IMG/VR virus record: IMGVR_UViG_3300042090_002577
Span: 1 to 54,616 of that record
DNA from: a virus
Direction: 5' to 3' (one strand)
Length of the DNA: 54,616 nucleotides
Shown here one piece after another: positions 1-54,616 of this stretch. Below the pieces are notes generated by a model. It had not been told where the DNA came from. It made no database searches and saw nothing but the letters and a program-made list of their open reading frames with translations. Position 1 is the first letter of the stretch; every line of letters begins with the position of its first letter. The translations under genes and the position numbers were made by a program.

Positions 1-1360
1 CGGACGCACCCTGCGAACGAATGGCGTCGTCCCGAACTGGCTTGGTGCACACGGTGCACGCTGCACCCGTTGGGTCGTTCGGGTCGCGGGCCGGTGCGGC
101 AGGTGCAGGCGCGGCCGGCGGCTGCGCTGTCGTTACCGCTGCGGCCGGAGGCAAGCACTCATTGTGGCGCCAGCCCTCGGGAGCCTTGTTCCACGTGGCC
201 ACATCGTTGACCGGTTGCCCGCAATAGACGCACATCGGCATGGGCTTCGGTCCGCCCACCACGGCCGGCGCGGTTTCCGCGGGGTGCGATGGGGGGGCCT
301 TGCGCTGGCGTGGCGCGCTCTCTGGCTTGGACTTGGCCTCGGCTGCGGCTTGCAGCAAATCAGCACCTGCTGGTGCAGCGGCTGGCTCTTGTGGGGCCGC
401 CTGCGGGGCCGGCGCGGCCGGTGCCGGTACGTTCGCCTGGGGCTGAGGCGGCACCACGGCAGTAGCCGTGGCGGGCTGCGCGTGCTGGACGGCAACTGCC
501 TGCGGCGGCGCGGCGGCGCCATTACCAGCGACATGTACCCCACCGGGTTCAGCGTGCACCACGGCCGGCGCTGGCGGCTGCCTGGCGGCAATGACCTTGC
601 GCTGCGACTGCGAGCGTAGAGCCAGTGCGTCCTTTTCTTCCTTGCTGATGCGCCCCTCGGCAGCGTCTTGCTTGATGTCCTCTATGCACTGCTCGAGCCG
701 CTGCAGAGTCGTGCACCCGTCGAGTTCCTCGGCGCGTGCGCTGTACGCGGTGGCCGTGGGCACACCAAGCATTCCGCCATGTGCCTCATCCATCTCATCG
801 TCGGTATACAACCCGCTGAGGTCCTCGGGGAACGCCTTGCGGCACGCCAAGGCCTCGGCGCACTTGGCAATCATGACGTCCGGCCGCTGTTGCCATTGGC
901 TGTTGTTGCCGTCGGCATAGGCCCCATACCGCGCCACGGCCCAGAGAGGCTCACGGAAGCCAGCCCGCAGGACGCCAACCTTGGCCGCGGCCGGGGGCTT
1001 GGTGCTCAGCCACACGTCCACCCAGGCGCCGCTCTCGTCGCACCAAAAGGGCCCCAACTGCCCCTCGTACTTGCCCGTGCGCTCGGCGAGCACTCGGAAG
1101 CCATCGATGCTCGTCTGGTGCGCCACCACCGGGCCGTACTTGGTATTGCGCTTGATGGCGTAGATCTGCTTGCGGAACGGGTCGAGCTTGCTGCGCTTGC
1201 ACACCTCGAGGAAGAACCCGAGCTCGTCGTTGGTGAGGTCCTTGGCAATGGTGCGCTTGATGATGGCCACCTGCTCGGCGCTGAAGTCCACGCGGATGGC
1301 GAGCGGCGCCACCGTGGTGGCAAGGGCTTGTCGGGCGTCGTGCTTGTGCGTGTCGTTCAT
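1..1360 (-). CDS. bet: Phage recombination protein Bet (RecT/Redbeta family), C-terminus cut by window edge
   Basis: Single-strand annealing protein that pairs the 3' overhangs made by the exonuclease encoded just upstream. The frame reads without a stop from ATG 1360 to the left edge, about 453 codons. Residues 40-190 hold the Bet core, including [14 protein letters not shown] (residues 59-72), [14 protein letters not shown] and a stretch around [20 protein letters not shown]. After residue 230 it becomes a long Pro/Ala linker. A zinc-finger-like C377-x2-C380-x18-H399-x2-C402 follows, then a second CxxC pair (435/438) near the edge. The start overlaps the exonuclease stop as ATGA. The extended Cys-rich tail is longer than a typical Bet of about 200-260 residues. 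Family assignment is firm; the tail's role is unknown. Confidence 0.93.
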
Positions 1361-2328
1361 GGCTTCTCCCAAGGCAGTGGTCCCAAACGCTTTACGCCAG
1401 GCTCGAGGCCCGGCCACTCGCCGTAGGTGAGTGCGCTTACCAGTGCGGCTTTCGCGCGCCGCATCTGCTCGCGCCCGTATTCTACCAGCACTGAGTCCAG
1501 TTCGTAGACCTGGTGGAGGTAGGGGGGCGTTTTCTCAATGGCCACGAACAGGAAGCGCGCGGGCGGGCGCCCCACGGCCTCCGCCCCATCGCGGTAGTGC
1601 GCCTCTTGCCGGTGGTAGTTGTACTCGGCGCGCGCGCGGCTCCACGGGTACTCGCGGCAGTCCGCGCACGTTTTGAGATCGAGCACCACCGTCTCATCGA
1701 GCAGCGCCCCGCCGTCCACGAGCAGGTCCGGCCGGCTCTTGCAAAGCAGACCGCTCTCGCCGCACTCCCACACGCACGTGCCCTCTGCATAATAGCCATC
1801 GCGGCCGTCCCAAAGCGCCCGCAGGTACGGCCCTACGTCCGGGCTGCGATACAGCGCCTCGCGCATGCCCTGGACGGTGGCTAGGTCCTTGGCGCTCACC
1901 CATGTGGCCCCGCGGTGCTCAGCACGCCAGGCGTCGCGCCGCCGCTTGTTCTCGGCCCCCTGCTCCTTCGTGGTGCCGCTGTCGTCGTGCTTCATGCAGC
2001 GGCCAAAGTCGGGCTCGGCCACGTACTTGGTGGCAAAAACATCGGGCTGCAGCGTGAAGCAGTGGGCGAGGCTGCCGAAGGCCAGTGCCTTGCTTTCGAG
2101 CTCGGTGCCCTCGCCAGCCACCCACGCGCGGTATGTGGCGAGGCTCTCGATCACCTTGTCGGCGGCGCCCTTGCTGACAACCCCTAGAATGCGCTGATGA
2201 TAAGTGTCCTCGTGCACGCCAAGGTGCAGCCGGCCGGGTGCAAGACTGAGCAGCGATGGCGACGGCGGTTCGGGCCGCGCGAGCTCGTCGGCCAGCTCGC
2301 CGGTGGCACGCAGCTGCACGGCGTTCAC
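1357..2328 (-). CDS. RecE-like PD-(D/E)XK exonuclease (DUF3799-type)
   Basis: Predicted 5'-3' double-strand exonuclease that generates single-stranded ends for the Bet protein. It has 323 residues. The nuclease core is visible as KSRPDLL (197-203), VVLDLKT (214-220, supplying the D-x-K residues) and [11 protein letters not shown] (238-248), the usual order in RecE/lambda-exonuclease-like proteins. The N-terminal half (residues 35-170) matches the accessory region of the DUF3799 family, with an [10 protein letters not shown] start and a [12 protein letters not shown] segment. Its start forms ATGA with the preceding gene and its stop forms ATGA with bet, so the pair is translationally coupled. 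This is a classic two-component recombination module. Confidence 0.9.
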
Positions 2329-2561
2329 CGCAGCGCCTCCGCGGCAGCCTTGCCGCTATCGGTGAGTTCCAGGTGCGCCGCGCTGAGCGTGCCGCCGAGC
2401 TTGCAGAGCCCGCGCTTGAGCAGGCCCACAATGGCCTCGCTGTAGACGACGGCGTTGAGTCCGCTGTCATCCGCGGGTGGGTCGGCGAGCCACGAGAGCA
2501 CCTTTCGCTCGAGCGCCGTGAGCCGGATGGTGTGGGCTACCACTTCTGCTTGTTTCGCCAT
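2325..2561 (-). CDS. Small hypothetical protein, possible winged-helix
   Basis: A 78-residue product starting at ATG 2561 (MAKQAEVVAHTIRLTALERK). It has a helix-rich pattern ending in a segment (GLLKRGLCKLGG, then LELTDSGKAAAEAL) that resembles the last helix and wing of small winged-helix proteins. I did not recognise a named family. It overlaps the tail of the upstream gene by 25 nt in another frame and couples to the exonuclease by ATGA. An alternative start upstream in the same frame exists, but the upstream part belongs to the neighbouring gene (see 2537-2789). Confidence 0.6.
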   Translation of the reverse strand: MAKQAEVVAHTIRLTALERKVLSWLADPPADDSGLNAVVYSEAIVGLLKRGLCKLGGTLSAAHLELTDSGKAAAEALR

Positions 2562-2789
2562 GACCAATAGTCCTTGCCGTACACGGCCTCGATCGCCGCC
2601 CGCCTCATATACGTAGTGCTCGAAGTCCTCGTACCTCTCGGTGACGCTGCGCTCGATGCCCTTGGCCAGCAGCTCCAGCAGAGGTCCCCATTCAGGCTTC
2701 GCCAGCAGCTTCGGGGCCGCCTCACATTCCGCCTCGCGCCGCGCCATCTCCGCCCGGAGTTCGTCCAGGCTCGCATCCTTGAGGCTCAT
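2537..2789 (-). pseudogene. Small phage protein with an apparent +1 frame change
   Basis: From ATG 2789 the frame encodes MSLKDASLDELRAEMARRE and continues to a YEDFEHYVYEA segment. The sensible continuation (AAIEAVYGKDYWSWRNKQ, a pattern familiar at the end of small phage proteins) lies in the +1 frame and stops with TAG at 2537. The switch falls in a G-rich run (complement of 2595-2604); removing one G would join the halves. Both halves show strong G/C third positions; the alternative frames do not. Either this is a one-base insertion (real or a sequencing error) or a shift-decoded gene. The start forms ATGA with the preceding gene. Confidence 0.5.
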
Positions 2790-3025
2790 CGCGGCACCTC
2801 GCTCAGCCCCAGCAGAATGGCGACGGTAGAGCCGCACTCGCCGCAGTTTCTGAGCTCCAGGCGCTCCACACCGTCGTCCTGCTCGCCCACGTAGGTCAGC
2901 GCGGACCATGCCGCAGCTGAGTACTCACGGCCGCACGCGCAGCGCTTCACCACACGGCCCTCGCAGTACGAGGCCACGTGTCCCTCGAGGCCGTCGATAT
3001 CCGGCGCCCAGCTGGCGGCATTCAC
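2786..3025 (-). CDS. Small zinc-ribbon protein
   Basis: A 79-residue product from GTG 3025, chosen because it makes a GTGA overlap with the upstream stop. Two Cys pairs (RCACGREY and NCGECGST, separated by about 30 residues) can form a treble-clef or zinc-ribbon site. Function is unknown. It sits in the recombination operon between two other small proteins. Confidence 0.65.
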   Translation of the reverse strand: MNAASWAPDIDGLEGHVASYCEGRVVKRCACGREYSAAAWSALTYVGEQDDGVERLELRNCGECGSTVAILLGLSEVPR

Positions 3026-3360
3026 GGCGCCACCGCGGGCAGCGTATCGGCTAGCGAGGCTACGAGCGCCGCCGGCACCGGCTCGAGCACCAAGTCGCAC
3101 CCGCATCGCGATGCCGCCTCACGCAAACACTCGGCGGCACCTTCGTGCCCGCTCGCCCGCATGGCCTCCCATACGTGGCACGAGCGACACACGGAGGCGA
3201 GCCGCTCATTGCGCGGGAAGTCATCGTCCGAGTCCGGCGCGTGGATGCGCAGGGCCTCGATGAAATCGGCGAGTACGCCCGAGGCGTTCGCGTGAAGGCT
3301 GTACGCCGGCTGGCCCTCGAGCAGGCAGGGCGTGGCGCGTACGAGGTACGTGGTACTCAT
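3022..3360 (-). CDS. Hypothetical protein
   Basis: A 112-residue product from ATG 3360. It has a Cys pair and His (VCRSCHVW) in the middle and an acidic PDSDDDFPRNE stretch. No family recognised. It is coupled downstream by GTGA and separated from the first gene of the operon by 15 nt. Confidence 0.7.
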   Translation of the reverse strand: MSTTYLVRATPCLLEGQPAYSLHANASGVLADFIEALRIHAPDSDDDFPRNERLASVCRSCHVWEAMRASGHEGAAECLREAASRCGCDLVLEPVPAALVASLADTLPAVAP

Positions 3361-3375
3361 GGGCGTTTTCCTCTC

Positions 3376-3660
3376 TCACCAGGGGCGGTGCGCGTAGGGG
3401 GTGGGGCCAGACTTGACCGGGATGACCTTGCGGGCCAGCCAGGCAGGGATGGTGGCGGTGAACTCGCGGCGCGTCTCGGCGCCGTTGTGGAACGTCTCGC
3501 CAAGCTCCAGGTTCTCGAAAACGCCCTTTGGCATCCACTGGGCGTCGCCCGTGCTGCCCTGGCACTCACCGAGGTACAGCTGCGCCACGTAGATGGCCTT
3601 GGCCGTCTGCTTGCTGGTCACCACCACGCCCGCCACCGCCACCATTGCCGCGCTGTTCAT
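3376..3660 (-). CDS. Hypothetical protein, first gene of the recombination operon
   Basis: A 94-residue product from ATG 3660 (MNSAAMVAVAGVVV). The N-terminus is hydrophobic, followed by a compact domain rich in Tyr and Gly (YVAQLYLGECQG, then FENLELGETFHNG) that could be a small OB-like or beta-barrel fold. No family recognised. The candidate -10 box ends only 7 nt before the ATG, so the message would be leaderless or nearly so. There is no Shine-Dalgarno site. Confidence 0.65.
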   Translation of the reverse strand: MNSAAMVAVAGVVVTSKQTAKAIYVAQLYLGECQGSTGDAQWMPKGVFENLELGETFHNGAETRREFTATIPAWLARKVIPVKSGPTPYAHRPW

Positions 3661-3667
3661 AGGAGAC

Positions 3668-3696
3668 AGTATGTACATAGAACGGTACAAGCGCAA
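3668..3696 (-). promoter_or_regulatory. Promoter candidate for the recombination operon (TTGCGC-17-CATACT)
   Basis: Minus-strand -35-like TTGCGC (complement of 3691-3696), a 17-nt spacer and -10-like CATACT (complement of 3668-3673). The predicted start site falls at about 3661, next to ATG 3660. The spacer includes the palindrome at 3672-3689. The same GTACATACT core recurs at 48455-48463. Confidence 0.5.
3672..3689. promoter_or_regulatory. Operator-like inverted repeat TGTAC-N8-GTACA
   Basis: TGTACATAGAACGGTACA lies between the divergent genes and overlaps the minus promoter spacer. A related half-site CGGTACA at 3742-3748 spans the start of the ribbon-helix-helix gene. Placement suggests autoregulation by the neighbouring regulator, which is an inference. 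Confidence 0.45.
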
Positions 3697-3711
3697 GTGC
3701 TTTTTGCGGCA

Positions 3712-3740
3712 TTGCACGCGGCTACCGCCTGGTGTATTGT
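3712..3740 (+). promoter_or_regulatory. Promoter candidate for the RHH gene and early operon (TTGCAC-17-TATTGT)
   Basis: TTGCAC at 3712-3717, a 17-nt spacer, then TATTGT at 3735-3740. The predicted start site is at or just before ATG 3748, which again implies a leaderless message. Confidence 0.5.
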
Positions 3741-3747
3741 GCGGTAC

Positions 3748-3972
3748 ATGGCGAGACGACAGAAAAACGGCGCCACGGCGCCAACGCGCACCCCAGAGGC
3801 GCGCGACGGCGCCACGGCGCCAACGCGCACCCCAGAGGCGCGCGAGCCATTCCACATCCTGCTCAGCGCAGACGACAGAGAGACGCTGGACAGGCTGGCT
3901 CGCGGCGAAAACCGGACGCGGGCCGACATGGTGCGCCAGCTCATCGTGCGTGCTGGAGAGGCGGCCGAGTGA
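3748..3972 (+). CDS. Ribbon-helix-helix (CopG/Arc-like) transcriptional regulator
   Basis: A 74-residue product. Residues 33-74 form a CopG-type ribbon-helix-helix: a beta strand (PFHILLSADD), then helix RETLDRLARG, then helix TRADMVRQLIVRAG. Residues 6-32 are a low-complexity arm made of two copies of a 13-residue unit (DGATAPTRTPEAR), encoded by a perfect 39-bp tandem repeat. It is the first gene of the plus operon and sits beside palindromic operator candidates, so it is the likely repressor of the divergent early promoters. The gene end overlaps the next start as GTGA. Start at ATG 3748, with no Shine-Dalgarno site. Confidence 0.78.
   Translation: MARRQKNGATAPTRTPEARDGATAPTRTPEAREPFHILLSADDRETLDRLARGENRTRADMVRQLIVRAGEAAE
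3768..3845 (+). repeat. Perfect 39-bp tandem duplication inside the RHH gene
   Basis: Positions 3768-3806 and 3807-3845 are identical. The unit length is a multiple of three, so the frame is kept and the N-terminal arm of the regulator is lengthened by 13 residues. Confidence 0.95.
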
Positions 3973-4218
3973 CCGCCGCGCTCGATTGGCGCACCGCGGC
4001 CCGTGTGGCCACGGCCAAGCGCCTCTCAAAGAGCAACCGCGGCTCGGCCGCGCAGGCTTGCGCTGGCCCGCGTGCTGGCCCAAGCCGGCCACCCGGTCAG
4101 CCTGGCCGTCATCCACACATGGTCCCGCGGCATGCAGGGTGATGCCTATTTGTGGGCAGCTGGCCGCGTGTACTGGGGCGAGCATGGCAGGCCCGCGCCG
4201 TCATGGGTGCTGGCGTGA
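3969..4218 (+). pseudogene. Small early protein with an apparent +1 frame change
   Basis: Coding begins at GTG 3969 (GTGA with the RHH stop) as MTAALDWRTAARVATAKRLS. The convincing continuation, LALARVLAQAGHPVSLAVIH and onward to SWVLA, lies in the +1 frame and stops at 4218 with another GTGA to the next gene. G/C third-position bias switches frame between about 4040 and 4065. The two operon-style overlaps at the ends suggest one original gene of about 83 residues. It could be a sequencing indel or a decayed gene. Confidence 0.5.
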
Positions 4219-4553
4219 GTGGCGGCCGCAAGCCTGGGGTGGCCACGGCCGCGCAGCTCGCCGCTGCCGAGGCCGAGGTCGCCATGTTTGGTATCCCGGT
4301 CGAGGTGCTGCACGGCCGGTGCTGCGTGGCGGGCGTCTCGATGGTGCGCAGGCTGTACTGCCGCGCGCTTGCCGCACAAGGCGTAGGCTACTGCGCCATC
4401 GCGCGCCTGCTGCGGCGCCACCCGAGCAGCATCGCGCAGCTCTGCGAGGCCTCGGGCGTGCTCTGCCCGGTATTCTACGACAAGCGGCCGCTCTACGTGC
4501 GGGCGCTCGCCGCGCGCGGGTCACTGGGGAGGCTGTCGCATGCAGCCGAGTGA
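4215..4553 (+). CDS. Putative HTH DNA-binding protein
   Basis: A 112-residue product from GTG 4215 (GTGA overlap); ATG 4203 in the same frame is possible. The middle (RALAAQGVGYCAIARLLRRH, then PSSIAQLC) has the spacing of a Hin/transposase-like helix-turn-helix. The N-terminal half is helical with FGIPVEVLHGRC. Function unknown; possibly an early regulator. Confidence 0.55.
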   Translation: MSGGRKPGVATAAQLAAAEAEVAMFGIPVEVLHGRCCVAGVSMVRRLYCRALAAQGVGYCAIARLLRRHPSSIAQLCEASGVLCPVFYDKRPLYVRALAARGSLGRLSHAAE

Positions 4554-4791
4554 GGTAGTGCCGGTGGTGGCCGCGCCGTGGTCCTGCCCGCGCTCATGGC
4601 TCACCCGCGCCGAGCTGTTTGGCACTGAGGCCGAGCTCATCGCCGGGCGTGAGCGCCTGGTGGCCGAGGCTCGTGAGGTCTACCGAGTGCAGGGTACCGC
4701 ATCCTCGGCTCGAGCGTACCGCCGCGCCTGCGACGAGGCAGCACTAGCACTTTGCGAATACCGACAACGCAAACGGATGGGAGATATCTGA
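4540..4791 (+). CDS. Hypothetical helical protein
   Basis: An 83-residue product from ATG 4540, overlapping the previous gene by 14 nt. After a WSCPRSWLTRAELFG segment it is predicted helical with many Ala, Arg and Glu residues. No family recognised. Confidence 0.6.
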   Translation: MQPSEVVPVVAAPWSCPRSWLTRAELFGTEAELIAGRERLVAEAREVYRVQGTASSARAYRRACDEAALALCEYRQRKRMGDI

Positions 4792-4793
4792 CG

Positions 4794-4979
4794 ATGCCGA
4801 CACCCATTGACGCGCCCCGGTACCGGGGCAAGACGCAGCAGCAGGTGGCCAAGGTCGAGGCCGCGCGGGCAAAGTTTGCCGAAGAGCTCGTGAAACCGAC
4901 CACGCGCGAGCGACCCGCGTGGATGACGAACCGGGCGCTTCTGCCGCGCAAGCCACCGCCTTTGCCGAGCAAGCCGTGA
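4794..4979 (+). CDS. Small basic hypothetical protein
   Basis: A 61-residue product from ATG 4794 (MPTPIDAPRYRGKTQQQVAK), Lys/Arg/Pro-rich, ending LPRKPPPLPSKP. No family recognised. Coupled downstream by GTGA. Confidence 0.6.
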   Translation: MPTPIDAPRYRGKTQQQVAKVEAARAKFAEELVKPTTRERPAWMTNRALLPRKPPPLPSKP

Positions 4980-5179
4980 CCGTCCAAGATCTCCGCCCCA
5001 TCGAGCACGCGACATGGTGCGACGGCGACGGGAGCGTCGAATGCTGGGCGTGCGGCGGCGAGGGCACCTGGCACGACATCGGCGACGACTGCTACGTGGA
5101 CTGCGGGGCCTGCGAAGGCACGGGCCGCATCCGGTGTCCGGCGTGTGAGGCGGCGGACAAGGCAGCGGTGCCGCCGTGA
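4976..5179 (+). CDS. DnaJ-type zinc-finger microprotein
   Basis: A 67-residue product from GTG 4976. It has CWACGGEGTW, CGACEGTGRI and CPAC, which are CxxCxGxG-type repeats like those of the DnaJ central zinc domain. It probably binds one or two zinc ions. Its role in the early operon is unknown. Confidence 0.68.
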   Translation: MTVQDLRPIEHATWCDGDGSVECWACGGEGTWHDIGDDCYVDCGACEGTGRIRCPACEAADKAAVPP

Positions 5180-5541
5180 CATGGTTTGGTGGCAAAGAAG
5201 CCGGCGCGCGCGCCACGGCTGCACGCCACGGCAAGCGGCGCCGCGCGCGCGAGGTGGCGGCTCAGGTGGGCGCAGCGCCACTCACTCTGGACGAGCACTA
5301 CGCCGCGGCCGGTGGCCGGGTCTACTGCGCAGTTTGCAAACTGCCGGTGCCGCGCGAGCAGGCCTCGCTCGAGCACATCGAGCCGCTCGCCGCGGGCGGG
5401 GCGCACTCGGCGGCAAACACCGCAGTGAGTCACAAGGCGTGCAACTCGGCCAAGGGCGCGCGCACCGCGCCGCGCCGCAAAGGCCTCCGGCGCACCCCCC
5501 TGTGGCGCAAGCCTCGGCCAGTGCCGGAGGGCGCGTGGTGA
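5176..5541 (+). CDS. HNH endonuclease
   Basis: A 121-residue HNH nuclease from GTG 5176. The C-terminal half shows the module in order: CxxC (CAVCKLP), LEHIEPLAAGG with the catalytic His, N (AANTAVSH) and the closing HxxCN (SHKACNSAKG). The N-terminal 40 residues are basic. Such nucleases can be packaging-associated or mobile. This one is buried in an early operon and coupled by GTGA on both sides, so it looks like a resident early gene rather than a recent insertion. Confidence 0.85.
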   Translation: MTWFGGKEAGARATAARHGKRRRAREVAAQVGAAPLTLDEHYAAAGGRVYCAVCKLPVPREQASLEHIEPLAAGGAHSAANTAVSHKACNSAKGARTAPRRKGLRRTPLWRKPRPVPEGAW

Positions 5542-5651
5542 GCGACGGCCTGTACGGCGTGATGCGGCTCGCGGCCATCGTTGCGTTCCTGTACTGGCTT
5601 GCCAGGGAGCCAAGGTCGGGAAAGCGGCACCCTTGGTGGAGACGACCCTGA
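5538..5651 (+). CDS. Small single-pass membrane protein
   Basis: A 37-residue product from GTG 5538 (GTGA overlap with the HNH gene). A single hydrophobic stretch (YGVMRLAAIVAFLYWLA) is followed by a basic tail. Its stop overlaps the next ATG as TGATG. Function unknown. Confidence 0.5.
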   Translation: MSDGLYGVMRLAAIVAFLYWLAREPRSGKRHPWWRRP

Positions 5652-5857
5652 TGGGAGCAATGCTGAGGGAAGCGCAGGAGCTCGCGCTCATTTCGGAGAA
5701 ATTCGCGGTGTCTCTCGATGGCGGGCTACCAGTAAATGGCACGGTGGGCCCCATGGTCGCCGCGGTGCTGCGGCGCCAATCGACCATGCTGATGCGCCTC
5801 GCGGCACTCTGCGAAACGCTATACGCCAAGCTGCCGCTGCCGCCGGAGGAAACGTGA
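5651..5857 (+). CDS. Small helical hypothetical protein
   Basis: A 68-residue product from ATG 5651. It has a helix (MLREAQELALISEKFAV), a Gly/Pro turn, then a second helix, so it looks like a helical hairpin. No family recognised. Confidence 0.6.
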   Translation: MGAMLREAQELALISEKFAVSLDGGLPVNGTVGPMVAAVLRRQSTMLMRLAALCETLYAKLPLPPEET

Positions 5858-6375
5858 AAGCCTACGGCTGTACCGGCTGCGGCGCCATGTACCAGGACCA
5901 CCAGCAGGCCGAGGCATGCGCTGCGCGCCACGCCGAGGCCAGCAAGCCTCTCGCCAAGGCACGCCGCACTACCAAGTACGACCACATGGATTCGGAAAAG
6001 CCCGTATGGCTCCAGCGGTGGCACGTGCTCACGTCGGGCGAACTATGCACCGGCATCTGCCGCAGTGACGGACACGGCGAGCCATACGAGCCCGCGGGCG
6101 TAGTGGAAACTGACGGCGGATGCTACCCGCCCGCGCTGGGCGGCGAGGCCGAACTCATCGCAGAGGCGCCGCGCATGGTGCGAGTGCTGCTCATGTGCGA
6201 GTGGCTCAACCTCGAAGGCCTGGCCACCAATGCCTGCCCCGCATGCGATGTGGAGAGGCCGGCGCATGAAAACGACTGCCCGCTGCACCTGAGCCTCATT
6301 GCGTGCGGCTTTGCCGACCAGAACGCGCGCGACGTGGCGCGGCTGGCCATCCGCAGCTCAGGGATCTGGCCATGA
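5854..6375 (+). CDS. Zinc-finger-containing hypothetical protein
   Basis: A 173-residue product from GTG 5854. The N-terminus YGCTGCGAMYQD followed by ACAARH resembles a C2H2-like finger. Near the C-terminus CPACDVERPAHENDCPLH gives a second CxxC...CxxH cluster. The middle is rich in Glu, Gly and Pro. Function unknown. Confidence 0.62.
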   Translation: MKAYGCTGCGAMYQDHQQAEACAARHAEASKPLAKARRTTKYDHMDSEKPVWLQRWHVLTSGELCTGICRSDGHGEPYEPAGVVETDGGCYPPALGGEAELIAEAPRMVRVLLMCEWLNLEGLATNACPACDVERPAHENDCPLHLSLIACGFADQNARDVARLAIRSSGIWP

Positions 6376-6557
6376 GCCTCGCCGAGCGAGTCCGCATACG
6401 CACGGCCAAGCTGGTGGCCCGCGCCGCCCGCAAGCAAATGCGGGAGGCCGTGCAGATGGCCAGGTACTACATCCGGCACCGAGACTACGGGCGGGCCATC
6501 GAGGCGCTCTCGCGCGCCAACGGGCAGCGTGCCACGCCACCGAGGCGCAAGTCGTGA
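6372..6557 (+). CDS. Small basic hypothetical protein
   Basis: A 61-residue product from ATG 6372 (ATGA overlap). Strongly basic helix (ERVRIRTAKLVARAARKQM) with a tetratricopeptide-like RDYGRAIEALSRANG segment. Function unknown. Confidence 0.6.
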   Translation: MSLAERVRIRTAKLVARAARKQMREAVQMARYYIRHRDYGRAIEALSRANGQRATPPRRKS

Positions 6558-6913
6558 TTGTCCGCCTCGCACTGCTTTGGGCTATGCCGCAAACGGAAGT
6601 GCTCATCTCGCCGCGTGATGTGGCCACACAAGACTGGCTGCCGCGCCACATGCTCTCAATCGAGGCGCCGCTGGCCAAGGTGCGCGCCGAGTTCCGGCTC
6701 ACGCTGTTCCGCGCGCAGGATGCCGTGCGGGCTGCGGCCATCTTGAGCCTCAACGCCATTCTCATCCCGGACGGCGTTCCCATTCTGGACGTGACGCGCA
6801 TGACGGCCGAGGATCAAAAGGCGATCGAACAGCTCATCGCGATCGTTCAAGAGCAAGTGCGGCGCGCCGGGGCCATGCAGCGTTCGGGCATTGTCCTGAC
6901 GGGATGGCAGTGA
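6554..6913 (+). CDS. Hypothetical protein
   Basis: A 119-residue product from GTG 6554 (GTGA overlap). A helical region FRLTLFRAQDAVRAAAILSL is followed by a short beta segment (ILIPDGVPILDV) and a final helix. No family recognised. It is the last gene before a 99-nt gap, so it may end an operon segment. Confidence 0.6.
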   Translation: MIVRLALLWAMPQTEVLISPRDVATQDWLPRHMLSIEAPLAKVRAEFRLTLFRAQDAVRAAAILSLNAILIPDGVPILDVTRMTAEDQKAIEQLIAIVQEQVRRAGAMQRSGIVLTGWQ

Positions 6914-6951
6914 GATCGACAGATAGACACCGCCGAGGGTCGCGAATTGAG

Positions 6952-6967
6952 ACGCGGCGATCCGCGT
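6952..6967 (+). terminator. Hairpin in the 6914-7012 gap, possible terminator or processing site
   Basis: ACGCGG-CGAT-CCGCGT is a perfect 6-bp stem with a 4-nt loop. It is not followed by a U run, so an intrinsic terminator is doubtful. The rest of the gap shows no gene. Confidence 0.25.
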
Positions 6968-7012
6968 AGGACACACCGTGAAATGCGCGCGAGGATGGAA
7001 GAGGAGCCCGAA

Positions 7013-7399
7013 GTGAAGCGAGCCACGCGAACATGGCGCACGGCAGTGCATAACCGCCCACGAGCGCCGAACGGTGCGGGCCTGCGTGCCTGGGGCGACG
7101 GTGTCTGCATTGACCCGCAGTGCAAGCACGTCGCGCACTTCAGGAGCAAGCCGACGGTGCCGCCGATGAGCGATGAGGACCGCGGATTCGCCCAGGGCAT
7201 CGCCTTGGCCGTCGCCATTCTCGCGCGCATGCACGACCAGCCGACAATCGCGGCCGACGTTGCGTCGGAGGCCGGGTACACGATCGCCGACTACGAGCGG
7301 GCCGGTGTGGACGAGTACGATCTCAAGGTGCTGCGCAAGCTGCGTCGAGATGAGGCGCGCTTCCCACGTGGTGCGCGTGCAACGAAGAAAACCGCGTAG
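7013..7399 (+). CDS. Hypothetical protein
   Basis: A 128-residue product. GTG 7013 is chosen because GAGGAG lies 7-8 nt upstream; ATG 7169 would leave only the better-ordered C-terminal part. That part (MSDEDRGFAQGIALAVAILA, then a DVASEAGYTIADYERAGVDE helix pair) resembles small helical phage proteins. Codon use is a little less G/C-biased than the neighbours and it is not coupled to them, so it may be an inserted accessory gene. Confidence 0.55.
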   Translation: MKRATRTWRTAVHNRPRAPNGAGLRAWGDGVCIDPQCKHVAHFRSKPTVPPMSDEDRGFAQGIALAVAILARMHDQPTIAADVASEAGYTIADYERAGVDEYDLKVLRKLRRDEARFPRGARATKKTA

Positions 7400-7432
7400 C
7401 AACCCTGCGCGCGAGGAAAGACGGTTAGGAGG

Positions 7433-7644
7433 ATGACCGTGGCCGAGTGTCAGGAGTGCGGAGACGAGTTCACCGCATGCTGCAGGCCGAGGCAGAGGCA
7501 GAGGACCGAGACCGGCTGCGCCACGGCTACCCGCGCGCGGCAGACGGGTACGAGGTGCGCGCCGGCCGGTACTGCGACGTGGCGAGCTATACCCGAGAGG
7601 ACGGCACCGTGGTCACCGAGCAAGAGTTCAGAGAATACACATGA
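7433..7644 (+). pseudogene. Zinc-ribbon early protein, possibly frameshifted
   Basis: A strong TAGGAGG (7426-7432) precedes ATG 7433 / GTG 7439, whose frame starts AECQECGDEFTAC, a typical zinc-ribbon opening. Thereafter coding bias moves to the -1 frame, which reads MLQAEAEAEDRDRLRHGYPR and ends at 7644 in an ATGA overlap with the next gene. Either one gene lost a base, or the real gene starts at ATG 7477 (55 residues) and the first 44 nt are a remnant. Confidence 0.45.
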
Positions 7645-7982
7645 GCGCCAATGGCGAGACTGGCCTCAAGCGGGCCATCATCGACGCGGTGAACGCCACT
7701 GGCCTGGCCCGCGTGTGGAACAGCCCGAGTGGCAAGGCTCGCGGTAACCGCATCCACATGGCGCCCACGGGCACGGCCGACATAGTTGGGTACATGCTGC
7801 GCGGCTCCTGCCGCGGGTTCTTCGTGGGGCTGGAGGTCAAGCATCCTGGCGCCAAGCGCAAGCCTGCGCAGGAGGCCTGGGCGGCCGAGCTCACGTCCGC
7901 GGGCGCCGTCTACGGCTGCGTGAGCACCGTGCTCGATGCCGTGGCCATCGTGGTCAGTGCGTACAGGAGAGCAGTGCCGTGA
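7641..7982 (+). CDS. VRR-NUC domain nuclease
   Basis: A 113-residue stand-alone VRR-NUC protein from ATG 7641. The PD-(D/E)XK-like core is seen as APTGTADIVGY, then FVGLEVKHPGAK with the catalytic ExK, and a closing QEAWAAELTSAGAVYGCV. The family includes Holliday-junction-resolving and FAN1-like nucleases; stand-alone phage versions probably process branched replication or recombination intermediates. Coupled on both sides by ATGA/GTGA. Confidence 0.85.
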   Translation: MSANGETGLKRAIIDAVNATGLARVWNSPSGKARGNRIHMAPTGTADIVGYMLRGSCRGFFVGLEVKHPGAKRKPAQEAWAAELTSAGAVYGCVSTVLDAVAIVVSAYRRAVP

Positions 7983-8236
7983 CCGACCGCATGCCCTGCT
8001 CTGCATGCAAAGGCCAAGGGCGTGTCCCCCTCCCGCCTGAATTGCAAGCCACGCTCACGCTACTGCGCCGGCGTGGCCCCAGCAGCAGCGCCGAGCTCGC
8101 GGAGGCCTTGGGCACCAAACACCAGGCCATGTGCAACCGGCTCGTGGACCTCTCGCGCCTAGGCTACGTGCAGCGGCAGATGGGCCCACGGCACACGCTG
8201 GTGCACGCGGCCGTGCCGAGGTACTCGCCGCCGTGA
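7979..8236 (+). CDS. Winged-helix protein with a CxxC start
   Basis: An 85-residue product from GTG 7979. CSACKGQG at the N-terminus is half of a DnaJ-like knuckle. Residues 22-65 are a MarR/ArsR-type winged helix (LQATLTLLRRRGPSSSAELA, GTKHQAMCNRLVDLSRLGYV). Likely DNA-binding; target unknown. Confidence 0.65.
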   Translation: MTDRMPCSACKGQGRVPLPPELQATLTLLRRRGPSSSAELAEALGTKHQAMCNRLVDLSRLGYVQRQMGPRHTLVHAAVPRYSPP

Positions 8237-8409
8237 GCCCGCAAGAGCGCGCCCGCATCCACGCTGAACTCGACGTGCTGCTCGGCACGTGCCCGCCAGC
8301 CGAGCTGGCTCGCCGCACCAGGCTCTACCTGCTCATGGATTACCTGCCGGACGAACAGCCGGGCGCTGCCGGGCGTGAGCCGTACTCGAGCGATTTGCCA
8401 GCCCGGTAA
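8233..8409 (+). CDS. Small hypothetical protein
   Basis: A 58-residue product from GTG 8233 (GTGA overlap). One amphipathic helix (QERARIHAELDVLLG) and an acidic Pro-rich tail. No family recognised. Confidence 0.5.
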   Translation: MSPQERARIHAELDVLLGTCPPAELARRTRLYLLMDYLPDEQPGAAGREPYSSDLPAR

Positions 8410-8505
8410 ACCCGCTGCGCATGTGCGCACTTGTATGGCGTTTTGCACGGCGTGGCGTGGCAATATGGCAAAAATTACTTGCCCGGGCCCAGCCGTACGA
8501 GTTAC

Positions 8506-8622
8506 ATGGTGCGCTTATGGCTCGACGTGGAACTCGAGATTGCCGGATACGCACGACCCTCGGGGGCGGCCTCGCGGCGGGCCCGGGCAGCGCAAGCTCC
8601 CGGGCGTTCCACCGCGTCGTGA
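8506..8622 (+). CDS. Possible small protein in the 8410-8646 gap
   Basis: ATG 8506 opens a 38-codon frame (MVRLWLDVELEIAGYARPSG) whose first 20 residues resemble short beta-strand phage proteins, while the tail looks random. TTGCAC at 8443-8448 lies upstream but has only a poor -10 match. The rest of the gap shows no other convincing gene. Confidence 0.28.
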   Translation: MVRLWLDVELEIAGYARPSGAASRRARAAQAPGRSTAS

Positions 8623-8646
8623 GGTCGCCTCGGGGGGCCGTGCGCC

Positions 8647-9489
8647 GTGGGTGAGCAAACCGGCATCGCGTGGTGTGACCACACGTTCAACCCGTGGATA
8701 GGGTGCACCAAAGTCTCACCCGCGTGCGACAACTGCTATGCGGAAAAGGGCAGTGCGCGGCTCGGTGCGCAGCACGGGCTACGCCTCTGGCAAGGGGATA
8801 GGTACCACACTGGCGAAGCTTATTGGCTCCAGCCACTGAGGTGGGCCAGGGGGGCGAAACGGGACGGCGTACGACGGCGCGTGTTCTGCGCGAGCTTCGC
8901 TGACGTATTTGAGGCGCGGGAAGACCTCGCACCGTACCGCGCCAAGCTTTGGGGGCTCATTTGGGAGACGCCAGAACTGGACTGGCTGCTGCTCACCAAA
9001 CGGCCTGAGCATGCTGGCTTGCTGGCCACCGAGGCCTTGCGCAGCGCCAAGCTGCCAGCCTCGCAAATTTCGCCTTGGCTATCCAATATCTGGCTCGGCA
9101 CCACCGCTGAGGACCAGGCGCACTACGAACAGCGCTGGGCCCACCTTGCCATGGTACCGGCGGCGGTGCGCTTCATCAGCCACGAGCCCGCCCTTGGGCC
9201 ACTGAGCGTCCTGCCGCTACCATGCGGGCCTCGCCCGCGGCCCCGGCCCGACTGGGTTATCACCGGAGGGGAGAGTGGCCCACGGGCGCGCCCGTACGTC
9301 CTGCAGTGGGCTTCGGAACTTGTGGCGCAGTGCCGCGAGGTCGACATTGCGTGCTTCGTAAAGCAGCTCGGCGCCCATCCATTGGGGCTGCTCGGTGAAC
9401 TGCAGCTACGGGACAAAAAGGGCGGCGACGTCTCAGAATGGCCCGAGCAGTTGCGCGTGCAGCAGTGGCCAAGGGGGCCCGGATGTTAG
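8647..9489 (+). CDS. DUF5131 (phage Gp37/Gp68) family protein
   Basis: A 280-residue product from GTG 8647. The family signature is clear: TGIAWCDHTFNPWIGCTKVS followed by CDNCYAE (Cys positions like a metal or radical-SAM-type cluster), then VFCASFADVFE, LLTKRPEH, WLSNIWLGTTAEDQ, RFISHEPALGPL and WVITGGESGPRARP. The family is widespread in phages and resembles partial TIM-barrel enzymes, but its reaction is not established. The stop overlaps the next gene by 7 nt. Confidence 0.88.
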   Translation: MGEQTGIAWCDHTFNPWIGCTKVSPACDNCYAEKGSARLGAQHGLRLWQGDRYHTGEAYWLQPLRWARGAKRDGVRRRVFCASFADVFEAREDLAPYRAKLWGLIWETPELDWLLLTKRPEHAGLLATEALRSAKLPASQISPWLSNIWLGTTAEDQAHYEQRWAHLAMVPAAVRFISHEPALGPLSVLPLPCGPRPRPRPDWVITGGESGPRARPYVLQWASELVAQCREVDIACFVKQLGAHPLGLLGELQLRDKKGGDVSEWPEQLRVQQWPRGPGC

Positions 9490-9806
9490 CCTGGCGCTTC
9501 ACCCGCACCGACCACCTGCCCGACGGCAGCACGCGGCTGCGCCACTGCACCATCGCCGTGGCCACGGGCGTAACCTGGTACAACGCCCGTGAGCACGCCT
9601 GGGTGCAGCTTGGCTGCGGCAGCCCGCACCACGCAGCCGCGCCACGCACCCGCAAGGCAGCCTCACTCAGGCTGCCGCAGCTGCCCGCGCTCAGCTGGCA
9701 GCCGGTGCCTCACGCAGCGGCTTCGTGGGTCCTGCGCTGGCGTGGCCACGACGCTGGCCGCCAGCCCGGCAAGGTACTTACCGCCGAGTACGTGAGGGCC
9801 AGGTGA
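9483..9806 (+). CDS. Hypothetical protein
   Basis: A 107-residue product from ATG 9483. The N-terminus (MLAWRFTRTDHLPDGSTRLR) suggests a small beta-rich protein. It is Trp-, Arg- and Ala-rich. No family recognised. Last gene of the first early cluster. Confidence 0.55.
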   Translation: MLAWRFTRTDHLPDGSTRLRHCTIAVATGVTWYNAREHAWVQLGCGSPHHAAAPRTRKAASLRLPQLPALSWQPVPHAAASWVLRWRGHDAGRQPGKVLTAEYVRAR

Positions 9807-9928
9807 GCCGGCAACTCGGACAGCTCGGCCGCAAGCGTTGTCTCATCCGGCCGGTCCGTGACGTCTCGCCCAAGGTCGGCCACCCGCGCAAGGCGCAGGG
9901 GCCCGCTGACGTAGAGGATGGCATCCAT
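9710..9928 (-). CDS. Possible antisense small protein
   Basis: A 72-codon frame from ATG 9928 on the minus strand (MDAILYVSGPLRLARVADLG), with G/C-rich third positions and a TATACT box 8 nt upstream but no good -35. It overlaps the tail of the plus gene by 97 nt, so it may be an antisense shadow. Confidence 0.25.
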   Translation of the reverse strand: MDAILYVSGPLRLARVADLGRDVTDRPDETTLAAELSELPAHLALTYSAVSTLPGWRPASWPRQRRTHEAAA

Positions 9929-9960
9929 GGCGTGGAGTATAGCACACCCCATGCCGGGTT

Positions 9961-9988
9961 CGTGGGGTGAGTTTCTGAAACGTGGGGT
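9961..9988. promoter_or_regulatory. Operator-like element before the replication initiator
   Basis: Two CGTGGGGT direct repeats (9961-9968 and 9981-9988) flank the palindrome GTTTC-T-GAAAC (9971-9981). It ends 4 nt before ATG 9993. The 9807-9992 gap otherwise holds only the possible antisense frame. Confidence 0.35.
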
Positions 9989-9992
9989 ACCC

Positions 9993-11105
9993 ATGACCTG
10001 GACGCGGCTCGACGATACGGCTCACTCACACCCCAAGTTTACCGCCGCTGGCCTCGAGGCGGTTGGGCTCTGGGTCGTCATGCTCTCTCACTGCGGGGCC
10101 TACCTCACGGACGGGCGTGTGGCGCGCCCCGATGCGCTGCTGCGTGCTGGCTCAGCCAAGAAGCTGGACGAGTTAGCGGCCAGGCTGGTGGCTTGTGGGC
10201 TTTGGGAAGTGTACCCGGATGGCGGCTGGCTGGTGCACGATTACCTCCAGTTCAACCCGAGCCGCGAGCAGGTCCTGTATGAGCGTGAGGCACGCCGTGC
10301 AGGCGGAAAAAAGGGCGCAAAACGCAGGTGGGCACGCCATCAAGAGACGCCTCCGCCCATGGCTACACCAATAGGTCCACCTATAGGTCCACCTATGGGT
10401 AGTCCCACCATGGGACCCATACCCCATGTATATGCCCCCGGTCCCGGACCCATTTCAGAAGATCTCTCTCTGGTAAGTAACTCAGAACCTGAGAGGCTCT
10501 CTCTTTCTGGTGGGGGGGCCCAGGGCCCACACAAAGCACAAGAGTCACCCAGCGGCATACGCATTGGGAAAGACCCATGGGTACTTGTCAGTGCCTGGTA
10601 CGAGGGCATGCGAGAGGCAACAGGCTGCCAATCTTGGAATCAGAGGGCAGAGGCGCCGGCAAACGTCCGCGCCCTCGGCGCCGCCTTGGCCGCCGAGTGC
10701 CCGCCTGGCAACGAGAGCTGCCAATGGGCCGAAGCGCAGGCCAAGGCCTACGCCGCAGCAAACGCCGGCAAGCGGCTGAGCCCCATGGGGTACACGGACT
10801 GGCTCCGCAATGGGCGGCCCGCAGCGCCAGCCAAACCCAAGGGCCCGCGCTCACACGAGCCGGCCAAGCTGGTGGAGCGCCCCGCGGACGCCCTCTCGCC
10901 CGAGGAGGCCGCGCCGTACCTCGCGGAAATAATGGCCATGCTCAAAGACGCCCAGCGGCCCCCGTGGCTTTTGCCCGACGGCACGGCGAGGCCGGCCCAT
11001 GGTGAGGTTTTGGACAGCAATGGCTACCCTGCGCTGTCGGCCAAGCACGGCGCGCCAGCGGGGCGCATAAGCGCGGCAAAGGCCAATGGCGCCGATGGCC
11101 ATTGA
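9993..11105 (+). CDS. Replication initiator / helicase-loader-like protein with N-terminal winged helix
   Basis: A 370-residue product from ATG 9993. Residues 1-90 (TWTRLDDTAHSHPKF, LWVVMLSHCGAYLTDG, LVACGLWEVYPDGGWLVHDY) match the winged-helix start of phage replisome organisers. A basic GGKKGAKRRW segment follows. Residues 125-145 are a Pro/Gly-rich linker encoded by short DNA repeats (candidate origin). The C-terminal half (VLVSAWYEGMREATGC onward) is helical, as in DnaT/DnaD-like loader domains. It lies directly upstream of, and overlaps, the DnaB-type helicase gene, as lambda O/P-style modules do. Exact subfamily not assigned. Confidence 0.72.
   Translation: MTWTRLDDTAHSHPKFTAAGLEAVGLWVVMLSHCGAYLTDGRVARPDALLRAGSAKKLDELAARLVACGLWEVYPDGGWLVHDYLQFNPSREQVLYEREARRAGGKKGAKRRWARHQETPPPMATPIGPPIGPPMGSPTMGPIPHVYAPGPGPISEDLSLVSNSEPERLSLSGGGAQGPHKAQESPSGIRIGKDPWVLVSAWYEGMREATGCQSWNQRAEAPANVRALGAALAAECPPGNESCQWAEAQAKAYAAANAGKRLSPMGYTDWLRNGRPAAPAKPKGPRSHEPAKLVERPADALSPEEAAPYLAEIMAMLKDAQRPPWLLPDGTARPAHGEVLDSNGYPALSAKHGAPAGRISAAKANGADGH
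10371..10415 (+). repeat. Candidate replication origin: iterons and palindromes inside the initiator gene
   Basis: ATAGGTCCACCT occurs at 10371-10382 and 10383-10394, followed by a partial third copy. The junction forms the palindrome ACCTATAGGT (10379-10388), and TCCCACCATGGGA (10403-10415) is an inverted repeat. A less GC-rich stretch follows (about 10420-10510). Lambda-type origins are built this way within the initiator gene. Confidence 0.5.
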
Positions 11106-12513
11106 GCAGCTCGCCGCCAACGAGGCCGAGCACCCGCCGCACGACCTGGCCGCCGAGGCCGCCGTGCTCGGGGTGATGCTGCACTCGGGGGCCCACGTGC
11201 CGAGGCTCGCGGCCATGCTCTGCCGTGACGACTTCTACAGCGGCGCCAACGGGTGGGTCTTCGATGCCTGCGTGGCGCTGCACCGGGCGGGGCAGCCGGT
11301 GGACGTGGTGACCACCATGCGGTGGCTGGCGGACCACGGGCGCTTCGCCCAGGTGGGGCGCGGCCCGCTGCACGAGGCCATCACAGGCGCCCCGAGCATC
11401 GGCGGGGCCATCCGCTACGCCACCATCGTGCGCGCCAAGGCACGGGTGAGGGCGACCATCAACGCCGCCCGGCGCATCGTGGCCGCCGGCATGGCGGGGC
11501 AGCAGGAGGACGCCCAGTACCTGGCCAAGAGCTGCCACGAACTCGCGCAGGCGGCCAGGCTGCCCCAGGCCGAGGCCCTCGTGAGCAACGCCGAGACGGT
11601 GAAGCTCATCCTCGACAACGCGCAGCGGGCCAACAAGCTCGGCAGCATGGTAACAGGCATACCCACGGGCATCACCCGGTACGACCGGCTTACGCTCGGG
11701 CTGCATAGCGGCCAGCTCACGGTGGTGGGCGCGCGCCCCGGGGTGGGCAAAACAAGCCTCGGGCTCAACTGGGCCACCAACGTGGCGGCGGCGGGGCCCG
11801 GCGTCATGTTCTTCTCGCTCGAGATGAGCCGCGAGGAGCTGCTCACGCGGCAGCTCAGCGCCACCGCGCGCATCGACGGGACCCTGTTCAAGACTGGCGC
11901 CCTCGGCTCGAGCCAGTGGGCCGAACTCGCCAAGGCGGCGGCCCACGTGAGCAAGCTGCCCTGCTGGGTGGACGACAGGCAGGGCCTCACGGTGGCCGAC
12001 ATCGCCAACGCCGCCCTGGGGGCGGTGGACGAGGCCAAGGCCCAGAGCACCGCCCTTGGGTGCATCATCGTGGACTACCTGCAAAAGGTCCGGGTGCCGG
12101 ACTCGATGCGGCGCGAACAGCGGTACCTGCAAATCAAGCACGTGGCCGAGGGCCTCAAGCAGCTCGCGCGGGACACCAAGCTGCCGGTGGTGGCGCTCAC
12201 CCAGCTGCGGCGATTGGGCAAGGGCGAGCGGGCCCGGCGGCCCAACATGGAAGACCTGCGGGAGGGTGGCGACATCGAGAGCGAGGCCGACAATATCGCC
12301 CTGCTGCACGAGGTCGACGACGAGCCGCGGCTGCGCGAAATCATCGTCGAGAAGGCCCGTGGCGGGGCGCAGGGTACGGTAACCGTGGCGTGGCGCCCCG
12401 AGCTCACGCTCTTCGAGGACCTGCCCGAGGGGCAAGAATGGGACCGGGGCGGCGGCGGCGGCGGCGGCTCAGGCGCCGCGCCGCACTACACGGAGGCGCA
12501 TGATGCGAGGTAA
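11086..12513 (+). CDS. dnaB: DnaB-like replicative helicase
   Basis: A 475-residue hexameric 5'-3' helicase. Residues 18-130 are the DnaB N-terminal domain (AAEAAVLGVMLHSG). The RecA-like motor carries Walker A GARPGVGKT (215-223), FFSLEMSREE (242-251), Walker B IIVDYLQ (327-333) and a TQLRRLGKGERARRP arginine-rich segment. It ends with a poly-Gly tail and a short acidic/aromatic C-terminus. It overlaps the initiator gene by 20 nt; ATG 11095 is an alternative start. Length is normal for phage and bacterial DnaB proteins. Confidence 0.95.
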   Translation: MAPMAIEQLAANEAEHPPHDLAAEAAVLGVMLHSGAHVPRLAAMLCRDDFYSGANGWVFDACVALHRAGQPVDVVTTMRWLADHGRFAQVGRGPLHEAITGAPSIGGAIRYATIVRAKARVRATINAARRIVAAGMAGQQEDAQYLAKSCHELAQAARLPQAEALVSNAETVKLILDNAQRANKLGSMVTGIPTGITRYDRLTLGLHSGQLTVVGARPGVGKTSLGLNWATNVAAAGPGVMFFSLEMSREELLTRQLSATARIDGTLFKTGALGSSQWAELAKAAAHVSKLPCWVDDRQGLTVADIANAALGAVDEAKAQSTALGCIIVDYLQKVRVPDSMRREQRYLQIKHVAEGLKQLARDTKLPVVALTQLRRLGKGERARRPNMEDLREGGDIESEADNIALLHEVDDEPRLREIIVEKARGGAQGTVTVAWRPELTLFEDLPEGQEWDRGGGGGGGSGAAPHYTEAHDAR

Positions 12514-12715
12514 GCGCGGCAGTGGGGCGGCGGTGGCGGGGCGCAAGCTCGAGCGGCGGTACCAGCAGGTGCTGGCCGAGCTGGCCGCGCTCGACGCGGC
12601 CGACCCGCGGTACAAGGACCCGGTGGCCTGGCAGCAGGTGCTGGTGCTGCTCAGCGAGGCCAAGGCGCTGGTGGCGAGGTCCCGCTGGCAGGTGCTGCGT
12701 GGGGGCAAGCCGTGA
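12500..12715 (+). CDS. Small helical hypothetical protein
   Basis: A 71-residue product overlapping the helicase by 14 nt. Basic N-terminus (MMRGKRGSGAAVAGRKLERR) then two amphipathic helices. No family recognised. Position next to dnaB suggests a replication accessory role, but this is only context. Confidence 0.6.
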   Translation: MMRGKRGSGAAVAGRKLERRYQQVLAELAALDAADPRYKDPVAWQQVLVLLSEAKALVARSRWQVLRGGKP

Positions 12716-13071
12716 GCGGCGGGCCGGTCGACGTCCGCATCAACTCGCTCAGCATTACGCTGGCGCGCAGGCAGTGCACCTGCGGGCGCCTCGGGCCTCG
12801 GCTATGCGTGCATCGAGGGGCCATCACGCGCGACCACCCCAAGCACAACCGCTACACTCAGGGGTGCCAAGTGACCGACGTCTACCCCACGGTCTTCGAG
12901 CAAGCCGGCGGGATCATCCTCGGCTGGCTCAACGGCGTGGCCTGGCAGGCTCGCCGCGCGTGCCACCCATGCTGCCGATGCCACACCTGCACCGAGGTCA
13001 TGATCGCGCTCATCGCCGACCTTGGCCGCCTGCAGCGGCCACCGCACATCCCGGTTCAGGTGGTCTCGTGA
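12712..13071 (+). CDS. Cys-rich hypothetical protein
   Basis: A 119-residue product from GTG 12712. It holds CTCGRLGPRLCVH, GCQV and CHPCCRCHTC, enough Cys/His for one or two zinc sites. An internal TQGCQVTDVYPTVFEQAGG segment looks structured. Function unknown. Confidence 0.6.
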   Translation: MSGGPVDVRINSLSITLARRQCTCGRLGPRLCVHRGAITRDHPKHNRYTQGCQVTDVYPTVFEQAGGIILGWLNGVAWQARRACHPCCRCHTCTEVMIALIADLGRLQRPPHIPVQVVS

Positions 13072-13772
13072 GCACCGTGGCGGCGCTGTATGTAGCCAAT
13101 GGTGGGGTGTACTACGGCCTGCCAGGCGTGGACCCGTGGGACGAGGCGCGCGACGCTCGGCTGTACGCAGGTCCGTGGCCGGTGGTGGCGCACCCTCCCT
13201 GCCAGCGGTGGGGCCGGTACTGGCACGGGGGCCCGAGCGTGCGCGTGCGCAAGGTCAAGGGCGACGATGGCGGGTGCTTTGCGGCCGCCCTGGCGAGCGT
13301 AAGGCGCTGGGGCGGCGTGATCGAGCACCCAGAGGCGAGCGCGGCATGGGCCGCGTTTGGCCTCACGGCGCCGGTGCGTGGTGGGTGGCAGCCAGCGGGG
13401 GACTGGCGCGGGTGGACGTGCTGCGTGGAGCAAGGGCATTACGGGCACCGCGCGCGCAAGGCCACGTGGCTGTATGCCTGCGGCGTGACCTCGCTGCCCT
13501 CACTGCCGTGGGGGCCCAGCGTGAAGCTGGACGATGGGTTCCACTCTGCCGAGGAGCGGCGTAAGTACCGGCGCCTACCCAAGGGCGCAAGTGCGGAGTT
13601 GAGAGCCGAGCGCAATGCCTACTTGGCGCGCACTGAGGCCGAGACGGGCAAGACCTGGTGCTGCGCCGAGCGCATGAACAAGACCGAAAGGATGGCGACG
13701 CCGGTGCCATTCCGAGACCTGCTACTTGCCATTGCTCGCTCGGCCCAGCCCGCGCAGGCGGTGGCCTCGTGA
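13068..13772 (+). CDS. Phage protein with PPCQ motif, possibly a degenerate cytosine methyltransferase
   Basis: A 234-residue product from GTG 13068. AHPPCQRWGRYW contains PPCQ, the motif IV signature of C5-cytosine DNA methyltransferases. A later GGVIEHPEASAAWAAFG resembles the ENP/ENV-type motif VI. GHYGHRARKATWLYACG and CCAERMNKTERMATP follow. A clear SAM-binding FxGxG motif I is not visible, so activity is doubtful. I recall similar proteins as uncharacterised in other phages. Alternatives are a nucleotide-modifying enzyme or an inactive methyltransferase-like protein. Confidence 0.6.
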   Translation: MSTVAALYVANGGVYYGLPGVDPWDEARDARLYAGPWPVVAHPPCQRWGRYWHGGPSVRVRKVKGDDGGCFAAALASVRRWGGVIEHPEASAAWAAFGLTAPVRGGWQPAGDWRGWTCCVEQGHYGHRARKATWLYACGVTSLPSLPWGPSVKLDDGFHSAEERRKYRRLPKGASAELRAERNAYLARTEAETGKTWCCAERMNKTERMATPVPFRDLLLAIARSAQPAQAVAS

Positions 13773-14023
13773 GCGCGGGCCGCTACCGCTCCTTGTTCGT
13801 CGGCATGGGCCGCGAGGCGCTCGAGGCGTATGCGGCGCAGGTGAGCGAGCATCTCACGCACGTCCAAGAGCGGTGCACCGCGCAGCAACTTGAGCTACGC
13901 GCCCTCAAGGCAGCCCAGTTGCTGCCCGGCTGGGTGTGCCCGGTGTGCGAGGGCTTCAACGGCGACGCACGCAAGCCGCAGAGCGAGTGCCGGGCGTGCG
14001 GGCAGCCGAGGCCAGCAGGGTAA
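13769..14023 (+). CDS. Small zinc-ribbon protein
   Basis: An 84-residue product from GTG 13769. A helical N-terminal half is followed by WVCPVCEGFNGD and ECRACGQPRPAG, a CxxC-x15-CxxC knuckle. Function unknown. Stop TAA at 14021-14023 ends the operon segment. Confidence 0.65.
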   Translation: MSAGRYRSLFVGMGREALEAYAAQVSEHLTHVQERCTAQQLELRALKAAQLLPGWVCPVCEGFNGDARKPQSECRACGQPRPAG

Positions 14024-14026
14024 AGC

Positions 14027-14055
14027 TTGCGTAACGGATGGGTTAGGCGTAAAGG
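14027..14055 (+). promoter_or_regulatory. Promoter candidate (TTGCGT-17-TAAAGG)
   Basis: It lies in the 70-bp gap before the 14094 gene. The spacing is ideal, but the -10 matches the consensus only partly. Confidence 0.35.
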
Positions 14056-14093
14056 CTGAGCGCGGCAACCGGCAAAGGCAAAAGGTGGTAACT

Positions 14094-14486
14094 ATGGGTG
14101 AAGAAAGAACATTACGGACGTTTGGGCAGCTCGTACAGTACCTCGAGGACGGGCAGCTAGCATCGGACTTGGGCGACAAGCTGGCCGAGCTCAGTGGCAA
14201 GCTCGCGCGGGTGGCCGAGGCGCAGGGCAAGGCCAAGGGTGAGCTGGCGCTCAAGCTCAAGTTCCAGGCGGACGCCGGCGGCACGGTGCAGCTCGATGCC
14301 GAGATTGTGCTCAAGGAGCCCAAGCCGGCGCGCCAGCGCACGGTGGCGTGGCTCAACAAGGACAGCACGCTGGCGGCCGAGAACCCCAAGCAGGTGAAGC
14401 TCGCGCTGCGCGAGGTGCCTGCGCCCAAGCGGGCCGCCAAAGAGGCCGTCCCACATGACCCTGTTACCGGTGAGGTGCAGCAATGA
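14094..14486 (+). CDS. Hypothetical protein upstream of DUF2303 gene
   Basis: A 130-residue product from ATG 14094, with AGGTGG 9 nt upstream. Helical (LASDLGDKLAELSGKLARVA), then a beta segment (KFQADAGGTVQLDAEIVLKE) and a Pro-linked tail. A gene of this type commonly precedes DUF2303 genes in phages, and the ATGA overlap with it supports a shared job. Function unknown. Confidence 0.7.
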   Translation: MGEERTLRTFGQLVQYLEDGQLASDLGDKLAELSGKLARVAEAQGKAKGELALKLKFQADAGGTVQLDAEIVLKEPKPARQRTVAWLNKDSTLAAENPKQVKLALREVPAPKRAAKEAVPHDPVTGEVQQ

Positions 14487-15394
14487 GCGAGGCAGCCAAG
14501 GTCGAGGAACTGGTCCTCGCTAGCGCCCACAAGCCGCACACCGTCACCGTCTCACACGACGGCATCACGGCGCAGGTGCTCGTGGTGCCGGACGAGGGTG
14601 GTGGCTACACCATCGACACGGCGCACGAACTCGTGGCGCCGCTGCGCACTGCGCCCGTGCGCCGCAAAGGCACCGCGCGGCTCACGGACCTCAACAGCCT
14701 CATCGCCCACACCAACCGCTTCAAGGACACCGACAGCCTGGTGTTCCTCGACCGTGGCCAGGGCACCACCGGCGTGCGCGGCGCCAAGCTCGTGGCGGTG
14801 CTCGACTACCACCGCAAGGGAGCTGACGCGGCGCCGCGATTCGGCGAACACCGCGGCGAGTACGCCTTCCCCATGAGCGACGAGTGGGTGGCGTGGGCCG
14901 GGCAGGACGGCAAGCCGATGGATCAGGAGCGCTTCGCTCGCTGGGTGGAGGACCGGCTGGCGGACGTGGCGGCGCCAGAGCAGGCGGGCGACACGGCCAA
15001 GGCCTTTGCGGCCATGCTCGCGTGCGGGTTTGCCTCGCCGGCCAAGCTGCTCGAGCTCTCGCATGGCCTCGAGGCCCACGTGGGGCAGCGAGTGAAGCAG
15101 CACGTGCGCCTGGCCACCGGCGAGGTGAGCGTGCACTACATCGAGGAACACCAGGACGCGGACGGCAAGCCGCTCAAGGTGCCGGGGGCCTTCCTGCTGG
15201 GCATCCCAGTGTTCCGCGGCGGCGACCCGTACCAGCTGCCGGTGCGGCTGCGGTACCGGGTCAATCAGGGCGCCATCTCGTGGTCGTACGAGCTGCACCA
15301 GCCGCAGCGCATCCTCGACCATGCCCTGGCCGAGGCCTGCGCCGAGGTTGCCGAGCGCACGGGGCTCGACGTGCTCGACGGGGTGCCCGAGTGA
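14483..15394 (+). CDS. DUF2303 (YfdQ-like) family protein
   Basis: A 303-residue product from ATG 14483. Recognised by the order LTDLNSLIAHTNRFKDTDSL, a VLDYHRKGADAAPRFGEHRG segment, FARWVEDRLADVAAP and a C-terminal LPVRLRYRVNQGAISWSYEL. The family is common in phages and prophages of Proteobacteria and Actinobacteria; its function is not established, though it is often near recombination or replication genes. Coupled upstream by ATGA and downstream by GTGA. Confidence 0.85.
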   Translation: MSEAAKVEELVLASAHKPHTVTVSHDGITAQVLVVPDEGGGYTIDTAHELVAPLRTAPVRRKGTARLTDLNSLIAHTNRFKDTDSLVFLDRGQGTTGVRGAKLVAVLDYHRKGADAAPRFGEHRGEYAFPMSDEWVAWAGQDGKPMDQERFARWVEDRLADVAAPEQAGDTAKAFAAMLACGFASPAKLLELSHGLEAHVGQRVKQHVRLATGEVSVHYIEEHQDADGKPLKVPGAFLLGIPVFRGGDPYQLPVRLRYRVNQGAISWSYELHQPQRILDHALAEACAEVAERTGLDVLDGVPE

Positions 15395-15612
15395 GCGGCT
15401 CAGGCAACGCTCGCGAGGAGCACATCATCCAGTTCTTCGAATACGCGCACCTGCCCGAGAAACTGCAGCTGGTGGCCTCACCGTTCCGTGACCTCGCGGT
15501 GGTGCTCTTGGTGCTGCCGCGCAACCCCGAGCGCACCGTGGCCCTACGCAAGCTGCTTGAGGCCAAGGACGCGGCGGTGCGCGCGGCAATTGCCAAGGAC
15601 GTGCAGGGGTAA
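15391..15612 (+). CDS. Acb2/Tad1-like hairpin protein (putative cyclic-nucleotide sponge)
   Basis: A 73-residue product from GTG 15391. Two predicted helices joined by a Pro-containing loop: a start with IIQFFEYAHLPEKL, then FRDLAVVLLVLPRNPERTVA and LRKLLEAKDAAVRAAIA. This matches my recollection of the helical-hairpin family of anti-CBASS Acb2 and anti-Thoeris Tad1, whose oligomers sequester cyclic nucleotide signals. No experimental link exists for this copy. It could also be an uncharacterised member of the same fold. Length fits the short family members. Confidence 0.6.
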   Translation: MSGSGNAREEHIIQFFEYAHLPEKLQLVASPFRDLAVVLLVLPRNPERTVALRKLLEAKDAAVRAAIAKDVQG

Positions 15613-15618
15613 CGCGGC

Positions 15619-16455
15619 ATGCTGCGCGACCCCTCACGCCGCGGGAAAAAACTCGACCTCGTGCTGCTTGCCACCTGGCGGGCGGCCGAGGAGGGCCCGC
15701 ACAAGCGCAGGCTGCTCGACCAGCTCGTCTGGGAAAACGAGCCCCTCGTCAAGGTCATCATCGACCAGCTCTGCGGCCGCAGCACCAGCAAGCGCAGCTT
15801 TTCGAAGCTGCCGCGCGGCGGCGAGGACTTCAGCACCATCCCATGGGAGGATGCCTACCAGGCCGGCCTCATGGCGCTGATGAAGGCCCTGAGCTCGTAC
15901 GACCCGGCCAAGGGCGGCATTGCCGGGCATCTCAGGTGGTCGTGCCTCTACCAGTTGCAGTGCATCTGCCAGCGCGAGGGCCTGAGCCGCGCGCCGCGTG
16001 GCAGCGAGCACGAGCTGCCGGCGTTCGACCTCGTGGGCGAGCAGCGTGTGCTCGACGAGCGTACGCGCGGCCACCACGAGGACGGGCTGCTCACGGCAGA
16101 TGGCTGGGGCGCCGAGGATGTGCAGCGGTGGCAGGACACGGGCGAGTGGCCCGACACGCCCGAGGCAGCACTGCTCGATGCCGAGCGCGAGCGGCTGCGG
16201 CGTCTGCGGGCGGACGCCATGGGCTGGCTCAAAGACGCCATGCCGCGGCTGTTCCAGTTCCGGCGCGCGGGCCGCGTCGAGGCCTGGGCGGCGCACAATC
16301 ACTACCGGCTCGACTGCCGGGCCAATAGGGCCGAGGAGCTCGAGCGGCCGGTGTTCGTGCGGGCGCTATGCGCCACGGGGCTCGTGCGGGAGTGCTGGGT
16401 GCGCACGGGGCCGTACGCCAATGGGCGCGGGCTCGCGGGGGTGCAGTATGCCTAG
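15619..16455 (+). CDS. Sigma-70 region-2-like protein, possible late transcription factor
   Basis: A 278-residue product from ATG 15619. Residues 35-120 resemble sigma region 2: LLDQLVWENEPLVKVIIDQL, WEDAYQAGLMALMKALSSYD, then DPAKGGIAGHLRWSCLYQLQ, the usual pattern of a core-binding helix followed by the -10-recognising helix. The rest is unusual: an acidic middle and a basic C-terminal region (QFRRAGRVEAWAAHNHYRLD), with no clear region 4. It is the last gene of the plus operon and converges with terL (4-nt overlap). It may direct RNA polymerase to the TAnnTTCG late elements, which is an inference. Confidence 0.6.
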   Translation: MLRDPSRRGKKLDLVLLATWRAAEEGPHKRRLLDQLVWENEPLVKVIIDQLCGRSTSKRSFSKLPRGGEDFSTIPWEDAYQAGLMALMKALSSYDPAKGGIAGHLRWSCLYQLQCICQREGLSRAPRGSEHELPAFDLVGEQRVLDERTRGHHEDGLLTADGWGAEDVQRWQDTGEWPDTPEAALLDAERERLRRLRADAMGWLKDAMPRLFQFRRAGRVEAWAAHNHYRLDCRANRAEELERPVFVRALCATGLVRECWVRTGPYANGRGLAGVQYA

Positions 16456-17987
16456 AGCGTGGCCCCTCGGCGCGCCCACATGTTCATCGAGTCCACCCAC
16501 GAGGGGCCCGCCTGCGCGCGCGCCACGGCGAGCACCACGGCGTCTCGGAAGTCCGCATGGCGCCCGTCGTGCGACACCGGGCTCACGTACCGGATGGCGC
16601 CACCAGGCATCAGCCGTTTGCGCACCGTGAGCAGGTCCGCCGTGAGCTGCGGGTGCGGGCTGAGCTCGAGCCGCGTGGTACCGCCCGGCGTGCGGTCGAG
16701 CAGCAGCGTGCGGAAGTCGGCGTGGCGCCGGCTCACGTCCTCCGCGCTGTCGCGCGCCACGTGCACCGTAACCCCTGCGTAGTCGCCGTGCTCGGCCAGC
16801 AGCGAGCCGCCCCACCGGTCCGAGTACACCTCGCTAAGGCGGTACTCTCGCAGCAGCGGGGCAATCTCGGCAAACACCGTGCGGGCCTTGAGGGGCTCGC
16901 CTGGCGTACCCTGCCACTGCCGCGCGAGGGCCACGTGGTACTGCGCGCTCGTCTCTTGCCCATCCTCGTCCGCTTTGCGGCCTACCACCACCAGTGTCCA
17001 CGCGTTGCCGGCGGTGGCTGGGTCCATTGCAGCCGTGTACGAGTAGCCGTCCTCGCGGCCGCGCTCGAGCGGCGCCGCACGCGTGGCCAGCTTGCACTCG
17101 GTGCTACTGAGCCAGCCATTCTCCGCATCCACGAAGAGACCGAGCACGTCGTTCTCGTACGAGCCCCGCGGGTCGAGGCGGCTGGCCTCCACCGCCGCGG
17201 GCGTCCAAAGCACCGGGTTGAGCTCTGGCCCGGTGGCGCGCACTACCACGCGGTTGTCACTCGGGTGCCCCCAGCATTCTTCCACCGTCTCGTACACCGG
17301 CCCGCGCGCCGCCCACGGCGAGCTCACCACGGCGAGCTTGGCCCAGCTGCCTTGGCTGCGCAGCAAGCGCAAGCGCTCGATGACGGCCTTGTACATGTCG
17401 TCGAAGTTGACGATGCCGTCCTCCTGCCCGAGCATGCGCGCGGCCTCGTCGAAGATGGCCGCCACCGTCCAGCGGCTCACGAGGCTGGCGCCACCGCGCC
17501 GCCCTGCCGCTACGACAATCTCGACGAGGCGCCCGTCCGGCCGCCGCAGCACCAGGTGTTCGTCGGTGGGCTTGGGGTCCTGCATGAGGTACCGGCGCAG
17601 CACGCGCCCTGGCAGCATGGCGCCCTGGATGTGCTGCATGACGATCTTCGCCTTGTCGCGGTCGAGCGACACCACGCTCACGCGGGCCTTCTCGTGCCGC
17701 GGCAGGAAGGGCAGCTGGATGGTGAGCGCCGTGTGCACGGCGAGCGCGCCGGTGAACAGGCTCTTGCCCGTGCGGATGGCGGCGAGCAGGTAGAACTCGA
17801 GCGGGGGCCGCGTTGGCAGGCTGGCCAGCGCCGCGTCGCCGCCAAACGTGCGGCGCACCGTCTCATCGCAGGCAAGCTCACCCAGCGGCAGCCCCTCGGC
17901 CACGCGGCAGCAAGCACGCTGCACCGGGCTGGCCGTGGTGAGGCCGAAGCAAAGAGGGTGCGTGAGCAACTGCTCGAGGGTGGCCAC
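16452..17987 (-). CDS. terL: Terminase large subunit
   Basis: A 511-residue packaging ATPase and nuclease. GTG 17987 is chosen because AAAGG lies just upstream and it follows the small-subunit stop; ATG 18035 in frame is possible. The ATPase has IRTGKS (residues 71-76) as its P-loop, with a reduced first half, and AAIFDEAAR (176-184) as Walker B. The RNase-H-like nuclease begins at YTAAMDPATAG, with further acids in EVYSDRWGG and HADFRDAV. It forms the end of the minus-strand cluster, converging with the sigma-like gene. Confidence 0.9.
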   Translation of the reverse strand: MATLEQLLTHPLCFGLTTASPVQRACCRVAEGLPLGELACDETVRRTFGGDAALASLPTRPPLEFYLLAAIRTGKSLFTGALAVHTALTIQLPFLPRHEKARVSVVSLDRDKAKIVMQHIQGAMLPGRVLRRYLMQDPKPTDEHLVLRRPDGRLVEIVVAAGRRGGASLVSRWTVAAIFDEAARMLGQEDGIVNFDDMYKAVIERLRLLRSQGSWAKLAVVSSPWAARGPVYETVEECWGHPSDNRVVVRATGPELNPVLWTPAAVEASRLDPRGSYENDVLGLFVDAENGWLSSTECKLATRAAPLERGREDGYSYTAAMDPATAGNAWTLVVVGRKADEDGQETSAQYHVALARQWQGTPGEPLKARTVFAEIAPLLREYRLSEVYSDRWGGSLLAEHGDYAGVTVHVARDSAEDVSRRHADFRTLLLDRTPGGTTRLELSPHPQLTADLLTVRKRLMPGGAIRYVSPVSHDGRHADFRDAVVLAVARAQAGPSWVDSMNMWARRGATL

Positions 17988-17997
17988 GGGTTGGCCT

Positions 17998-18576
17998 TTA
18001 CTGGCGTGTGGCCTGCGGCTGGGCCAGCGCCTCATCGAGGCTCATGCCTGCCGGCAGCCCGGCCTCGTCGGCGGCCTGCGGCGCCACCTGCTTGAGCAGG
18101 CCCAGCGCTGCCTGCACTCGAGGGCTCTCGCCGCCGTAGATGGCGATGTCCTTGAGCACGTTGACGGCCAGGCGGCGCAGGTCCGCCGCTGGCGGCTCTG
18201 GCGCGTCGAGGATGGCCTGGGCGCGGTCGGCTGCTTCCTGGGCTTGCTGCGCCCGCAGCTCGGCGCGCGTGAGCTTGCCCTTGCCGCTCGGGCGCTCGCC
18301 CCCGCCGTTGCCGCCCGCCGGCGCCACGAGGTACATGTGGCCCGGCTTGCGGTACTCCCCATCCGGCCCGAGCTCGGTGCGCAGGATGGCCACGGGCGGC
18401 ACTTTGCGGCGCACGCAGCCGTTGTGGCGGCGCTGCTCAGCCAGTGCAGGGTCGTGATTGCGGCAGTACCCGCTCGGGGCCTTGGCCCAGCATTGGCGCC
18501 CCTTCCCTGCGCCACCGGGGCACGGTGTACGAGGCTTGGCGCTTGGGGTGGGTGTGGGGTCCGATGGGGTGGTCAC
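17998..18576 (-). CDS. Putative terminase small subunit with N-terminal zinc motif
   Basis: A 192-residue product from GTG 18576. The N-terminus TPCPGGAGKGRQCWAKAPSG with a following YCRNHD looks like a metal knuckle. The middle carries an RRHNGCVRRKVPP basic patch, and the C-terminal helices (LTRAELRAQQAQEAADRAQA and onward) fit an oligomerising small subunit. The assignment rests mainly on its place directly upstream of terL, so it is tentative. Confidence 0.5.
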   Translation of the reverse strand: MTTPSDPTPTPSAKPRTPCPGGAGKGRQCWAKAPSGYCRNHDPALAEQRRHNGCVRRKVPPVAILRTELGPDGEYRKPGHMYLVAPAGGNGGGERPSGKGKLTRAELRAQQAQEAADRAQAILDAPEPPAADLRRLAVNVLKDIAIYGGESPRVQAALGLLKQVAPQAADEAGLPAGMSLDEALAQPQATRQ

Positions 18577-18587
18577 TGGTGGCGAAG

Positions 18588-18692
18588 CTAGGGCAGCGGC
18601 GTGGCTACCTGCGGCTGGGCCATGGGTACGTAGGTATTGACCAGGTAGAGGCAGACGCCAACGACCACGAGGACGATGAGGATGCTGAGCAT
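18588..18692 (-). CDS. Short membrane protein (Thivi_2564-like)
   Basis: A 34-residue product from ATG 18692. Almost entirely one transmembrane helix, MLSILIVLVVVGVCLYLVN, ending in TYVPM. This resembles the start of the Thivi_2564 family of small bacterial and phage membrane proteins, but lacks the second half. Function unknown. Confidence 0.45.
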   Translation of the reverse strand: MLSILIVLVVVGVCLYLVNTYVPMAQPQVATPLP

Positions 18693-18718
18693 GGCTGGCG
18701 AGAGGGCAAGTACTGGGC

Positions 18719-19084
18719 TCAGGCGGCGCCGGCTGGGTGCTCGTCGCACACGCACGGGGGCTCGTGGCCGTACCCAAGGAAGCAGAGGCAGCCGCAAGGC
18801 AGATCAGCGCAGCACGCGAGTGGCGACGGGTGCCCGTGAGCATCTAGCAGGCAGTGGCATGGGCTGTCGGCCTCGTGGCCCCGCCGGCGCGCGCATGGCG
18901 CGCCGCAGTCGAGCTCATTGCCGCACACCCGCATGGTGCCCTTGCCGCAGGCCAGGCAGCGGCTGGCCCCGCGCAGGCTCACCTCTGGGGCGAGCTCGCC
19001 GCCGCAGTGCTGACAACGCTGCTCTGTTGGTGGCTCGGCGCGGGCCTCGCGGAGGTACCGGGTGATGTCGTCGTCGAAGCTCAC
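18719..19084 (-). CDS. Cys-rich zinc-binding protein
   Basis: A 121-residue product from GTG 19084 (GTGA overlap). It holds about 16 Cys and several His: CQHCGGE, CLACGKG, RVCGNELDCGAPC, CHCLLDAHGH, CCADLPCGCLC and CVCDEH. The middle recalls Cys/His-rich domains that cap small secreted or packaging proteins. Function unknown. Confidence 0.6.
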   Translation of the reverse strand: MSFDDDITRYLREARAEPPTEQRCQHCGGELAPEVSLRGASRCLACGKGTMRVCGNELDCGAPCARRRGHEADSPCHCLLDAHGHPSPLACCADLPCGCLCFLGYGHEPPCVCDEHPAGAA

Positions 19085-19515
19085 GTCGCCCTCGGCAGCA
19101 GTTGGAACACATCCTCGGGCCGCTGCTCAAGGTCGCACCGGCAGCCGTGCACGTGCTCGGCGATGGCGGGCAGGCCGAGGTGCGGCGCTGCCACACCGGC
19201 CTGCGGCTGCCGGATTGGCGTTGGCCCGACCTCAGCGTTGTCGGCGTAATCGACAGTGTACAGGCACCGCCCGTCGCGCCGACGCGGCGTGTGGCCATCC
19301 TTGGGCGGCTCGCCCGTGCACTGCGTGGTGGCCACGTGCTTGCGCAGCGCCTGGCGGCCCAGTGCCTCGCACGTGGCCTGGCGAGCGCGGATGTCGTGCA
19401 GGCTGTAGGTGGCGAGGATGAGGCCGCAGCCGGCGCAGGTGACCTCGATGCCAGTGCGCTTCGCGGTGGCCTTGGCCTTGGCTGCTTCTTCGGTGAGGGC
19501 GCCGCGGTACTTCAT
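19081..19515 (-). CDS. Zinc-ribbon hypothetical protein
   Basis: A 144-residue product from ATG 19515 (ATGA overlap). CAGCGLILATYSL near residue 25 suggests a Cys knuckle. The middle has basic RKHVATTQC and a DGRCLYTVDYADN strand. No family recognised. Confidence 0.58.
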   Translation of the reverse strand: MKYRGALTEEAAKAKATAKRTGIEVTCAGCGLILATYSLHDIRARQATCEALGRQALRKHVATTQCTGEPPKDGHTPRRRDGRCLYTVDYADNAEVGPTPIRQPQAGVAAPHLGLPAIAEHVHGCRCDLEQRPEDVFQLLPRAT

Positions 19516-20078
19516 TTCGGCACCACTGGCAGCCCGGCATTCTCGGCAGCGCATTGGGCATTGCGCGTGGCCACCTCTGCGGCGGCCTTGCGCCGAGCGT
19601 TACGGAGCACGCAGGCATCCTCGCAGGTGTCCCCATAGTCGGGCACCGGCCCGCCGCACTCGCGGCAGTCATAGACGGCCTGCCCGATGCCGCGAGCGCC
19701 ATCAACCGCCGCAAGTTGCTGCTGCGCGCCAAGCCCCATGTAGTGCAGCGCCAGCCGCCCCCACGCCTCTAGCGTCATGCCGTTGCCGCTGAGCATGGCC
19801 ACCACGTCTCGGCCGAGGGCCACCAGCCGCGGGTCACCCGCGGGTACCGATTCATGCATATGCATTGGGTAGGGAATGTCTTCGGACCGCTTGGCCAAGC
19901 GCCGCCACCGCAGCAGCTCGCGGCCGGCCCACACGTCGAGCACCAGCAGTGCCGCCTTATCGTCCTCGGCCCATGCGCGGCCGAACTTGGCCTCAAGCTC
20001 GTCGCTCACTGCGCCGAGTTCGTCCGCTGACGCGAGCCCGATCAGTGCGGCCAGCTCGTGCAGGATGCGCTTGCCCAC
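19512..20078 (-). CDS. Hypothetical protein with C-terminal zinc knuckle
   Basis: A 188-residue product from GTG 20078. Helical throughout (LHELAALIGLASADELGAVS), with a C-terminal YDCRECGGPVPDYGDTC and ACVLRNARR that look like a zinc-ribbon start. No family recognised. Confidence 0.6.
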   Translation of the reverse strand: MGKRILHELAALIGLASADELGAVSDELEAKFGRAWAEDDKAALLVLDVWAGRELLRWRRLAKRSEDIPYPMHMHESVPAGDPRLVALGRDVVAMLSGNGMTLEAWGRLALHYMGLGAQQQLAAVDGARGIGQAVYDCRECGGPVPDYGDTCEDACVLRNARRKAAAEVATRNAQCAAENAGLPVVPK

Positions 20079-20081
20079 GGC

Positions 20082-20978
20082 TCACCCCCTGCGCGGCGCT
20101 GCAGCCACGGCAGCGTTTATGGTGCCGCCGACGGTGTCGTGCAGGCACTTGGGGCATATGCTGGCCCCGCTCGTGGGGCTGCCAAAGGCAGCAGCACTCT
20201 TGAGGCACCACCAGCACCACTCGGGCGGTATGCCAAGGTCGTTGCAGACCTCCTGGCGCACGAGTGTGCCCGTCTGCGTCCAGTGCGTGTCGAGGAATGG
20301 CACCTCGCCGTCTGGCTTCCAGAACGCAGGGTCGCCGAGCGTGGAGTGGTCAAGGTCGCCGTAGAGCGCTGCGTCGTTCCACGGCACGCAGCACACGCGC
20401 TGCGGGTGGTTCTCGTACCCGAGGCTCGAGGGTACGCCGGTGTCATGCTGCACGAGGCCCGGCATCGCGTTCCAGATGGGCTCTCGGTGCCGGAACATCA
20501 TCGAGATGAGCACGTTGTCCTCATTGGCCTTGCTGCTCCAGGCCTTGGGCACGTCGGCATAGTAGTCGAGCGCCTGCTGCGCGGTGCCGCGGCGGAAGTA
20601 GTACGCGGGCCCCGTCACATGGTACGTGCGCATCCACCGCAGGCCGCTCTCGGCGAGGCTGCGAGCCACCGGGTGCACGGTGTGCAGGCTCACGATGCGG
20701 CTGGTGGGCGCCTGCAGCTGCGCACGCACCGCGGCCACCAGGTGCGGGCTCACCTCGACGTCGTCGTTGAGGAAAACGTCTGCCTCGCACCTGCCCGCGG
20801 CGGCAGCCTTGTACATGCGCGTGGCCCACACGCTCGAGTGCTCTCGGTTTTGGCTGCGGTGCACGTGCGGGCGCACGCCTTGAGGCTCGAGCTGCGCCAT
20901 GAGCCGAGCGAGCGTGTCTTTGCGCTCCGGCATCCACTCGGCGTGCGCGATGTGAATCGAGATGCGTGCGTCAGCCAT
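20082..20978 (-). CDS. Glycosyltransferase-like protein (GT-A fold candidate)
   Basis: A 298-residue product from ATG 20978. It begins ISIHIAHAEWMPERKDTLAR and has ADVFLNDDVEVSPHLVAAVR with a DDxE/DxD-like metal site, then KANEDNVLISMMFRHR and PGLVQHDTGVPSSLGYEN, all consistent with a small family-2-like glycosyltransferase. A C-terminal zinc knuckle (CWWCLKSAA, CPKCLHD) is appended. It belongs to the carbohydrate cassette and probably transfers one of the sugars made there. Acceptor unknown. Confidence 0.68.
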   Translation of the reverse strand: MADARISIHIAHAEWMPERKDTLARLMAQLEPQGVRPHVHRSQNREHSSVWATRMYKAAAAGRCEADVFLNDDVEVSPHLVAAVRAQLQAPTSRIVSLHTVHPVARSLAESGLRWMRTYHVTGPAYYFRRGTAQQALDYYADVPKAWSSKANEDNVLISMMFRHREPIWNAMPGLVQHDTGVPSSLGYENHPQRVCCVPWNDAALYGDLDHSTLGDPAFWKPDGEVPFLDTHWTQTGTLVRQEVCNDLGIPPEWCWWCLKSAAAFGSPTSGASICPKCLHDTVGGTINAAVAAAPRRG

Positions 20979-21714
20979 GTGCCTCACCTGCCCAGATTGA
21001 GAAGTCGTAGCCAAGCCGCTTTGCGGCCTCGAGCACCTTGGCGCGCGGGCGCTCGCCCACCTTGCGTGCCGGCACGCCCACGTAGATGCCCCACGGATCG
21101 GTGCTCTTGAGTACCAGCGCACCGGCCCCAATGAGGCAGCCTATGCCGAGCGTCACGCCTGGCATGACCATGATGCCCGTGGTGCCGATGGCGAGCGGCT
21201 CGAACACCACGGGCCGGCAGTCGACGCGCGCGTGCTCGTCCCACGGTATGGCAGGGCCCACGAGGCCTTCGCCGTCGCCACGGGCATCGCTCGCGCACAC
21301 CACGCGGCTGCCCACACCGAGGGTGCTGAAGTGGTGCATCATGAGGCTGGCGTTGGCGCCGCCGATGATGCTGCATTGCGCGGCGAGGTGGACATAGTCA
21401 CCCAGGTGCAGCGCCGTGGTGCAGTACACCCCCCAATCGAGGTTCGAGTGCTTGCCCACGCTCACGAGGTGCGGGCGGCGTAGCTCGGCGCCAGCGCTCA
21501 CGTAGCTGCCCTCGGCGCGTTTGGCGAGCGGCGGCCCGTCGTACTGCTTGCTGTACCGGGTGCGCGGCACCATGTACCCGGCCCGCGGCATGGTCGGCAC
21601 CACCGGCGGCGGCGGCGCGGTGGGGTGGCGGTTGAGCGGCACCGGCTGCGCCGCCGCGCACTCGTACCCGGCCTCGCAGCCCTCGCGCCCACAATGCATG
21701 CACACTGCTGCCAT
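20971..21714 (-). CDS. Hexapeptide-repeat acyltransferase (left-handed beta-helix)
   Basis: A 247-residue product from ATG 21714; GTG 21717 is possible. After a short Cys-rich N-terminus (CMHCGREGC) and a Pro linker, residues 85-225 carry hexapeptide repeats (GDYVHLAAQCSIIGG, IGTTGIMVMPGVTLGIGCLI, GAGALVLKSTDPWGIYVGVP) of the NeuD/LacA-type acetyltransferases. Next to the DegT aminotransferase it most likely N-acetylates the amino sugar, as PerB does for perosamine. MMHHF could contain the catalytic His. Confidence 0.8.
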   Translation of the reverse strand: MAAVCMHCGREGCEAGYECAAAQPVPLNRHPTAPPPPVVPTMPRAGYMVPRTRYSKQYDGPPLAKRAEGSYVSAGAELRRPHLVSVGKHSNLDWGVYCTTALHLGDYVHLAAQCSIIGGANASLMMHHFSTLGVGSRVVCASDARGDGEGLVGPAIPWDEHARVDCRPVVFEPLAIGTTGIMVMPGVTLGIGCLIGAGALVLKSTDPWGIYVGVPARKVGERPRAKVLEAAKRLGYDFSIWAGEAHG

Positions 21715-22829
21715 CACGCCCCTCGCTGGTAAAAGGCCACGATTGCGTCGCACACGCGGTGGACGTCGCTGGCAGTGAGCTGCGGGCTCGAGGGCAGCCA
21801 GAGGCCCTCGCGGCCCACGCGCTCGGCCACCGGGTAGGCGCCACTGCAGTGCGCCATGCCCTTGGCCACCCAGGCGCCCTGCTGGTGGATGGGCCCGTAC
21901 ATGGGGCGGGTGCCGATGCCCTCGGCGAGCAGGTGCCGCCGCAGCTCGTCGCGCCGCTCGTACAGCCCGTCGTAGAACCACGGCACGTTGCCGGGGGGCA
22001 CCTCGAAGAGCGTTACGCCCGGCACGCCGCGCAGCCGCTCGGCGTATAGCTTGCCATTGGCCACCTTGCGCTCGAGGCGCCCGGCAAGCTTGGTGAGCTG
22101 CGTGAGGCCCACGCAGGCCTGCAGGTCGGTCCACTTGAAGTTCCAGCCCATGGTGGGGTGTATGTCGTTGCCCCCGCCGGTGCGGCCGAAGTCCTTGAGG
22201 CGGCGCAGCTCGGCGGCGTACTCGTCGCTGTCGGTGATGAGGCACCCGCCTTGCCCGGTGCTGATGACCTTGGGCACGCTGAAGCTGAACGAACCGAAGG
22301 CCCCCCAGCGGCCGCAGTGGCGCCCGGCCACGTAGCTGCCCAGGCCCTGCGCGGCGTCCTCAATGAGCACCAGCCCTTGCAGCCTGCACCAATCTACCCA
22401 TGCCTGGATGCCCTCGCTTGGCCCCCGGCCATTGGGCGCCACGAGCACCACGGCGCGCGTGGCCGGCGTGAGCGCAGCCTTGGCCGCCTCGAGGCTCATG
22501 CAAAGCGTCTGCGGGTCCACGTCGACGAACACCACATGGGCCCCGGCGAGCACCATGGCGTTCGCACTGGCCACCATGGTGTAGTCGGGCACGAGGACCT
22601 GGTGCGAGGGTGAGCGGCCCAAGCCCACGGCGAGCGCCGCCATGGTGAGGCTCAGCGTGCCATTGGGCGCGGCGATGCAGTGCTTGGCGCCCGTGTACTC
22701 GGCAATGGCCGCCTCGAAGGCGCGCGTGCGAGTGTGCTCGGTGACCCACCCGCCGCCGAGCATGTACCGGTAAACAGCCATGGCCTCGGCGGGGCCGAAG
22801 TCGGGTTCGAACTGCGGGATTGGCTTCAC
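21714..22829 (-). CDS. DegT/DnrJ/EryC1/StrS sugar aminotransferase
   Basis: A 371-residue PLP enzyme from ATG 22829. Landmarks: GGGWVTEHTRTRAFEAAIAE, APNGTLSLTMAALAVGLG, VFVDVDPQTLCMS, LIEDAAQGLGS and SFSVPKVISTGQGG. The last supplies the PLP-binding Lys, so it is an aminotransferase, not a ColD-type dehydratase. With the Gmd gene nearby, the likely substrate is a GDP-4-keto-6-deoxy sugar, giving GDP-perosamine-like products. The family and length are typical. It overlaps its neighbours by ATGA or a few nt. Confidence 0.9.
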   Translation of the reverse strand: MKPIPQFEPDFGPAEAMAVYRYMLGGGWVTEHTRTRAFEAAIAEYTGAKHCIAAPNGTLSLTMAALAVGLGRSPSHQVLVPDYTMVASANAMVLAGAHVVFVDVDPQTLCMSLEAAKAALTPATRAVVLVAPNGRGPSEGIQAWVDWCRLQGLVLIEDAAQGLGSYVAGRHCGRWGAFGSFSFSVPKVISTGQGGCLITDSDEYAAELRRLKDFGRTGGGNDIHPTMGWNFKWTDLQACVGLTQLTKLAGRLERKVANGKLYAERLRGVPGVTLFEVPPGNVPWFYDGLYERRDELRRHLLAEGIGTRPMYGPIHQQGAWVAKGMAHCSGAYPVAERVGREGLWLPSSPQLTASDVHRVCDAIVAFYQRGA

Positions 22830-23746
22830 GGCACCGCACCCTCAGCCCACGCCACGGTGCGGGCCAGCCCCTCGGCCAGCGTGACCTGGGGCCCCCAGCC
22901 GAGCAGCGAGCGCCCACCGGTGCCGTCCACGGCCTTGTGCGGCGCCCCGTCTGGCTTGGTGGTGTCGTATACAAGCTCGCCCTTGTACCCAATGGCATCC
23001 CGGATGAGGCCCGCGAGCCCGGCCATGCTCACGCCCTCGCCCCACCCCACATTGCACACGCCTGCGTGGCTCGGCGCCGTGAGGCCACGCACCAGTGCCT
23101 CGGCGCCATCGCCCACGTACAGCCACTCGCGCACGGGCCGCCCACTGCCCCACACGGTGAAGGTTGGCTCGCCGGCGCGCTTGGCCTGCAGCATGCGCAC
23201 CACCAAGCCACCCAGCGCGTGCGCCCGTACCGGGTCAGTGTGGTCGCCCGGGCCGTACATGTTGCTCAGCACGAGGCAGAGCGAGTCGAGCCCGTACTGC
23301 GCACGGTACGCGTCCGCCCCCACTACGAGCGCGCGCCGCGTGGCGCCGTATGAGCGCACCGAGGGGTGCACATCGCCTTCCCAAAACTCACGCTCGCGGA
23401 AAACACTCGAGGCGCCAGGGTATGCGCAGTTCGAGATGGGTAGCACGAGGCGCTGCACGCCGTGCTTGCGGCAAGCCTCAAACAGGTTGGCCGCCATGTG
23501 CGTGTTGCGCAGCCAGATGTCCGCCTGGTGCTCGGCATTGAAGGCGATGCCGCCGCTGTAGCTGGCGCAGTGGATTACGTGCGTAGGCACCACCCTATCG
23601 AACATGGCCTCTGTTTGTGGCCAGTCGCAAAGGTCATACCCAACACGCCACCAGCCAACCGCAGTGTAGGCGATACCCGCAAGAGCGAGCTGCTCACACA
23701 CGGGGCCCGCGAGGAACCCACTGCCACCTGTCACTAGGACTTTCAT
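22826..23746 (-). CDS. GDP-fucose-synthase-like NAD-dependent epimerase/reductase
   Basis: A 306-residue SDR protein from ATG 23746. GGSGFLAG near the N-terminus binds the nucleotide. SYSGGIAFNAEHQADIWLRN, RLVLPISNCAYPG and SNMYGPGDH follow the GDP-L-fucose synthase (WcaG/Fcl) pattern, including the conserved Ser-Cys neighbourhood. The usual catalytic YxxxK reads YGATR, with Arg in place of Lys, which is unusual. With Gmd it could complete GDP-fucose or a related 6-deoxy sugar. Subfamily assignment moderate. Confidence 0.8.
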   Translation of the reverse strand: MKVLVTGGSGFLAGPVCEQLALAGIAYTAVGWWRVGYDLCDWPQTEAMFDRVVPTHVIHCASYSGGIAFNAEHQADIWLRNTHMAANLFEACRKHGVQRLVLPISNCAYPGASSVFREREFWEGDVHPSVRSYGATRRALVVGADAYRAQYGLDSLCLVLSNMYGPGDHTDPVRAHALGGLVVRMLQAKRAGEPTFTVWGSGRPVREWLYVGDGAEALVRGLTAPSHAGVCNVGWGEGVSMAGLAGLIRDAIGYKGELVYDTTKPDGAPHKAVDGTGGRSLLGWGPQVTLAEGLARTVAWAEGAVP

Positions 23747-24723
23747 GCCGCCGCCCCTGCTTTCTCACGCTCTGCCAGTGCCACGTCGTGCTGCACCATG
23801 GCGCGCACGATGCTCGGGAAGCCGTAGGTTGGCTCCCACCCAAGTACCCGTGCAGCCTTGGCCGAGCAGCCCTCGAGGTGCTCGACCTCGGCGGGGCGCT
23901 CGTACTGCGGCACGAAGGCTTGCACGTAGGGCACCCACGGGCGGCCAACCTCGGCGAAGGCCAGCTCGACCCACTCGCGCACCGTGTGGCTCACGCCCGT
24001 GGCCACCACGTAGTCGCCAGGCGTGTCCTGCTGCAGCATGAGCCACATAGCTTGCACGTAGTCCGGCGCCCAGCCCCAGTCCCTGCGGGCATCTAGGTTG
24101 CCGAGCAGCAGGTGGCCCTGCGTGCCTGCCACAATGCGGCCCACCGCACGCGTCACCTTGCGCGTCACGAACGTCTCGCCGCGCCGCGGGCTCTCATGGT
24201 TGAACAGCACCCCGCAGCTCACGTGCATGCCGTACGCCTCGCGGTAGAGCACGGCCGTGTGGTGGGCGGCCACCTTGGCCACGGCGTACGGGCTGCGCGG
24301 CTGGTACGGCGTGCCCTCGTACTGCGGCGCCGGTGCCGAGCCGTACTGCTCGCTCGAACTGGCCTGGTAGAAGCGGATGGGGGCGCGCATGGCGCGCACG
24401 GCCTCGAGCAGGCGCAGCGTGCCCGTGGCCACGACATCGGCGGTGTACTCCGGCTGGTCGTAGCTCACACGCACGTGGCTCTGGGCGGCCAGGTTGTACA
24501 CCTCGTCTGGCTGCACGAGTTCGAGCACCCTGCGCAGCCCGGTGCCGTCCCCCATGTCCCCATGGTGCAGTTCGACCTGCGGCAGGTGCTCGATGCGGGC
24601 GGTGGTGAAGCTGCTGCCGCGGCGCATGAGGCCGTGCACGGCGTAGCCTTTGCGCAGTAGCAGCTCGGCGAGGTAGCTGCCGTCCTGCCCGGTGATGCCG
24701 GTGATGAGGGCGCACTTGCTCAC
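23743..24723 (-). CDS. gmd: GDP-mannose 4,6-dehydratase
   Basis: A 326-residue SDR enzyme converting GDP-mannose to GDP-4-keto-6-deoxymannose. GTG 24723 makes a GTGA overlap; ATG 24729 is possible. Hallmarks: ALITGITGQDGSYLAELLL, YNLAAQSHVRVSYDQPEYTA, YQASSSEQYG, SPYAVAKVAAH (YxxxK), NHESPRRGETFVTRK and LGNLDARRDWGWAPDYVQAM. All active-site positions are present and length is close to normal. It is the entry step of the GDP-sugar pathway. Confidence 0.95.
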   Translation of the reverse strand: MSKCALITGITGQDGSYLAELLLRKGYAVHGLMRRGSSFTTARIEHLPQVELHHGDMGDGTGLRRVLELVQPDEVYNLAAQSHVRVSYDQPEYTADVVATGTLRLLEAVRAMRAPIRFYQASSSEQYGSAPAPQYEGTPYQPRSPYAVAKVAAHHTAVLYREAYGMHVSCGVLFNHESPRRGETFVTRKVTRAVGRIVAGTQGHLLLGNLDARRDWGWAPDYVQAMWLMLQQDTPGDYVVATGVSHTVREWVELAFAEVGRPWVPYVQAFVPQYERPAEVEHLEGCSAKAARVLGWEPTYGFPSIVRAMVQHDVALAEREKAGAAA

Positions 24724-25460
24724 GGCCACCCCCCAATGTCCGGCACGGGCAGGCCGTGGTGGATGAGGTGGAGTATCTGGATGGTGTGGGTAAAGGAACC
24801 GAGGTTGCCGGCGCCGCAGAAGTGCGTGGCCTGGGCCGCTACGTACATGTCCACCACGCCATCCTCAATGGGGCTGTACACGCGGTGGTCGTGCTCCTCG
24901 GCCGACTCTAGGCCGCCCAGTGGCGCCAGGTACCGCACGCGGCTGCCGTACCACGAGCGGAACTTGCGCTGCGTCTCGCCATTGTCGGAGGCGAGCCAGA
25001 TGGGCAGGTCGGCGGGCTGCTGGGCCACCCAGGCCTGGTACTCCTCATCGCTCGTCACGGCGTTACCGAGGCGCCTGGCGAGCGGCACCATGTCCGTGCG
25101 CCGCACGTGCACCGCCAAGTACTCAGGCCCGAGGCCCGCCCGGACGCTGGCAATGCGTGCGGCGAGCGCGGGCAGTGGCCGCAGCGACGCGTAGTGCTTG
25201 CGCCAATCGGGTGGCGCCTTGTCGCAGATGCCGTGGGTGATGTGCGCCCCCACGTGGCCTTCGATGAACTGCACACCGGTGAGCGGCTCGAAGAGCTCAC
25301 GGAAGTGAGTGTTCTTGTCCCCCAGCTGCCGCACGCTGTCGAGCGGGTGCACGAGGCCACCGTCCCAAAGCAGCTCAATATGCTCGTACGCCGCGAGGTG
25401 CGAGAGTACCGCACGCAAGCGGTTGCAAAGGCCACCTACGGCGTGGAGCCTGAACGCCAT
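24720..25460 (-). CDS. GDP-fucose-dependent fucosyltransferase-like protein (NodZ/POFUT type)
   Basis: A 246-residue product from ATG 25460. The N-terminal GGLCNRLRAVLSHLAAY and the later YLAVHVRRTDMVPLARRL match the GG-NRL and HxRRxD motifs of the alpha-1,6-fucosyltransferase / NodZ / protein O-fucosyltransferase superfamily. IWLASDNGETQRKF and a C-terminal GAGNLGSFTHTIQIL fit the donor-binding half. Located beside gmd and an Fcl-like gene, it would use their GDP-sugar product. Acceptor unknown: virion protein, host glycan or DNA. Confidence 0.75.
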   Translation of the reverse strand: MAFRLHAVGGLCNRLRAVLSHLAAYEHIELLWDGGLVHPLDSVRQLGDKNTHFRELFEPLTGVQFIEGHVGAHITHGICDKAPPDWRKHYASLRPLPALAARIASVRAGLGPEYLAVHVRRTDMVPLARRLGNAVTSDEEYQAWVAQQPADLPIWLASDNGETQRKFRSWYGSRVRYLAPLGGLESAEEHDHRVYSPIEDGVVDMYVAAQATHFCGAGNLGSFTHTIQILHLIHHGLPVPDIGGWP

Positions 25461-26218
25461 CACCGCACCCGCTTGTAGAGGTGGTGGGCCCTGGGCCAGC
25501 AGGCCGGCCCGTGCCACTCGTCGGTGAGCTCGTAGCCGCTCATGGCTATGGCTTCCGCGAAACTCGGCGCGTGGGGTGGTGCCGCCCACGGCCCGGGGCT
25601 GCTGCCCCACTCGCACGTGAGCGCGCGGTCGTGCGGCACCACGTACAGGTGCGGCACCTTGTGGTCGGCCAGCCAGCCGAGCCACCACTGCACCTCGGCC
25701 AGGGTGCACTCGGGCCATGAGTGCACGGCCACTGCCAAGCTCATGGCCGGCAGCCGGTCAAGCTCGCTGGGGGCGTAGACGCGCGGTTCGACACCTCGGT
25801 GGGCCAGGTACTGGGCGCACACCTCGCGGCTCGCAGCCACCGTATCGGCGCAGTACACGCGCGCCGTGGGCAGCGCCACGTGCAGCCGGTGCGCGAGGCG
25901 CCCGTAGCCCGCGCCAATGTCCAAGATGCTCGCCTCGGCCAGCTGGTATATGCCGAGCTGCCTGGCGAGGTAGCCAAGCTCCACGCAACTATCGAGCAGG
26001 TCCCGGCTCACCATGCGGCCTTGCACCAGGCGCGTAGTGGCGCCGTACGCCCCGTCGTCGTCCGGCTGCGCCGCATACACCCATGCGCCATGGCCCTCGA
26101 GCACGTGGCGCACCATGGCCTCGTACGGGTACTCGGCCTGGCACCCGAGGTACTGCCTGTCGGCCCGGTAGGCGGCCGGGTCGATGGTGCGGGCATGGGC
26201 GTCCCAAAAATCGCTCAC
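25460..26218 (-). CDS. SAM-dependent methyltransferase (putative sugar O-methyltransferase)
   Basis: A 252-residue product from GTG 26218 (GTGA overlap). SILDIGAGYGRLAHRL is SAM motif I and YCADTVAASREVCAQYL motif II. A C-terminal AVAVHSWPECTLAEVQWWLG segment replaces the usual post-motif region. The N-terminus (SDFWDAHARTIDPAAYRADR) is typical of sugar O-methyltransferases found in glycan clusters. Likely methylates a sugar hydroxyl. Confidence 0.75.
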   Translation of the reverse strand: MSDFWDAHARTIDPAAYRADRQYLGCQAEYPYEAMVRHVLEGHGAWVYAAQPDDDGAYGATTRLVQGRMVSRDLLDSCVELGYLARQLGIYQLAEASILDIGAGYGRLAHRLHVALPTARVYCADTVAASREVCAQYLAHRGVEPRVYAPSELDRLPAMSLAVAVHSWPECTLAEVQWWLGWLADHKVPHLYVVPHDRALTCEWGSSPGPWAAPPHAPSFAEAIAMSGYELTDEWHGPACWPRAHHLYKRVR

Positions 26219-26784
26219 CGTGAGACCCGCCACACGCTCGACCAGTCCCCGGGCCCTTTGCGGACCTCGCCAGCAAACGCTGCATCCACCGCGGCGACGA
26301 CGCCCGGGTATTCGTTCTGGTAATCATGGCCTGAGAGCTCGCCGCCGCTCACCACGCGGCCGCGCCAATGCGCGATGTCGGCACGCACATTGGCCTCGTC
26401 GTGCGCAGCGTCAATGAACACTACATGCGCCTCGGGCAGCACCACCTCGGTGCTGCGGGCCCGCACCACGTGCAGCCTGCCAAGCACCTCGGGCGCGTGC
26501 GCGTGCATGAGCCCCCAGAAGGCCTCCCACGTAGTCTTGCCGAACTCGCGCGCCACATCGGCGAACGCGGCGCCGGGGCTGTCGAGCACCGGGTCGGCCC
26601 AGGTGTCCACGGCCCACAATTCGATGTCCGGCCGCAGCGTGCCCAAACACGCAATTGACCTGCCGAAGAGAACGCCAACTTCTATGACGCGCGCGCCTTG
26701 CGGCAGAGAGGCCGCGAGCTCGGCGTAGTAAGGGAGTATGTCCCCTGACCACCCGGGTATGGCCTCCCATGCCTGCAGCGTCAT
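26215..26784 (-). CDS. Class I SAM methyltransferase (Methyltransf_24 type)
   Basis: A 189-residue product from ATG 26784. SGDILPYYAELAASLPQGA then VIEVGVLFGRSI (motif I), LWAVDTWADP and VVFIDAAHDEANVRADIAHW with a GGELSGHDYQNEYPG end. It is clearly paralogous to 27485-28300 (same DILP, EVGxxFGRSI and GHDY landmarks). Probably acts on small glycans. Confidence 0.78.
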   Translation of the reverse strand: MTLQAWEAIPGWSGDILPYYAELAASLPQGARVIEVGVLFGRSIACLGTLRPDIELWAVDTWADPVLDSPGAAFADVAREFGKTTWEAFWGLMHAHAPEVLGRLHVVRARSTEVVLPEAHVVFIDAAHDEANVRADIAHWRGRVVSGGELSGHDYQNEYPGVVAAVDAAFAGEVRKGPGDWSSVWRVSR

Positions 26785-27485
26785 AGCGCCTCAATGCGGC
26801 CGTACGCCGGCCTGCTGCGGGTGAGCGCCATGATGGTGGCCTGGTGCTCGAGCTCTGCCTGGCTCGCGCTGCGGTGCCACCCGCCTACTTCGTTGTAGAT
26901 ATACGTAATATCTCGTACGTATTCCGTGCGGTCGTACCCGGCCATCTCTAGTATCGGGTACATGAAAGCCGGGTCGTCTGCGCGGTCAATCCAGCGCATG
27001 GCCACGTGGTCGCCAAAAGGCACGCAGCGGCCACCGGCGTCCGCCGGGTACTGCAGGTCCACGTCGGCAATGCGCTGGAAAAGCCCTGCGCGGAACGTCT
27101 TGAGGTGCGTAGCTCGCCAGTGCGAGGTGCGGTACGCCTCGCCGGGGCCGTAGGCGTCGGCAAAGCCTGGCGAGCCATCCGAGTTGCGGAAGCTGCCGTA
27201 CGTGGCCCACTTGCCTGAGGCGTGAGCCACGGCAATGCGGCGCAACGCGTACTTGCCAGCGAGCCAGTCGTCCCCGTCCAGGCAGGCGCACACTGTATCG
27301 GGCGACAGCGTGGCAATCGCCTCGCGCAGGTTTTCCACCTTGGTGCGGGCTGGCTCTTGCTCACTGGCCTCGATGTAGAGGTGAGTGAACTCGACGCCCT
27401 GCTGCGAGCGCACCGAGGCACGGCAGGCGGGCGCCGTCGGGTGGCGCCACCCAGTTGAGATGACGGTGACGTGGGGTAAGTCCAC
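26781..27485 (-). CDS. Family-2 glycosyltransferase
   Basis: A 234-residue product from GTG 27485. GT-A fold signs: HVTVISTGWRHPTAPACRAS, then CACLDGDDWLAGKYALRRI with the DxD metal site, then a C-terminal WRATHLKTFRAGLFQRI and YIYNEVGGWHRS. Part of the carbohydrate cassette; donor and acceptor unknown. Confidence 0.8.
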   Translation of the reverse strand: MDLPHVTVISTGWRHPTAPACRASVRSQQGVEFTHLYIEASEQEPARTKVENLREAIATLSPDTVCACLDGDDWLAGKYALRRIAVAHASGKWATYGSFRNSDGSPGFADAYGPGEAYRTSHWRATHLKTFRAGLFQRIADVDLQYPADAGGRCVPFGDHVAMRWIDRADDPAFMYPILEMAGYDRTEYVRDITYIYNEVGGWHRSASQAELEHQATIMALTRSRPAYGRIEAL

Positions 27486-28300
27486 TACGGCTCCACGGGC
27501 TCGCGCGCGGGGTCCTCTGGGGCGTCGAGCGCGAACGCCTCAACGCTGACCTGCGGCACCCAGCTGTCCGCGTACCATACGCTCGAGTGCCCGGCGTCCC
27601 AGCCCTCACGCTCGTACGGCCACGGCGCGAGCTTGTACCCCTTGGCGCCTGGGCTGAGCAGCAGCTCCCGCTCCACGGCGAGCGTGGTCGGCGAGCCCCA
27701 GTACGAGGCGTGATAGTCGTGCCCCGCGATGAGCCCACCGGGCCGCACCACGCGGCGAGCCTGGGTGATGTCCGCCGCGAGCCCCTCGAGGGTATGGTCT
27801 CCGTCGAGGAAGGCCACGTCGACGCTCGCAGCGGGCAGTGCTGCGGGCAGCGCATGCTGGCTTGGGCCGCGCAGGATGGTGAGCCGAGTCAGGCGCTGCA
27901 TGTCGATCCGGTACAGGCCATCGACAACAGCCACGCCGCGCAAGTCGAGCAGGCGCATGCCATCTAGCAGCTCGGGCGCGTGCTCTCGCAGCCCGGCCAC
28001 GAAGGCCTCGTACATGCCGCCGTACTTGTCGCGCCGCTCGCGGTCCGGGCCGATAGGCAGCGTCTCTCCTGCATCCTCCCATTCGTCGGTCCACGGGTCG
28101 CACACCACCAGCCGCACGTCGGGCCGCAGCAGCCCCATGTGGCAGATGCTGCGGCCGAAGAACGAGCCCACCTCGAGGTATACGCCGCCGAGCGGCAGCA
28201 CCGGCGAGGGCGTGGCGAAGTGCTCCACTTGGAACGGGAGAATATCGGTGCTGCCGCCTGGCAGGGTAGGCTTCCAGGCAATGCTCTCTTCGGGTGTCAC
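27485..28300 (-). CDS. Class I SAM methyltransferase (Methyltransf_24 type)
   Basis: A 271-residue product from GTG 28300 (GTGA overlap). STDILPFQVEHF, YLEVGSFFGRSICHMGLLRP (motif I), VVCDPWTDEWED, DVAFLDGDHTLEGLAADI and GGLIAGHDYHASYWG. Longer paralogue of 26215-26784, suggesting a duplication with divergence of acceptor. Confidence 0.78.
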   Translation of the reverse strand: MTPEESIAWKPTLPGGSTDILPFQVEHFATPSPVLPLGGVYLEVGSFFGRSICHMGLLRPDVRLVVCDPWTDEWEDAGETLPIGPDRERRDKYGGMYEAFVAGLREHAPELLDGMRLLDLRGVAVVDGLYRIDMQRLTRLTILRGPSQHALPAALPAASVDVAFLDGDHTLEGLAADITQARRVVRPGGLIAGHDYHASYWGSPTTLAVERELLLSPGAKGYKLAPWPYEREGWDAGHSSVWYADSWVPQVSVEAFALDAPEDPAREPVEP

Positions 28301-28524
28301 TGCGGTACCTCCAGGCGCCACGTGCCCGCAGGCATGGCGCGGTCAACGCGGTACGAGATATGGCCCTTCAGCAGGTTGGGCATGGTGCTGTCGCCGAACC
28401 GGAAAAGCTCGGCATATGCCATGAGCTCGGCCACCGTGTGCAGGTCTGGCGAGACCACCAGGCACGTCGCCGCCCGGTTGCCCTCGAGGGCCTCCACGAC
28501 ACGCTCGACACTGAGCGGCGTCAC
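28297..28524 (-). CDS. Small hypothetical protein
   Basis: A 75-residue product from GTG 28524. Alternating helix and strand pattern (VERVVEALEGNRAATCLVVS, then LHTVAELMAYAELFRFG). No family recognised. Coupled on both sides by GTGA. Confidence 0.58.
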   Translation of the reverse strand: MTPLSVERVVEALEGNRAATCLVVSPDLHTVAELMAYAELFRFGDSTMPNLLKGHISYRVDRAMPAGTWRLEVPQ

Positions 28525-28829
28525 CGCAGCCCCCAAGAGCCATGGCGCCAAGCCAGGTACAGCAGGCCCCAGCCTACGGCCTGCCCGATGAGGTAGCCGA
28601 TGGCATCCACCGTGGAGCTCTTCCACGTCTCGCCCGACTCGTACCTCAGGTCGTACCAGTACGCCTTGACCAGCACGGCGGGCAGCAGGAAGCACGAGGC
28701 TACGAGCATGGGTTGCGCGGTATGGGCGAAGAGCGCCGGCACGACTGCGGCAGCGGCACCGATGGCCACGTGGTCGCCGTCGGCCAGGTTCTGCACGTTC
28801 TCCATCCAGTCCCCGGGCTTGGCCATCAC
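28521..28829 (-). CDS. Predicted membrane protein, holin candidate
   Basis: A 102-residue product from ATG 28829. It has hydrophobic segments at about residues 22-38 (AIGAAAAVVPALFAH) and 42-57 (MLVASCFLLPAVLVKAYW), plus a weaker one near 77-92 (IGYLIGQAVGWGLLYLAW), with a short basic end. Size and topology fit a holin, but no lytic enzyme is seen next to it, so this is only a possibility. Confidence 0.5.
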   Translation of the reverse strand: MMAKPGDWMENVQNLADGDHVAIGAAAAVVPALFAHTAQPMLVASCFLLPAVLVKAYWYDLRYESGETWKSSTVDAIGYLIGQAVGWGLLYLAWRHGSWGLR

Positions 28830-29095
28830 TCCTCCCCTTCGTCCAGCGCGGCGCTTTCGAGGGCCAGTGGCTCAGCAGCGGCGCGCTTGCCATGCTTGGC
28901 GGCGCCGCCCTTACGCCCGGCCTCGCGCGCCTCGTCGCTCGAGAACTTGTGGGCGGTGCCGGCCTGGTGGGCGGCCTGGCCACCCTTGCGCGCGATGGCA
29001 CTCACCACCTTGGGGTCCATCGAGGCAAAGCCGCGCTTGCCCTTGGGTTTGGGCTCGGCGGCGGGCGGCGCGGGCGGCTGCTGGTCTTGGCTCAT
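28826..29095 (-). CDS. KGG-repeat (Con-10/general-stress-like) protein
   Basis: An 89-residue product from ATG 29095. GFASMDPKVVSAIARKGGQA and SSDEAREAGRKGGAAKHGKR are two KGG-type repeats as in bacterial stress protein and fungal conidiation protein 10. The N-terminus is Pro-rich and the tail acidic. A TAnnTTCC late-type element lies 5 nt upstream of the ATG, so this gene probably opens the transcript that runs down to terL. In phages such proteins may be DNA-associated; this is unproven. Confidence 0.75.
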   Translation of the reverse strand: MSQDQQPPAPPAAEPKPKGKRGFASMDPKVVSAIARKGGQAAHQAGTAHKFSSDEAREAGRKGGAAKHGKRAAAEPLALESAALDEGEE

Positions 29096-29100
29096 GTGTG

Positions 29101-29108
29101 GGAACCTA
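29101..29108 (-). promoter_or_regulatory. Late promoter-like element (TAGGTTCC) before the KGG gene
   Basis: Complement of 29101-29108, within CGCTAGGTTCC, five nt upstream of ATG 29095. Member of the TAnnTTCG set seen before most structural genes. It overlaps the stop codon of the HTH gene. Confidence 0.45.
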
Positions 29109-29348
29109 GCGCGGCCGTTCTGGCACCGGTAGCCCAAGCTTACGGGCCGCCTCGTCAAGCACCTTGCGCGTGGCTATGTGGATATCAGCGCCGCTCTCCC
29201 ACCTACGTATTGTGCGCTCGTGGATGAGCGTGACGCCAGCCAGCTTGCGGCGCTCATGCGTGCTCAATAGAGCAGGCTTCTTGTCCACCTTTGCGGGTGC
29301 AGTTTGGTGAGCCTTAGTGCTAGCCAATATGCTGGCACATACGTACAC
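29106..29348 (-). CDS. Small HTH transcriptional regulator
   Basis: An 80-residue product from ATG 29348. Residues 33-75 form a Cro/XRE-like helix-turn-helix (RRKLAGVTLIHERTIRRWES, then IATRKVLDEAARKLG). The N-terminal 30 residues are basic and may be partly non-coding; a later start cannot be excluded. Three evenly spaced GTACAC sites surround its start and the upstream gap, suggesting self-regulation. Confidence 0.65.
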   Translation of the reverse strand: MYVCASILASTKAHQTAPAKVDKKPALLSTHERRKLAGVTLIHERTIRRWESGADIHIATRKVLDEAARKLGLPVPERPR

Positions 29349-29443
29349 CTATGCTCAGCAGCAGCGCAAGGCAAAAGTGCCACGCACGTTGTACACGCGG
29401 CCACGTGGCGCGCGCGCAGCACTGCGCGCGTGCTGCTGTACAC
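29343..29443. repeat. Three GTACAC sites in the 29349-29450 gap
   Basis: GTACAC at 29343-29348, 29391-29396 and 29438-29443, spaced 48 and 47 nt; the last two are within TGTACACGC. A CAGCAC/GTGCTG inverted repeat (29417-29435) lies between them. Candidate operators for the HTH regulator. Confidence 0.35.
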
Positions 29444-29450
29444 GCTGGCG

Positions 29451-32400
29451 TTACGCCTCTTCGGCTTCGGGCTGCTCGCCATCGAGTTCATCGATAACAG
29501 GCACGGCAACGCACCGGCAATTATGCGCTACAATACCGCCGGCCGCATACCACCCTACGGCGGTGGAGAGGTTGTAAACCCAGCCATGAAACTGAAGCCT
29601 GTCGATGCTGCATACGCGCGCAAACTGCTGGACGCCGGCAAGACCTTGAAGGAGGTTGCCACGCTGCTTGGCATCAATCCCGACAACCTGAGCAAGAAAC
29701 TCCGCGCTGTCGGCGTGCGCACCGACAGGCGAGTGGGCGCCGTGCGGCCCGTGCTCGTCGTGGATATGGCCCCCATCATTGCCGCATACGAGGCCGGCGA
29801 GAGCCTGCTCGCCATCGCCAAGCGCACCGGCTTTGACCGCGTGGTGCTCACACCCAGGCTGAGGCGAGCCGGTGTGCATATCCGAGGCGGCACCGAGGCC
29901 AACTTGCTGCGCATGGCCCGCATGAGCACCAGCGAGCGAGAGGCTCTGACCGATGCCGCTCATGCTGCGGTCCGTGGCACCACACGCACTGCAGAGTACC
30001 TCGCCTATCGTGCCACCACCAAGGGGCGCCGCATTGGTGCCGGCGAGCGTGAACTGCTTGCGGCGCTTACTGCTGCTGGCGAGGTGCCCGAAGGACAGCG
30101 GGCGTGCGGCAAGTACAACATCGACATCGCCTTCGGTACCATCGCCGTGGAAGTCTGCGTTGGCCGAGCGGCGAGGGCAAAGGACGCCATCTACCTCCAA
30201 CGCTGCAAATACCTCGCTGATAGCGGGTACACGGTCGTGCTTGTGTTCGCACGCAGGGCCGATGTCGTCCTCGGCAACCTGTACAACATCGTCCGTGAGT
30301 TGCAGCGCGCCAATGGGCACCCAGCCGCGGCGCGTGAGCACCGGGTGGTGAGGTGTCGCTCGGAGCGTTTTGCCCGTTACCAGAACGAGCGAGGTCAGTT
30401 CGCCGTCGTACCAACGCCGGAACGCTTCAGTTACACCGTGAGCGCACTCGACCTCGGTGCTTGACGGGAAGCACTGAAAGTCCTCCCCGGGATTGTTCAG
30501 TTCGCCATCGCCGGTATCCGGCGGGTCGTCGTAGCTGAATACCTTGCCGTGCAGCTCGCGGTGCCCAGGCCTGACACGCTCGTCTTGCGAAGTGTTCCAC
30601 ACATACTTGGTGACCCCAGCGGCCTGCTGCCGCGTGCGCGTGAGGTCCGCCGAAAGTTTCAACGTTTGGTCACGAGCTATCAGCTGCGCCCGGCTCGCGC
30701 TCACGGTGCCGCGCAGCTGCAGCGCTTCGGTGACGGTCTCGGGCTCGGCCCCAGCGCGCAGCGCCGCCAGCCGCTTGGCCCCCACGGCCTCACCCGCCGG
30801 CATGCCCTCGTAATCCTCGAGCACCTGGCGCACTTGGCTGAGGTAGGTGCGGCTGGCGTTGGTGATGAGGGCGACGTTCTCGCTGCGGGCCTGGTCTATG
30901 GCCCTCTGCAGCGCGGGCACCTCGCCCACGTGGATGCCCAGCAGCTTGGTGCCGGTGGCGGTGGTGCGGTGCACCTCGGTGGCCATGCGGTTGTAGGCCT
31001 CTTTGACCTTGCCGCGGACCCACTCGGCCGTTTGGCCCTGTAGGCGGATTACCCGGCGCTTGGCCTCGCCCGTACCCGGCGCGTCGTGCCGCTCGGTGGG
31101 GCTCGCCGGCGCCGCGCCGAGTTCGCGGTGGACGATGTGCAGCACCGCCTTGTGCAGGGCACCCTGGATGGCCACCAAGTCTGCCACGTACCGAGCCTCG
31201 GCGCGCTGGCTGGCCTTGAGGTGCTGCGCCTTGGCGCGCAGCTGGTCATCGCGCCACCCGGTGGCATAGATGGCGCGCGCCTGCGCCTGAGCTTTGGCCT
31301 TGCTCTTGTACACCTTGCCCGTGGTGCCCCATTGGTAGCCGCCAGGCACCGGGTGCGCGGGGTCCTGGTGCAGCGGCTCAGGCGGCTGCACGAGCCGCAG
31401 TACCGGGTGGCTGGCCGCGGCGAGCGCATCGAGTGTGTCGGCGTGGGCCAAAGCGAGGGCCTCATGCTCGGCCTGCATTGTGGCCATGCTGAGCTGTAGT
31501 TCGGCCACAAGCGCCTGCAGTGCATGTGTGCCCGCTGCCTGCTGGCCGAGGCCACCCAGTGCCTGCAGGCAAGGCCCAATGTGCGGCACGTGCTCGCCTG
31601 CCGCAGCCTGCCCGAGGGCTGCGACGGCGCCTGCCGCGGCCCCCGCAAACAATGGCGGCACGGCATGGCCAGCCACGCCCTGAGCAAGCCCAGCGAGCCC
31701 CTGGCGCGCATACCCGTGAGTGAGCGCCGGCTTGGGCGGGGGCGCCAGCGGCAGCGGTACAACTGCGGGCGCAGCCATGGGGTGCGCATGCGTGGGCTTT
31801 CGCCGTGGCTTGGCGTCCGCACGCGGCGTGCTGGCCTTGGTAGCCGCCTTGGCCAGCCTGCGGCGCCGCTCGCGCTCTCGCTCGTGGCTTGGGTTGGTAA
31901 ACGGTTCGTCGCTGCCCGCTGGCGCCCCAGCGGGCCAGTACACGGTGGCGCTGCGTGAGTTGAGCTGGCCAATGCGCTGGGCTGCAGGGCCCTCAAAATA
32001 CCCCCCATGGCCGCCGTAAAAACGGCCCACGGCTGCCTGTACGAACCCAGCTAGCTGCTGCCCGGCTGCGCCCCCAATGTACAAGTACCCATGGGCCGCC
32101 TGGGTGAGGCCACCCAGGCGCTGCGCGGCGCCGCCGCCGATGTAGATGTAGCCCACCGAGGACTGCACCAGCCCACCGAGTACCTGGGTGGCCGTGCCGA
32201 TGTAGGCCGTGGCGCCGGTAGCGGCCTGGCGCAGGCCTGCAAGGTGCTGCGCGGTGGGGCCCGAGTAGACAATGGCACCCGCGGCGGCTTGTACGAGCCC
32301 AGCGAGGTGCTGCACCACGCTGCCAGCAAACAGCTCGCCGCCTGCGGCAGCCTGCACGAGCCCACCCAGGTGCTGCGTGGCCAGCCCGGTAAAGGCCTCG

Positions 32401-32870
32401 GCGCCGGTGGCCGCCTGCCTGAGCCCACCCAGCACCTGGTAGCTGGTGCCTGCTGCCGGTGCTTGGCCAGGCGCGTCCGGCACTGCGGCGCGCGGTGGCG
32501 GTGCCGGCGGCCAGCTGGCTTGCGGTGCCACTTGCAGCAGTAGCGGCAGCGTGTACCGGGCCACCGCGGGCGGTGGCAGCGCTGGCCCAGGCCCCTCACG
32601 CGGGCCGCGTGGGGCACTGGTAACAGGTGCGCCAGCCGGTGGGGTGCGTGCACCTGGGTACCCAGGCACCGCCACCAGCTCGGGCCCGCGGGTACCCGGC
32701 GCCGGGAACCACGCAGGTGCAGCAGCAGGGCCGGTGGGCGCCCCATCCCGCGGGCCGCGCAGTACGAGCCCGGTGGGCGCCCCATCCCGCGGGCCGCGCC
32801 CAGGTACGGGCGGCGCCGCCGTGGTAGCGGCGGCCGCCCGTAGCTGGCGCAGCAGCAGGAGGAGCGACAC
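29451..32870 (-). CDS. MuF-type minor head protein with N-terminal repeats, interrupted by an intein
   Basis: An 1139-codon frame from GTG 32870; the spliced product would be 821 residues. Residues 143-303 are about seven copies of a 20-22 residue unit (QxLxGLxQAAxG), with degenerate copies near 385-450. Residues 510-555 hold GGYQWGTTGKVYKSKAKAQA, seen in phage head proteins. Residues 560-799 and 1118-1139 form the MuF/SPP1 gp7-like domain: RDQTLKLSADLTRTRQQAAG, then YVWNTSQDERVRPGHRELHG, then PGEDFQ joined across the intein to CRCVAVPV. The protein probably joins portal and DNA ejection inside the head. The intein sits in the conserved PGEDFxCRC motif. Confidence 0.88.
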   Translation of the reverse strand: MSLLLLLRQLRAAAATTAAPPVPGRGPRDGAPTGLVLRGPRDGAPTGPAAAPAWFPAPGTRGPELVAVPGYPGARTPPAGAPVTSAPRGPREGPGPALPPPAVARYTLPLLLQVAPQASWPPAPPPRAAVPDAPGQAPAAGTSYQVLGGLRQAATGAEAFTGLATQHLGGLVQAAAGGELFAGSVVQHLAGLVQAAAGAIVYSGPTAQHLAGLRQAATGATAYIGTATQVLGGLVQSSVGYIYIGGGAAQRLGGLTQAAHGYLYIGGAAGQQLAGFVQAAVGRFYGGHGGYFEGPAAQRIGQLNSRSATVYWPAGAPAGSDEPFTNPSHERERERRRRLAKAATKASTPRADAKPRRKPTHAHPMAAPAVVPLPLAPPPKPALTHGYARQGLAGLAQGVAGHAVPPLFAGAAAGAVAALGQAAAGEHVPHIGPCLQALGGLGQQAAGTHALQALVAELQLSMATMQAEHEALALAHADTLDALAAASHPVLRLVQPPEPLHQDPAHPVPGGYQWGTTGKVYKSKAKAQAQARAIYATGWRDDQLRAKAQHLKASQRAEARYVADLVAIQGALHKAVLHIVHRELGAAPASPTERHDAPGTGEAKRRVIRLQGQTAEWVRGKVKEAYNRMATEVHRTTATGTKLLGIHVGEVPALQRAIDQARSENVALITNASRTYLSQVRQVLEDYEGMPAGEAVGAKRLAALRAGAEPETVTEALQLRGTVSASRAQLIARDQTLKLSADLTRTRQQAAGVTKYVWNTSQDERVRPGHRELHGKVFSYDDPPDTGDGELNNPGEDFQCFPSSTEVECAHGVTEAFRRWYDGELTSLVLVTGKTLRATPHHPVLTRRGWVPIGALQLTDDVVQVAEDDIGPACEHKHDRVPAISEVFAALEVDGVLCPRRSANADFHGDGTEGDVDVVLAARPLSFGHLASSSKRRKQFTLAGTNAAPLGGGTIGEVLCSACGATDRSMSGIGQSLSLAGAHAGHAQQVGLGAASDMHTGSPQPGCEHHAVKAGALGDGEQALAGLVCGNDGGHIHDEHGPHGAHSPVGAHADSAEFLAQVVGIDAKQRGNLLQGLAGVQQFARVCSIDRLQFHGWVYNLSTAVGWYAAGGIVAHNCRCVAVPVIDELDGEQPEAEEA
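29520..30473 (-). mobile_element. Intein in the MuF protein (318 residues), carrying an antisense nuclease gene
   Basis: Residues 800-1117 of the MuF frame. It begins CFPSSTEVEC (block A; Cys1), continues to a block B with GKTLRATPHHPVL (Thr and His for the first acyl shift), and ends with HGWVYNLSTAVGWYAAGGIV followed by AHN and the extein Cys (blocks F and G; penultimate His, terminal Asn). Splicing would restore PGEDFQ-CRCVAVPV. The middle, between about residues 75 and 285, is Gly/Ala/His-rich, contains DFHGDGTEGDVDVV, and lacks LAGLIDADG motifs. No endonuclease is encoded in the sense frame; the opposite strand supplies one. Confidence 0.9.
29586..30464 (+). CDS. Putative homing endonuclease encoded antisense within the intein
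   Basis: A 292-residue product from ATG 29586; ATG 29523, also inside the intein, is an alternative. Two helix-turn-helix segments (LLDAGKTLKEVATLLGINPD and AAYEAGESLLAIAKRTGFD) precede a basic linker. A Vsr/DUF559-like nuclease fold follows: KYNIDIAFGTIAVEV (D180, E189), then RCKYLADSGYTVVLVFARRA. The stop (30462-30464) lies 9 nt inside the intein's first codon, and the whole gene fits within intein DNA. GC is visibly lower than the surroundings. Codons are in register with the sense frame, position 1 opposite position 3. Function is inferred; no EDxHD or LAGLIDADG motif is seen. Confidence 0.75.
   Translation: MKLKPVDAAYARKLLDAGKTLKEVATLLGINPDNLSKKLRAVGVRTDRRVGAVRPVLVVDMAPIIAAYEAGESLLAIAKRTGFDRVVLTPRLRRAGVHIRGGTEANLLRMARMSTSEREALTDAAHAAVRGTTRTAEYLAYRATTKGRRIGAGERELLAALTAAGEVPEGQRACGKYNIDIAFGTIAVEVCVGRAARAKDAIYLQRCKYLADSGYTVVLVFARRADVVLGNLYNIVRELQRANGHPAAAREHRVVRCRSERFARYQNERGQFAVVPTPERFSYTVSALDLGA
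31962..32438 (-). repeat. Coding repeats: about seven copies of a 20-22 residue unit in the MuF N-terminus
   Basis: Units start QVLGGLRQAATG, QHLGGLVQAAAG, QHLAGLVQAAAG, QHLAGLRQAATG, QVLGGLVQSSVG, QRLGGLTQAAHG and QQLAGFVQAAVG, each followed by a Gly/Ala/aromatic stretch. DNA copies have diverged, so these are old duplications. Confidence 0.85.
32731..32799 (-). repeat. 30-bp perfect direct repeat, period 39
   Basis: Positions 32731-32760 and 32770-32799 are identical and encode GPRDGAPTG twice near the MuF N-terminus. The 39-nt period keeps the frame. Confidence 0.92.
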
Positions 32871-32892
32871 GGGTGCCCCTTACCTGCAGCGC

Positions 32893-33687
32893 TCAGCGCT
32901 CTACGTACCCGACCTCGACCTCGAAGCTCGGCGCAGCACCCATGGATGCACCGTAGTAGTACTGCAGGAAGCTGCCGCCAGGCGGCACGCACACGGGGGC
33001 GTGTGCCACGCTGCTCACCGCGGGCACCGCGGCGCTGAGCGCCTGCGGCGGTAGCGGGCCGCCCACGGCGTCGGTGCCGAAGTTGATGATGTACTGGTCG
33101 AGCACTACGGGTATCTGCTGCCGCACCAGGCGGTTGCTCAGGATGCGCGCCGTGCTGCTCGCAGCCACGGCCACGAGGGCGCCTGCATACACCAGGGCGT
33201 TCGAGGCCTGCGGGCTCGCCACGTTGGTGGCGTACGGGCCAATAAGTGCCGTGCTCAGGTTGGTGCCGGCGCCGCCGCTACCAGCCGAGCTGTAGCGGGC
33301 CGTGGTGTCGAGCACCGTGGCCATGAATAGAGAGGTAGTGCTCGCCGCCGTGGCTGTTACCGTGAGGCACGTGTAGTCGAGCCAGATGTTGCGGCCGCCT
33401 TGCGGGTTGTTGTTGGTGACAATGAGCACCGGTGAGGTGGCCGTGTACGCAGCAAGAGAGGTCACGCCAGCGATGCCGGTGCCGATGGTCGGCGTGCGGC
33501 AGATGTAGTACGAGCCCTCGTCTGCAAGCACGTGCTGCTTGCTGGTGAGCAGCTGGCTTATGGCCTCGCCGTACTGCGAGGCGCGGGCGATTACTGGCAG
33601 GCCATCCGCCAGCTTGGCGAGGCTGGCGAGCAGGCGGCCGGTCCTGCCCCAGTTGAGGACGTCGTTATTGGGACCTGTACCGCTCAT
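32893..33687 (-). CDS. Predicted virion structural protein
   Basis: A 264-residue product from ATG 33687. Pattern seen in uncharacterised phage structural proteins: LNWGRTGRLLASLAKL, then SLAAYTATSPVLIVTNNNPQ, IWLDYTCLTVTATAAST, RYSSAGSGGAGTNLS and a C-terminal VCVPPGGSFLQYYYG. Probably a beta-rich capsid or connector-associated protein. Position between MuF and the smaller virion genes supports this. Confidence 0.7.
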   Translation of the reverse strand: MSGTGPNNDVLNWGRTGRLLASLAKLADGLPVIARASQYGEAISQLLTSKQHVLADEGSYYICRTPTIGTGIAGVTSLAAYTATSPVLIVTNNNPQGGRNIWLDYTCLTVTATAASTTSLFMATVLDTTARYSSAGSGGAGTNLSTALIGPYATNVASPQASNALVYAGALVAVAASSTARILSNRLVRQQIPVVLDQYIINFGTDAVGGPLPPQALSAAVPAVSSVAHAPVCVPPGGSFLQYYYGASMGAAPSFEVEVGYVER

Positions 33688-33710
33688 GGCTTATGTGCTC
33701 CGGTGGGTGC

Positions 33711-33989
33711 TTAGGTGGGGTTGGTGAGTGTGGCGGCATCGTCGCTAGGCAGCAGGGCACCAGTAGCCTGCGCCTGCAGCGATACGAGCTGGGACAGCAG
33801 CTGCACGATCTTTTGGCCGGTGGCCTCCGTGAGCGGGTACACCGCGCGGCCCTGGTCATCGAAGAGGCTCACGGCCTGTATCTCGGTGCCGCTCGCATCC
33901 GAGGGCTGCACCATCTTGAGCGGCAGCGGCGCGGCCGGTATGGCCCCCTGCGCGGCGGCCGGCTGTACGGGGATGCTTGTCTCGGCCAT
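33711..33989 (-). CDS. Small predicted structural protein
   Basis: A 92-residue product from ATG 33989. IQAVSLFDDQGRAVYPL, a helical TGQKIVQLLSQLVSLQAQA and a short tail. Commonly co-located with structural genes in related phages. No specific function. Confidence 0.62.
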   Translation of the reverse strand: MAETSIPVQPAAAQGAIPAAPLPLKMVQPSDASGTEIQAVSLFDDQGRAVYPLTEATGQKIVQLLSQLVSLQAQATGALLPSDDAATLTNPT

Positions 33990-33993
33990 GTGG

Positions 33994-34401
33994 CTACTGG
34001 CCCACCGGCATCGAGACAGTCCACGAAGTGATGCTCACGGTGCCGCCAGTGGTGAGGGCCACGTCGTTGAGGTTGAGGTCGCACCCGCTGGTACCCACGC
34101 TGCCGTCGATGACGGCCGTCACGCCGTCGCTCTTGTAGGCGCGGAACCACGTGGCGGTGCCGGTGGCTGCGGCGCTGGCGTTTGTGATGGCGTTGGCCGT
34201 GGCCGTGCCACCGCTCGCGCTGGCAAAGGCCGTGGCGCTCAGCGGCAGCGTAGCGAGCAGCGTTTGCGAGCTTACGGCCACATCCGGCGTAGCCGGCTGG
34301 CTGCCCGTGTACAGCTCAATAAAGCCGCTGTTGAGCGTTGCCAGGATGGCATTGAGCGCCGCGTTCCAAGCGGCAATACTCGCGTGCGTGTTTGCCGCCA
34401 T
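33994..34401 (-). CDS. Predicted structural protein
   Basis: A 135-residue product from ATG 34401. Helical start (ASIAAWNAALNAILATLNSG) then a repeat-poor beta-rich body (FIELYTGSQPATPD, TWFRAYKSDGVTAVIDGSVG) typical of phage virion proteins that form beta-sandwiches. A TACCTTCG element ends 8 nt before the ATG, so transcription of the downstream minus cluster likely begins here. Confidence 0.68.
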   Translation of the reverse strand: MAANTHASIAAWNAALNAILATLNSGFIELYTGSQPATPDVAVSSQTLLATLPLSATAFASASGGTATANAITNASAAATGTATWFRAYKSDGVTAVIDGSVGTSGCDLNLNDVALTTGGTVSITSWTVSMPVGQ

Positions 34402-34409
34402 GCTGCGGG

Positions 34410-34417
34410 CGAAGGTA
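34410..34417 (-). promoter_or_regulatory. Late promoter-like element TACCTTCG
   Basis: Complement of 34410-34417, in context CGCTACCTTCGCC, eight nt before ATG 34401. Member of the TAnnTTCG set. Confidence 0.55.
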
Positions 34418-34431
34418 GCGCAGCCTTTGGC

Positions 34432-34593
34432 CTAGTAGCCGTCCGGCTTGGCCTCTGCGGCTAGCGCCTGCACGCACTCGAGCGCCGCGTACCTGGGCGC
34501 GGCCTTGTGCTTGGCGCCGTTGGCCTTGTGCGGCTTGCACATGAGGCAGCCAGCTCGCCTGTTCTTGGGCCTGCCGCGCTTGTGGTGGGCCAT
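34432..34593 (-). CDS. Small basic CxxC phage protein
   Basis: A 53-residue product from ATG 34593. HHKRGRPKNRRAGCLMCKPH is a motif I have seen repeatedly in very short phage proteins, with a GCLMC knuckle. A TAAGCTGC near-match to the late element ends 4 nt before the ATG. Likely nucleic-acid-binding; function unknown. Confidence 0.75.
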   Translation of the reverse strand: MAHHKRGRPKNRRAGCLMCKPHKANGAKHKAAPRYAALECVQALAAEAKPDGY

Positions 34594-34613
34594 GGCTGCA
34601 GCTTAGCACGGCC

Positions 34614-34910
34614 TCAGTACCCGTACGGGTCCCGCGAGCGGCCGAGGACTTCGCCAGGAACGAAAACGATATCGGCGAAACCCTCGGGCCACTCGCCCGT
34701 GCGGCGTGGCCAGCTGATGGGCTTGTCGAGTGTGCGCGGCCCACCGGGGCCAAAGGCTGCAAGCACACGGGCGCTGTAGTCAGCGCAGGCGCCAGCCGGC
34801 ACCGCCTCAGGGCGCAGGACCTCGTTGACACCGACGGTCTGCGCCTCGCCGCACGATCCGCGCAGGGCGTAGCCGCTGAATGGCACAAGGCGCGAGATCA
34901 CGGTGCACAC
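34614..34910 (-). CDS. Hypothetical protein
   Basis: A 98-residue product from GTG 34910. FSGYALRGSCGEAQTVGV and WPEGFADIVFVPGEVLGRSR suggest a small beta-barrel. A TACTTTCT late-type element ends 5 nt before the GTG. No family recognised. Confidence 0.55.
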   Translation of the reverse strand: MCTVISRLVPFSGYALRGSCGEAQTVGVNEVLRPEAVPAGACADYSARVLAAFGPGGPRTLDKPISWPRRTGEWPEGFADIVFVPGEVLGRSRDPYGY

Positions 34911-34915
34911 GGCTG

Positions 34916-34923
34916 AGAAAGTA
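34916..34923 (-). promoter_or_regulatory. Late promoter-like element TACTTTCT
   Basis: Complement of 34916-34923 in context AGCTACTTTCTC, five nt before GTG 34910. Variant of the TAnnTTCG set. Confidence 0.4.
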
Positions 34924-34925
34924 GC

Positions 34926-34954
34926 TTGCGCTTGCGTTACATAAGGCGCATGAT
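34926..34954 (+). promoter_or_regulatory. Promoter candidate (TTGCGC-17-CATGAT)
   Basis: TTGCGC at 34926-34931 and CATGAT at 34949-34954, upstream of the small plus gene at 34991. Same -35 as the recombination promoter. Confidence 0.35.
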
Positions 34955-34990
34955 GGGCAACTACGGTGGAGACACCGACAGGAGGCTCAC

Positions 34991-35101
34991 ATGGTGAGCA
35001 CCAAGCGCAAGCCGGCCAAGGCAGCGCCCGAGCCTACGCAAGAGCAGCCTCATGCACCGCCGCCATGTCTTCGTGCTTGGCGGCGGCTGCGTCCTGCTTG
35101 A
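34991..35101 (+). CDS. Small Lys/Pro-rich protein with a strong ribosome binding site
   Basis: A 36-residue product from ATG 34991. AGGAGG at 34980-34985 is 5 nt upstream, one of the best Shine-Dalgarno sites in the window. The first half (MVSTKRKPAKAAPEPTQEQP) looks coding; the last third overlaps the portal gene antisense and looks random. Possibly a truncated gene. Confidence 0.42.
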   Translation: MVSTKRKPAKAAPEPTQEQPHAPPPCLRAWRRLRPA

Positions 35102-37457
35102 GGTTGTGCAGCCGGCCAGCGAGGTACCGGTGCGCCTGCGCCGCCTGCGTGTGCGCCTCGGCGGTGCCGGTGGCGCGTGCGTGCTCGCTCGCGGCGCGGG
35201 CCTCGGCGAGCGTCCACTTGCGTGGCCCCCCGTCTGCCTTGGCATTGGCGCCCGCCCACGAGGGTGCCCGCACGCTGCCCGAGCGCGCCCCGCTCTTGCC
35301 CTTTTTCTGGGCGGTATGAAGCTCGTCCCACGGACCGTTTTTCACATGAACTTCAGCAACATACGCGAGCAGCGGCGCCCCCAGCGCCTCGTGCGCGAGG
35401 TAGCGGTGGTGGCCATCGACGATGCGGAGCTTGCTCTCGCCCGGCACTTTGACGAGGACCGCAGGCTTGCGGATGCCCTCTGGGTCGCCCTTGAGCGCCA
35501 GGCCGACCTTCTGCTTGAAGCTCTCGCTCGTGCCGTCGTGGCTCGCCCGCCACTGCGCCCGGTTGCTCGAGTCGATATCTTCGGTGGGCACCTCGAGTGG
35601 GCCATCCCAATGCGCCGCCAGCACCCAGCCAAGGTGGCTTGCCGGGTAGTCATCCAGCAGCTGCTGGAATACAGCCTTCGCCTGCTTGCCGTCCTGGCGT
35701 GTGGCCACAAGCGCGTCGAGCACCAGCAGCGCCGCGCTGTCCTCGGCCGCCATGAGGCTGTCCGCCTTGGCCTGCTTGGCCACCTCTGGCTTGCCCGGCT
35801 CGCGCCCGGCCTCGCCGCTGCTCGCCGGCGTGCTCTTGCCCAGCTGCGGCAGCGCCCCGGGGTCGATGTTGGTGCCCGTGGTGCCCATGAGCGGCACGGG
35901 CGCCTTGGGGCTGAGCGGCTCGCCCTGCCCTGGGGCGTTCACCGCGGGGCTGTTCTGCGGCGGCGGCTCGTTCTCGTACGGGTCGAACATGAGGCCCGCC
36001 TCGAGCACCTCCTCGCGCGCCTCTACGTCGAGGTTGGGGTACACCTCGGTGAGGTCCACGGCGACCTCCTCGGGCTTGACCACGCCCACGCCGATGTACG
36101 CCACGTCCCGCTGCGCGTTGGCTAGGCGCGTCGTGGCCAGCTCGGCGTCGGTGGGGCTCTGCAGCGGGCGGAAGTGGATTTTCCAGTCTACCAGCTTGCC
36201 GCGCAGCGGGCCCTTCTTGGCCAGCCCCAGCAGCTTCATGACCCGTATGAGCTTCGGCCCGAGCTCGTTCTTCTGCAGGCTCTCGATGGTGTCGTACCAC
36301 TTGCGCGTGTCGCTCTCCCCAGTGGCGTTCATGCCCTGAGGCGCCCTGCCAAAGAGCTCCGTAGCAGGCATGTCGGCGGCCGCGCTGAGGCGCAGCATCA
36401 TCACCTGCAGCAGCTCCGGGATACCCGAAAAGGGCGTGGGCTGGCGCTCGAAGCTCTCGGCGTTCTTGCCATCGGGGCCGCCCGCGTCGACGGCAATGCC
36501 GCGCACCACCGAGCGCGTCATCTCCATCATCTGCATGCGGGCAAGCAGCGCCGCGCGCTGGCCAGTGCTCACCGCTTTGATGAGGCCCTGCAGCTTGAAC
36601 ACGCCCTGGCTGGCGTCCTGCAGCAGGTACATGGCCGAGTCGAAGCTCGTGTCGAACTGCCGCATGGCGTCGTACACGCGCTGCAGCACCGACCAGGACC
36701 AGCCCGCGAGCTGCTGGCGCGTCACCACATCCGCCGGGTTGCCGTCAAACCGGATGACGCGCGACTCGTGCACGAGGCTCACCTGCGCGCCGCGCTGGCG
36801 TAGCTCACGCTCGCTGATTTTCTCGACGGGCCCGTGCTCGTTCCAGCCATACCCCGCGATGGCATTGCTGATGAGGTAGATTTGGGGCCGGCCGTACTTG
36901 TAGCCGGGGCGGCTCGCGGCCATGGCGGCGTACTGGCTCTGCACGTAGCTGTACCGCCGGTCCACCAGCGCGAGGCTGTAGAAGTCGCGGATGTTGTTTT
37001 CGTTGAGCGGCTCGGTGAGCTCGCCGCCATCGTCGATGGCCATGATGTTGAGCGCGCCGCCGTACAGGCGCCCCCACCGCGCGCCCTCGCGGAAGTTCTC
37101 GTGCAGGTCGAGGTACTCGGTGGCCCAGTCCTCGGCGTCCTTGACCTCCTGCTGCTTGAGGGGCGTGCCGTTGACGCTGCCCTCGAGCTCCCAGCCGCGG
37201 CGGAACTGCTCGTCGACGCGCTTGCTCACAATCTTGGAGGCGATGTCCGAGCCGTTCATGAGGCTCGTGAGCTCCTGGTCGAGCACCCGGTAGACGGGCC
37301 AGTAGTGGGCAGCCTTGCTCTTGTCGATGCCCCATACGCCGAGGCCCGTTTGCTGGTTCACCCATGCGTCCTGCCGGATGCCTCGGCCACGCTCGGCCCA
37401 TGTGTCCACCTCCACATCGGTGCCAAAAGGCCGGCCGTACGGGTCGAGTAGCGCCAT
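35034..37457 (-). CDS. DUF1073-type portal protein with C-terminal ParB-like domain
   Basis: An 807-residue product from ATG 37457. Residues 1-500 follow the DUF1073 portal family: WVNQQTGLGVWGIDKSKAAH, RRGWELEGSVNG, RLYGGALNIMAIDD, VHESRVIRFDGNP, MLRLSAAADMPATELFGRAP, GMNATGESDTRKWYDTIESL and KIHFRPLQSPTDAE. A Pro-rich linker follows. Around residues 660-715, VLVKVPGESKLRIV followed by DGHHRYLAHEALGAPL (681 on) resembles a ParB N-terminal/nuclease-like domain. The helical C-terminus is Ala-rich. TAGCTTCG ends 7 nt before the start. Portal role firm, fusion domain role unknown. Confidence 0.88.
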   Translation of the reverse strand: MALLDPYGRPFGTDVEVDTWAERGRGIRQDAWVNQQTGLGVWGIDKSKAAHYWPVYRVLDQELTSLMNGSDIASKIVSKRVDEQFRRGWELEGSVNGTPLKQQEVKDAEDWATEYLDLHENFREGARWGRLYGGALNIMAIDDGGELTEPLNENNIRDFYSLALVDRRYSYVQSQYAAMAASRPGYKYGRPQIYLISNAIAGYGWNEHGPVEKISERELRQRGAQVSLVHESRVIRFDGNPADVVTRQQLAGWSWSVLQRVYDAMRQFDTSFDSAMYLLQDASQGVFKLQGLIKAVSTGQRAALLARMQMMEMTRSVVRGIAVDAGGPDGKNAESFERQPTPFSGIPELLQVMMLRLSAAADMPATELFGRAPQGMNATGESDTRKWYDTIESLQKNELGPKLIRVMKLLGLAKKGPLRGKLVDWKIHFRPLQSPTDAELATTRLANAQRDVAYIGVGVVKPEEVAVDLTEVYPNLDVEAREEVLEAGLMFDPYENEPPPQNSPAVNAPGQGEPLSPKAPVPLMGTTGTNIDPGALPQLGKSTPASSGEAGREPGKPEVAKQAKADSLMAAEDSAALLVLDALVATRQDGKQAKAVFQQLLDDYPASHLGWVLAAHWDGPLEVPTEDIDSSNRAQWRASHDGTSESFKQKVGLALKGDPEGIRKPAVLVKVPGESKLRIVDGHHRYLAHEALGAPLLAYVAEVHVKNGPWDELHTAQKKGKSGARSGSVRAPSWAGANAKADGGPRKWTLAEARAASEHARATGTAEAHTQAAQAHRYLAGRLHNLKQDAAAAKHEDMAAVHEAALA

Positions 37458-37464
37458 GTGCGGG

Positions 37465-37472
37465 CGAAGCTA
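37465..37472 (-). promoter_or_regulatory. Late promoter-like element TAGCTTCG before the portal gene
   Basis: Complement of 37465-37472, in GCTAGCTTCGCC, seven nt before ATG 37457. It faces the plus-strand copy at 37570-37577 across a 133-bp gap. Confidence 0.5.
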
Positions 37473-37569
37473 GCTGCGCCACGTTTTACCGGGCTTTTGC
37501 CACCGAGCCGCCCACGGTGCGCCCACGCTCGGCCCACCGCGCGGCGGCGTGGCGGGCAGCGCTCGCCGC

Positions 37570-37577
37570 TACCTTCG
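37570..37577 (+). promoter_or_regulatory. Late promoter-like element TACCTTCG before the protease gene
   Basis: In CGCTACCTTCGCG, thirteen nt before ATG 37591. Its position supports ATG 37591 over the in-frame GTG 37549 as the start. Confidence 0.5.
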
Positions 37578-37590
37578 CGCGCACTACCCC

Positions 37591-39285
37591 ATGCCCGTGT
37601 ACCGGCTTGACCTGAGCAGCGGCGAGGTGCGCGAGCGCAAGCGCACACCCCAGGGCGGCCTCGTGGCGGATGCCAGCCTCACACGCACCGGCGTCTTCCC
37701 CTACCGCAACGAGGATGGCTCGCAGCGGATGGAGCTGCGCCACCCTGACGAGGTCTTCCACCCGGACAGCCTCGCCACATACCCGCTGGCGCCGGTGACC
37801 GTCGACCACCCTGGGCGGGTGGGCCCGGACAACTGGCGTGACCACGCGGTGGGCACGGTGGGCAAGGACGTGCGGCGGGACGGCAGCTACGTGCACGGCG
37901 AGCTGCACCTGCAGGATGGCAAGACCATTGAGCGCGCGCTCAAGGGGGCCGAGGAGCCCGGGGCGCTGCGCGAGATCAGCTGCGGCTACCACTGCGACCT
38001 CGACCCCACGCCGGGGGACTACCAGGGGCAGCACTACGATGCGGTGCAGCGCAACATCCGCATCAACCACGTCGCCGTCGGGCCGCCGGGCTGGGGCCGC
38101 ATGGGCGCCGGCGCGCGCATGCACCTCGACAGCGGCGCGGCGGTGAGCGGCGAGCCCGTTACGGCGAAGGAGTACGCGAGCCTCGCCGCGGCTGCGGAAG
38201 AGGACAGCAAGGCGGCCACCGAGGCGAGCAACGATGCGGCGCGCGCACGCACCACCGCCGTCGAGCAGGGCGCGCACGGCAAGCCAGGCTCGCTCACGGC
38301 CGAGGAGGGCTTCCACCGCAGCCAAGTGCACGAGCGCACGGCGGGCGAGCACCACGCACGGGCCGTGCGCCGCCACGTGCTCGCGGCTGCCGCCGCAGAT
38401 GGTGCGGGGGACGACGGATCGACGCGGCACCACAAGCGCTTTGCGGCCATGCACGCGCACCAGGTCCTGCAGCACGCCAAGAACGCGAACGGCGCGTGGG
38501 ACCACAAGGCGCACCCGCTGGCGGATTACGAGGCACTGGCCAAGGACGGCATGGCTGCAGACCACGCCGAAAAGGGCGCCGCGGCGGGCACCTATGTTCG
38601 CCCCGTACCGGTAACGGCCACCACCGAGGCTCACACCATGACTGAGGAAGAGCGCAAGGCACTCGAGAAGCTGCAGGCAGACCTCGCCGAGCAGCGGGCA
38701 CGGGCCGACAAGCTCGAGGCCAAGCAGCGCGAGGACGCGGGCGAGCTCACCAAGCTGCGCGCCGAGAACGACATGCTCAAACTGCAGAGCGAGAGCGCCA
38801 AGCAGGACAGCGTGAGCGCCGAGGAGCGCGCCAAGAGCGACCGCAAGTTCCGCGACGCCGTCCGCGAAACGGTGGCGCTGCACGCGGACGCCCGCATGGT
38901 GTTCGCCACGGCCGACGACCCCGCTGGCGCCAAGTGGGAGCCGGGCGACAAGGGCGCGGACCATATCCGGCGCGACATCGTCAAGCACCTCGAGCCGCGC
39001 GCCACGCTCGTGTACGACGGCAAGGACCTCGAGGGGCCGGCGCTGCTGCCTGTCTACCAGCTGGCCATCGGCCGCAAGCGCGAGCTCGACAAGCAGCAGG
39101 CCGAGGCCCAGGCGGCCAGCCATGCGGCCGAGCAGCACGAGGACGGCGCCGGCATGGGCGGCGAGGGCGACGATGACGGTGACGCGCCTGGCTCGGCCGA
39201 CAAGGCCCGCAAGGACATGGTCAACCGCAAGCGCGACGCCTGGAAGAAGAACAAGAAGGACGCCAAGCGAGGCAAGGCGGCCTAA
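37591..39285 (+). CDS. Prohead protease (DUF2213-type) fused to a scaffold
   Basis: A 564-residue product. The N-terminal 170 residues are the DUF2213 maturation protease: LRHPDEVFHPDSL, PVTVDHPGRVGPDNWRDHAV (catalytic His region), LREISCGYHCDLD (Ser) and IRINHVAVGPPGWG. A long Ala/Glu/Lys-rich region follows, then a coiled-coil scaffold from MTEEERKALEKLQADLAEQR to the C-terminus, with an acidic GEGDDDGDAPG linker and a Lys-rich tail. An internal ATG (38638) before the coiled coil could give separate scaffold, as in many phages. Start chosen as ATG 37591 just after the late element. Confidence 0.87.
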   Translation: MPVYRLDLSSGEVRERKRTPQGGLVADASLTRTGVFPYRNEDGSQRMELRHPDEVFHPDSLATYPLAPVTVDHPGRVGPDNWRDHAVGTVGKDVRRDGSYVHGELHLQDGKTIERALKGAEEPGALREISCGYHCDLDPTPGDYQGQHYDAVQRNIRINHVAVGPPGWGRMGAGARMHLDSGAAVSGEPVTAKEYASLAAAAEEDSKAATEASNDAARARTTAVEQGAHGKPGSLTAEEGFHRSQVHERTAGEHHARAVRRHVLAAAAADGAGDDGSTRHHKRFAAMHAHQVLQHAKNANGAWDHKAHPLADYEALAKDGMAADHAEKGAAAGTYVRPVPVTATTEAHTMTEEERKALEKLQADLAEQRARADKLEAKQREDAGELTKLRAENDMLKLQSESAKQDSVSAEERAKSDRKFRDAVRETVALHADARMVFATADDPAGAKWEPGDKGADHIRRDIVKHLEPRATLVYDGKDLEGPALLPVYQLAIGRKRELDKQQAEAQAASHAAEQHEDGAGMGGEGDDDGDAPGSADKARKDMVNRKRDAWKKNKKDAKRGKAA

Positions 39286-39336
39286 GGCCGCGCGCCACAC
39301 CACGCCGCACGAGGACCACCGGAGACCCGCACGACA

Positions 39337-39915
39337 ATGCCCCAGCTCAGCTACAGCCAGAACGCCATCGTCGCTCAGCCCGGCATGGCGTTCGACCTCG
39401 AGACGTCCAACCGGGACGTGGTGAGCCGCGTTGCCGCGGTGAACATCCCGTTCGGCGTCTACTGCGAGCTCACCGCGGGCGGACTCGCGCAGCCCATGCA
39501 GGACGCCACGACGGGCGCGAGCTTCTCGCCCAAGTCGCTCGGCATCAGCATGTTCGACCCGCTCGGCGTCGAGCAGCAGTACAGCACCTTCGCCGTGCCC
39601 GCGAGCACCAGCGGCTCGAGCAACCTCGGGTGGCTCAAGGGCATGCTCGTGCCCTTCATGCGCCGTGGCCGCATCTGGGTGTCCGGGGACGCGAGTGGCA
39701 GCGCGAGCATCTACGGCAGCATCAACGTGCACCACTCGAGCACGGGCGCCAACGCGCAGGGCGTCTTCACGCTGCTGCCGGTGCAGACCACGGCGGGCAA
39801 CGAGATCGATGTGGCCCCCAGCTGCACGCTCTGGAACCCGGACTCGCTCGCCACCTCGAGCACCGACCCCTTCGGCAACACCTTCCAGGTGTACCCGGTC
39901 GAAATCAATCTGTAA
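39337..39915 (+). CDS. Capsid cement/decoration-like structural protein
   Basis: A 192-residue product from ATG 39337. YSQNAIVAQPGMAFDL, then VAAVNIPFGVYCELTAGG, MLVPFMRRGRIWVSGDAS and VYPVEINL follow the phage cement-protein (SPP1/P22 gp24-like, DUF2190-type) pattern, with predicted beta strands throughout. Located between the protease and the major capsid protein, as is usual. Confidence 0.78.
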   Translation: MPQLSYSQNAIVAQPGMAFDLETSNRDVVSRVAAVNIPFGVYCELTAGGLAQPMQDATTGASFSPKSLGISMFDPLGVEQQYSTFAVPASTSGSSNLGWLKGMLVPFMRRGRIWVSGDASGSASIYGSINVHHSSTGANAQGVFTLLPVQTTAGNEIDVAPSCTLWNPDSLATSSTDPFGNTFQVYPVEINL

Positions 39916-39966
39916 GGCGCCACCGCGGCGGCCACGCCTCACCCCTCACGGAGAGAACACAAGCTC

Positions 39967-41097
39967 ATGGGTACTCAGGTCCAGGTTTACCGCGGCGGCG
40001 AGGGCGGCGTGAACCCTATGGCGCGCGCCGCGCGGCTCGACAGCAAGGCGGACTTCGAGCGCTTCGCGCGCACGCAGCTCATGATGCGGGGCTTCAAGGA
40101 GGACGCGGGCCTCACCGCAGCCTTCGCGAGGCAGCTCGAGCACATCATCGCCAAGGTCTACGCGGCCGAGTTCGCGCAATACCGGGCGATGGAGTTCTTC
40201 CCCGTCAACACCGAGCTGGGGCCAGGCGACCTGAGCTTCACCTACCGGATGATTGAGCGCATCGGCAACGCCAACGTAATCAACGCCGGCAACGCCAAGG
40301 ACCTGCCAAACATCGACATCGGTGCCGAGGAGTGGCAGGCGCCCATCATCACCCTGGGCGCGAGCTACAACTTCACCGTCATCGACCAGGCGAGCGCCGC
40401 GAAGGCGCAGATTGCCATCGAGGCCGAGAAGGCTAAGGCCACCCGCGAGGCCATCGAGGCGCTCGAGGAGCAGATTTGGTGCACCGGCTACGCCAACACG
40501 GGTGTGAGCGGCGTCACCAACGCCCCCGGCGTGGCGCAGGTCACGCAGACGAGCATCGCCAATGGCAACTGGGCGACGCAGATTGCCGCGGCGCTTGCCA
40601 CGAGCCCCACCACGAGCCTGCCGTACCCCGCGGTCGGTGCTGTTGCCGCCATCGCCTCGGACATCATCGCCTGCAAGCAGCAAATCTTCAGCAAGACCCT
40701 CGGCCGGCACAACGCCACCAACTGCCTGCTGCCGCCCAACCTATACTCGATGCTCGACACGGCCCCGCAGAGCCCCGCCTTCACGAGCAAGACCATGCTC
40801 ACGATGCTCGAGGAGCTCACGGGCCTGGAGTTCGACTACTGGCCCATCCTGCTCAACGTCGGCAGCATCAGCACCGGCTCGGGCAACAGCATCGCCACCG
40901 CGGCGAGCTCGCACTTCAACACGCGCGTCTGCGTGTACGAGAAAAACCCGGACGTGATGCAGCTGATGGTCGCGCAGCCGTTCGTGCAGCTGGCCCCGCA
41001 ATCCGTCGGATTGGTTTGGGAAGTGCCAACCTATTCCCGCGTAGGGGGGGCCATGAGCGTGCGGCCCCTCGGATTCGTATTTATGGACGGAGTCTAG
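39967..41097 (+). CDS. Major capsid protein (DUF2184-type)
   Basis: A 376-residue product from ATG 39967. Landmarks of the DUF2184 family: ARLDSKADFERFARTQLMM, EHIIAKVYAAEFAQYRAMEF, FPVNTELGPGDLSFTYRMIE, EEQIWCTGYANTGVSG and LLPPNLYSMLDTAPQSPAF. C-terminus FVQLAPQSVGLVWEVPTYSR and GGAMSVRPLGFVFMDGV. HK97-like fold expected. Its stop overlaps by 4 nt a convergent minus gene. Confidence 0.92.
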   Translation: MGTQVQVYRGGEGGVNPMARAARLDSKADFERFARTQLMMRGFKEDAGLTAAFARQLEHIIAKVYAAEFAQYRAMEFFPVNTELGPGDLSFTYRMIERIGNANVINAGNAKDLPNIDIGAEEWQAPIITLGASYNFTVIDQASAAKAQIAIEAEKAKATREAIEALEEQIWCTGYANTGVSGVTNAPGVAQVTQTSIANGNWATQIAAALATSPTTSLPYPAVGAVAAIASDIIACKQQIFSKTLGRHNATNCLLPPNLYSMLDTAPQSPAFTSKTMLTMLEELTGLEFDYWPILLNVGSISTGSGNSIATAASSHFNTRVCVYEKNPDVMQLMVAQPFVQLAPQSVGLVWEVPTYSRVGGAMSVRPLGFVFMDGV

Positions 41098-41288
41098 CCG
41101 GCCGCAGGCGGCGACTCGAGGTACACGAGCAAGCCACGCAAGCGCTGGGCGCTGTCCTTGAGCGCGCCTAGCCCAATGCTGCAGGCTGCGCACAAGTAGC
41201 CGCGCACGCACAGTTCGGGGGCATGCTCTGGTACGGGCCCGTTGGTGTTGACGTGCTTGGCGAAACGTTCTGCTAGGCTTGTTCTCAT
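41094..41288 (-). CDS. Miniature HNH/endonuclease-VII-like remnant
   Basis: A 64-residue product from ATG 41288. The N-terminal RFAKHVNTNGPVPEHAPEL is the usual opening of HNH homing endonucleases (their next residues, GPCWLWTG, are missing), and VRGYLCAACSIGLGALKDSA plus LVYLES is the usual end of an endonuclease VII (LCxxCNxxLG). The catalytic DHxH centre between them is absent, which suggests an internal deletion. AGGAGGTGA lies 5 nt upstream of the ATG, an excellent ribosome site. Probably an inactive relic next to the capsid gene. Confidence 0.6.
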   Translation of the reverse strand: MRTSLAERFAKHVNTNGPVPEHAPELCVRGYLCAACSIGLGALKDSAQRLRGLLVYLESPPAAG

Positions 41289-41398
41289 CGGCGTCACCTC
41301 CTGTTGGCGCTGGTCCGGGCCCCGGGTGTTTGCGCACCGCGGGGCCTCTCTTATTGTAGCGCTGCGGCGCCGGCGCCGGTATGGCCAAACGGCCGTGC

Positions 41399-41406
41399 TA
41401 AGTTCG
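41399..41406 (+). promoter_or_regulatory. Late promoter-like element TAAGTTCG
   Basis: In GCTAAGTTCGCC, four nt before ATG 41411. Confidence 0.45.
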
Positions 41407-41410
41407 CCAC

Positions 41411-41818
41411 ATGGCCCAAGACCCCGCACCCACCCCCACCCTCGGCGGTGGCGCCACGCTCGCCAAGCCCACCAAGGCCAGCGTGGCCCAGCCAAGCAAC
41501 ATGCCCAAAAACTGCGCGCGGCTGCTCGCCGAGCTGCAGGGCCTCGCCGCCGAGCCGCTGCCTGAGCGCGCAGCCGCGCTCTACGTGGGCCACCTCATCG
41601 CAACGCTCGGCAAGGCCAAGGTGGAGGCCCTCAAGGCCGGCGAGGTGAGCGAGCTGCTCAAGAGCTTCCGGGCCCGCGCGAGCCTCGCCGGCCAGGCGCT
41701 ACGCGTGGCGGACGCCGTGCGCTTCTCGCGCCAGCTCCAGAGCTTCGGCGAGCCACGGGCGGACGCGCAGGAGTACCTGCGGCTGCTGCACGAGGTGCTG
41801 CAGGCGGCCAAGGTTTAG
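41411..41818 (+). CDS. Hypothetical protein of the head gene cluster
   Basis: A 135-residue product from ATG 41411. Pro/Thr-rich start, then helices (CARLLAELQGLAAEPLPERA, AAALYVGHLIATLGKAKVEA). No family recognised. Head-region position only. Confidence 0.65.
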   Translation: MAQDPAPTPTLGGGATLAKPTKASVAQPSNMPKNCARLLAELQGLAAEPLPERAAALYVGHLIATLGKAKVEALKAGEVSELLKSFRARASLAGQALRVADAVRFSRQLQSFGEPRADAQEYLRLLHEVLQAAKV

Positions 41819-41828
41819 CCCATAGGGC

Positions 41829-41836
41829 TACCTTCG
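41829..41836 (+). promoter_or_regulatory. Late promoter-like element TACCTTCG
   Basis: In GGCTACCTTCGAG, ten nt before GTG 41847. Confidence 0.5.
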
Positions 41837-41846
41837 AGGCTGCCCC

Positions 41847-42428
41847 GTGCAGCCGTCGACCTTCGTCCAGCTCTTCCCAGAGTTCGCAGAGACGAACGCC
41901 ATCCTTGTGGCCGGCAAGCTCACGCTTGCGGCCACGCGCATGGGCGGGCCGGACGCCACCGTGTGGGGCCCGTTTGCGCAGCCCGGGCAGGCCCCAACAA
42001 CGGCCGACCTGGCGCAGGCCAACCTCGCAGCGCACTTGCTCATGACGTCGCCCATGGGCACCAGCACGCTGCTGGCGGCCAACACCGGCGGCAAGGTGAG
42101 CACGGCGTACTTCGAGGAGTTCGAGCGCCTCGAGCTCGCCATGTGCAGCGGCGCCGTGGTGGCCGGCGGCGCCACGCCGGGCACGCTCGGGCCGCCCAAC
42201 CCGGGCATCAACTTCCAGGTGCAGTTCTCGACCGTGGCGCTGGTCAACGGCAGCAACGCCGTGAACTTCTCCACGTCGCAAATCATCCCCGCAGGCACCG
42301 TGCTGGTCTTCGCGGCGCAGCCTGGGGCTTACTACACGGTCGCCAACAACGTGAACGGCACCACGGGGCAGCTCATGAGCGCGTACACGGGCGTGAGCAA
42401 CACCGCGAGCGGCTGGAGCGCCTCATGA
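41847..42428 (+). CDS. Head completion protein (DUF4054-type) with an extra domain
   Basis: A 193-residue product from GTG 41847. Residues 1-95 match DUF4054 head-tail connectors (FVQLFPEFAETNAILVAGKL, AQANLAAHLLMTSPMG). The rest (TVALVNGSNAVNFSTSQIIP, then FAAQPGAYYTVANNVNG and LMSAYTGVSNTASG) is an inserted or appended beta-rich unit similar to two segments of the tail sheath (51280-51440 and 51500-51680). The family normally ends after the helical core. Confidence 0.8.
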   Translation: MQPSTFVQLFPEFAETNAILVAGKLTLAATRMGGPDATVWGPFAQPGQAPTTADLAQANLAAHLLMTSPMGTSTLLAANTGGKVSTAYFEEFERLELAMCSGAVVAGGATPGTLGPPNPGINFQVQFSTVALVNGSNAVNFSTSQIIPAGTVLVFAAQPGAYYTVANNVNGTTGQLMSAYTGVSNTASGWSAS

Positions 42429-42886
42429 GCTTTGAGCTGAAGGACACCGACCACGGGTACCGGGCCCGCATGAAGGCGCTGCTCAAGCTGCGCGAGCCCG
42501 CGCATGTCGACGTGGGGCTCTTCGAGAGCGCCGGCACGCACGACCGCAGCGGGGCGAGCATCGTGGAGGTGGGCTCGTACAACGAGTTTGGTACCGACAC
42601 CATCCCCTCGCGGTCCTTCATCCGGGCATGGTTCGACGAGGCCGAGGCCGGGCTGCGGCGTGACTTCACCACGCTCATGCGCAGCGTGGCCGAGGGCAAG
42701 CGCACGCGCGCGCAAGTGCTCGAGCTCATGGGCCAGCGCATGGTGGGCCAAGTGCAAGCGCGCATCAGCGCCGGCATTGACCCGCCCAATGAGCCGGCCA
42801 CCGTGGCCGCCAAGGGCTCAAGCACGCCACTCATCGACACCGGGGTACTCAGGGCGGCAATCACCTACCGCGTAGGGGGCGAGTAA
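42425..42886 (+). CDS. Tail completion / HK97 gp10-like protein
   Basis: A 153-residue product from ATG 42425 (ATGA overlap). HVDVGLFESAGTHDRSG, then IVEVGSYNEFGTDTIPSRSF and IRAWFDEAEAGLRRDF follow the gp10/virion-morphogenesis family that caps the tail. C-terminus STPLIDTGVLRAAITYRV is typical. TAATG overlap with the next gene. Confidence 0.82.
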   Translation: MSFELKDTDHGYRARMKALLKLREPAHVDVGLFESAGTHDRSGASIVEVGSYNEFGTDTIPSRSFIRAWFDEAEAGLRRDFTTLMRSVAEGKRTRAQVLELMGQRMVGQVQARISAGIDPPNEPATVAAKGSSTPLIDTGVLRAAITYRVGGE

Positions 42887-45522
42887 TGGCGGGTACGCCT
42901 GGGCCGGCAGTGGCGCGAGGTGCCACGGGCGAGCAGCTGGCCATTGGCCCTCAGGGGCCCATTGGGCCGCAGGGCGTATCTGGCCCGGCGGGCGCTGCAG
43001 GCCCCGCGGGGCCGCCTGGTACCGGCGTGGCCGGGCAGGTCACCAACACCCTGGTAAACGGCACCAATTCGAACATCGCTACCCAGGGGCTGGCCACGCT
43101 GCGGCTCGGTGGGCCCACTGGGGCCTTCTCGGTAGGTGGCTTTACATGGCCCATGGCGGGCGTCGTCCCCGCCGGCTTCTTGCTCGTGGTGGCCAACACC
43201 ACCACGCAGCCCATGAGCATCCTGCACGAGGACATGGGCAGCACCGCGGGCTACCGCATCGACACCCAGAGCAACGGTGCGCCGGTGGTGTTGCAGCCGG
43301 GCAAGCTCGGCACCGCAACGTTCATGTACGACGGCACCGCGCTGCGGTGGCGACTGCACTCCATCGGCGCCACTCGGCCCATCGTACTCGACGGGCGCGA
43401 CTACAACATGGGACCGTCTGTCGCCGACAATACGACGACGTTTGCGGACCTGTTCACGGCGGCGATTCAAGCGAGCCAGGGTGTCGTCCTGCCGCCGCAG
43501 ACGGTGCCCGTGGGCACGTCCACGGACTTCCCAAGCGTGCGCGTCTTCGGAACTCCCGGGACCATACTCAACAGCAGCATCGGTGCCGGATTCACCGACT
43601 TCGGGGTGCTTGAGCACCTGCCCGACACCATATTCACGGGCGCGCTCGCGGCCGACGTGACCGTCGGCGTCAACCCGACGTTGAGCGGTGTCACGCAATC
43701 GGGATCGGGACCTGCCGTGACGCTTACGGGAGTCCCAGACGTTCCCGCGTCGTGGGTCGTCAAGATCACGACGGGAGGCGCACTCGCGACGTCGTTCTTT
43801 GCGCTGTCTTCCGACGGCGGCACGACCTACGGGACGCCCGTCGCGACGCCGAGCTCCGGCCGGTACCTCATCCCCGGCACCAGCATCGAGATCCTGTTTG
43901 CGTCGGGCACCTACGTCCTAAACACCACGTATTCGTGGACAGCCACGACGCAGACCGTCCTGCTGAACTGGGAGCCAACCGTTGGCAATACGCTCGGAAT
44001 CACGCGAGCCGACACGAATCAGTTTTACATCGTCAAGTCGGTCGTTTCCGCGGGCGGTGGCAATTACACCGTCGCGGTCGATAGGCCGTTTTTCATCAAA
44101 TGGCAAAACGGCGATTCAGCGACGGAGATGGTGCCTTCGGAGGCTCCCGTCTTCAACGGACTCGACGGCAGCGGCATGAAGATCACCGGCACGGGCAGCC
44201 ACGCGCTGCTCATGTCGGGGGTCTGGAACGCGACGTTTCGCGATATTCATGTCGTTACCACCAATGGGATATTCTCGGTCGCCGGCATCGGCTTCGACGG
44301 ATGCATGGGCATCTCGCTCGAGCGCTGCACGACCGACATGAACGGGTCAGGCAACGCGACCGGACAGTACCTCGAAGGATGTGAACGCAGCACCATCAGC
44401 GGCGGCATTGCCCGCGCTGGCTTCTATGGCTTCGAATGCTCGGACTCCTTCGAATCCGGCACCGAAAGCTGCACGGCCTACAACGGAGTCACGGGCTTCA
44501 ACTTCATCACGCTGAACGCGGCCGGGGTCAATTACGGCGGAATCGATTGCCACTCGACCAACGATGCAGCCATCGGCAGCTCGCTCGGCATGCTCGTGCA
44601 GGGCCAGACAGGGCTAACGGTCACCGCCTTCAAGGCCAATTACTGCGATGCGCAAGGCATCCTCGTCCAGGCCGGACCTGGCGGAGTGCCCACCCTTCGA
44701 AACAAGTTCATTGGATGCGATACGACGTACTGCACACGCGGAGTGTGGATTCAGACGGGCTGCGTCGATACCAGCTTTACGCGGCTCGATGTCACCGGCT
44801 GCGGACCCGATGCGGGCGTCTGGGCGGACACGAGCTGCAGCATCAGCGGGCTCAACGCGGACACCATCACGGCGGGCTACTGCATCAACGCGACGGCTGG
44901 CAAGCACACGTACAACGATCTGCACATCGTCTACGGCGCGGCCACCAGCATCGTCGCTGTTGCGCTCGGCGGAACTCTACACCGCGTCAATCGCGCATAC
45001 ATCGATATCAGCGGCACCACGAGCAGCGTCGGCATTCTATGCGCGGGGGGTACGACCTACCTCGATGGCATTACGGTCACCGGCGGAGGCACGACGGGTG
45101 TCGGGCTTCAGATCCTCAGCGGGGCCACCGTCATCCTTGGTCCGAACTGCGATTTCAGCCAGTGCCAATACCCGATACAGCTGCTTTCGGGCGGCGTTCT
45201 CATCACGAACGGTTCTCAAGGCGGCCTGCTGCCGGTGTCATGCACCGGTGGAGGCAACATCCAGCTCACGATTCCTGATGCGTTTTACGGAATCATCGAG
45301 GCCACTGGGGTCCTGCCAAGCGATACCAACATCATCATCCCCATCATGACGAACGAGCCGCTGCCAGGGCTCGAGTACTCCATGGCCAACAAGACCAGCG
45401 GAGCGCACAATCTCACGTTCTCAGGCCAGGGAGCGTCAGGCTTCATCATCGCATCGGGCAAGAGGGCTCAAGGCTACATCGATGCCAGCGGCAATATGCA
45501 GCGTCTGTCGCCGGACACCTGA
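42886..45522 (+). CDS. Tail spike/fibre with collagen-like and beta-helix domains
   Basis: An 878-residue product from ATG 42886. Residues 20-48 are collagen-like Gly-Pro repeats (GPQGPIGPQGVSGPAGAAGP). Residues 50-170 are a beta-rich head. From about residue 400 a right-handed parallel beta-helix is likely (FRDIHVVTTNGIFSVAGIGF, RSTISGGIARAGFYGFECSD, LTVTAFKANYCDAQGILVQA), as in pectate-lyase-like spikes. From about 43400 to the end GC and codon use fall below the neighbours, pointing to a recombined receptor-binding or depolymerase module. Located unusually among head-neck genes. Confidence 0.8.
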   Translation: MAGTPGPAVARGATGEQLAIGPQGPIGPQGVSGPAGAAGPAGPPGTGVAGQVTNTLVNGTNSNIATQGLATLRLGGPTGAFSVGGFTWPMAGVVPAGFLLVVANTTTQPMSILHEDMGSTAGYRIDTQSNGAPVVLQPGKLGTATFMYDGTALRWRLHSIGATRPIVLDGRDYNMGPSVADNTTTFADLFTAAIQASQGVVLPPQTVPVGTSTDFPSVRVFGTPGTILNSSIGAGFTDFGVLEHLPDTIFTGALAADVTVGVNPTLSGVTQSGSGPAVTLTGVPDVPASWVVKITTGGALATSFFALSSDGGTTYGTPVATPSSGRYLIPGTSIEILFASGTYVLNTTYSWTATTQTVLLNWEPTVGNTLGITRADTNQFYIVKSVVSAGGGNYTVAVDRPFFIKWQNGDSATEMVPSEAPVFNGLDGSGMKITGTGSHALLMSGVWNATFRDIHVVTTNGIFSVAGIGFDGCMGISLERCTTDMNGSGNATGQYLEGCERSTISGGIARAGFYGFECSDSFESGTESCTAYNGVTGFNFITLNAAGVNYGGIDCHSTNDAAIGSSLGMLVQGQTGLTVTAFKANYCDAQGILVQAGPGGVPTLRNKFIGCDTTYCTRGVWIQTGCVDTSFTRLDVTGCGPDAGVWADTSCSISGLNADTITAGYCINATAGKHTYNDLHIVYGAATSIVAVALGGTLHRVNRAYIDISGTTSSVGILCAGGTTYLDGITVTGGGTTGVGLQILSGATVILGPNCDFSQCQYPIQLLSGGVLITNGSQGGLLPVSCTGGGNIQLTIPDAFYGIIEATGVLPSDTNIIIPIMTNEPLPGLEYSMANKTSGAHNLTFSGQGASGFIIASGKRAQGYIDASGNMQRLSPDT

Positions 45523-45534
45523 GGGGACATAAAC

Positions 45535-45750
45535 ATGCGGAAGCGAGGCTCCAGAGGCATCAGGCCGACGAATCAAGTCGCTCGCGCGGTCGACAACGGC
45601 CAGAGTCGCAAGCGCGATTGCGCACCTTGCCCGGTGTGCGGCACGAAGCTTTCCGAGCGATTCATGGGCAGCGCGGGCTGGATTGCGCAAGAGTCCGATA
45701 CGGGACTCGTGCACGCCAAAACGCAATGCAGTTCGAAGAGGCGCCAATGA
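45535..45750 (+). CDS. Small zinc-ribbon protein
   Basis: A 71-residue product from ATG 45535. CAPCPVCGTKLSERF supplies a Cys cluster and the ends are basic. Lower GC like the spike upstream. Coupled downstream by ATGA. Function unknown. Confidence 0.55.
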   Translation: MRKRGSRGIRPTNQVARAVDNGQSRKRDCAPCPVCGTKLSERFMGSAGWIAQESDTGLVHAKTQCSSKRRQ

Positions 45751-46778
45751 AGAGACTCGCATGGATGCTGCTCGCGACCAGCCTTGCGGTGCTGGCTCAT
45801 GACCATCGCAGCTCGGCCGACACTGGCTTCACCCCCACCCTCGGCGGCGCCTACGCCAGTCCCGCGCAGGCCGCCGGGCTCGCCCTTTGGCTGCGGGCTG
45901 ACCAGGGCATCGCGTTTGGTGGGATGGCAGCCGTGGTGGCAGCGGGGAGCACGCCCCCGACGGTGACGCTGAGCGGCACGCCCAGCGCCAGCGTGCAGTC
46001 GTTCGACATGACGTGCACTACCATTGGCACGCTCACCAACTCGCACGTCAACATCAACATCAACGGCGCCAGCGTCTATGCGGGTGTGAGTGCTGCCAGC
46101 CTCGGGCCGTTCAGCGGCATCACGGTGGCCATTGCCGCCGGCACCATGGCGCTCAACAACGAGTGGACCTCGGTGCCCTCGGTGCTCAACTGGACTAGCA
46201 TCGAGGGCAACAGTTACGTCTTCACCCAGGCCACGCAGGCTTACCAGCCGAGCTGGATTGCGGCGGGGCTCACGCTCAATGGCTGGGTGGCCGGGCCAGG
46301 CAGCCAGGCGAGCCTGCTGTTCAACGGCACCAACATGGTGCTCACGGACGCCACTCTCCCAGGTGTGGCGCAGCCGTACAGCATGGCGGTGGTCATGCAG
46401 ATGCCGATAGCGGCCTCGGGGCCCACGTACTTCGTGGCAGACGGTAGCAACAACCTGCTGGCGTACGTCACGACATCGGGCGAGGTCATATGGTCCAGCG
46501 ACACCACGGGCCATGTCGGTGGCAGCTACAGCGTTACCCAGACGCTGCCGATGCTCGCTTCATCGGTGGTCAACGGCACCTCGAGCCGCGTGCCAGCCAA
46601 CGCCGCGCTCAAGATGAACCTTGGAGTAGCCGCCGAGGCCACGGGGCTCAACCTGGGCGGGGGCGCCGGCACTTTCACCAACTGCTACATCAGCGAGGTC
46701 GCCATGCACTCGGTGGCCCTCAGCAACACCGCGGCGGGCGGCCTCACCGGCTACTACAGCGCGCGGTACTCGCTCTAG
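45747..46778 (+). CDS. Exported or virion protein with a LamG/ConA-lectin-like domain
   Basis: A 343-residue product from ATG 45747. MKRLAWMLLATSLAVLAHDH looks like a signal peptide, cleaved perhaps near residue 17. The body begins AAGLALWLRADQGIAFGGMA, a typical opening of LamG/ConA-like domains, and ends with FTNCYISEVAMHSVALSN. Inserted near residues 70-150 is a beta segment (TVTLSGTPSASVQSFDMTCT). A signal peptide on a phage tail-region gene is odd; it may act outside the cell or be a mis-started fibre. Confidence 0.68.
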   Translation: MKRLAWMLLATSLAVLAHDHRSSADTGFTPTLGGAYASPAQAAGLALWLRADQGIAFGGMAAVVAAGSTPPTVTLSGTPSASVQSFDMTCTTIGTLTNSHVNININGASVYAGVSAASLGPFSGITVAIAAGTMALNNEWTSVPSVLNWTSIEGNSYVFTQATQAYQPSWIAAGLTLNGWVAGPGSQASLLFNGTNMVLTDATLPGVAQPYSMAVVMQMPIAASGPTYFVADGSNNLLAYVTTSGEVIWSSDTTGHVGGSYSVTQTLPMLASSVVNGTSSRVPANAALKMNLGVAAEATGLNLGGGAGTFTNCYISEVAMHSVALSNTAAGGLTGYYSARYSL

Positions 46779-46801
46779 GCCACCACCAAGGGACACCTGC
46801 C

Positions 46802-47257
46802 ATGCTCAAGTACCTCACCGCTGCCTTGCTGCTTGCCATGGCCTGCGCCTCGTGCGACGCCATGCCACCCACCCCTGCCGCCATGGCGCTCGCGGGGGAC
46901 GCTGGGCAGGTGGCAAGCCACCACCCACTGCTCGCTGCAGGCTTCACCGCGGGCACGGACGCCTTCTCGTATGCTGCTGGCACCGCCGGCACGTACACGG
47001 TACCGGCTGGCACATACGTTACGAGCCTCACGGCGCACGCCACGGGCAGCGGCGCCACGCTCACCATGACGCCCTCGGGGCCCAACGTTACGAGCCCCGT
47101 GGCAGGGCCGGCCATTGCCATCCCCGCCGGCGCCGCATACGCGCTCAACAGGCCGGTGCTTAGCGGCCAGGCCAACGAGCTCGGGGCCGGCACCACGCTG
47201 GTGTTTGCTGAGACGGACTCGTATGTGGTGACCCTGTACGCCGTGGGCGGCCCGTAG
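46802..47257 (+). CDS. Putative small lipoprotein/exported protein
   Basis: A 151-residue product from ATG 46802. MLKYLTAALLLAMACASCDA looks like a secretion signal, with Cys residues near the end that could be a lipobox (atypical). The rest is beta-rich and repetitive (FSYAAGTAGTYTVPAGTYVT). Function unknown. May pair with the preceding LamG protein. Confidence 0.6.
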   Translation: MLKYLTAALLLAMACASCDAMPPTPAAMALAGDAGQVASHHPLLAAGFTAGTDAFSYAAGTAGTYTVPAGTYVTSLTAHATGSGATLTMTPSGPNVTSPVAGPAIAIPAGAAYALNRPVLSGQANELGAGTTLVFAETDSYVVTLYAVGGP

Positions 47258-47267
47258 GGCAGCGGCA

Positions 47268-47870
47268 ATGACGCAGCCAGCGCCGCCGCCCCCAAGCGCG
47301 GTGCAGCCCTCGCCGCGGCTGCCCATGGCGCAGCTGCTCACGCTATACAGCACGCTGAGCGGCGTGCAGTGCCGCGAGGACACTGGCGCGCGGCCGCTGC
47401 TCGGGCAGCGCCCAGGCACCGAGGCAGCATGGCTGCTGGTGCAGGTGCAAAGCATCATCGAGCTCGGCACCGACGAACTGCTGGTGCAGTACAACGCGGC
47501 CACCGGCAACAACGACGAGTACTTGGTGGGGCAGCGCACCTTCACGTGCGTGATGCAGGCCTTTTCGCTCGATGCCACGCTCAAGGCGTACGACCTGCTC
47601 GAGCGCGTGCGCTTCCGGCTGCGCACCGCCACCGCGCGCGCCCTCATGGTGCCCACCATCGGGCTGCGGGACTTCATGCCGGTGCAGGCGCTGCCGCCCA
47701 TCGTGCCGGCCACGCCAGGGGGGCACATCGTGCTGCGCGCGAGCCTGGATGTACGGCTGAACTGCGTGCTTGGCGCGCCGCCCAATGACCCGGGCGGTGG
47801 CGACGTCATTGCGACTGCCGTGGTGCCGCCTCCCACCATTGGCGGTGGCCCGGGCAACCTCGAGCCGTGA
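47268..47870 (+). CDS. Neck terminator-like protein (LIC_12616 type)
   Basis: A 200-residue product from ATG 47268. After a Pro-rich start, LLTLYSTLSGVQCREDTGAR, then EYLVGQRTFTCVMQAFSLDA and AYDLLERVRFRLRTATARAL follow the LIC_12616/neck protein family. Expected in the tail-to-head joining region. It is followed by an opposite-strand block. Confidence 0.72.
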   Translation: MTQPAPPPPSAVQPSPRLPMAQLLTLYSTLSGVQCREDTGARPLLGQRPGTEAAWLLVQVQSIIELGTDELLVQYNAATGNNDEYLVGQRTFTCVMQAFSLDATLKAYDLLERVRFRLRTATARALMVPTIGLRDFMPVQALPPIVPATPGGHIVLRASLDVRLNCVLGAPPNDPGGGDVIATAVVPPPTIGGGPGNLEP

Positions 47871-47874
47871 GTGG

Positions 47875-48396
47875 CTACTCGGCCGGCGGCGCGCCCAGCT
47901 TGCCGTCGGGCCACTGCCATACCGTGATCTCGCCGCCAGGCGGCACGTGCACCACCTCGCTCTCGCCGTACCAGACCGCCATCGGCCGCTCGGTGGTGTT
48001 GTGCAGTACCTGCGGCCGGCCGTACCGGCGCACTAGCGCAGCTTTGCCGGCCTCAATGAGTGCCTCGGGCGAGCGCCGCAGCTGGCGTTGGAACTCGGGC
48101 CGCGCATAGCCCTCCCACCCCTGCCGTATGGCCTTGGCCTCGGTGCCGAGCTGCTGCCAGCTGGCGGCTAGCTTGAGGGCCTCGCGCCACCGGCCGGTGG
48201 CCATGTGCCCACGCAGCACGTCCAGCGGCTTGGGCGGCTCGCCAGGGGCCCGCTGCGCGCGCTTTGGTTCGGCATGCAGCGGTGGCGGGGTGGCGGTGCA
48301 CTGGCCGTCGCACGCAGCGCAGGGGCCGCCGTCGTGCGCATCCCACGGGTGGCCGCAGGTGGGGCAGCCTGCGTGGCTTTTGGCCAGGGGGCTCAC
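47875..48396 (-). CDS. Zinc-ribbon hypothetical protein of the accessory block
   Basis: A 173-residue product from GTG 48396. CPTCGHPWDAHDGGPCAACD is a clear zinc-ribbon. Helices in the middle (RWREALKLAASWQQLGTEAK) and a beta-rich C-terminus (MAVWYGESEVVHVPPGGEIT). Function unknown. Coupled by GTGA to the short ORF upstream. Confidence 0.62.
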   Translation of the reverse strand: MSPLAKSHAGCPTCGHPWDAHDGGPCAACDGQCTATPPPLHAEPKRAQRAPGEPPKPLDVLRGHMATGRWREALKLAASWQQLGTEAKAIRQGWEGYARPEFQRQLRRSPEALIEAGKAALVRRYGRPQVLHNTTERPMAVWYGESEVVHVPPGGEITVWQWPDGKLGAPPAE

Positions 48397-48446
48397 GGGT
48401 ACCCCTGCGGCGTGGCCTCGGACGCCAGCGAGCTGCGGCGCAACAT
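48393..48446 (-). CDS. Possible 17-residue leader peptide
   Basis: ATG 48446 to stop 48393 encodes MLRRSSLASEATPQGYP. It starts where the promoter at 48455-48483 predicts transcription to begin and its stop overlaps the next GTG as GTGA, so it would be leaderless and translationally coupled. Confidence 0.4.
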   Translation of the reverse strand: MLRRSSLASEATPQGYP

Positions 48447-48454
48447 GGCACCAG

Positions 48455-48483
48455 AGTATGTACTCGCCCGGTACAATAGGCAA
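48455..48483 (-). promoter_or_regulatory. Promoter/operator candidate (TTGCCT-17-CATACT)
   Basis: Complement positions: TTGCCT (48478-48483), spacer 48461-48477 and CATACT (48455-48460). The palindrome TGTACTCGCCCGGTACA spans 48459-48475. The GTACATACT core is identical to that at the recombination promoter (3668-3676). Confidence 0.5.
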
Positions 48484-48496
48484 GTCCTCAGCAGTA

Positions 48497-48742
48497 TCAT
48501 TTTGCCTTGGGCTTGCCCCGGCAGCGCGCACACTTGGGCTGGTCGTAGATGTGCATGGCATTGTCCCCGGGGCCATACGTAGTGCGCAGTTCGAGTAACT
48601 GCTGGCCGCCGCACTCAGGGCACATGCGGCTATAGCCGGCAGCGATGGCCACGGTTACCTCGCGCACGCCGCCGCTCACCTCGCGCTGCAGTCGTACTTT
48701 CGAGGCTTTTGTATCGTGTGTAAAGAAGCTGTCATGGCTCAT
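48497..48742 (-). CDS. Zinc-ribbon protein
   Basis: An 81-residue product from ATG 48742. CPECGGQQLLELRTTYGPGD and CARCRGKPKAK form a CxxC...CxxC ribbon with a beta hairpin between. Basic C-terminus. Function unknown. Confidence 0.65.
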   Translation of the reverse strand: MSHDSFFTHDTKASKVRLQREVSGGVREVTVAIAAGYSRMCPECGGQQLLELRTTYGPGDNAMHIYDQPKCARCRGKPKAK

Positions 48743-48779
48743 GTGGCGGCGCCTCCAAGCGCATGGCATGTTTTGGTGC

Positions 48780-49580
48780 TCACCAAGGCAGCGCGGCCTG
48801 CTCAGTGCAAACAGCCTCGGGCTCAAAGAGCCTGCGCGGGCGAGGCCCAAGGCGTACCTTCGGCTTCTGTATTGGCACCGCAGCGCGTAGCGCACCAGCA
48901 GGCGGTACCTTGCGGTCTCGCTCGTACCACTCAGCAAATACCGGGAATGTGAATACGGCACCAGTGCGGCCGCAGCGTATGCGGTGCACGAGCCAGCCAC
49001 GCACCACTGCCGTGGGCAGCGCCTCAAACCCAAGTGGCAGCTGCCTGTCCGCCGCGCAGAAGCCACCAAGCGCCTCGCTCAGGTCCCACCCGCCACCACC
49101 GCGGCCGTATGAGGTACGCACAAGGTCGTTGAGGCGCGCATCCTCCGCAAGTGCCCAGGCCGCAGCGTCCCCAAGCCCACGCGGGTGGCCCGCGCCTACT
49201 AGTGCCACGGTGGCGAGCCACTCGCGCGCCGTCTGCTTGCGCGGCGTGCGTGGCCGCGTATGGCGCACATAGCCGGCCAGCCCAAGCACGGCCAGGGCTT
49301 TGGCGCGCTGGCTGAAAAACGCACATACCTCGTCCGTCGCCTGCACTATGTCAAACGCGCGGCGCCGCTGCAGGTGCTCGGGGCTTGCCACGCGGCCATG
49401 GCCTAGGTGTGCGAGCAGCGCAGCCTTTACCTCGCGCCCCTCACCAGGTAGCACGCCAATTGGCCAATACGGGCCCTTGCCGGTGGCGAGCTCAGCCCAG
49501 CGCTTGGGCACGCGCGCATCTCGCGTCGCGGCAATGTGGAAGGCGTACGTGAGCATTGACTGGCAAATGGTGACGGCCAT
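48780..49580 (-). CDS. Hypothetical protein adjacent to the methyltransferase
   Basis: A 266-residue product from ATG 49580. Helical N-terminus (MLTYAFHIAATRDARVPKRW), a WPIGVLPGEGREVKAALLAH segment that could be winged-helix, and a C-terminal WLVHRIRCGRTGAVFTFPVF. No family recognised. Follows the methyltransferase by 2 nt, so it may be functionally linked to it. Confidence 0.6.
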   Translation of the reverse strand: MAVTICQSMLTYAFHIAATRDARVPKRWAELATGKGPYWPIGVLPGEGREVKAALLAHLGHGRVASPEHLQRRRAFDIVQATDEVCAFFSQRAKALAVLGLAGYVRHTRPRTPRKQTAREWLATVALVGAGHPRGLGDAAAWALAEDARLNDLVRTSYGRGGGGWDLSEALGGFCAADRQLPLGFEALPTAVVRGWLVHRIRCGRTGAVFTFPVFAEWYERDRKVPPAGALRAAVPIQKPKVRLGPRPRRLFEPEAVCTEQAALPW

Positions 49581-49582
49581 GC

Positions 49583-50689
49583 CTAAGCGCCCCCAATGCA
49601 GGCTTGGGCGGCCCGCTTTGGGTCGCCCTTCACATAACAGAGTACGTTTTGGTGGCTCTTTCCGAGCTTCCTACCGGCGTCGAAGATCTTGCCCGAGCGT
49701 ATGGGCAGGCTGCCCACGCTGGTGACGAGCACGGCCTCGTTGTACAGGCTGAGGCCGGCGCTCGCGAAGGCGCTGGTGGTGACGTTTGGGAAGCCGCGGT
49801 ACAGGCCGCGCTCGTCGCGCACGTCCCCCACCACGAAGCATGCGAAGGCGTCCGGCTTGAGCAGCGCGCAGGCGGCCTCAATGATGCGGCGGTAGGCGCG
49901 GCAGAAGTCCGGCCACGCCATGGCGCTGAGGTCCGCCGGGTGCTCGCTGTACACCTCGAGGTCGTAGTAGGGCGGGCAGCTGAACATGAAGTCGTACCCG
50001 GCAGCGGGCCGCCCCCCGTGCTCGGGCAGCATGGTGGCGAGCGCCGGCAGCAGCTCGCAGCTGTCCCCCTTGTGCCACCAGATGCGCGCCTCGGGTGCAA
50101 TGGCCTCGCGCTGCGCCTCGTTGGCCGCCACCTGCGCGCCACTGAGCTCGCAGCCGGTGTACGCGTAGCCCATGAGGCCGGCCACGATGCCGCGCACGCT
50201 GCCGCCCGCAAACGGGTCGAGTATGGCGCCCCCCTTGGGGCACCACCAGCGGTACGCGAGCTCGCAGAGCATGGGGTCGAAGATGCTGGTGCCGCTGCCG
50301 CCCCAGGCGTTCTCGCCCTTGCTCGTGTCGTAGTCGGCACCGTACCCCTTGCGCTCGGTGGCCTGGCTGAGCAGGCCTTTGGCAGGGCGCACCACACTGC
50401 CACCCGGGGCGGCTCGAGGTGCCAGCGCATCGCACATGCCCCCGCCGCCCGCGCCAATGGGCTGAGTGTGGGCCTGCGCCCCGCGGCCAAGCTCACTCTG
50501 GATGCCCAGCGCGAGCCACTGCCGCTTGCGCTCCTGCCACTCGCCCTGCCTGGCGTCGAGCACGCTAAAGGGGGGCACGCCGAAGCGCTCGGCGAGCGGC
50601 GGCTGCGGTGCCTGGCGTATGGGCTCGCCGAAGAGGTCTCGCCCGAGCAGTGCCTCATCCACACCAGGGTTATGGTACTGTTCGACCAT
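49583..50689 (-). CDS. DNA methyltransferase (N6-adenine/N4-cytosine type)
   Basis: A 368-residue product from ATG 50689; in-frame codons upstream to 50719 are possible but less likely. AILDPFAGGSVRGIVAG is motif I and FSCPPYYDLEV is motif IV (the (D/N/S)PPY catalytic loop). The N-terminal region (NPGVDEALLGRDLFGEPIRQ, then PPFSVLDARQGEWQERKRQW) is typical of phage-borne DNA methylases of this class. Probably protects phage DNA from host restriction. Specificity unknown. It sits in an opposite-strand block inside the tail operon. Confidence 0.85.
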   Translation of the reverse strand: MVEQYHNPGVDEALLGRDLFGEPIRQAPQPPLAERFGVPPFSVLDARQGEWQERKRQWLALGIQSELGRGAQAHTQPIGAGGGGMCDALAPRAAPGGSVVRPAKGLLSQATERKGYGADYDTSKGENAWGGSGTSIFDPMLCELAYRWWCPKGGAILDPFAGGSVRGIVAGLMGYAYTGCELSGAQVAANEAQREAIAPEARIWWHKGDSCELLPALATMLPEHGGRPAAGYDFMFSCPPYYDLEVYSEHPADLSAMAWPDFCRAYRRIIEAACALLKPDAFACFVVGDVRDERGLYRGFPNVTTSAFASAGLSLYNEAVLVTSVGSLPIRSGKIFDAGRKLGKSHQNVLCYVKGDPKRAAQACIGGA

Positions 50690-50765
50690 CGCGCGGCGCC
50701 CTCCAAGCGCCCCGGTCAAGCCCCGGCCGTTCGCGCGGCGCGGGGCGCTTACTTCTCAGGTACCA

Positions 50766-50794
50766 CCATAGCGCAGCAGTAACGTCACGCGCAA
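50766..50794 (-). promoter_or_regulatory. Promoter candidate for the methyltransferase (TTGCGC-17-CTATGG)
   Basis: Complement: TTGCGC (50789-50794) and CTATGG (50766-50771). Lies in the 165-bp divergent gap 50690-50854, opposite the TACCTTCG element of the sheath gene. Confidence 0.4.
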
Positions 50795-50821
50795 GGCCGC
50801 AGGGCGCCATACCGGGCCCAC

Positions 50822-50829
50822 TACCTTCG
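50822..50829 (+). promoter_or_regulatory. Late promoter-like element TACCTTCG before the sheath
   Basis: In CACTACCTTCGCC. A five-codon ORF (ATG 50841 to TGA 50858) starts 11 nt downstream and overlaps the sheath ATG at 50855. Confidence 0.5.
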
Positions 50830-50854
50830 CCCCCGTACACATGAGGGCGAGCGC

Positions 50855-52765
50855 ATGAGCCTTTCGGACTTCGTCCAGGTATCCGTCAGTATCAGCGCGG
50901 CCAGCTCGCCCACGGTGCCGGCGCTCAATGTGGGGCTAATCGCCGCATTTCACTCTCATTACGCCGACCGAGTCCGCATCTACTCGAGCAGCGGCGGCCT
51001 GGCGCAGATGGTCACGGACGGCTTCTCGACCAGCGAGCCGGCCTACCTCGCGGCCGCAGCGTACCTCGCAGCCCCCAATGCCCCCGCGCAGTTCTGCATC
51101 GGCCGCAGGGCCAACCCACCGCTGCAGACTCTCAACCTGAGCTTCGCCGATGGCACTGTTGGCGACCAGTACAACCTCACGCTGACGGGCTCGGACGGCA
51201 AGGCGCACGCCCTCACGTACCTCAACGTTATCAACCCGGGCACCGCAGCCTCGGGCGGCACGGTGACTACCACGGGCGCGAGCTCGGGCATCACCTTCAG
51301 CGCCTCGCAGACGATGGCCAAAGGTGGCCTGCTCATCTTCTCGGGCACCGGTGGCCAGCCAGGCGTCTACTACGCGCTCAGCGGCGCGGTGAGCGGCACC
51401 GCGGGCACCCTCACGGGCCCCTACCAGGGGCTCGGCGGCAGCGGCGAGACCTTCACCTACTTGCCGCCGCTCGCCGGCACGGCGTCGCCCGTCAACGGCT
51501 CGCCCACGGTCCCCACGAGCACCACGCAGGTGGGCGTGGTGTACCCGGGCGACAGCGTGCAGTTCGTGCAGCAGCTCGGCACGTACTACACGGTGCTCAC
51601 CGTCTCGGCCACGCAGCTGGTGCTTACGCAGGCGTACACGGGCACGACGCCGAGCGGCCCAGGCACCACGAACTTCTCGCTGGTATGCGCGAGCAGCACC
51701 GCGGCCACCGCCGTGGCGGCGCTCGCCAATGCGCTCACGCACGTGGGCACCGCCAGCGTCATCGCCACGCCGCAGATACTGGCCACCGGCCTGCCCGCCA
51801 ACTACGGCGAGGCCAGCACGGTGCAGCTCTCGCGCACCGACGGCTCGCTCACCAACGTGAGCGGCTGGGTGGCCAACGGCTTCGGCAACATCCTGCTGCA
51901 GGACGTCACCGCCGACCCTGGCATCACGGCCGACCTGGTGGCCATCAACAAGGCCAACCCGGGCGCGTGGTACGCGCTCATCCTCGACAGCAACTCAGCG
52001 GCTGAGGTTGAGGCCGCGGCCATCTGGGCCGAGGCCACCGGCGTCGGCGGCAAGGTGTTCTTCTGGAACAACTCGGACTGGGGCAACACGCAGACGCTCG
52101 TCACCAACGACGTGTTCTCGGTGCTGCAGGCCGAGAGCTTCGTGCGCGACTTCGGGCAGCAGAACGACCAGTCGCTACTCTGCTACGCGGGGTCCGCCAT
52201 CTGCGGCCAGGCCCTGGCCATGAACCCGGGCAGCTACACGCTGGCGTACAAGAGCCTGCCGGGCGTGCCGGCCGACTCGGACACCACGCTCACCGAAGCG
52301 CAGGCCATGGCGCTCAACTCGATGACGGCAGCGAGCCCCGGGCCAGGCGCCAAGAACGGCAACTACTACAAGACGGTGGCGGGGCAGAACTGGCTCTTCC
52401 CGGGCACCGCCCCGAGCGGCCGCTTTTTCGACCTCACCATCGGCATCGACTGGCTGCAGACGCGCATCCAGGCGGCCGTGGCGGCGGCCATCGCGGGGCT
52501 GCCCAAGCTGCCCTTCACCGACTTCGGCATCGGCGCCATCGGCGATGCCATCTACGGCGTGCTGCTGCTCGGCTCGACGCCCCAGTACGGGCTGATCCTG
52601 CCCAATGGCCAGGACGCGGCGCGGCCCATCAAGGTCACCGTGCCCACCGCCGCGAGCCTCACGAGCGCGCAGCGGGCCACGCGCAACGTCCCCGGCATCA
52701 CCTTCAGCGCCGGCCTGCAAGGCGCCATCGAGACCACCACCGTCATCGGCACGCTGACCCCCTGA
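50855..52765 (+). CDS. Contractile tail sheath (DUF3383-type)
   Basis: A 636-residue product from ATG 50855. Characteristic order: FVQVSVSISAASSPTVPALN, AAAAYLAAPNAPAQFCIGRR, then a C-terminal NDQSLLCYAGSAICGQALAM, LAYKSLPGVPADSDTTLTEA, FDLTIGIDWLQTRIQAAVAA and ATRNVPGITFSAGLQGAIE. Two inserted beta units lie near residues 145-210 and 220-280, similar to the head-completion extension. They make it longer than typical members. The sheath makes this a myovirus. Confidence 0.9.
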   Translation: MSLSDFVQVSVSISAASSPTVPALNVGLIAAFHSHYADRVRIYSSSGGLAQMVTDGFSTSEPAYLAAAAYLAAPNAPAQFCIGRRANPPLQTLNLSFADGTVGDQYNLTLTGSDGKAHALTYLNVINPGTAASGGTVTTTGASSGITFSASQTMAKGGLLIFSGTGGQPGVYYALSGAVSGTAGTLTGPYQGLGGSGETFTYLPPLAGTASPVNGSPTVPTSTTQVGVVYPGDSVQFVQQLGTYYTVLTVSATQLVLTQAYTGTTPSGPGTTNFSLVCASSTAATAVAALANALTHVGTASVIATPQILATGLPANYGEASTVQLSRTDGSLTNVSGWVANGFGNILLQDVTADPGITADLVAINKANPGAWYALILDSNSAAEVEAAAIWAEATGVGGKVFFWNNSDWGNTQTLVTNDVFSVLQAESFVRDFGQQNDQSLLCYAGSAICGQALAMNPGSYTLAYKSLPGVPADSDTTLTEAQAMALNSMTAASPGPGAKNGNYYKTVAGQNWLFPGTAPSGRFFDLTIGIDWLQTRIQAAVAAAIAGLPKLPFTDFGIGAIGDAIYGVLLLGSTPQYGLILPNGQDAARPIKVTVPTAASLTSAQRATRNVPGITFSAGLQGAIETTTVIGTLTP

Positions 52766-52777
52766 GGAGCCTGAGGC

Positions 52778-53227
52778 ATGGGCGTTTTCAACTTGAGCGT
52801 ACAGGATGCGGACCAGTACCGCATCATGCTGGCCAGCGCGCCCGTCTCCAATGGGGCAGGCGCGAGCGGCTACGCCGATGGCGAGTTCCTCAAGGTCACG
52901 TACGGCGACGACTTCTTCAAGCTGGTCATCGGCACCGACGGCGCTGCCGTGCGCAGCAAGACCAACAACCGATCCATCCAGGTCGAGCTCAGTTTGCTGC
53001 AGGGCAGCGCGACCAACGGCTTCCTGAGCGGCTTGGTCAACCTGGACCTGGCGCAGCCCAACGGCGCCGGCATCGGCAGCTTCGTGCTCGAGGACCTGCA
53101 GGGCATCACCAACATTGTGTGCAGCCGCATGTGGATCATGAAGCCTGCGGAGCCCACGCTGGACCGCACGGCCACGAAGCGCACCTGGACGCTGCAAGGC
53201 CTGTTCGACTTGCTCGTGATCGCATAG
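52778..53227 (+). CDS. Tail tube protein (DUF3277-type)
   Basis: A 149-residue product from ATG 52778. YADGEFLKVTYGDDFFKLVI, GAAVRSKTNNRSIQVELSLL and NGAGIGSFVLEDLQGITNIV are family hallmarks. Directly after the sheath, as expected for the inner tube. Confidence 0.9.
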   Translation: MGVFNLSVQDADQYRIMLASAPVSNGAGASGYADGEFLKVTYGDDFFKLVIGTDGAAVRSKTNNRSIQVELSLLQGSATNGFLSGLVNLDLAQPNGAGIGSFVLEDLQGITNIVCSRMWIMKPAEPTLDRTATKRTWTLQGLFDLLVIA

Positions 53228-53250
53228 GGCCAGAACGCCCACCCAGCACC

Positions 53251-53556
53251 ATGGCGAAGCCGGCCAGCGAACTGCTCGCGCACGTAGGTTACGAGGCCTA
53301 CCGCGAGTCGTTTGCGCGCAACGAGTGGGCAGACACTGGCCAGTCGGCAATCGTAGGCAAGCCACCGCCGTACCCTGAGTGGGGCGCCATGCATGAGGCC
53401 GAGCGGCGGGGGTGGCTCGCGGCGGCCGAGGCCATTGCGCGCACGAGCTCGGCTCGCGAGCGTGAGGCGGCGAGCGCGCCCCATGGGCGGTGCCCCAAGT
53501 GCAAGCGGCCAGTGCAGGCCGCGGAGCCGCACTCATGCGAGGCGAGCGGTGGGTGA
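53251..53556 (+). CDS. Hypothetical protein with C-terminal CxxC
   Basis: A 101-residue product from ATG 53251. EWADTGQSAIVGKPPPYPEW and a C-terminal RCPKCKRPVQAAEPHSC knuckle. No family recognised. Overlaps the next start by 8 nt. Confidence 0.55.
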   Translation: MAKPASELLAHVGYEAYRESFARNEWADTGQSAIVGKPPPYPEWGAMHEAERRGWLAAAEAIARTSSAREREAASAPHGRCPKCKRPVQAAEPHSCEASGG

Positions 53557-53767
53557 GCCAGCCGCGCGCCGCCGCTGCAGCACCTGCGGGCAGCTGGTAA
53601 CGCCCGGCCGGTCGTACCGGCAGGAGGCTGCGAGCAGTGGCGCCTGCGCTGCGTGCGGCGCCGCCAAGGTGCGCGAGGCCCAGGCCGACAGCGCGCGCGA
53701 CGACGAGGACAGCGGGGCCCACCCGGTGCCTGGCACGGCGGACAGCAGCGGCGGGCGGTACGGGTGA
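53549..53767 (+). CDS. Small zinc-ribbon protein
   Basis: A 72-residue product from GTG 53549. CSTCGQLVTPGRSYRQEAAS and CAACGAAKVREAQ make a zinc-ribbon. Acidic tail. Function unknown. Confidence 0.55.
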   Translation: MGEPAARRRCSTCGQLVTPGRSYRQEAASSGACAACGAAKVREAQADSARDDEDSGAHPVPGTADSSGGRYG

Positions 53768-53982
53768 GCGAGGCTGTCGTTTGCTTCTGGTGTGAGCCAG
53801 CTGGCGATGCCGAGCCGTACAGGTACCGGCGCGTCGACACGGGAGAGACGTTCGCGCTCGGCCAGCGTGACGGGCCAGCGAGGCGGCTAACCCAGCCGCT
53901 ACCTTCGCCCCTGCCATGCGCAAAACGGTTGAGAAGACCATCGACGGCTGCCGGTACCGCTGCACGCAGTTCGGCACGCTGA
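53764..53982 (+). CDS. Small Cys-containing protein overlapping the chaperone gene
   Basis: A 72-residue product from GTG 53764 (GTGA overlap). SEAVVCFWCEPAGDAEPYRY looks coding; the last third overlaps the late element and the chaperone start and is probably just read-through. It may really end earlier in related phages. Confidence 0.45.
   Translation: MSEAVVCFWCEPAGDAEPYRYRRVDTGETFALGQRDGPARRLTQPLPSPLPCAKRLRRPSTAAGTAARSSAR
53900..53907 (+). promoter_or_regulatory. Late promoter-like element TACCTTCG
   Basis: In CGCTACCTTCGCC, eight nt before ATG 53916. Confidence 0.5.
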
Positions 53983-54410
53983 CGGCTCAAGAGCTACTGC
54001 TGCGGGCCCTGCCAGCCATCTCGCTGGCCTTCAGCAAGACGCTCGACGTGGCCACCGTGCGCCAGCTGCTCACCATGGTGACCAAGGACGACCTCACGTG
54101 GGCCATTGCCCAGGCCACCGCGGCCACGCAGGTGCTCGTGGTGGACGAGGCGGGCGCGCCGGACCCCAAGACGGGCCGCAAGCGCGCCAACTGGTTCCCC
54201 CTCGAGGGCCAGTACGACGAGCAGTTCGCCGGCAAGATGCTCAGTGCGTGGCCCGAGTGGGTGGCGTGGGTGCTGGAGGTGAACTTCGGGGACCATTTTT
54301 TAGGAAAAAGCCCCCAAGCCGCGCCGGCGGGGGCGACGGCTTCGTACGAGTCGAGCTCCCCGCCGGGTGCGACTGGCGGCATTGGCGACTCCTCACCAGC
54401 CCCCGCCTGA
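53916..54410 (+). CDS. Tail assembly chaperone, unshifted form
   Basis: A 164-residue product from ATG 53916. TIDGCRYRCTQFGTLTAQEL followed by helical LLLRALPAISLAFSKTLDVA is typical of the tail assembly chaperones that precede tape measure genes. A T TTT TTA heptamer at 54296-54302 permits a -1 shift that adds a different C-terminus. Confidence 0.8.
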   Translation: MRKTVEKTIDGCRYRCTQFGTLTAQELLLRALPAISLAFSKTLDVATVRQLLTMVTKDDLTWAIAQATAATQVLVVDEAGAPDPKTGRKRANWFPLEGQYDEQFAGKMLSAWPEWVAWVLEVNFGDHFLGKSPQAAPAGATASYESSSPPGATGGIGDSSPAPA

Positions 54411-54538
54411 AGGTGGGCTCACTCGCCGAGCTTGAGCGGGACTGGAGCTGCGACGACGTGGACATGGCGCACGATGTACTGGACGCCCTTGAGTGGGCCG
54501 AGGCGCAAGGGCTCAAGGCAGCGAGGCAGCGGCCATGA
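54296..54538 (+). CDS. -1 frameshift extension of the tail chaperone
   Basis: The slippery site T TTT TTA (54296-54302) is followed by the -1 frame reading RKKPPSRAGGG and on to LERDWSCDDVDMAHDVLDAL, ending at 54538. The shifted fusion (53916 to 54538) would be about 207 residues. As in lambda G/GT, a minority of ribosomes would make the long form. The extension's strong coding bias supports a programmed shift. Confidence 0.78.
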   Translation, partial: FFRKKPPSRAGGGDGFVRVELPAGCDWRHWRLLTSPRLKVGSLAELERDWSCDDVDMAHDVLDALEWAEAQGLKAARQRP

Positions 54539-54616
54539 GCGCATTGCGGGAGCTGTTTGCCAAGTTCTTCGTGGAAGCCGACACGAAGGAACTCGAGCAC
54601 GCTCACGAGAAGGTCG
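54535..54616 (+). CDS. Tail tape measure protein start (partial)
   Basis: ATG 54535 overlaps the chaperone stop as ATGA. The visible 27 residues (MSALRELFAKFFVEADTKEL and on) match the usual tape measure opening (FFVEADTKxLE). The gene runs beyond the window. Confidence 0.8.
   Translation, partial: MSALRELFAKFFVEADTKELEHAHEKV

Follow-up and report, generated by a model that had tools for sequence, protein, structure and literature searches.

A GCTAnnTTCG element before late genes of an uncultured GC-rich myovirus, probably a Bacteroidota-type -7 box of leaderless or near-leaderless messages

Promoters of the Bacteroidota sigma-A (ABfr-type) combine a -33 TTTG with a -7 TAnnTTTG box, and the geometry of the latter is given as T-12 A-11 T-8 T-7 T-6 G-5 (PMC6847099). 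Flavobacterial messages are mostly leadered, with 87% longer than 10 nt in the same source, and PMC9723704 puts leaderless messages at 5.5%. Another described arrangement is that of TANNNT leaderless genes, whose -10 box adjoins the start codon and depends little on a -35 element (PMC3160421 and PMC12340547). Finally, the late promoters of phage T4 consist of a -10 element only and are read by gp55 (PMC1524935).

Here, we describe a short element in an uncultured myovirus of 69% GC, analysed over a window of 54,616 nt that comprises the whole stretch of DNA. A sequence-only reading had listed ten late starts, on both strands, preceded by a GCTAnnTTCG element or close variants, and all ten were located (Table 1). 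The context is GCTA at nine sites and ACTA at one (50855), as proposed, and the match at 34593, already considered weaker, lies outside the GCTAnnTTC pattern. The element is not palindromic and has the same orientation toward the gene at all ten sites. At eight of these, no possible start lies upstream of the listed codon; the exceptions are 29095, with alternative TTG starts 42 and 63 nt upstream, and 37591, with an alternative GTG 42 nt upstream. The 37591 element is divergent from that of the portal gene.

Table 1. Elements before late starts, the leader ORF of the tail sheath gene and the sigma-like protein (distances run from the last base of the element to the start codon)
Feature	Core	Coordinates	Strand	Start codon	Gene or remark
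Variant element GCTAGGTTCC	TAGGTTCC	29101..29110	-	5 nt before ATG 29095	KGG-repeat protein; heads leftward gene run ending with terminase
Element GCTACCTTCG	TACCTTCG (exact)	34410..34419	-	8 nt before ATG 34401	Virion structural protein (phrog_3758)
Weak element GCTAAGCTGC	TAAGCTGC	34598..34607	-	4 nt before ATG 34593	53-codon ORF
Variant element GCTACTTTCT	TACTTTCT	34916..34925	-	5 nt before GTG 34910	
Element GCTAGCTTCG	TAGCTTCG (variant)	37465..37474	-	7 nt before ATG 37457	Portal
Element GCTACCTTCG	TACCTTCG (exact)	37568..37577	+	13 nt before ATG 37591	Head maturation protease
Element GCTAAGTTCG	TAAGTTCG (variant)	41397..41406	+	4 nt before ATG 41411	
Element GCTACCTTCG	TACCTTCG (exact)	41827..41836	+	10 nt before GTG 41847	Virion structural protein; then neck protein
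Element ACTACCTTCG	TACCTTCG (exact, ACTA context)	50820..50829	+	25 nt before ATG 50855	Tail sheath
Five-codon leader ORF, 18 nt		50841-50858	+		Overlaps sheath start (ATGA); GAGGG SD-like stretch for 50855
Element GCTACCTTCG	TACCTTCG (exact)	53898..53907	+	8 nt before ATG 53916	Tail assembly chaperone
278-aa protein		15619-16455	+		Sigma-70 region-2 similarity (residues about 33-135); candidate late sigma

Mixture-model motif discovery against a single-base background returned a GC-rich coding pattern that was discarded, and word enumeration was used instead. In this unbiased test, GCTAnnTTC ranked first among 98,102 gapped words in the 54.6-kb phage (binomial p 3.6e-13), and all eight of its genome copies lie at most 40 nt upstream of called starts, as they again did (8/8) with another gene caller and with the hand-added 34593 start left out. 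The sequence-only reading would have been undermined by a motif equally frequent elsewhere, but none of 200 control start sets reached GCTAnnTTC; the best scores were 3.6e-8 among 100 sets of shifted starts and 2.8e-7 among 100 sets of internal in-frame starts. The longer GCTAnnTTCG has six genome copies, every one at a start. The exact TACCTTCG also has six, including an intragenic copy at 48855 (+) that lies in a gene on the opposite strand and lacks the GCTA/ACTA context, while only 7 of the 13 copies of TAnnTTCG are found upstream of starts. The element precedes 10 of 29 starts in the right (structural) arm versus 0 of 47 in the left arm (Fisher 2e-5). All ten element starts have an upstream gap of at least 20 nt, compared with 32 of the 66 other starts, and genes inside runs do not carry the element. 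Its absence from every early gene would be odd if unmodified host holoenzyme were the sole reader.

From the last base of the element to the start codon, the gaps at nine sites are 4, 4, 5, 5, 7, 8, 8, 10, and 13 nt. This agrees with the range of 4 to 13 nt proposed earlier, which includes 50855 only if one counts to the leader ATG at 50841, 11 nt away, rather than to the sheath gene. These 11 nt had been taken for the length of the leader ORF, but they correspond to the spacer. With the geometry given in PMC6847099, leaders of 0, 0, 1, 1, 3, 4, 4, 6, and 9 nt would be predicted for the nine sites, and for 50855, 7 nt to the leader ATG and 21 nt to the gene. The predicted leaders span 0 to 9 nt, and therefore the earlier idea that transcription begins on the start codon or directly beside it suits most sites; 41847 and 37591 depart from it in that they would have short leaders, all of these values being geometry predictions.

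The median Shine-Dalgarno (SD) pairing value was +0.6 at nine element starts versus -6.2 and -6.5 elsewhere. The proposed lack of SD sites holds for eight of the ten starts but fails at 50855, with its GAGGG, and at 41847, where a GAGG overlaps the element. Among the other phage genes, an SD signal was found at 20 of 66 starts, compared with 7 to 10 of 66 in control windows. This signal speaks against a plain Bacteroidia host, given that none was found in the Flavobacteriales genomes G043 and G044, in Hymenobacter, or in five phages of Bacteroidia.

The likeness to the -7 box of Bacteroidota that the sequence-only reading suggested holds for the spacing of TA, TT, and G and for the top words of two Flavobacteriales genomes, but not for position -6 or for the -33 element. 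In nine aligned phage sites, T-12, A-11, T-8, and T-7 are invariant and G-5 is present in seven, while C-13 and C-6 are also found in all nine. No TTG or TTTG at a common offset, and thus no -33/-35 partner, was found in the phage, nor in G043 or G044. De novo analysis of these two GC-rich genomes gave TAnCTT and CTAnnTT as the top upstream words; position -6 is roughly half T and half C in both, and TAnnTTCG is about as common upstream as TAnnTTTG. Copies of TAnnTTCG at most 40 nt upstream of starts number 15 of 28 in G043 and 17 of 54 in G044, and gaps of 0 to 9 nt account for 12 of 41 and 16 of 58, respectively, with a cluster 4 to 9 nt before start codons. That many -7 boxes in these genomes are so close to starts is an observation in its own right, as leaderless messages are reported to be rare in the phylum.

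Beyond these two genomes, the motif was weak or absent in nine other GC-rich Bacteroidota samples (11 of 83 copies upstream), and 14 non-Bacteroidota samples gave no motif signal (2 of 119). In GTDB genomes, 12 of 17 pattern matches in Bacteroidota opened an ORF of at least 120 aa, compared with 10 of 55 in others, and 38 of 395 evenly drawn Bacteroidota genomes had an element-plus-ATG match, with a maximum of three per genome. Among the phages examined, the motif was convincing only in an identical contig and in the short contig L008, whose portal is 58% identical and in which a single CTAnnTTCG precedes an ATG by 5 nt. None of 81 portal-relative loci tested with the caller's starts had a convincing motif: the sole low p value (0.003) came from a locus with two called genes (L038), and L008 itself scored 0/1, its ORF running off the contig end being uncalled. 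Among the viral contigs with element-plus-ATG matches listed, 55 loci were long enough to test and none was enriched.

Because of its word rank, its restriction to the late arm, the match to two Flavobacteriales genomes, and the lack of such a signal in 14 non-Bacteroidota samples, we think that the element is most likely a -7 box of the Bacteroidota type from which late messages start with little or no leader. The fuller reading, in which host sigma reads these promoters, is one that we hold as probable, with moderate confidence. GCTAnnTTCG(C) would be the -10-type element of at least nine late promoters, a GC-rich form of the -7 box (T-12 A-11 T-8 T-7, pyrimidine at -6, G-5) that lacks a -33 element. 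RNA polymerase carrying such a sigma, most likely from a GC-rich Bacteroidota host, would melt the DNA at TA..TT and start transcription about five bases past the G, 0 to 9 nt ahead of the start codon. Ribosomes would then translate the leading gene of every late unit from a message with little or no leader, and later genes may rely on SD sites or coupling.

On this reading the host would be a GC-rich member of the Bacteroidota; the motif speaks for such a host and the SD signal against it. In 45 genomes of the order of G043, neither the portal nor the sigma-like protein had a relative, no convincing DNA match was found, and tetranucleotide preference was weak. Two other phyla were considered and rejected as hosts: Gemmatimonadota, as Gemmatirosa plasmid 1 has SD signals but TA..TTCG upstream in 0 of 7 copies, and Rhodothermota, as Rhodothermus and Salinibacter plasmids had the motif upstream in only 2 of 24 and 0 of 7 copies and no SD signal was found in them. 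If the reading that we favour is right, sequence alone would be enough to read how the late genes of this uncultured myovirus (69% GC) are transcribed, and its -7 box would indicate a GC-rich Bacteroidota host.

An unlikely but serious alternative is that the sigma-like protein encoded by the phage reads these sites as late promoters of its own, their likeness to the -7 box being convergent or secondary. Such a factor would resemble T4 gp55, with region 2 only, and would bind the core polymerase of a GC-rich host that uses SD sites; SD use does speak for a host outside Bacteroidia. Because a divergent sigma-region-2 protein is encoded, it stays a candidate reader of -10-only late promoters. 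Sigma-70 was its best family in three libraries (PHROG, 7e-4; Pfam Sigma70_r2, 1e-3, below the cut-off; NCBIfam, 6e-3), and the sigma of a portal relative (L012) serves as an intermediate, matching the phage protein (E 1e-7, pairwise) and RpoD region 2 (7e-8). Weak searches found no region-4 match, in keeping with promoters lacking a -35, and the gene is the last of the early rightward run, with the motif restricted to the late arm. Nevertheless, the element fits the Bacteroidota box at positions that the general -10 consensus does not include (T-8, C-13, G-5, and C-4), as does the start spacing; no relatives of the protein were found in 50,697 phage records, and its single-sequence structure prediction was uninformative (pLDDT 40). 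If this alternative were true, one switch would alter both transcription, from host to phage sigma, and translation, from SD-led early to leaderless late genes.

It is improbable that the element is simply the usual TANNNT -10 box that leaderless genes have in GC-rich hosts, for example an actinobacterium or Deinococcus. T-12, A-11, and T-7 are indeed invariant, all nine aligned elements match TAnnnT, and 69% GC together with SD use would suit such hosts. Moreover, the T of TAnnnT lies 12 to 21 nt from the start codon (or from the leader ATG at 50855), near the spacing reported for leaderless genes in PMC3160421. However, the conservation exceeds TANNNT, with T-8, C-13, and C-6 also invariant in 9/9, and samples of Arthrobacter, Mycobacterium, Rubrobacter, and D. 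deserti were near-empty of upstream TA..TTCG (0/7, 0/12, 1/7, and 0/5, respectively).

We consider it very doubtful that the element is a translation-initiation or operator sequence instead of a promoter. Its proximity to start codons and single orientation would fit, but its spacing to the start varies by at least 9 nt, and genes within runs, which would equally require a translation signal, do not have it. Furthermore, the AT positions of such an element are the bases that a sigma melts. As for chance or a gene-calling artefact, start calls did come from our own scripts and the finding was picked after looking at the sequence, but the control sets, the agreement of two callers, and the motif in L008 make this explanation negligible.

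Compared with the sigma-A promoters of Bacteroidota, the phage element shares the spacing of TA, TT, and G, but it has C at -6 in 9/9 sites and no -33 element, and SD sites are used at other phage genes. As in T4, whose late promoters read TATAAATA, the phage has a -10-only element confined to late genes and encodes a sigma-like protein, here a candidate, although the sequence of the element differs. The TANNNT leaderless genes of Actinobacteria and Deinococcota likewise have a -10 box adjoining the start codon, but the phage core is longer (GCTAnnTTCGC) and was not found in the members sampled. Finally, Thermus phage phiYS40 reportedly produces class-specific leaderless messages alongside SD-led genes; its host and promoter sequence differ from those of our phage, which, if our reading is right, would be a further phage whose SD-led and leaderless genes are divided by promoter class.

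The ten sites that precede late starts of this virus (29095, 34401, 34593, 34910 and 37457 on the minus strand; 37591, 41411, 41847, 50855 and 53916 on the plus strand) are very probably promoters yielding leaderless or near-leaderless messages, and all ten are present as the sequence-only reading described them. When 98,102 gapped words were enumerated over the 40-nt regions upstream of 76 starts, GCTAnnTTC came first, with all eight genome copies upstream of starts (p 3.6e-13), followed by pieces of the same motif. Neither control matched this: with 28 word shapes, the best p was 3.6e-8 among 100 shifted-start sets and 2.8e-7 among 100 internal in-frame ATG/GTG sets. The 76 genes came from a self-trained caller, with one start (34542) swapped for the 34593 of that reading, and a second caller (65 genes, without the hand-added start) again gave 8/8 copies upstream. 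As counter-evidence, however, 6 of the 13 TAnnTTCG copies in the window lie away from starts; one of these six, an exact TACCTTCG at 48855, is intragenic and has no GCTA/ACTA context.

On its left side, the window (an IMG/VR virus record; 54,616 bases, 68.7% GC) encodes DnaB, RecT and a replication initiator; its right side holds the portal, head protease, major head protein, neck protein, tail sheath and tail chaperone genes. The element occurs at 10/29 starts right of 28,830 versus 0/47 to the left (Fisher 2e-5), or 10/23 versus 0/19 if only starts with an upstream gap of at least 20 nt are counted. Both members of the divergent portal/protease pair (37457, 37591) have it, as do the sheath and tail chaperone genes and the gene at 29095, which opens a leftward run ending with the terminase. 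The major head protein gene has no element and an SD-like GGAG, as would be expected inside a unit. A second IMG/VR contig, compared over 21.7 kb, showed 100% identity and thus gives no independent evidence. A 4.4-kb contig (L008), with a portal 58% identical to that of the window, has one CTAnnTTCG, 5 nt ahead of the start codon (ATG) of an ORF truncated by the contig end. Since the resembling window gene (46802-47257) itself lacks the element, L008 backs the signal, not its conservation at one gene.

Features of the window and of the record of a relative
Feature	Position	Strand	Remarks
Gap from which early genes diverge (leftward and rightward)	3661-3738		AT-rich (49%), palindrome TATGTACATA, no GCTAnnTTCG; likely early operator/promoter region
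39-bp tandem repeat	3767-3844		Two perfect copies; ARAGORN tRNA-Gln call across them judged false
Likely phage sigma, predicted from sequence (278 aa)	15619-16455	+	Divergent sigma-70 region-2 protein; closes early run, convergent with terminase
Terminase (diverged)	16452-17987		
Sugar-nucleotide genes	20082-25460	-	GDP-mannose dehydratase-like, epimerase, DegT aminotransferase, glycosyltransferase; within leftward run ending at terminase
Small protein	28826-29095	-	Two KGG stress-repeat motifs (Pfam 4.9e-13); variant late element upstream
30-bp repeat	32731-32799		Two identical copies, 39 bp start to start; uncalled stretch adjoining head-morphogenesis gene
198-aa sigma-70 family protein	L090 1261-1857	-	Phage with portal 38% identical to that of the window (record of L012)

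Nine aligned sites give the consensus GCTA-N2-TTC-G-C, in which C-13, T-12, A-11, T-8, T-7 and C-6 are invariant (9/9), G-14 and C-4 occur in 8/9, and G-5 in 7/9; they share no sequence at -35 or -33, and nothing but a lone G in one column stands out. According to PMC6847099, the Bacteroidota -7 box runs from T-12 to G-5. Applied to the window sites, this geometry predicts leaders of 0 nt (41411, 34593), 1 nt (29095, 34910), 3 nt (37457), 4 nt (34401, 53916), 6 nt (41847) and 9 nt (37591). At 50855, the message would begin 7 nt ahead of a five-codon leader ORF and 21 nt ahead of the gene itself. At eight of the ten sites, no start codon earlier than the listed one is possible.

These starts had also been said to lack SD sites, which fits eight of the ten. 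Anti-SD pairing is weak at nine motif starts (median +0.6, versus -6.2 at 19 other late and -6.5 at 47 early starts; p 5e-4); 50855, kept separate in this count, has -6.1. SD four-mers precede 1/9 motif starts and 20/66 of the others (50855 included), versus 7-10/66 in control windows. A paired test reached significance in the early genes (p 3e-4) and in the other late ones (p 0.02) but not at motif starts; among early genes of at least 100 aa, the four-mer count alone was not elevated (7/32 versus 2-8/32 in controls). The SD ratio of the phage, signal over control windows, is 1.96, which speaks against a straightforward Bacteroidota reading. Ratios were 0.66 and 1.03 in two GC-rich Flavobacteriales genomes (G043 and G044), 0.91 in Hymenobacter, 0.17-0.96 in five phages of Bacteroidia, 2.09 in Rhodothermus phage RM378 and 1.5 to 12.8 in 14 non-Bacteroidota samples. 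Two of nine further GC-rich Bacteroidota samples reached 3.6 (G366) and 2.3 (G261), which makes a Bacteroidota host that uses SD sites possible; among the Bacteroidota sampled, none was strong in both SD use and upstream TA..TTCG.

We consider it fairly probable that the promoter specificity is of the Bacteroidota type. A GTDB pattern scan gave 72 matches, and the following ATG opens an ORF of at least 120 aa in 12 of the 17 from Bacteroidota versus 10 of the 55 others, some matches being orthologous and hence non-independent. When GCTANNTTCG counts were divided by those of the reversed pattern in 42 whole genomes, the 13 Bacteroidota gave 0.67-1.27; of the 29 others, 28 stayed at or below 0.71 and Rubrobacter reached 1.8. 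De novo, the top words in G043 and G044 (~66% GC) were TAnCTT and CTAnnTT. TA..TTCG lies upstream in 15/28 and 17/54 copies, respectively, and TA..TTTG in 11/25 and 12/35, versus 2/119 TA..TTCG copies in the 14 non-Bacteroidota samples, 11/83 in the nine further Bacteroidota samples, and 2/44 in Hymenobacter, which has 12/61 for the TTTG form. The low count in the nine further samples again speaks against a straightforward Bacteroidota reading. In G043 and G044, the nearest box is 0-9 nt from the start in 12/41 and 16/58 cases, with no -33 in common. In stretches of these two genomes (L163-L202), -7 boxes cluster 4-9 nt ahead of start codons. This suggests many leaderless genes in GC-rich Flavobacteriales, a group where such genes are reported to be rare.

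Direct searches gave no host link, which likewise speaks against a straightforward Bacteroidota reading: the portal and sigma-like protein had no match in 45 genomes of the order of G043, scanning GTDB with the portal revealed no relative, a DNA search with the late half returned short chance-like matches only, and tetranucleotide similarity scarcely favours Bacteroidota (0.58, 0.58 and 0.57 versus 0.55 for Massilia).

The reader of these promoters may be a host sigma or a phage protein, and the two are compatible, as a phage sigma could have the -7 specificity of the host. For the sigma-like protein, sigma-70 is the best family (PHROGs 7e-4; Pfam 1e-3, below cut-off; NCBIfam 6e-3). It matches the sigma (1e-7 pairwise; 1.9e-6, 1/40 records) of L012, which carries a relative of the window portal, and that sigma matches RpoD region 2 (7e-8) and Sigma70_r2 above cut-off. 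Residues 121-278 match no Pfam family, 50,697 phage records hold no relative, and in viral contigs the protein matched itself alone.

To our knowledge, such promoters have not been described in a Bacteroidota phage, at least in the mainly open-access literature searched. Tests for -33 and T-6 found neither, and the sites are therefore not assigned to the ABfr promoter family; although they differ from it in these two respects, they are like the ABfr -7 box in look and placement.

Follow-up and report, generated by a model that had tools for sequence, protein, structure and literature searches.

The window (the whole 54,616-nt stretch of viral DNA that was analysed, IMG/VR record IMGVR_UViG_3300042090_002577) carries on its minus strand a gene for a MuF-like minor head protein that is interrupted by an intein, and the DNA of this intein holds on its other strand a second gene, encoding a predicted nuclease. 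The features of the locus are as follows:

29451-32870, minus strand: MuF-like minor head protein gene, intein-interrupted (Pfam Phage_Mu_F, E=1.3e-17; TIGR01641; PHROG 15127 head protein, 9e-79)
30474-32870, minus strand: N-extein of the MuF gene
29454-29519, minus strand: C-extein of the MuF gene, followed by the stop
29520-30473, minus strand: 318-aa intein, from Cys1 to HN, with a +1 Cys (Pfam Intein_splicing, E=5.7e-6; AF2 model matching PDB inteins; empty alleles in relatives)
30087-30473, minus strand: N-terminal splicing half, residues 1-129, with blocks A and B and the FHGD...VDVV segment (codon conservation sense-type at 1-70 and dual at 71-129; pLDDT mostly >85)
29628-30086, minus strand: shadow linker, residues 130-282, open in sense and free of sense selection (sense position 1 near random, position 3 high; codon test x1.03-1.07; low pLDDT; missing in the shortened intein L236)
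29520-29627, minus strand: C-terminal splicing half, residues 283-318, with blocks F and G
29586-30464, plus strand: antisense nuclease gene, 292 aa, ATG to TGA, with two predicted HTH units, a linker and a PD-(D/E)XK/Vsr-like catalytic domain (tblastn, profile and Foldseek matches)
29607-29708, plus strand: first predicted HTH, nuclease residues 8-41 (AF2 helices; Pfam HTH_38/HTH_Tnp_1, below curated cut-offs)
29769-29867, plus strand: second predicted HTH, nuclease residues 62-94 (AF2 helices; profile match to 2lvs and resolvase HTHs)
30045-30047, plus strand: codon of the catalytic-type Glu154 of the nuclease
30114-30152, plus strand: nuclease active-site strands YNIDIAFGTIAVE (Asp180, Glu189), read on the minus strand as intein FHGDGTEGDVDVV; the dual-coding core
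29565-29571, plus strand: Shine-Dalgarno-like GGAGAGG facing block F (14 nt before the ATG in the window, ~8-9 nt in relatives)
29529-29534, plus strand: TACAAT, a -10-like hexamer facing block G

The intein interrupts the MuF protein at PGEDFQ/CRC, and the original prediction, made from the letters of the sequence, had both its coordinates and its motifs right (Cys1, TPHH as block B, the C-terminal HN and the +1 Cys). It had also held that the sense frame encodes no endonuclease, and a Pfam search of that frame indeed returned an intein splicing domain and MuF only, without an in-frame endonuclease domain. The antisense HTH and nuclease gene, whose stop lies 9 nt inside the end of the intein, was confirmed as an open reading frame and has now been matched to known folds. 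The two frames share their codon boundaries, as proposed, with intein residue m pairing with nuclease residue 297-m, sense position 1 facing antisense position 3, and position 2 common to both; the extent of the overlap, however, which had been put at intein residues 75-285, is residues 4-296, and the opposite strand of the shadow linker encodes the N-terminal and middle part of the nuclease. The lower GC content noted for the element was borne out (0.61-0.65 versus ~0.69-0.72 in the flanks).

Taken alone, the open antisense frame of the window is weak evidence for a gene, since chance antisense ORFs are common at its GC content: the GC-rich window holds 87 ORFs of at least 200 aa, many of them antisense, and not one of 170 N-extein codons is an antisense stop. 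That the antisense layout is no accident of the window follows from the comparative evidence of relatives given below. The nuclease frame is also open upstream of its ATG, through the C-extein and past the MuF stop (29271-29585, plus strand), which is probably due to chance at this GC content. The N-terminal part of MuF (31750-32870, minus strand) contains many GLxQAAxG-type short repeats, unusual in a head protein; other genes of the window include those for a portal (35034-37457) and a tail sheath (50855-52765), and an Rfam search gave no match here. In the viral contig L011 (IMGVR_UViG_3300014658_000007) the element and its flanks are 100% identical to the window over 1,533 nt, so that the same or a very close phage appears to have been assembled twice.

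Predicted folds of the two products

The AF2 model of the sense product, built from 58 sequences, is of high confidence at residues 281-318 and, apart from a dip near 71-80, at residues 1-130, while pLDDT is <50 over residues 145-154 and 167-263, and this partition is the same as that given by the codon tests below. Nearly all of its top PDB matches are inteins (Hint fold), and profile matches of the sense frame to solved inteins go down to 2.4e-10. All the hallmarks of a class 1 intein of the Hint superfamily were found, namely Cys1, TxxH in block B, the C-terminal Asn and the +1 Cys. A canonical homing-endonuclease intein has an endonuclease domain in frame, whereas here the sense strand carries splicing blocks only.

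In profile searches of the PDB the antisense product matches 3hrl (6e-7) and the structure of I-Bth0305I (3r3p, 1.3e-5), and Foldseek pairs it with the latter at a probability of 1.00 and a TM of 0.68 on the target, with a weak E (1e-2). Its AF2 model (pLDDT 80) combines a Vsr-like domain with helix-turn-helix units, and 11 of 18 nuclease family members match Pfam REase_MTES_1575; the 18-sequence alignment is very diverse, and narrower alignments were used for the collection scan and for folding. Glu154 (85/86), Asp180 (86/86) and Glu189 (85/86) are near-invariant among 86 non-redundant relatives, and the EDxHD signature is incomplete in the same set: His after the catalytic Glu is present in 47/86 and absent from the window nuclease, and the second Asp is not conserved. 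The HTH pair (nuclease residues 1-94, 29586-29867) matches the CRISPR-repeat-binding protein 2lvs and, weakly, a Cbp1 model, and such a repeat-HTH layout suits a long target. Judged by its fold, its context and the mobility described below, the antisense protein is probably a homing-type nuclease.

Recurrence of the arrangement in phage head genes

The original prediction pointed to DFHGDG-type segments in other MuF proteins and supposed that the arrangement recurs; database searches substantiate this, and the DFHGD motif itself recurs among relatives. In tblastn the intein matched 123 phage records and the antisense protein 118, most of the MuF genes being common to the two sets, and the antisense protein often scored better (best E 9e-35, versus 4e-22 for the intein); the phages matched are those of Gordonia, Salmonella, Klebsiella, Pseudomonas, Haemophilus/Aggregatibacter, Edwardsiella, Vibrio, Mycobacterium and others. 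Complete nuclease-first loci (n=106) were collected by nuclease searches of IMG/VR and GTDB, together with phage records, and in all 106 the nuclease lies antisense, in register, inside an intein at the MuF site; five further loci run off the end of their contig. Starting from the intein, searches found the antisense nuclease in one open frame in 96/96 loci, and a query limited to the N-part of the intein found it intact in 71/72. The overall figure of 167/168 may exceed the true fraction, as these searches rank by similarity to nuclease-bearing inteins and thereby under-sample nuclease-free ones. The exception is the shortened intein L236, from which the nuclease has been lost.

Among the nuclease-bearing loci Cys1 is present in 101/105, the Asn and the +1 Cys in 105/105 each, and sense stops are absent, with T40 and H43 of block B conserved as well. 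In relatives the distance from the 5' end of the intein inward to the nuclease stop is usually 3-81 nt. Antisense-stop codons number 0 in 23,246 overlapped codons versus 1.66% in exteins (in a set found via the nuclease), and the antisense frame is open even in relatives of 37% GC. Pfam matches of 86 N-exteins (Phage_Mu_F 55, VG15 9, Phage_min_cap2 8) identify the sense host as MuF or a related minor capsid family. In public phage records several MuF genes with the intein bear the annotation 'NAD+--asparagine ADP-ribosyltransferase' or 'hypothetical protein'; the antisense gene is unlisted in the annotated regions of such records that we opened, and behind many 'head morphogenesis' annotations there is a second, hidden gene.

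A scan of genome contigs gave one locus, L022:3001-3501 (Lachnoclostridium sp. An14, NZ_NFLE01000047.1); the Bacillota contig concerned appears among the viral contigs too, as L031, and the intein family would thus reach probable prophages of Firmicutes. In our searches the nuclease gene was never found outside an intein, nor did they return a free-standing full-length relative of its product. Burkholderia phage BcepSauron has a free-standing 'endonuclease' gene (L118:1922-2893) that has only N-terminal HTH repeats in common with the nuclease, and the counterpart of this gene in the sister phage BcepSaruman is annotated as a GIY-YIG homing endonuclease; the BcepSauron repeats suggest that DNA-binding modules are exchanged among homing nucleases.

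Codon conservation on the two strands and putative expression signals of the nuclease

A first shuffle test (Z 125-202 in both frames) cannot be separated from the effect of common descent, and the analysis relies instead on divergent-pair tests, conditional tests and comparisons of close relatives. Across 2,857 pairs of <30% intein identity from the 86 non-redundant elements, for which random codon-position identity is ~0.27, residues 1-70 and 283-318 show sense-type conservation, with identity at position 1 well above that at position 3. Residues 130-282 are of the nuclease type (position 1 ~0.28-0.34, position 3 0.33-0.56), and at residues 100-129 identity is high at each of the three positions (0.51/0.67/0.51 at 100-119). 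The conditional test, restricted to codons with the same amino acid in one of the frames, revealed no extra sense constraint at residues 130-282 (x1.03-1.07), no antisense constraint at the non-overlapping residues 303-318 that form an internal control (x1.02), and constraint from both strands at residues 71-129 and 283-302, with a weak dual signal at 41-70. Taken together, splicing accounts for most of the constraint at residues 1-70 and 303-318 and the nuclease for all of it at 130-282, while both strands are constrained at 71-129 and 283-302. The proposal of dual coding under purifying selection on both strands therefore stands for these last segments (and weakly for 41-70) but fails for the middle, where the nuclease alone is selected.

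Among close relatives the variable sense positions 1:2:3 in the intein middle number 31:5:13, 51:9:29 and 13:1:4, versus 43:23:118, 3:0:39 and 3:1:25 in exteins. Variation that falls mainly at sense position 1, the third position of the nuclease, points to recent purifying selection on the nuclease; in the more divergent Edwardsiella/Klebsiella-type group position 1 predominates less strongly in the middle (138:61:111). This reversal of codon positions, seen across genera as well as among close relatives, shows selection on both strands, and to our knowledge long conserved antisense coding overlaps have rarely been shown convincingly in prokaryotes and phages.

In the dual-coding core the same bases, read from opposite strands, give FHGDG..GDVDVV of the intein (residues 108-120) and YNIDIA..(I/V)AVE of the nuclease (residues 177-189), each the exact reverse of the other, and bases that are synonymous for the nuclease match the needs of the sense motif: V188 is GTG in 74/76 (15% expected, p=5e-58), and A187 is likewise fixed as GCC (82/83) and V186 as GTC (52/52). 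The view that DFHGD is a mere shadow of the nuclease active site was considered and rejected, given this fixation and the retention of FHGDG in L236 after its nuclease was lost.

Block F, GHVYNL(E/Q) in most relatives, reads (G)GAGGTTATAAACATG on the other strand, that is, a Shine-Dalgarno and a start codon, and its codons are more uniform than the amino acids require (Leu CTC 56/76, p=3e-14; His CAT 54/60, p=3e-15; Asn AAC 47/61), so that both signals are conserved beyond sense requirements. Block G, GIIxHN, corresponds to TATAAT at a fixed place in 20/86 relatives, its Ile-Ile being ATT-ATA in 20/30 versus 5.8% expected (p=3e-18). The signals of the window are weaker than those of relatives (Shine-Dalgarno spacing of 14 nt, -10 match of 5/6), and a generic two-hexamer promoter scan found nothing in the window. 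Block F doubles as a predicted Shine-Dalgarno and start codon and block G often as a putative -10 promoter, the promoter reading resting on codon statistics.

Mobility, interpretation and known systems

With its intein removed, a Gordonia phage extein aligns contiguously with the intein-less Geodirt (474/474 nt, 97.3% identity), and a Salmonella phage extein treated in the same way matches a contiguous empty site in SP124 (94.9% identity). The exteins of the Gordonia phage Fosterous and of Kewpiedoll are 98.9% identical and their inteins 34.5%, from which it follows that different elements entered the same site. These scarless empty sites and the 34%-identical inteins in 99%-identical exteins indicate, at the level of sequence, that the element is mobile, in keeping with the original prediction.

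The shortened intein, L236:2501-3001 (IMGVR_UViG_3300036801_000212), is a 166-aa derivative in a viral contig. Its nuclease gene has been inactivated by stops, replacement of Asp180 and Glu189 and loss of the start, and the segment equal to residues ~130-282 is gone, with FHGDG and all splicing blocks kept. An intein retained next to a plus frame with stops and a missing middle had at the outset been taken as evidence against the proposal; it was seen this once, but it reads as a deletion derivative and, as a natural test, supports the model. The L236 intein is also a candidate small splicing tool. The classical homing cycle runs through gain, decay and loss and predicts decay of the nuclease, which raises the question of why nearly all sampled copies keep theirs intact.

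We consider it very likely that the element is a mobile intein at one fixed MuF site, with a separate homing endonuclease gene nested antisense in codon register. Its insertion point in phage head proteins of the MuF type would lie ahead of the Cys in the C-terminal Cys-rich motif, and the head-gene transcript would yield a precursor from which the intein splices itself via residues ~1-129 and 283-318, residues 130-282 being only a stop-free and probably disordered linker. From an antisense transcript, which in many relatives would begin at the -10 facing block G, the HTH and PD-(D/E)XK nuclease would be translated by way of the Shine-Dalgarno and ATG facing block F; this nuclease would cut intein-less muF alleles of co-infecting phages, and repair after cleavage would copy the whole element. 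It is also quite likely that this is a widespread mobile-intein family in which splicing element and homing endonuclease are overprinted on opposite strands in register, with FHGD...VDVV and YNxD...AVE arising from one stretch and blocks F and G serving the nuclease as well, the one as ribosome-binding site/start codon and the other, in many members, as promoter.

The antisense gene might be functional for something other than homing, as an independent nuclease or regulator acting against rival phages or in antisense control of MuF. Its HTH units and nuclease could act on other targets, and its retention on the intein side exceeds what a classical homing cycle suggests, yet the gene spans almost the whole intein and is never found outside it, the intein-nuclease pair moves as a unit into a single site, and the catalytic domain matches a homing endonuclease; we regard this reading as improbable. 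That the nuclease is real but the sense insert a tolerated, unspliced MuF domain, as proposed for the ShiLan element, would account for the ~110 sense residues predicted to be disordered, and is very improbable when all splicing blocks are conserved under sense-type selection, residues 1-130 and 281-318 are predicted to fold as an intein, L236 keeps exactly the splicing parts after nuclease loss, and insertion before the Cys is scarless. Chance antisense ORFs in a GC-rich window, and a codon position 2 common to in-register frames, could make the antisense ORF a by-product of intein codon bias whose similarity mirrors sense conservation, but this we dismiss almost entirely, as it is already refuted by the reversed codon-position pattern of the middle, which varies in the nuclease register, and is at odds with a frame open at 37% GC, a nuclease that beats the intein in tblastn and matches nuclease structures, and the conserved Shine-Dalgarno and start codons.

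The nested mobile intein favoured here has counterparts of several kinds. The intein itself has already been recorded in Salmonella and E. coli phages (Snoke; UPWr phages, PMC8425127), in passages that make no mention of an antisense gene. The literature searched yielded no description of an antisense endonuclease in an intein; outside that scope lies a 2025 preprint (Gosselin et al.) on non-canonical actinobacteriophage inteins, cited in PMC11855218 for frequent overlapping frames, which, to go by its title, may have anticipated part of the finding, Gordonia members included, so that priority for the latter is uncertain. As regards the nuclease, an EDxHD homing endonuclease family has been described (PMC3943268). 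I-Bth0305I (EDxHD/Vsr-like, 3r3p) has the same catalytic fold, with Glu and Asp and extra DNA-binding modules, but it is intron-encoded and has the EDxHD His/Asp, whereas here the His/Asp are not conserved and the gene is antisense in an intein.

The ShiLan element (Arsenault, Gosselin and Gogarten 2025, PMC11855218) carries its HNH nuclease out of frame in an insertion within a phage methylase; the GTG start lies 18 bp into the insertion and neither a splicing domain nor an RBS is detectable, a description by which its nuclease would be read in the same direction as the methylase. Together with other 'hidden' out-of-frame HNH insertions it resembles the MuF element in having a homing-type nuclease in another frame, an insertion open in the host frame and mobility in phages. 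The MuF element departs from this type (same-strand other frame, no splicing domain): its nuclease is on the opposite strand, is PD-(D/E)XK-like, lies inside what by its blocks appears to be a real intein, and has a conserved Shine-Dalgarno, start and -10.

Inteins with an in-frame endonuclease are classical (e.g. PI-MtuI, PI-PkoII and TliVMA). Like these canonical mobile inteins, the MuF element has a self-splicing Hint fold by prediction, a scarless conserved site, a nuclease between blocks B and F and a sporadic distribution. In the canonical case, however, the nuclease is part of the polypeptide; the MuF element has it as a gene of its own on the other strand, facing a sense stretch that is an unselected linker. 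Such a design would be an alternative route to a mobile intein: the nuclease would be expressed independently of the host protein, perhaps at a different time, and its loss would leave splicing intact, so that intein evolution becomes testable.
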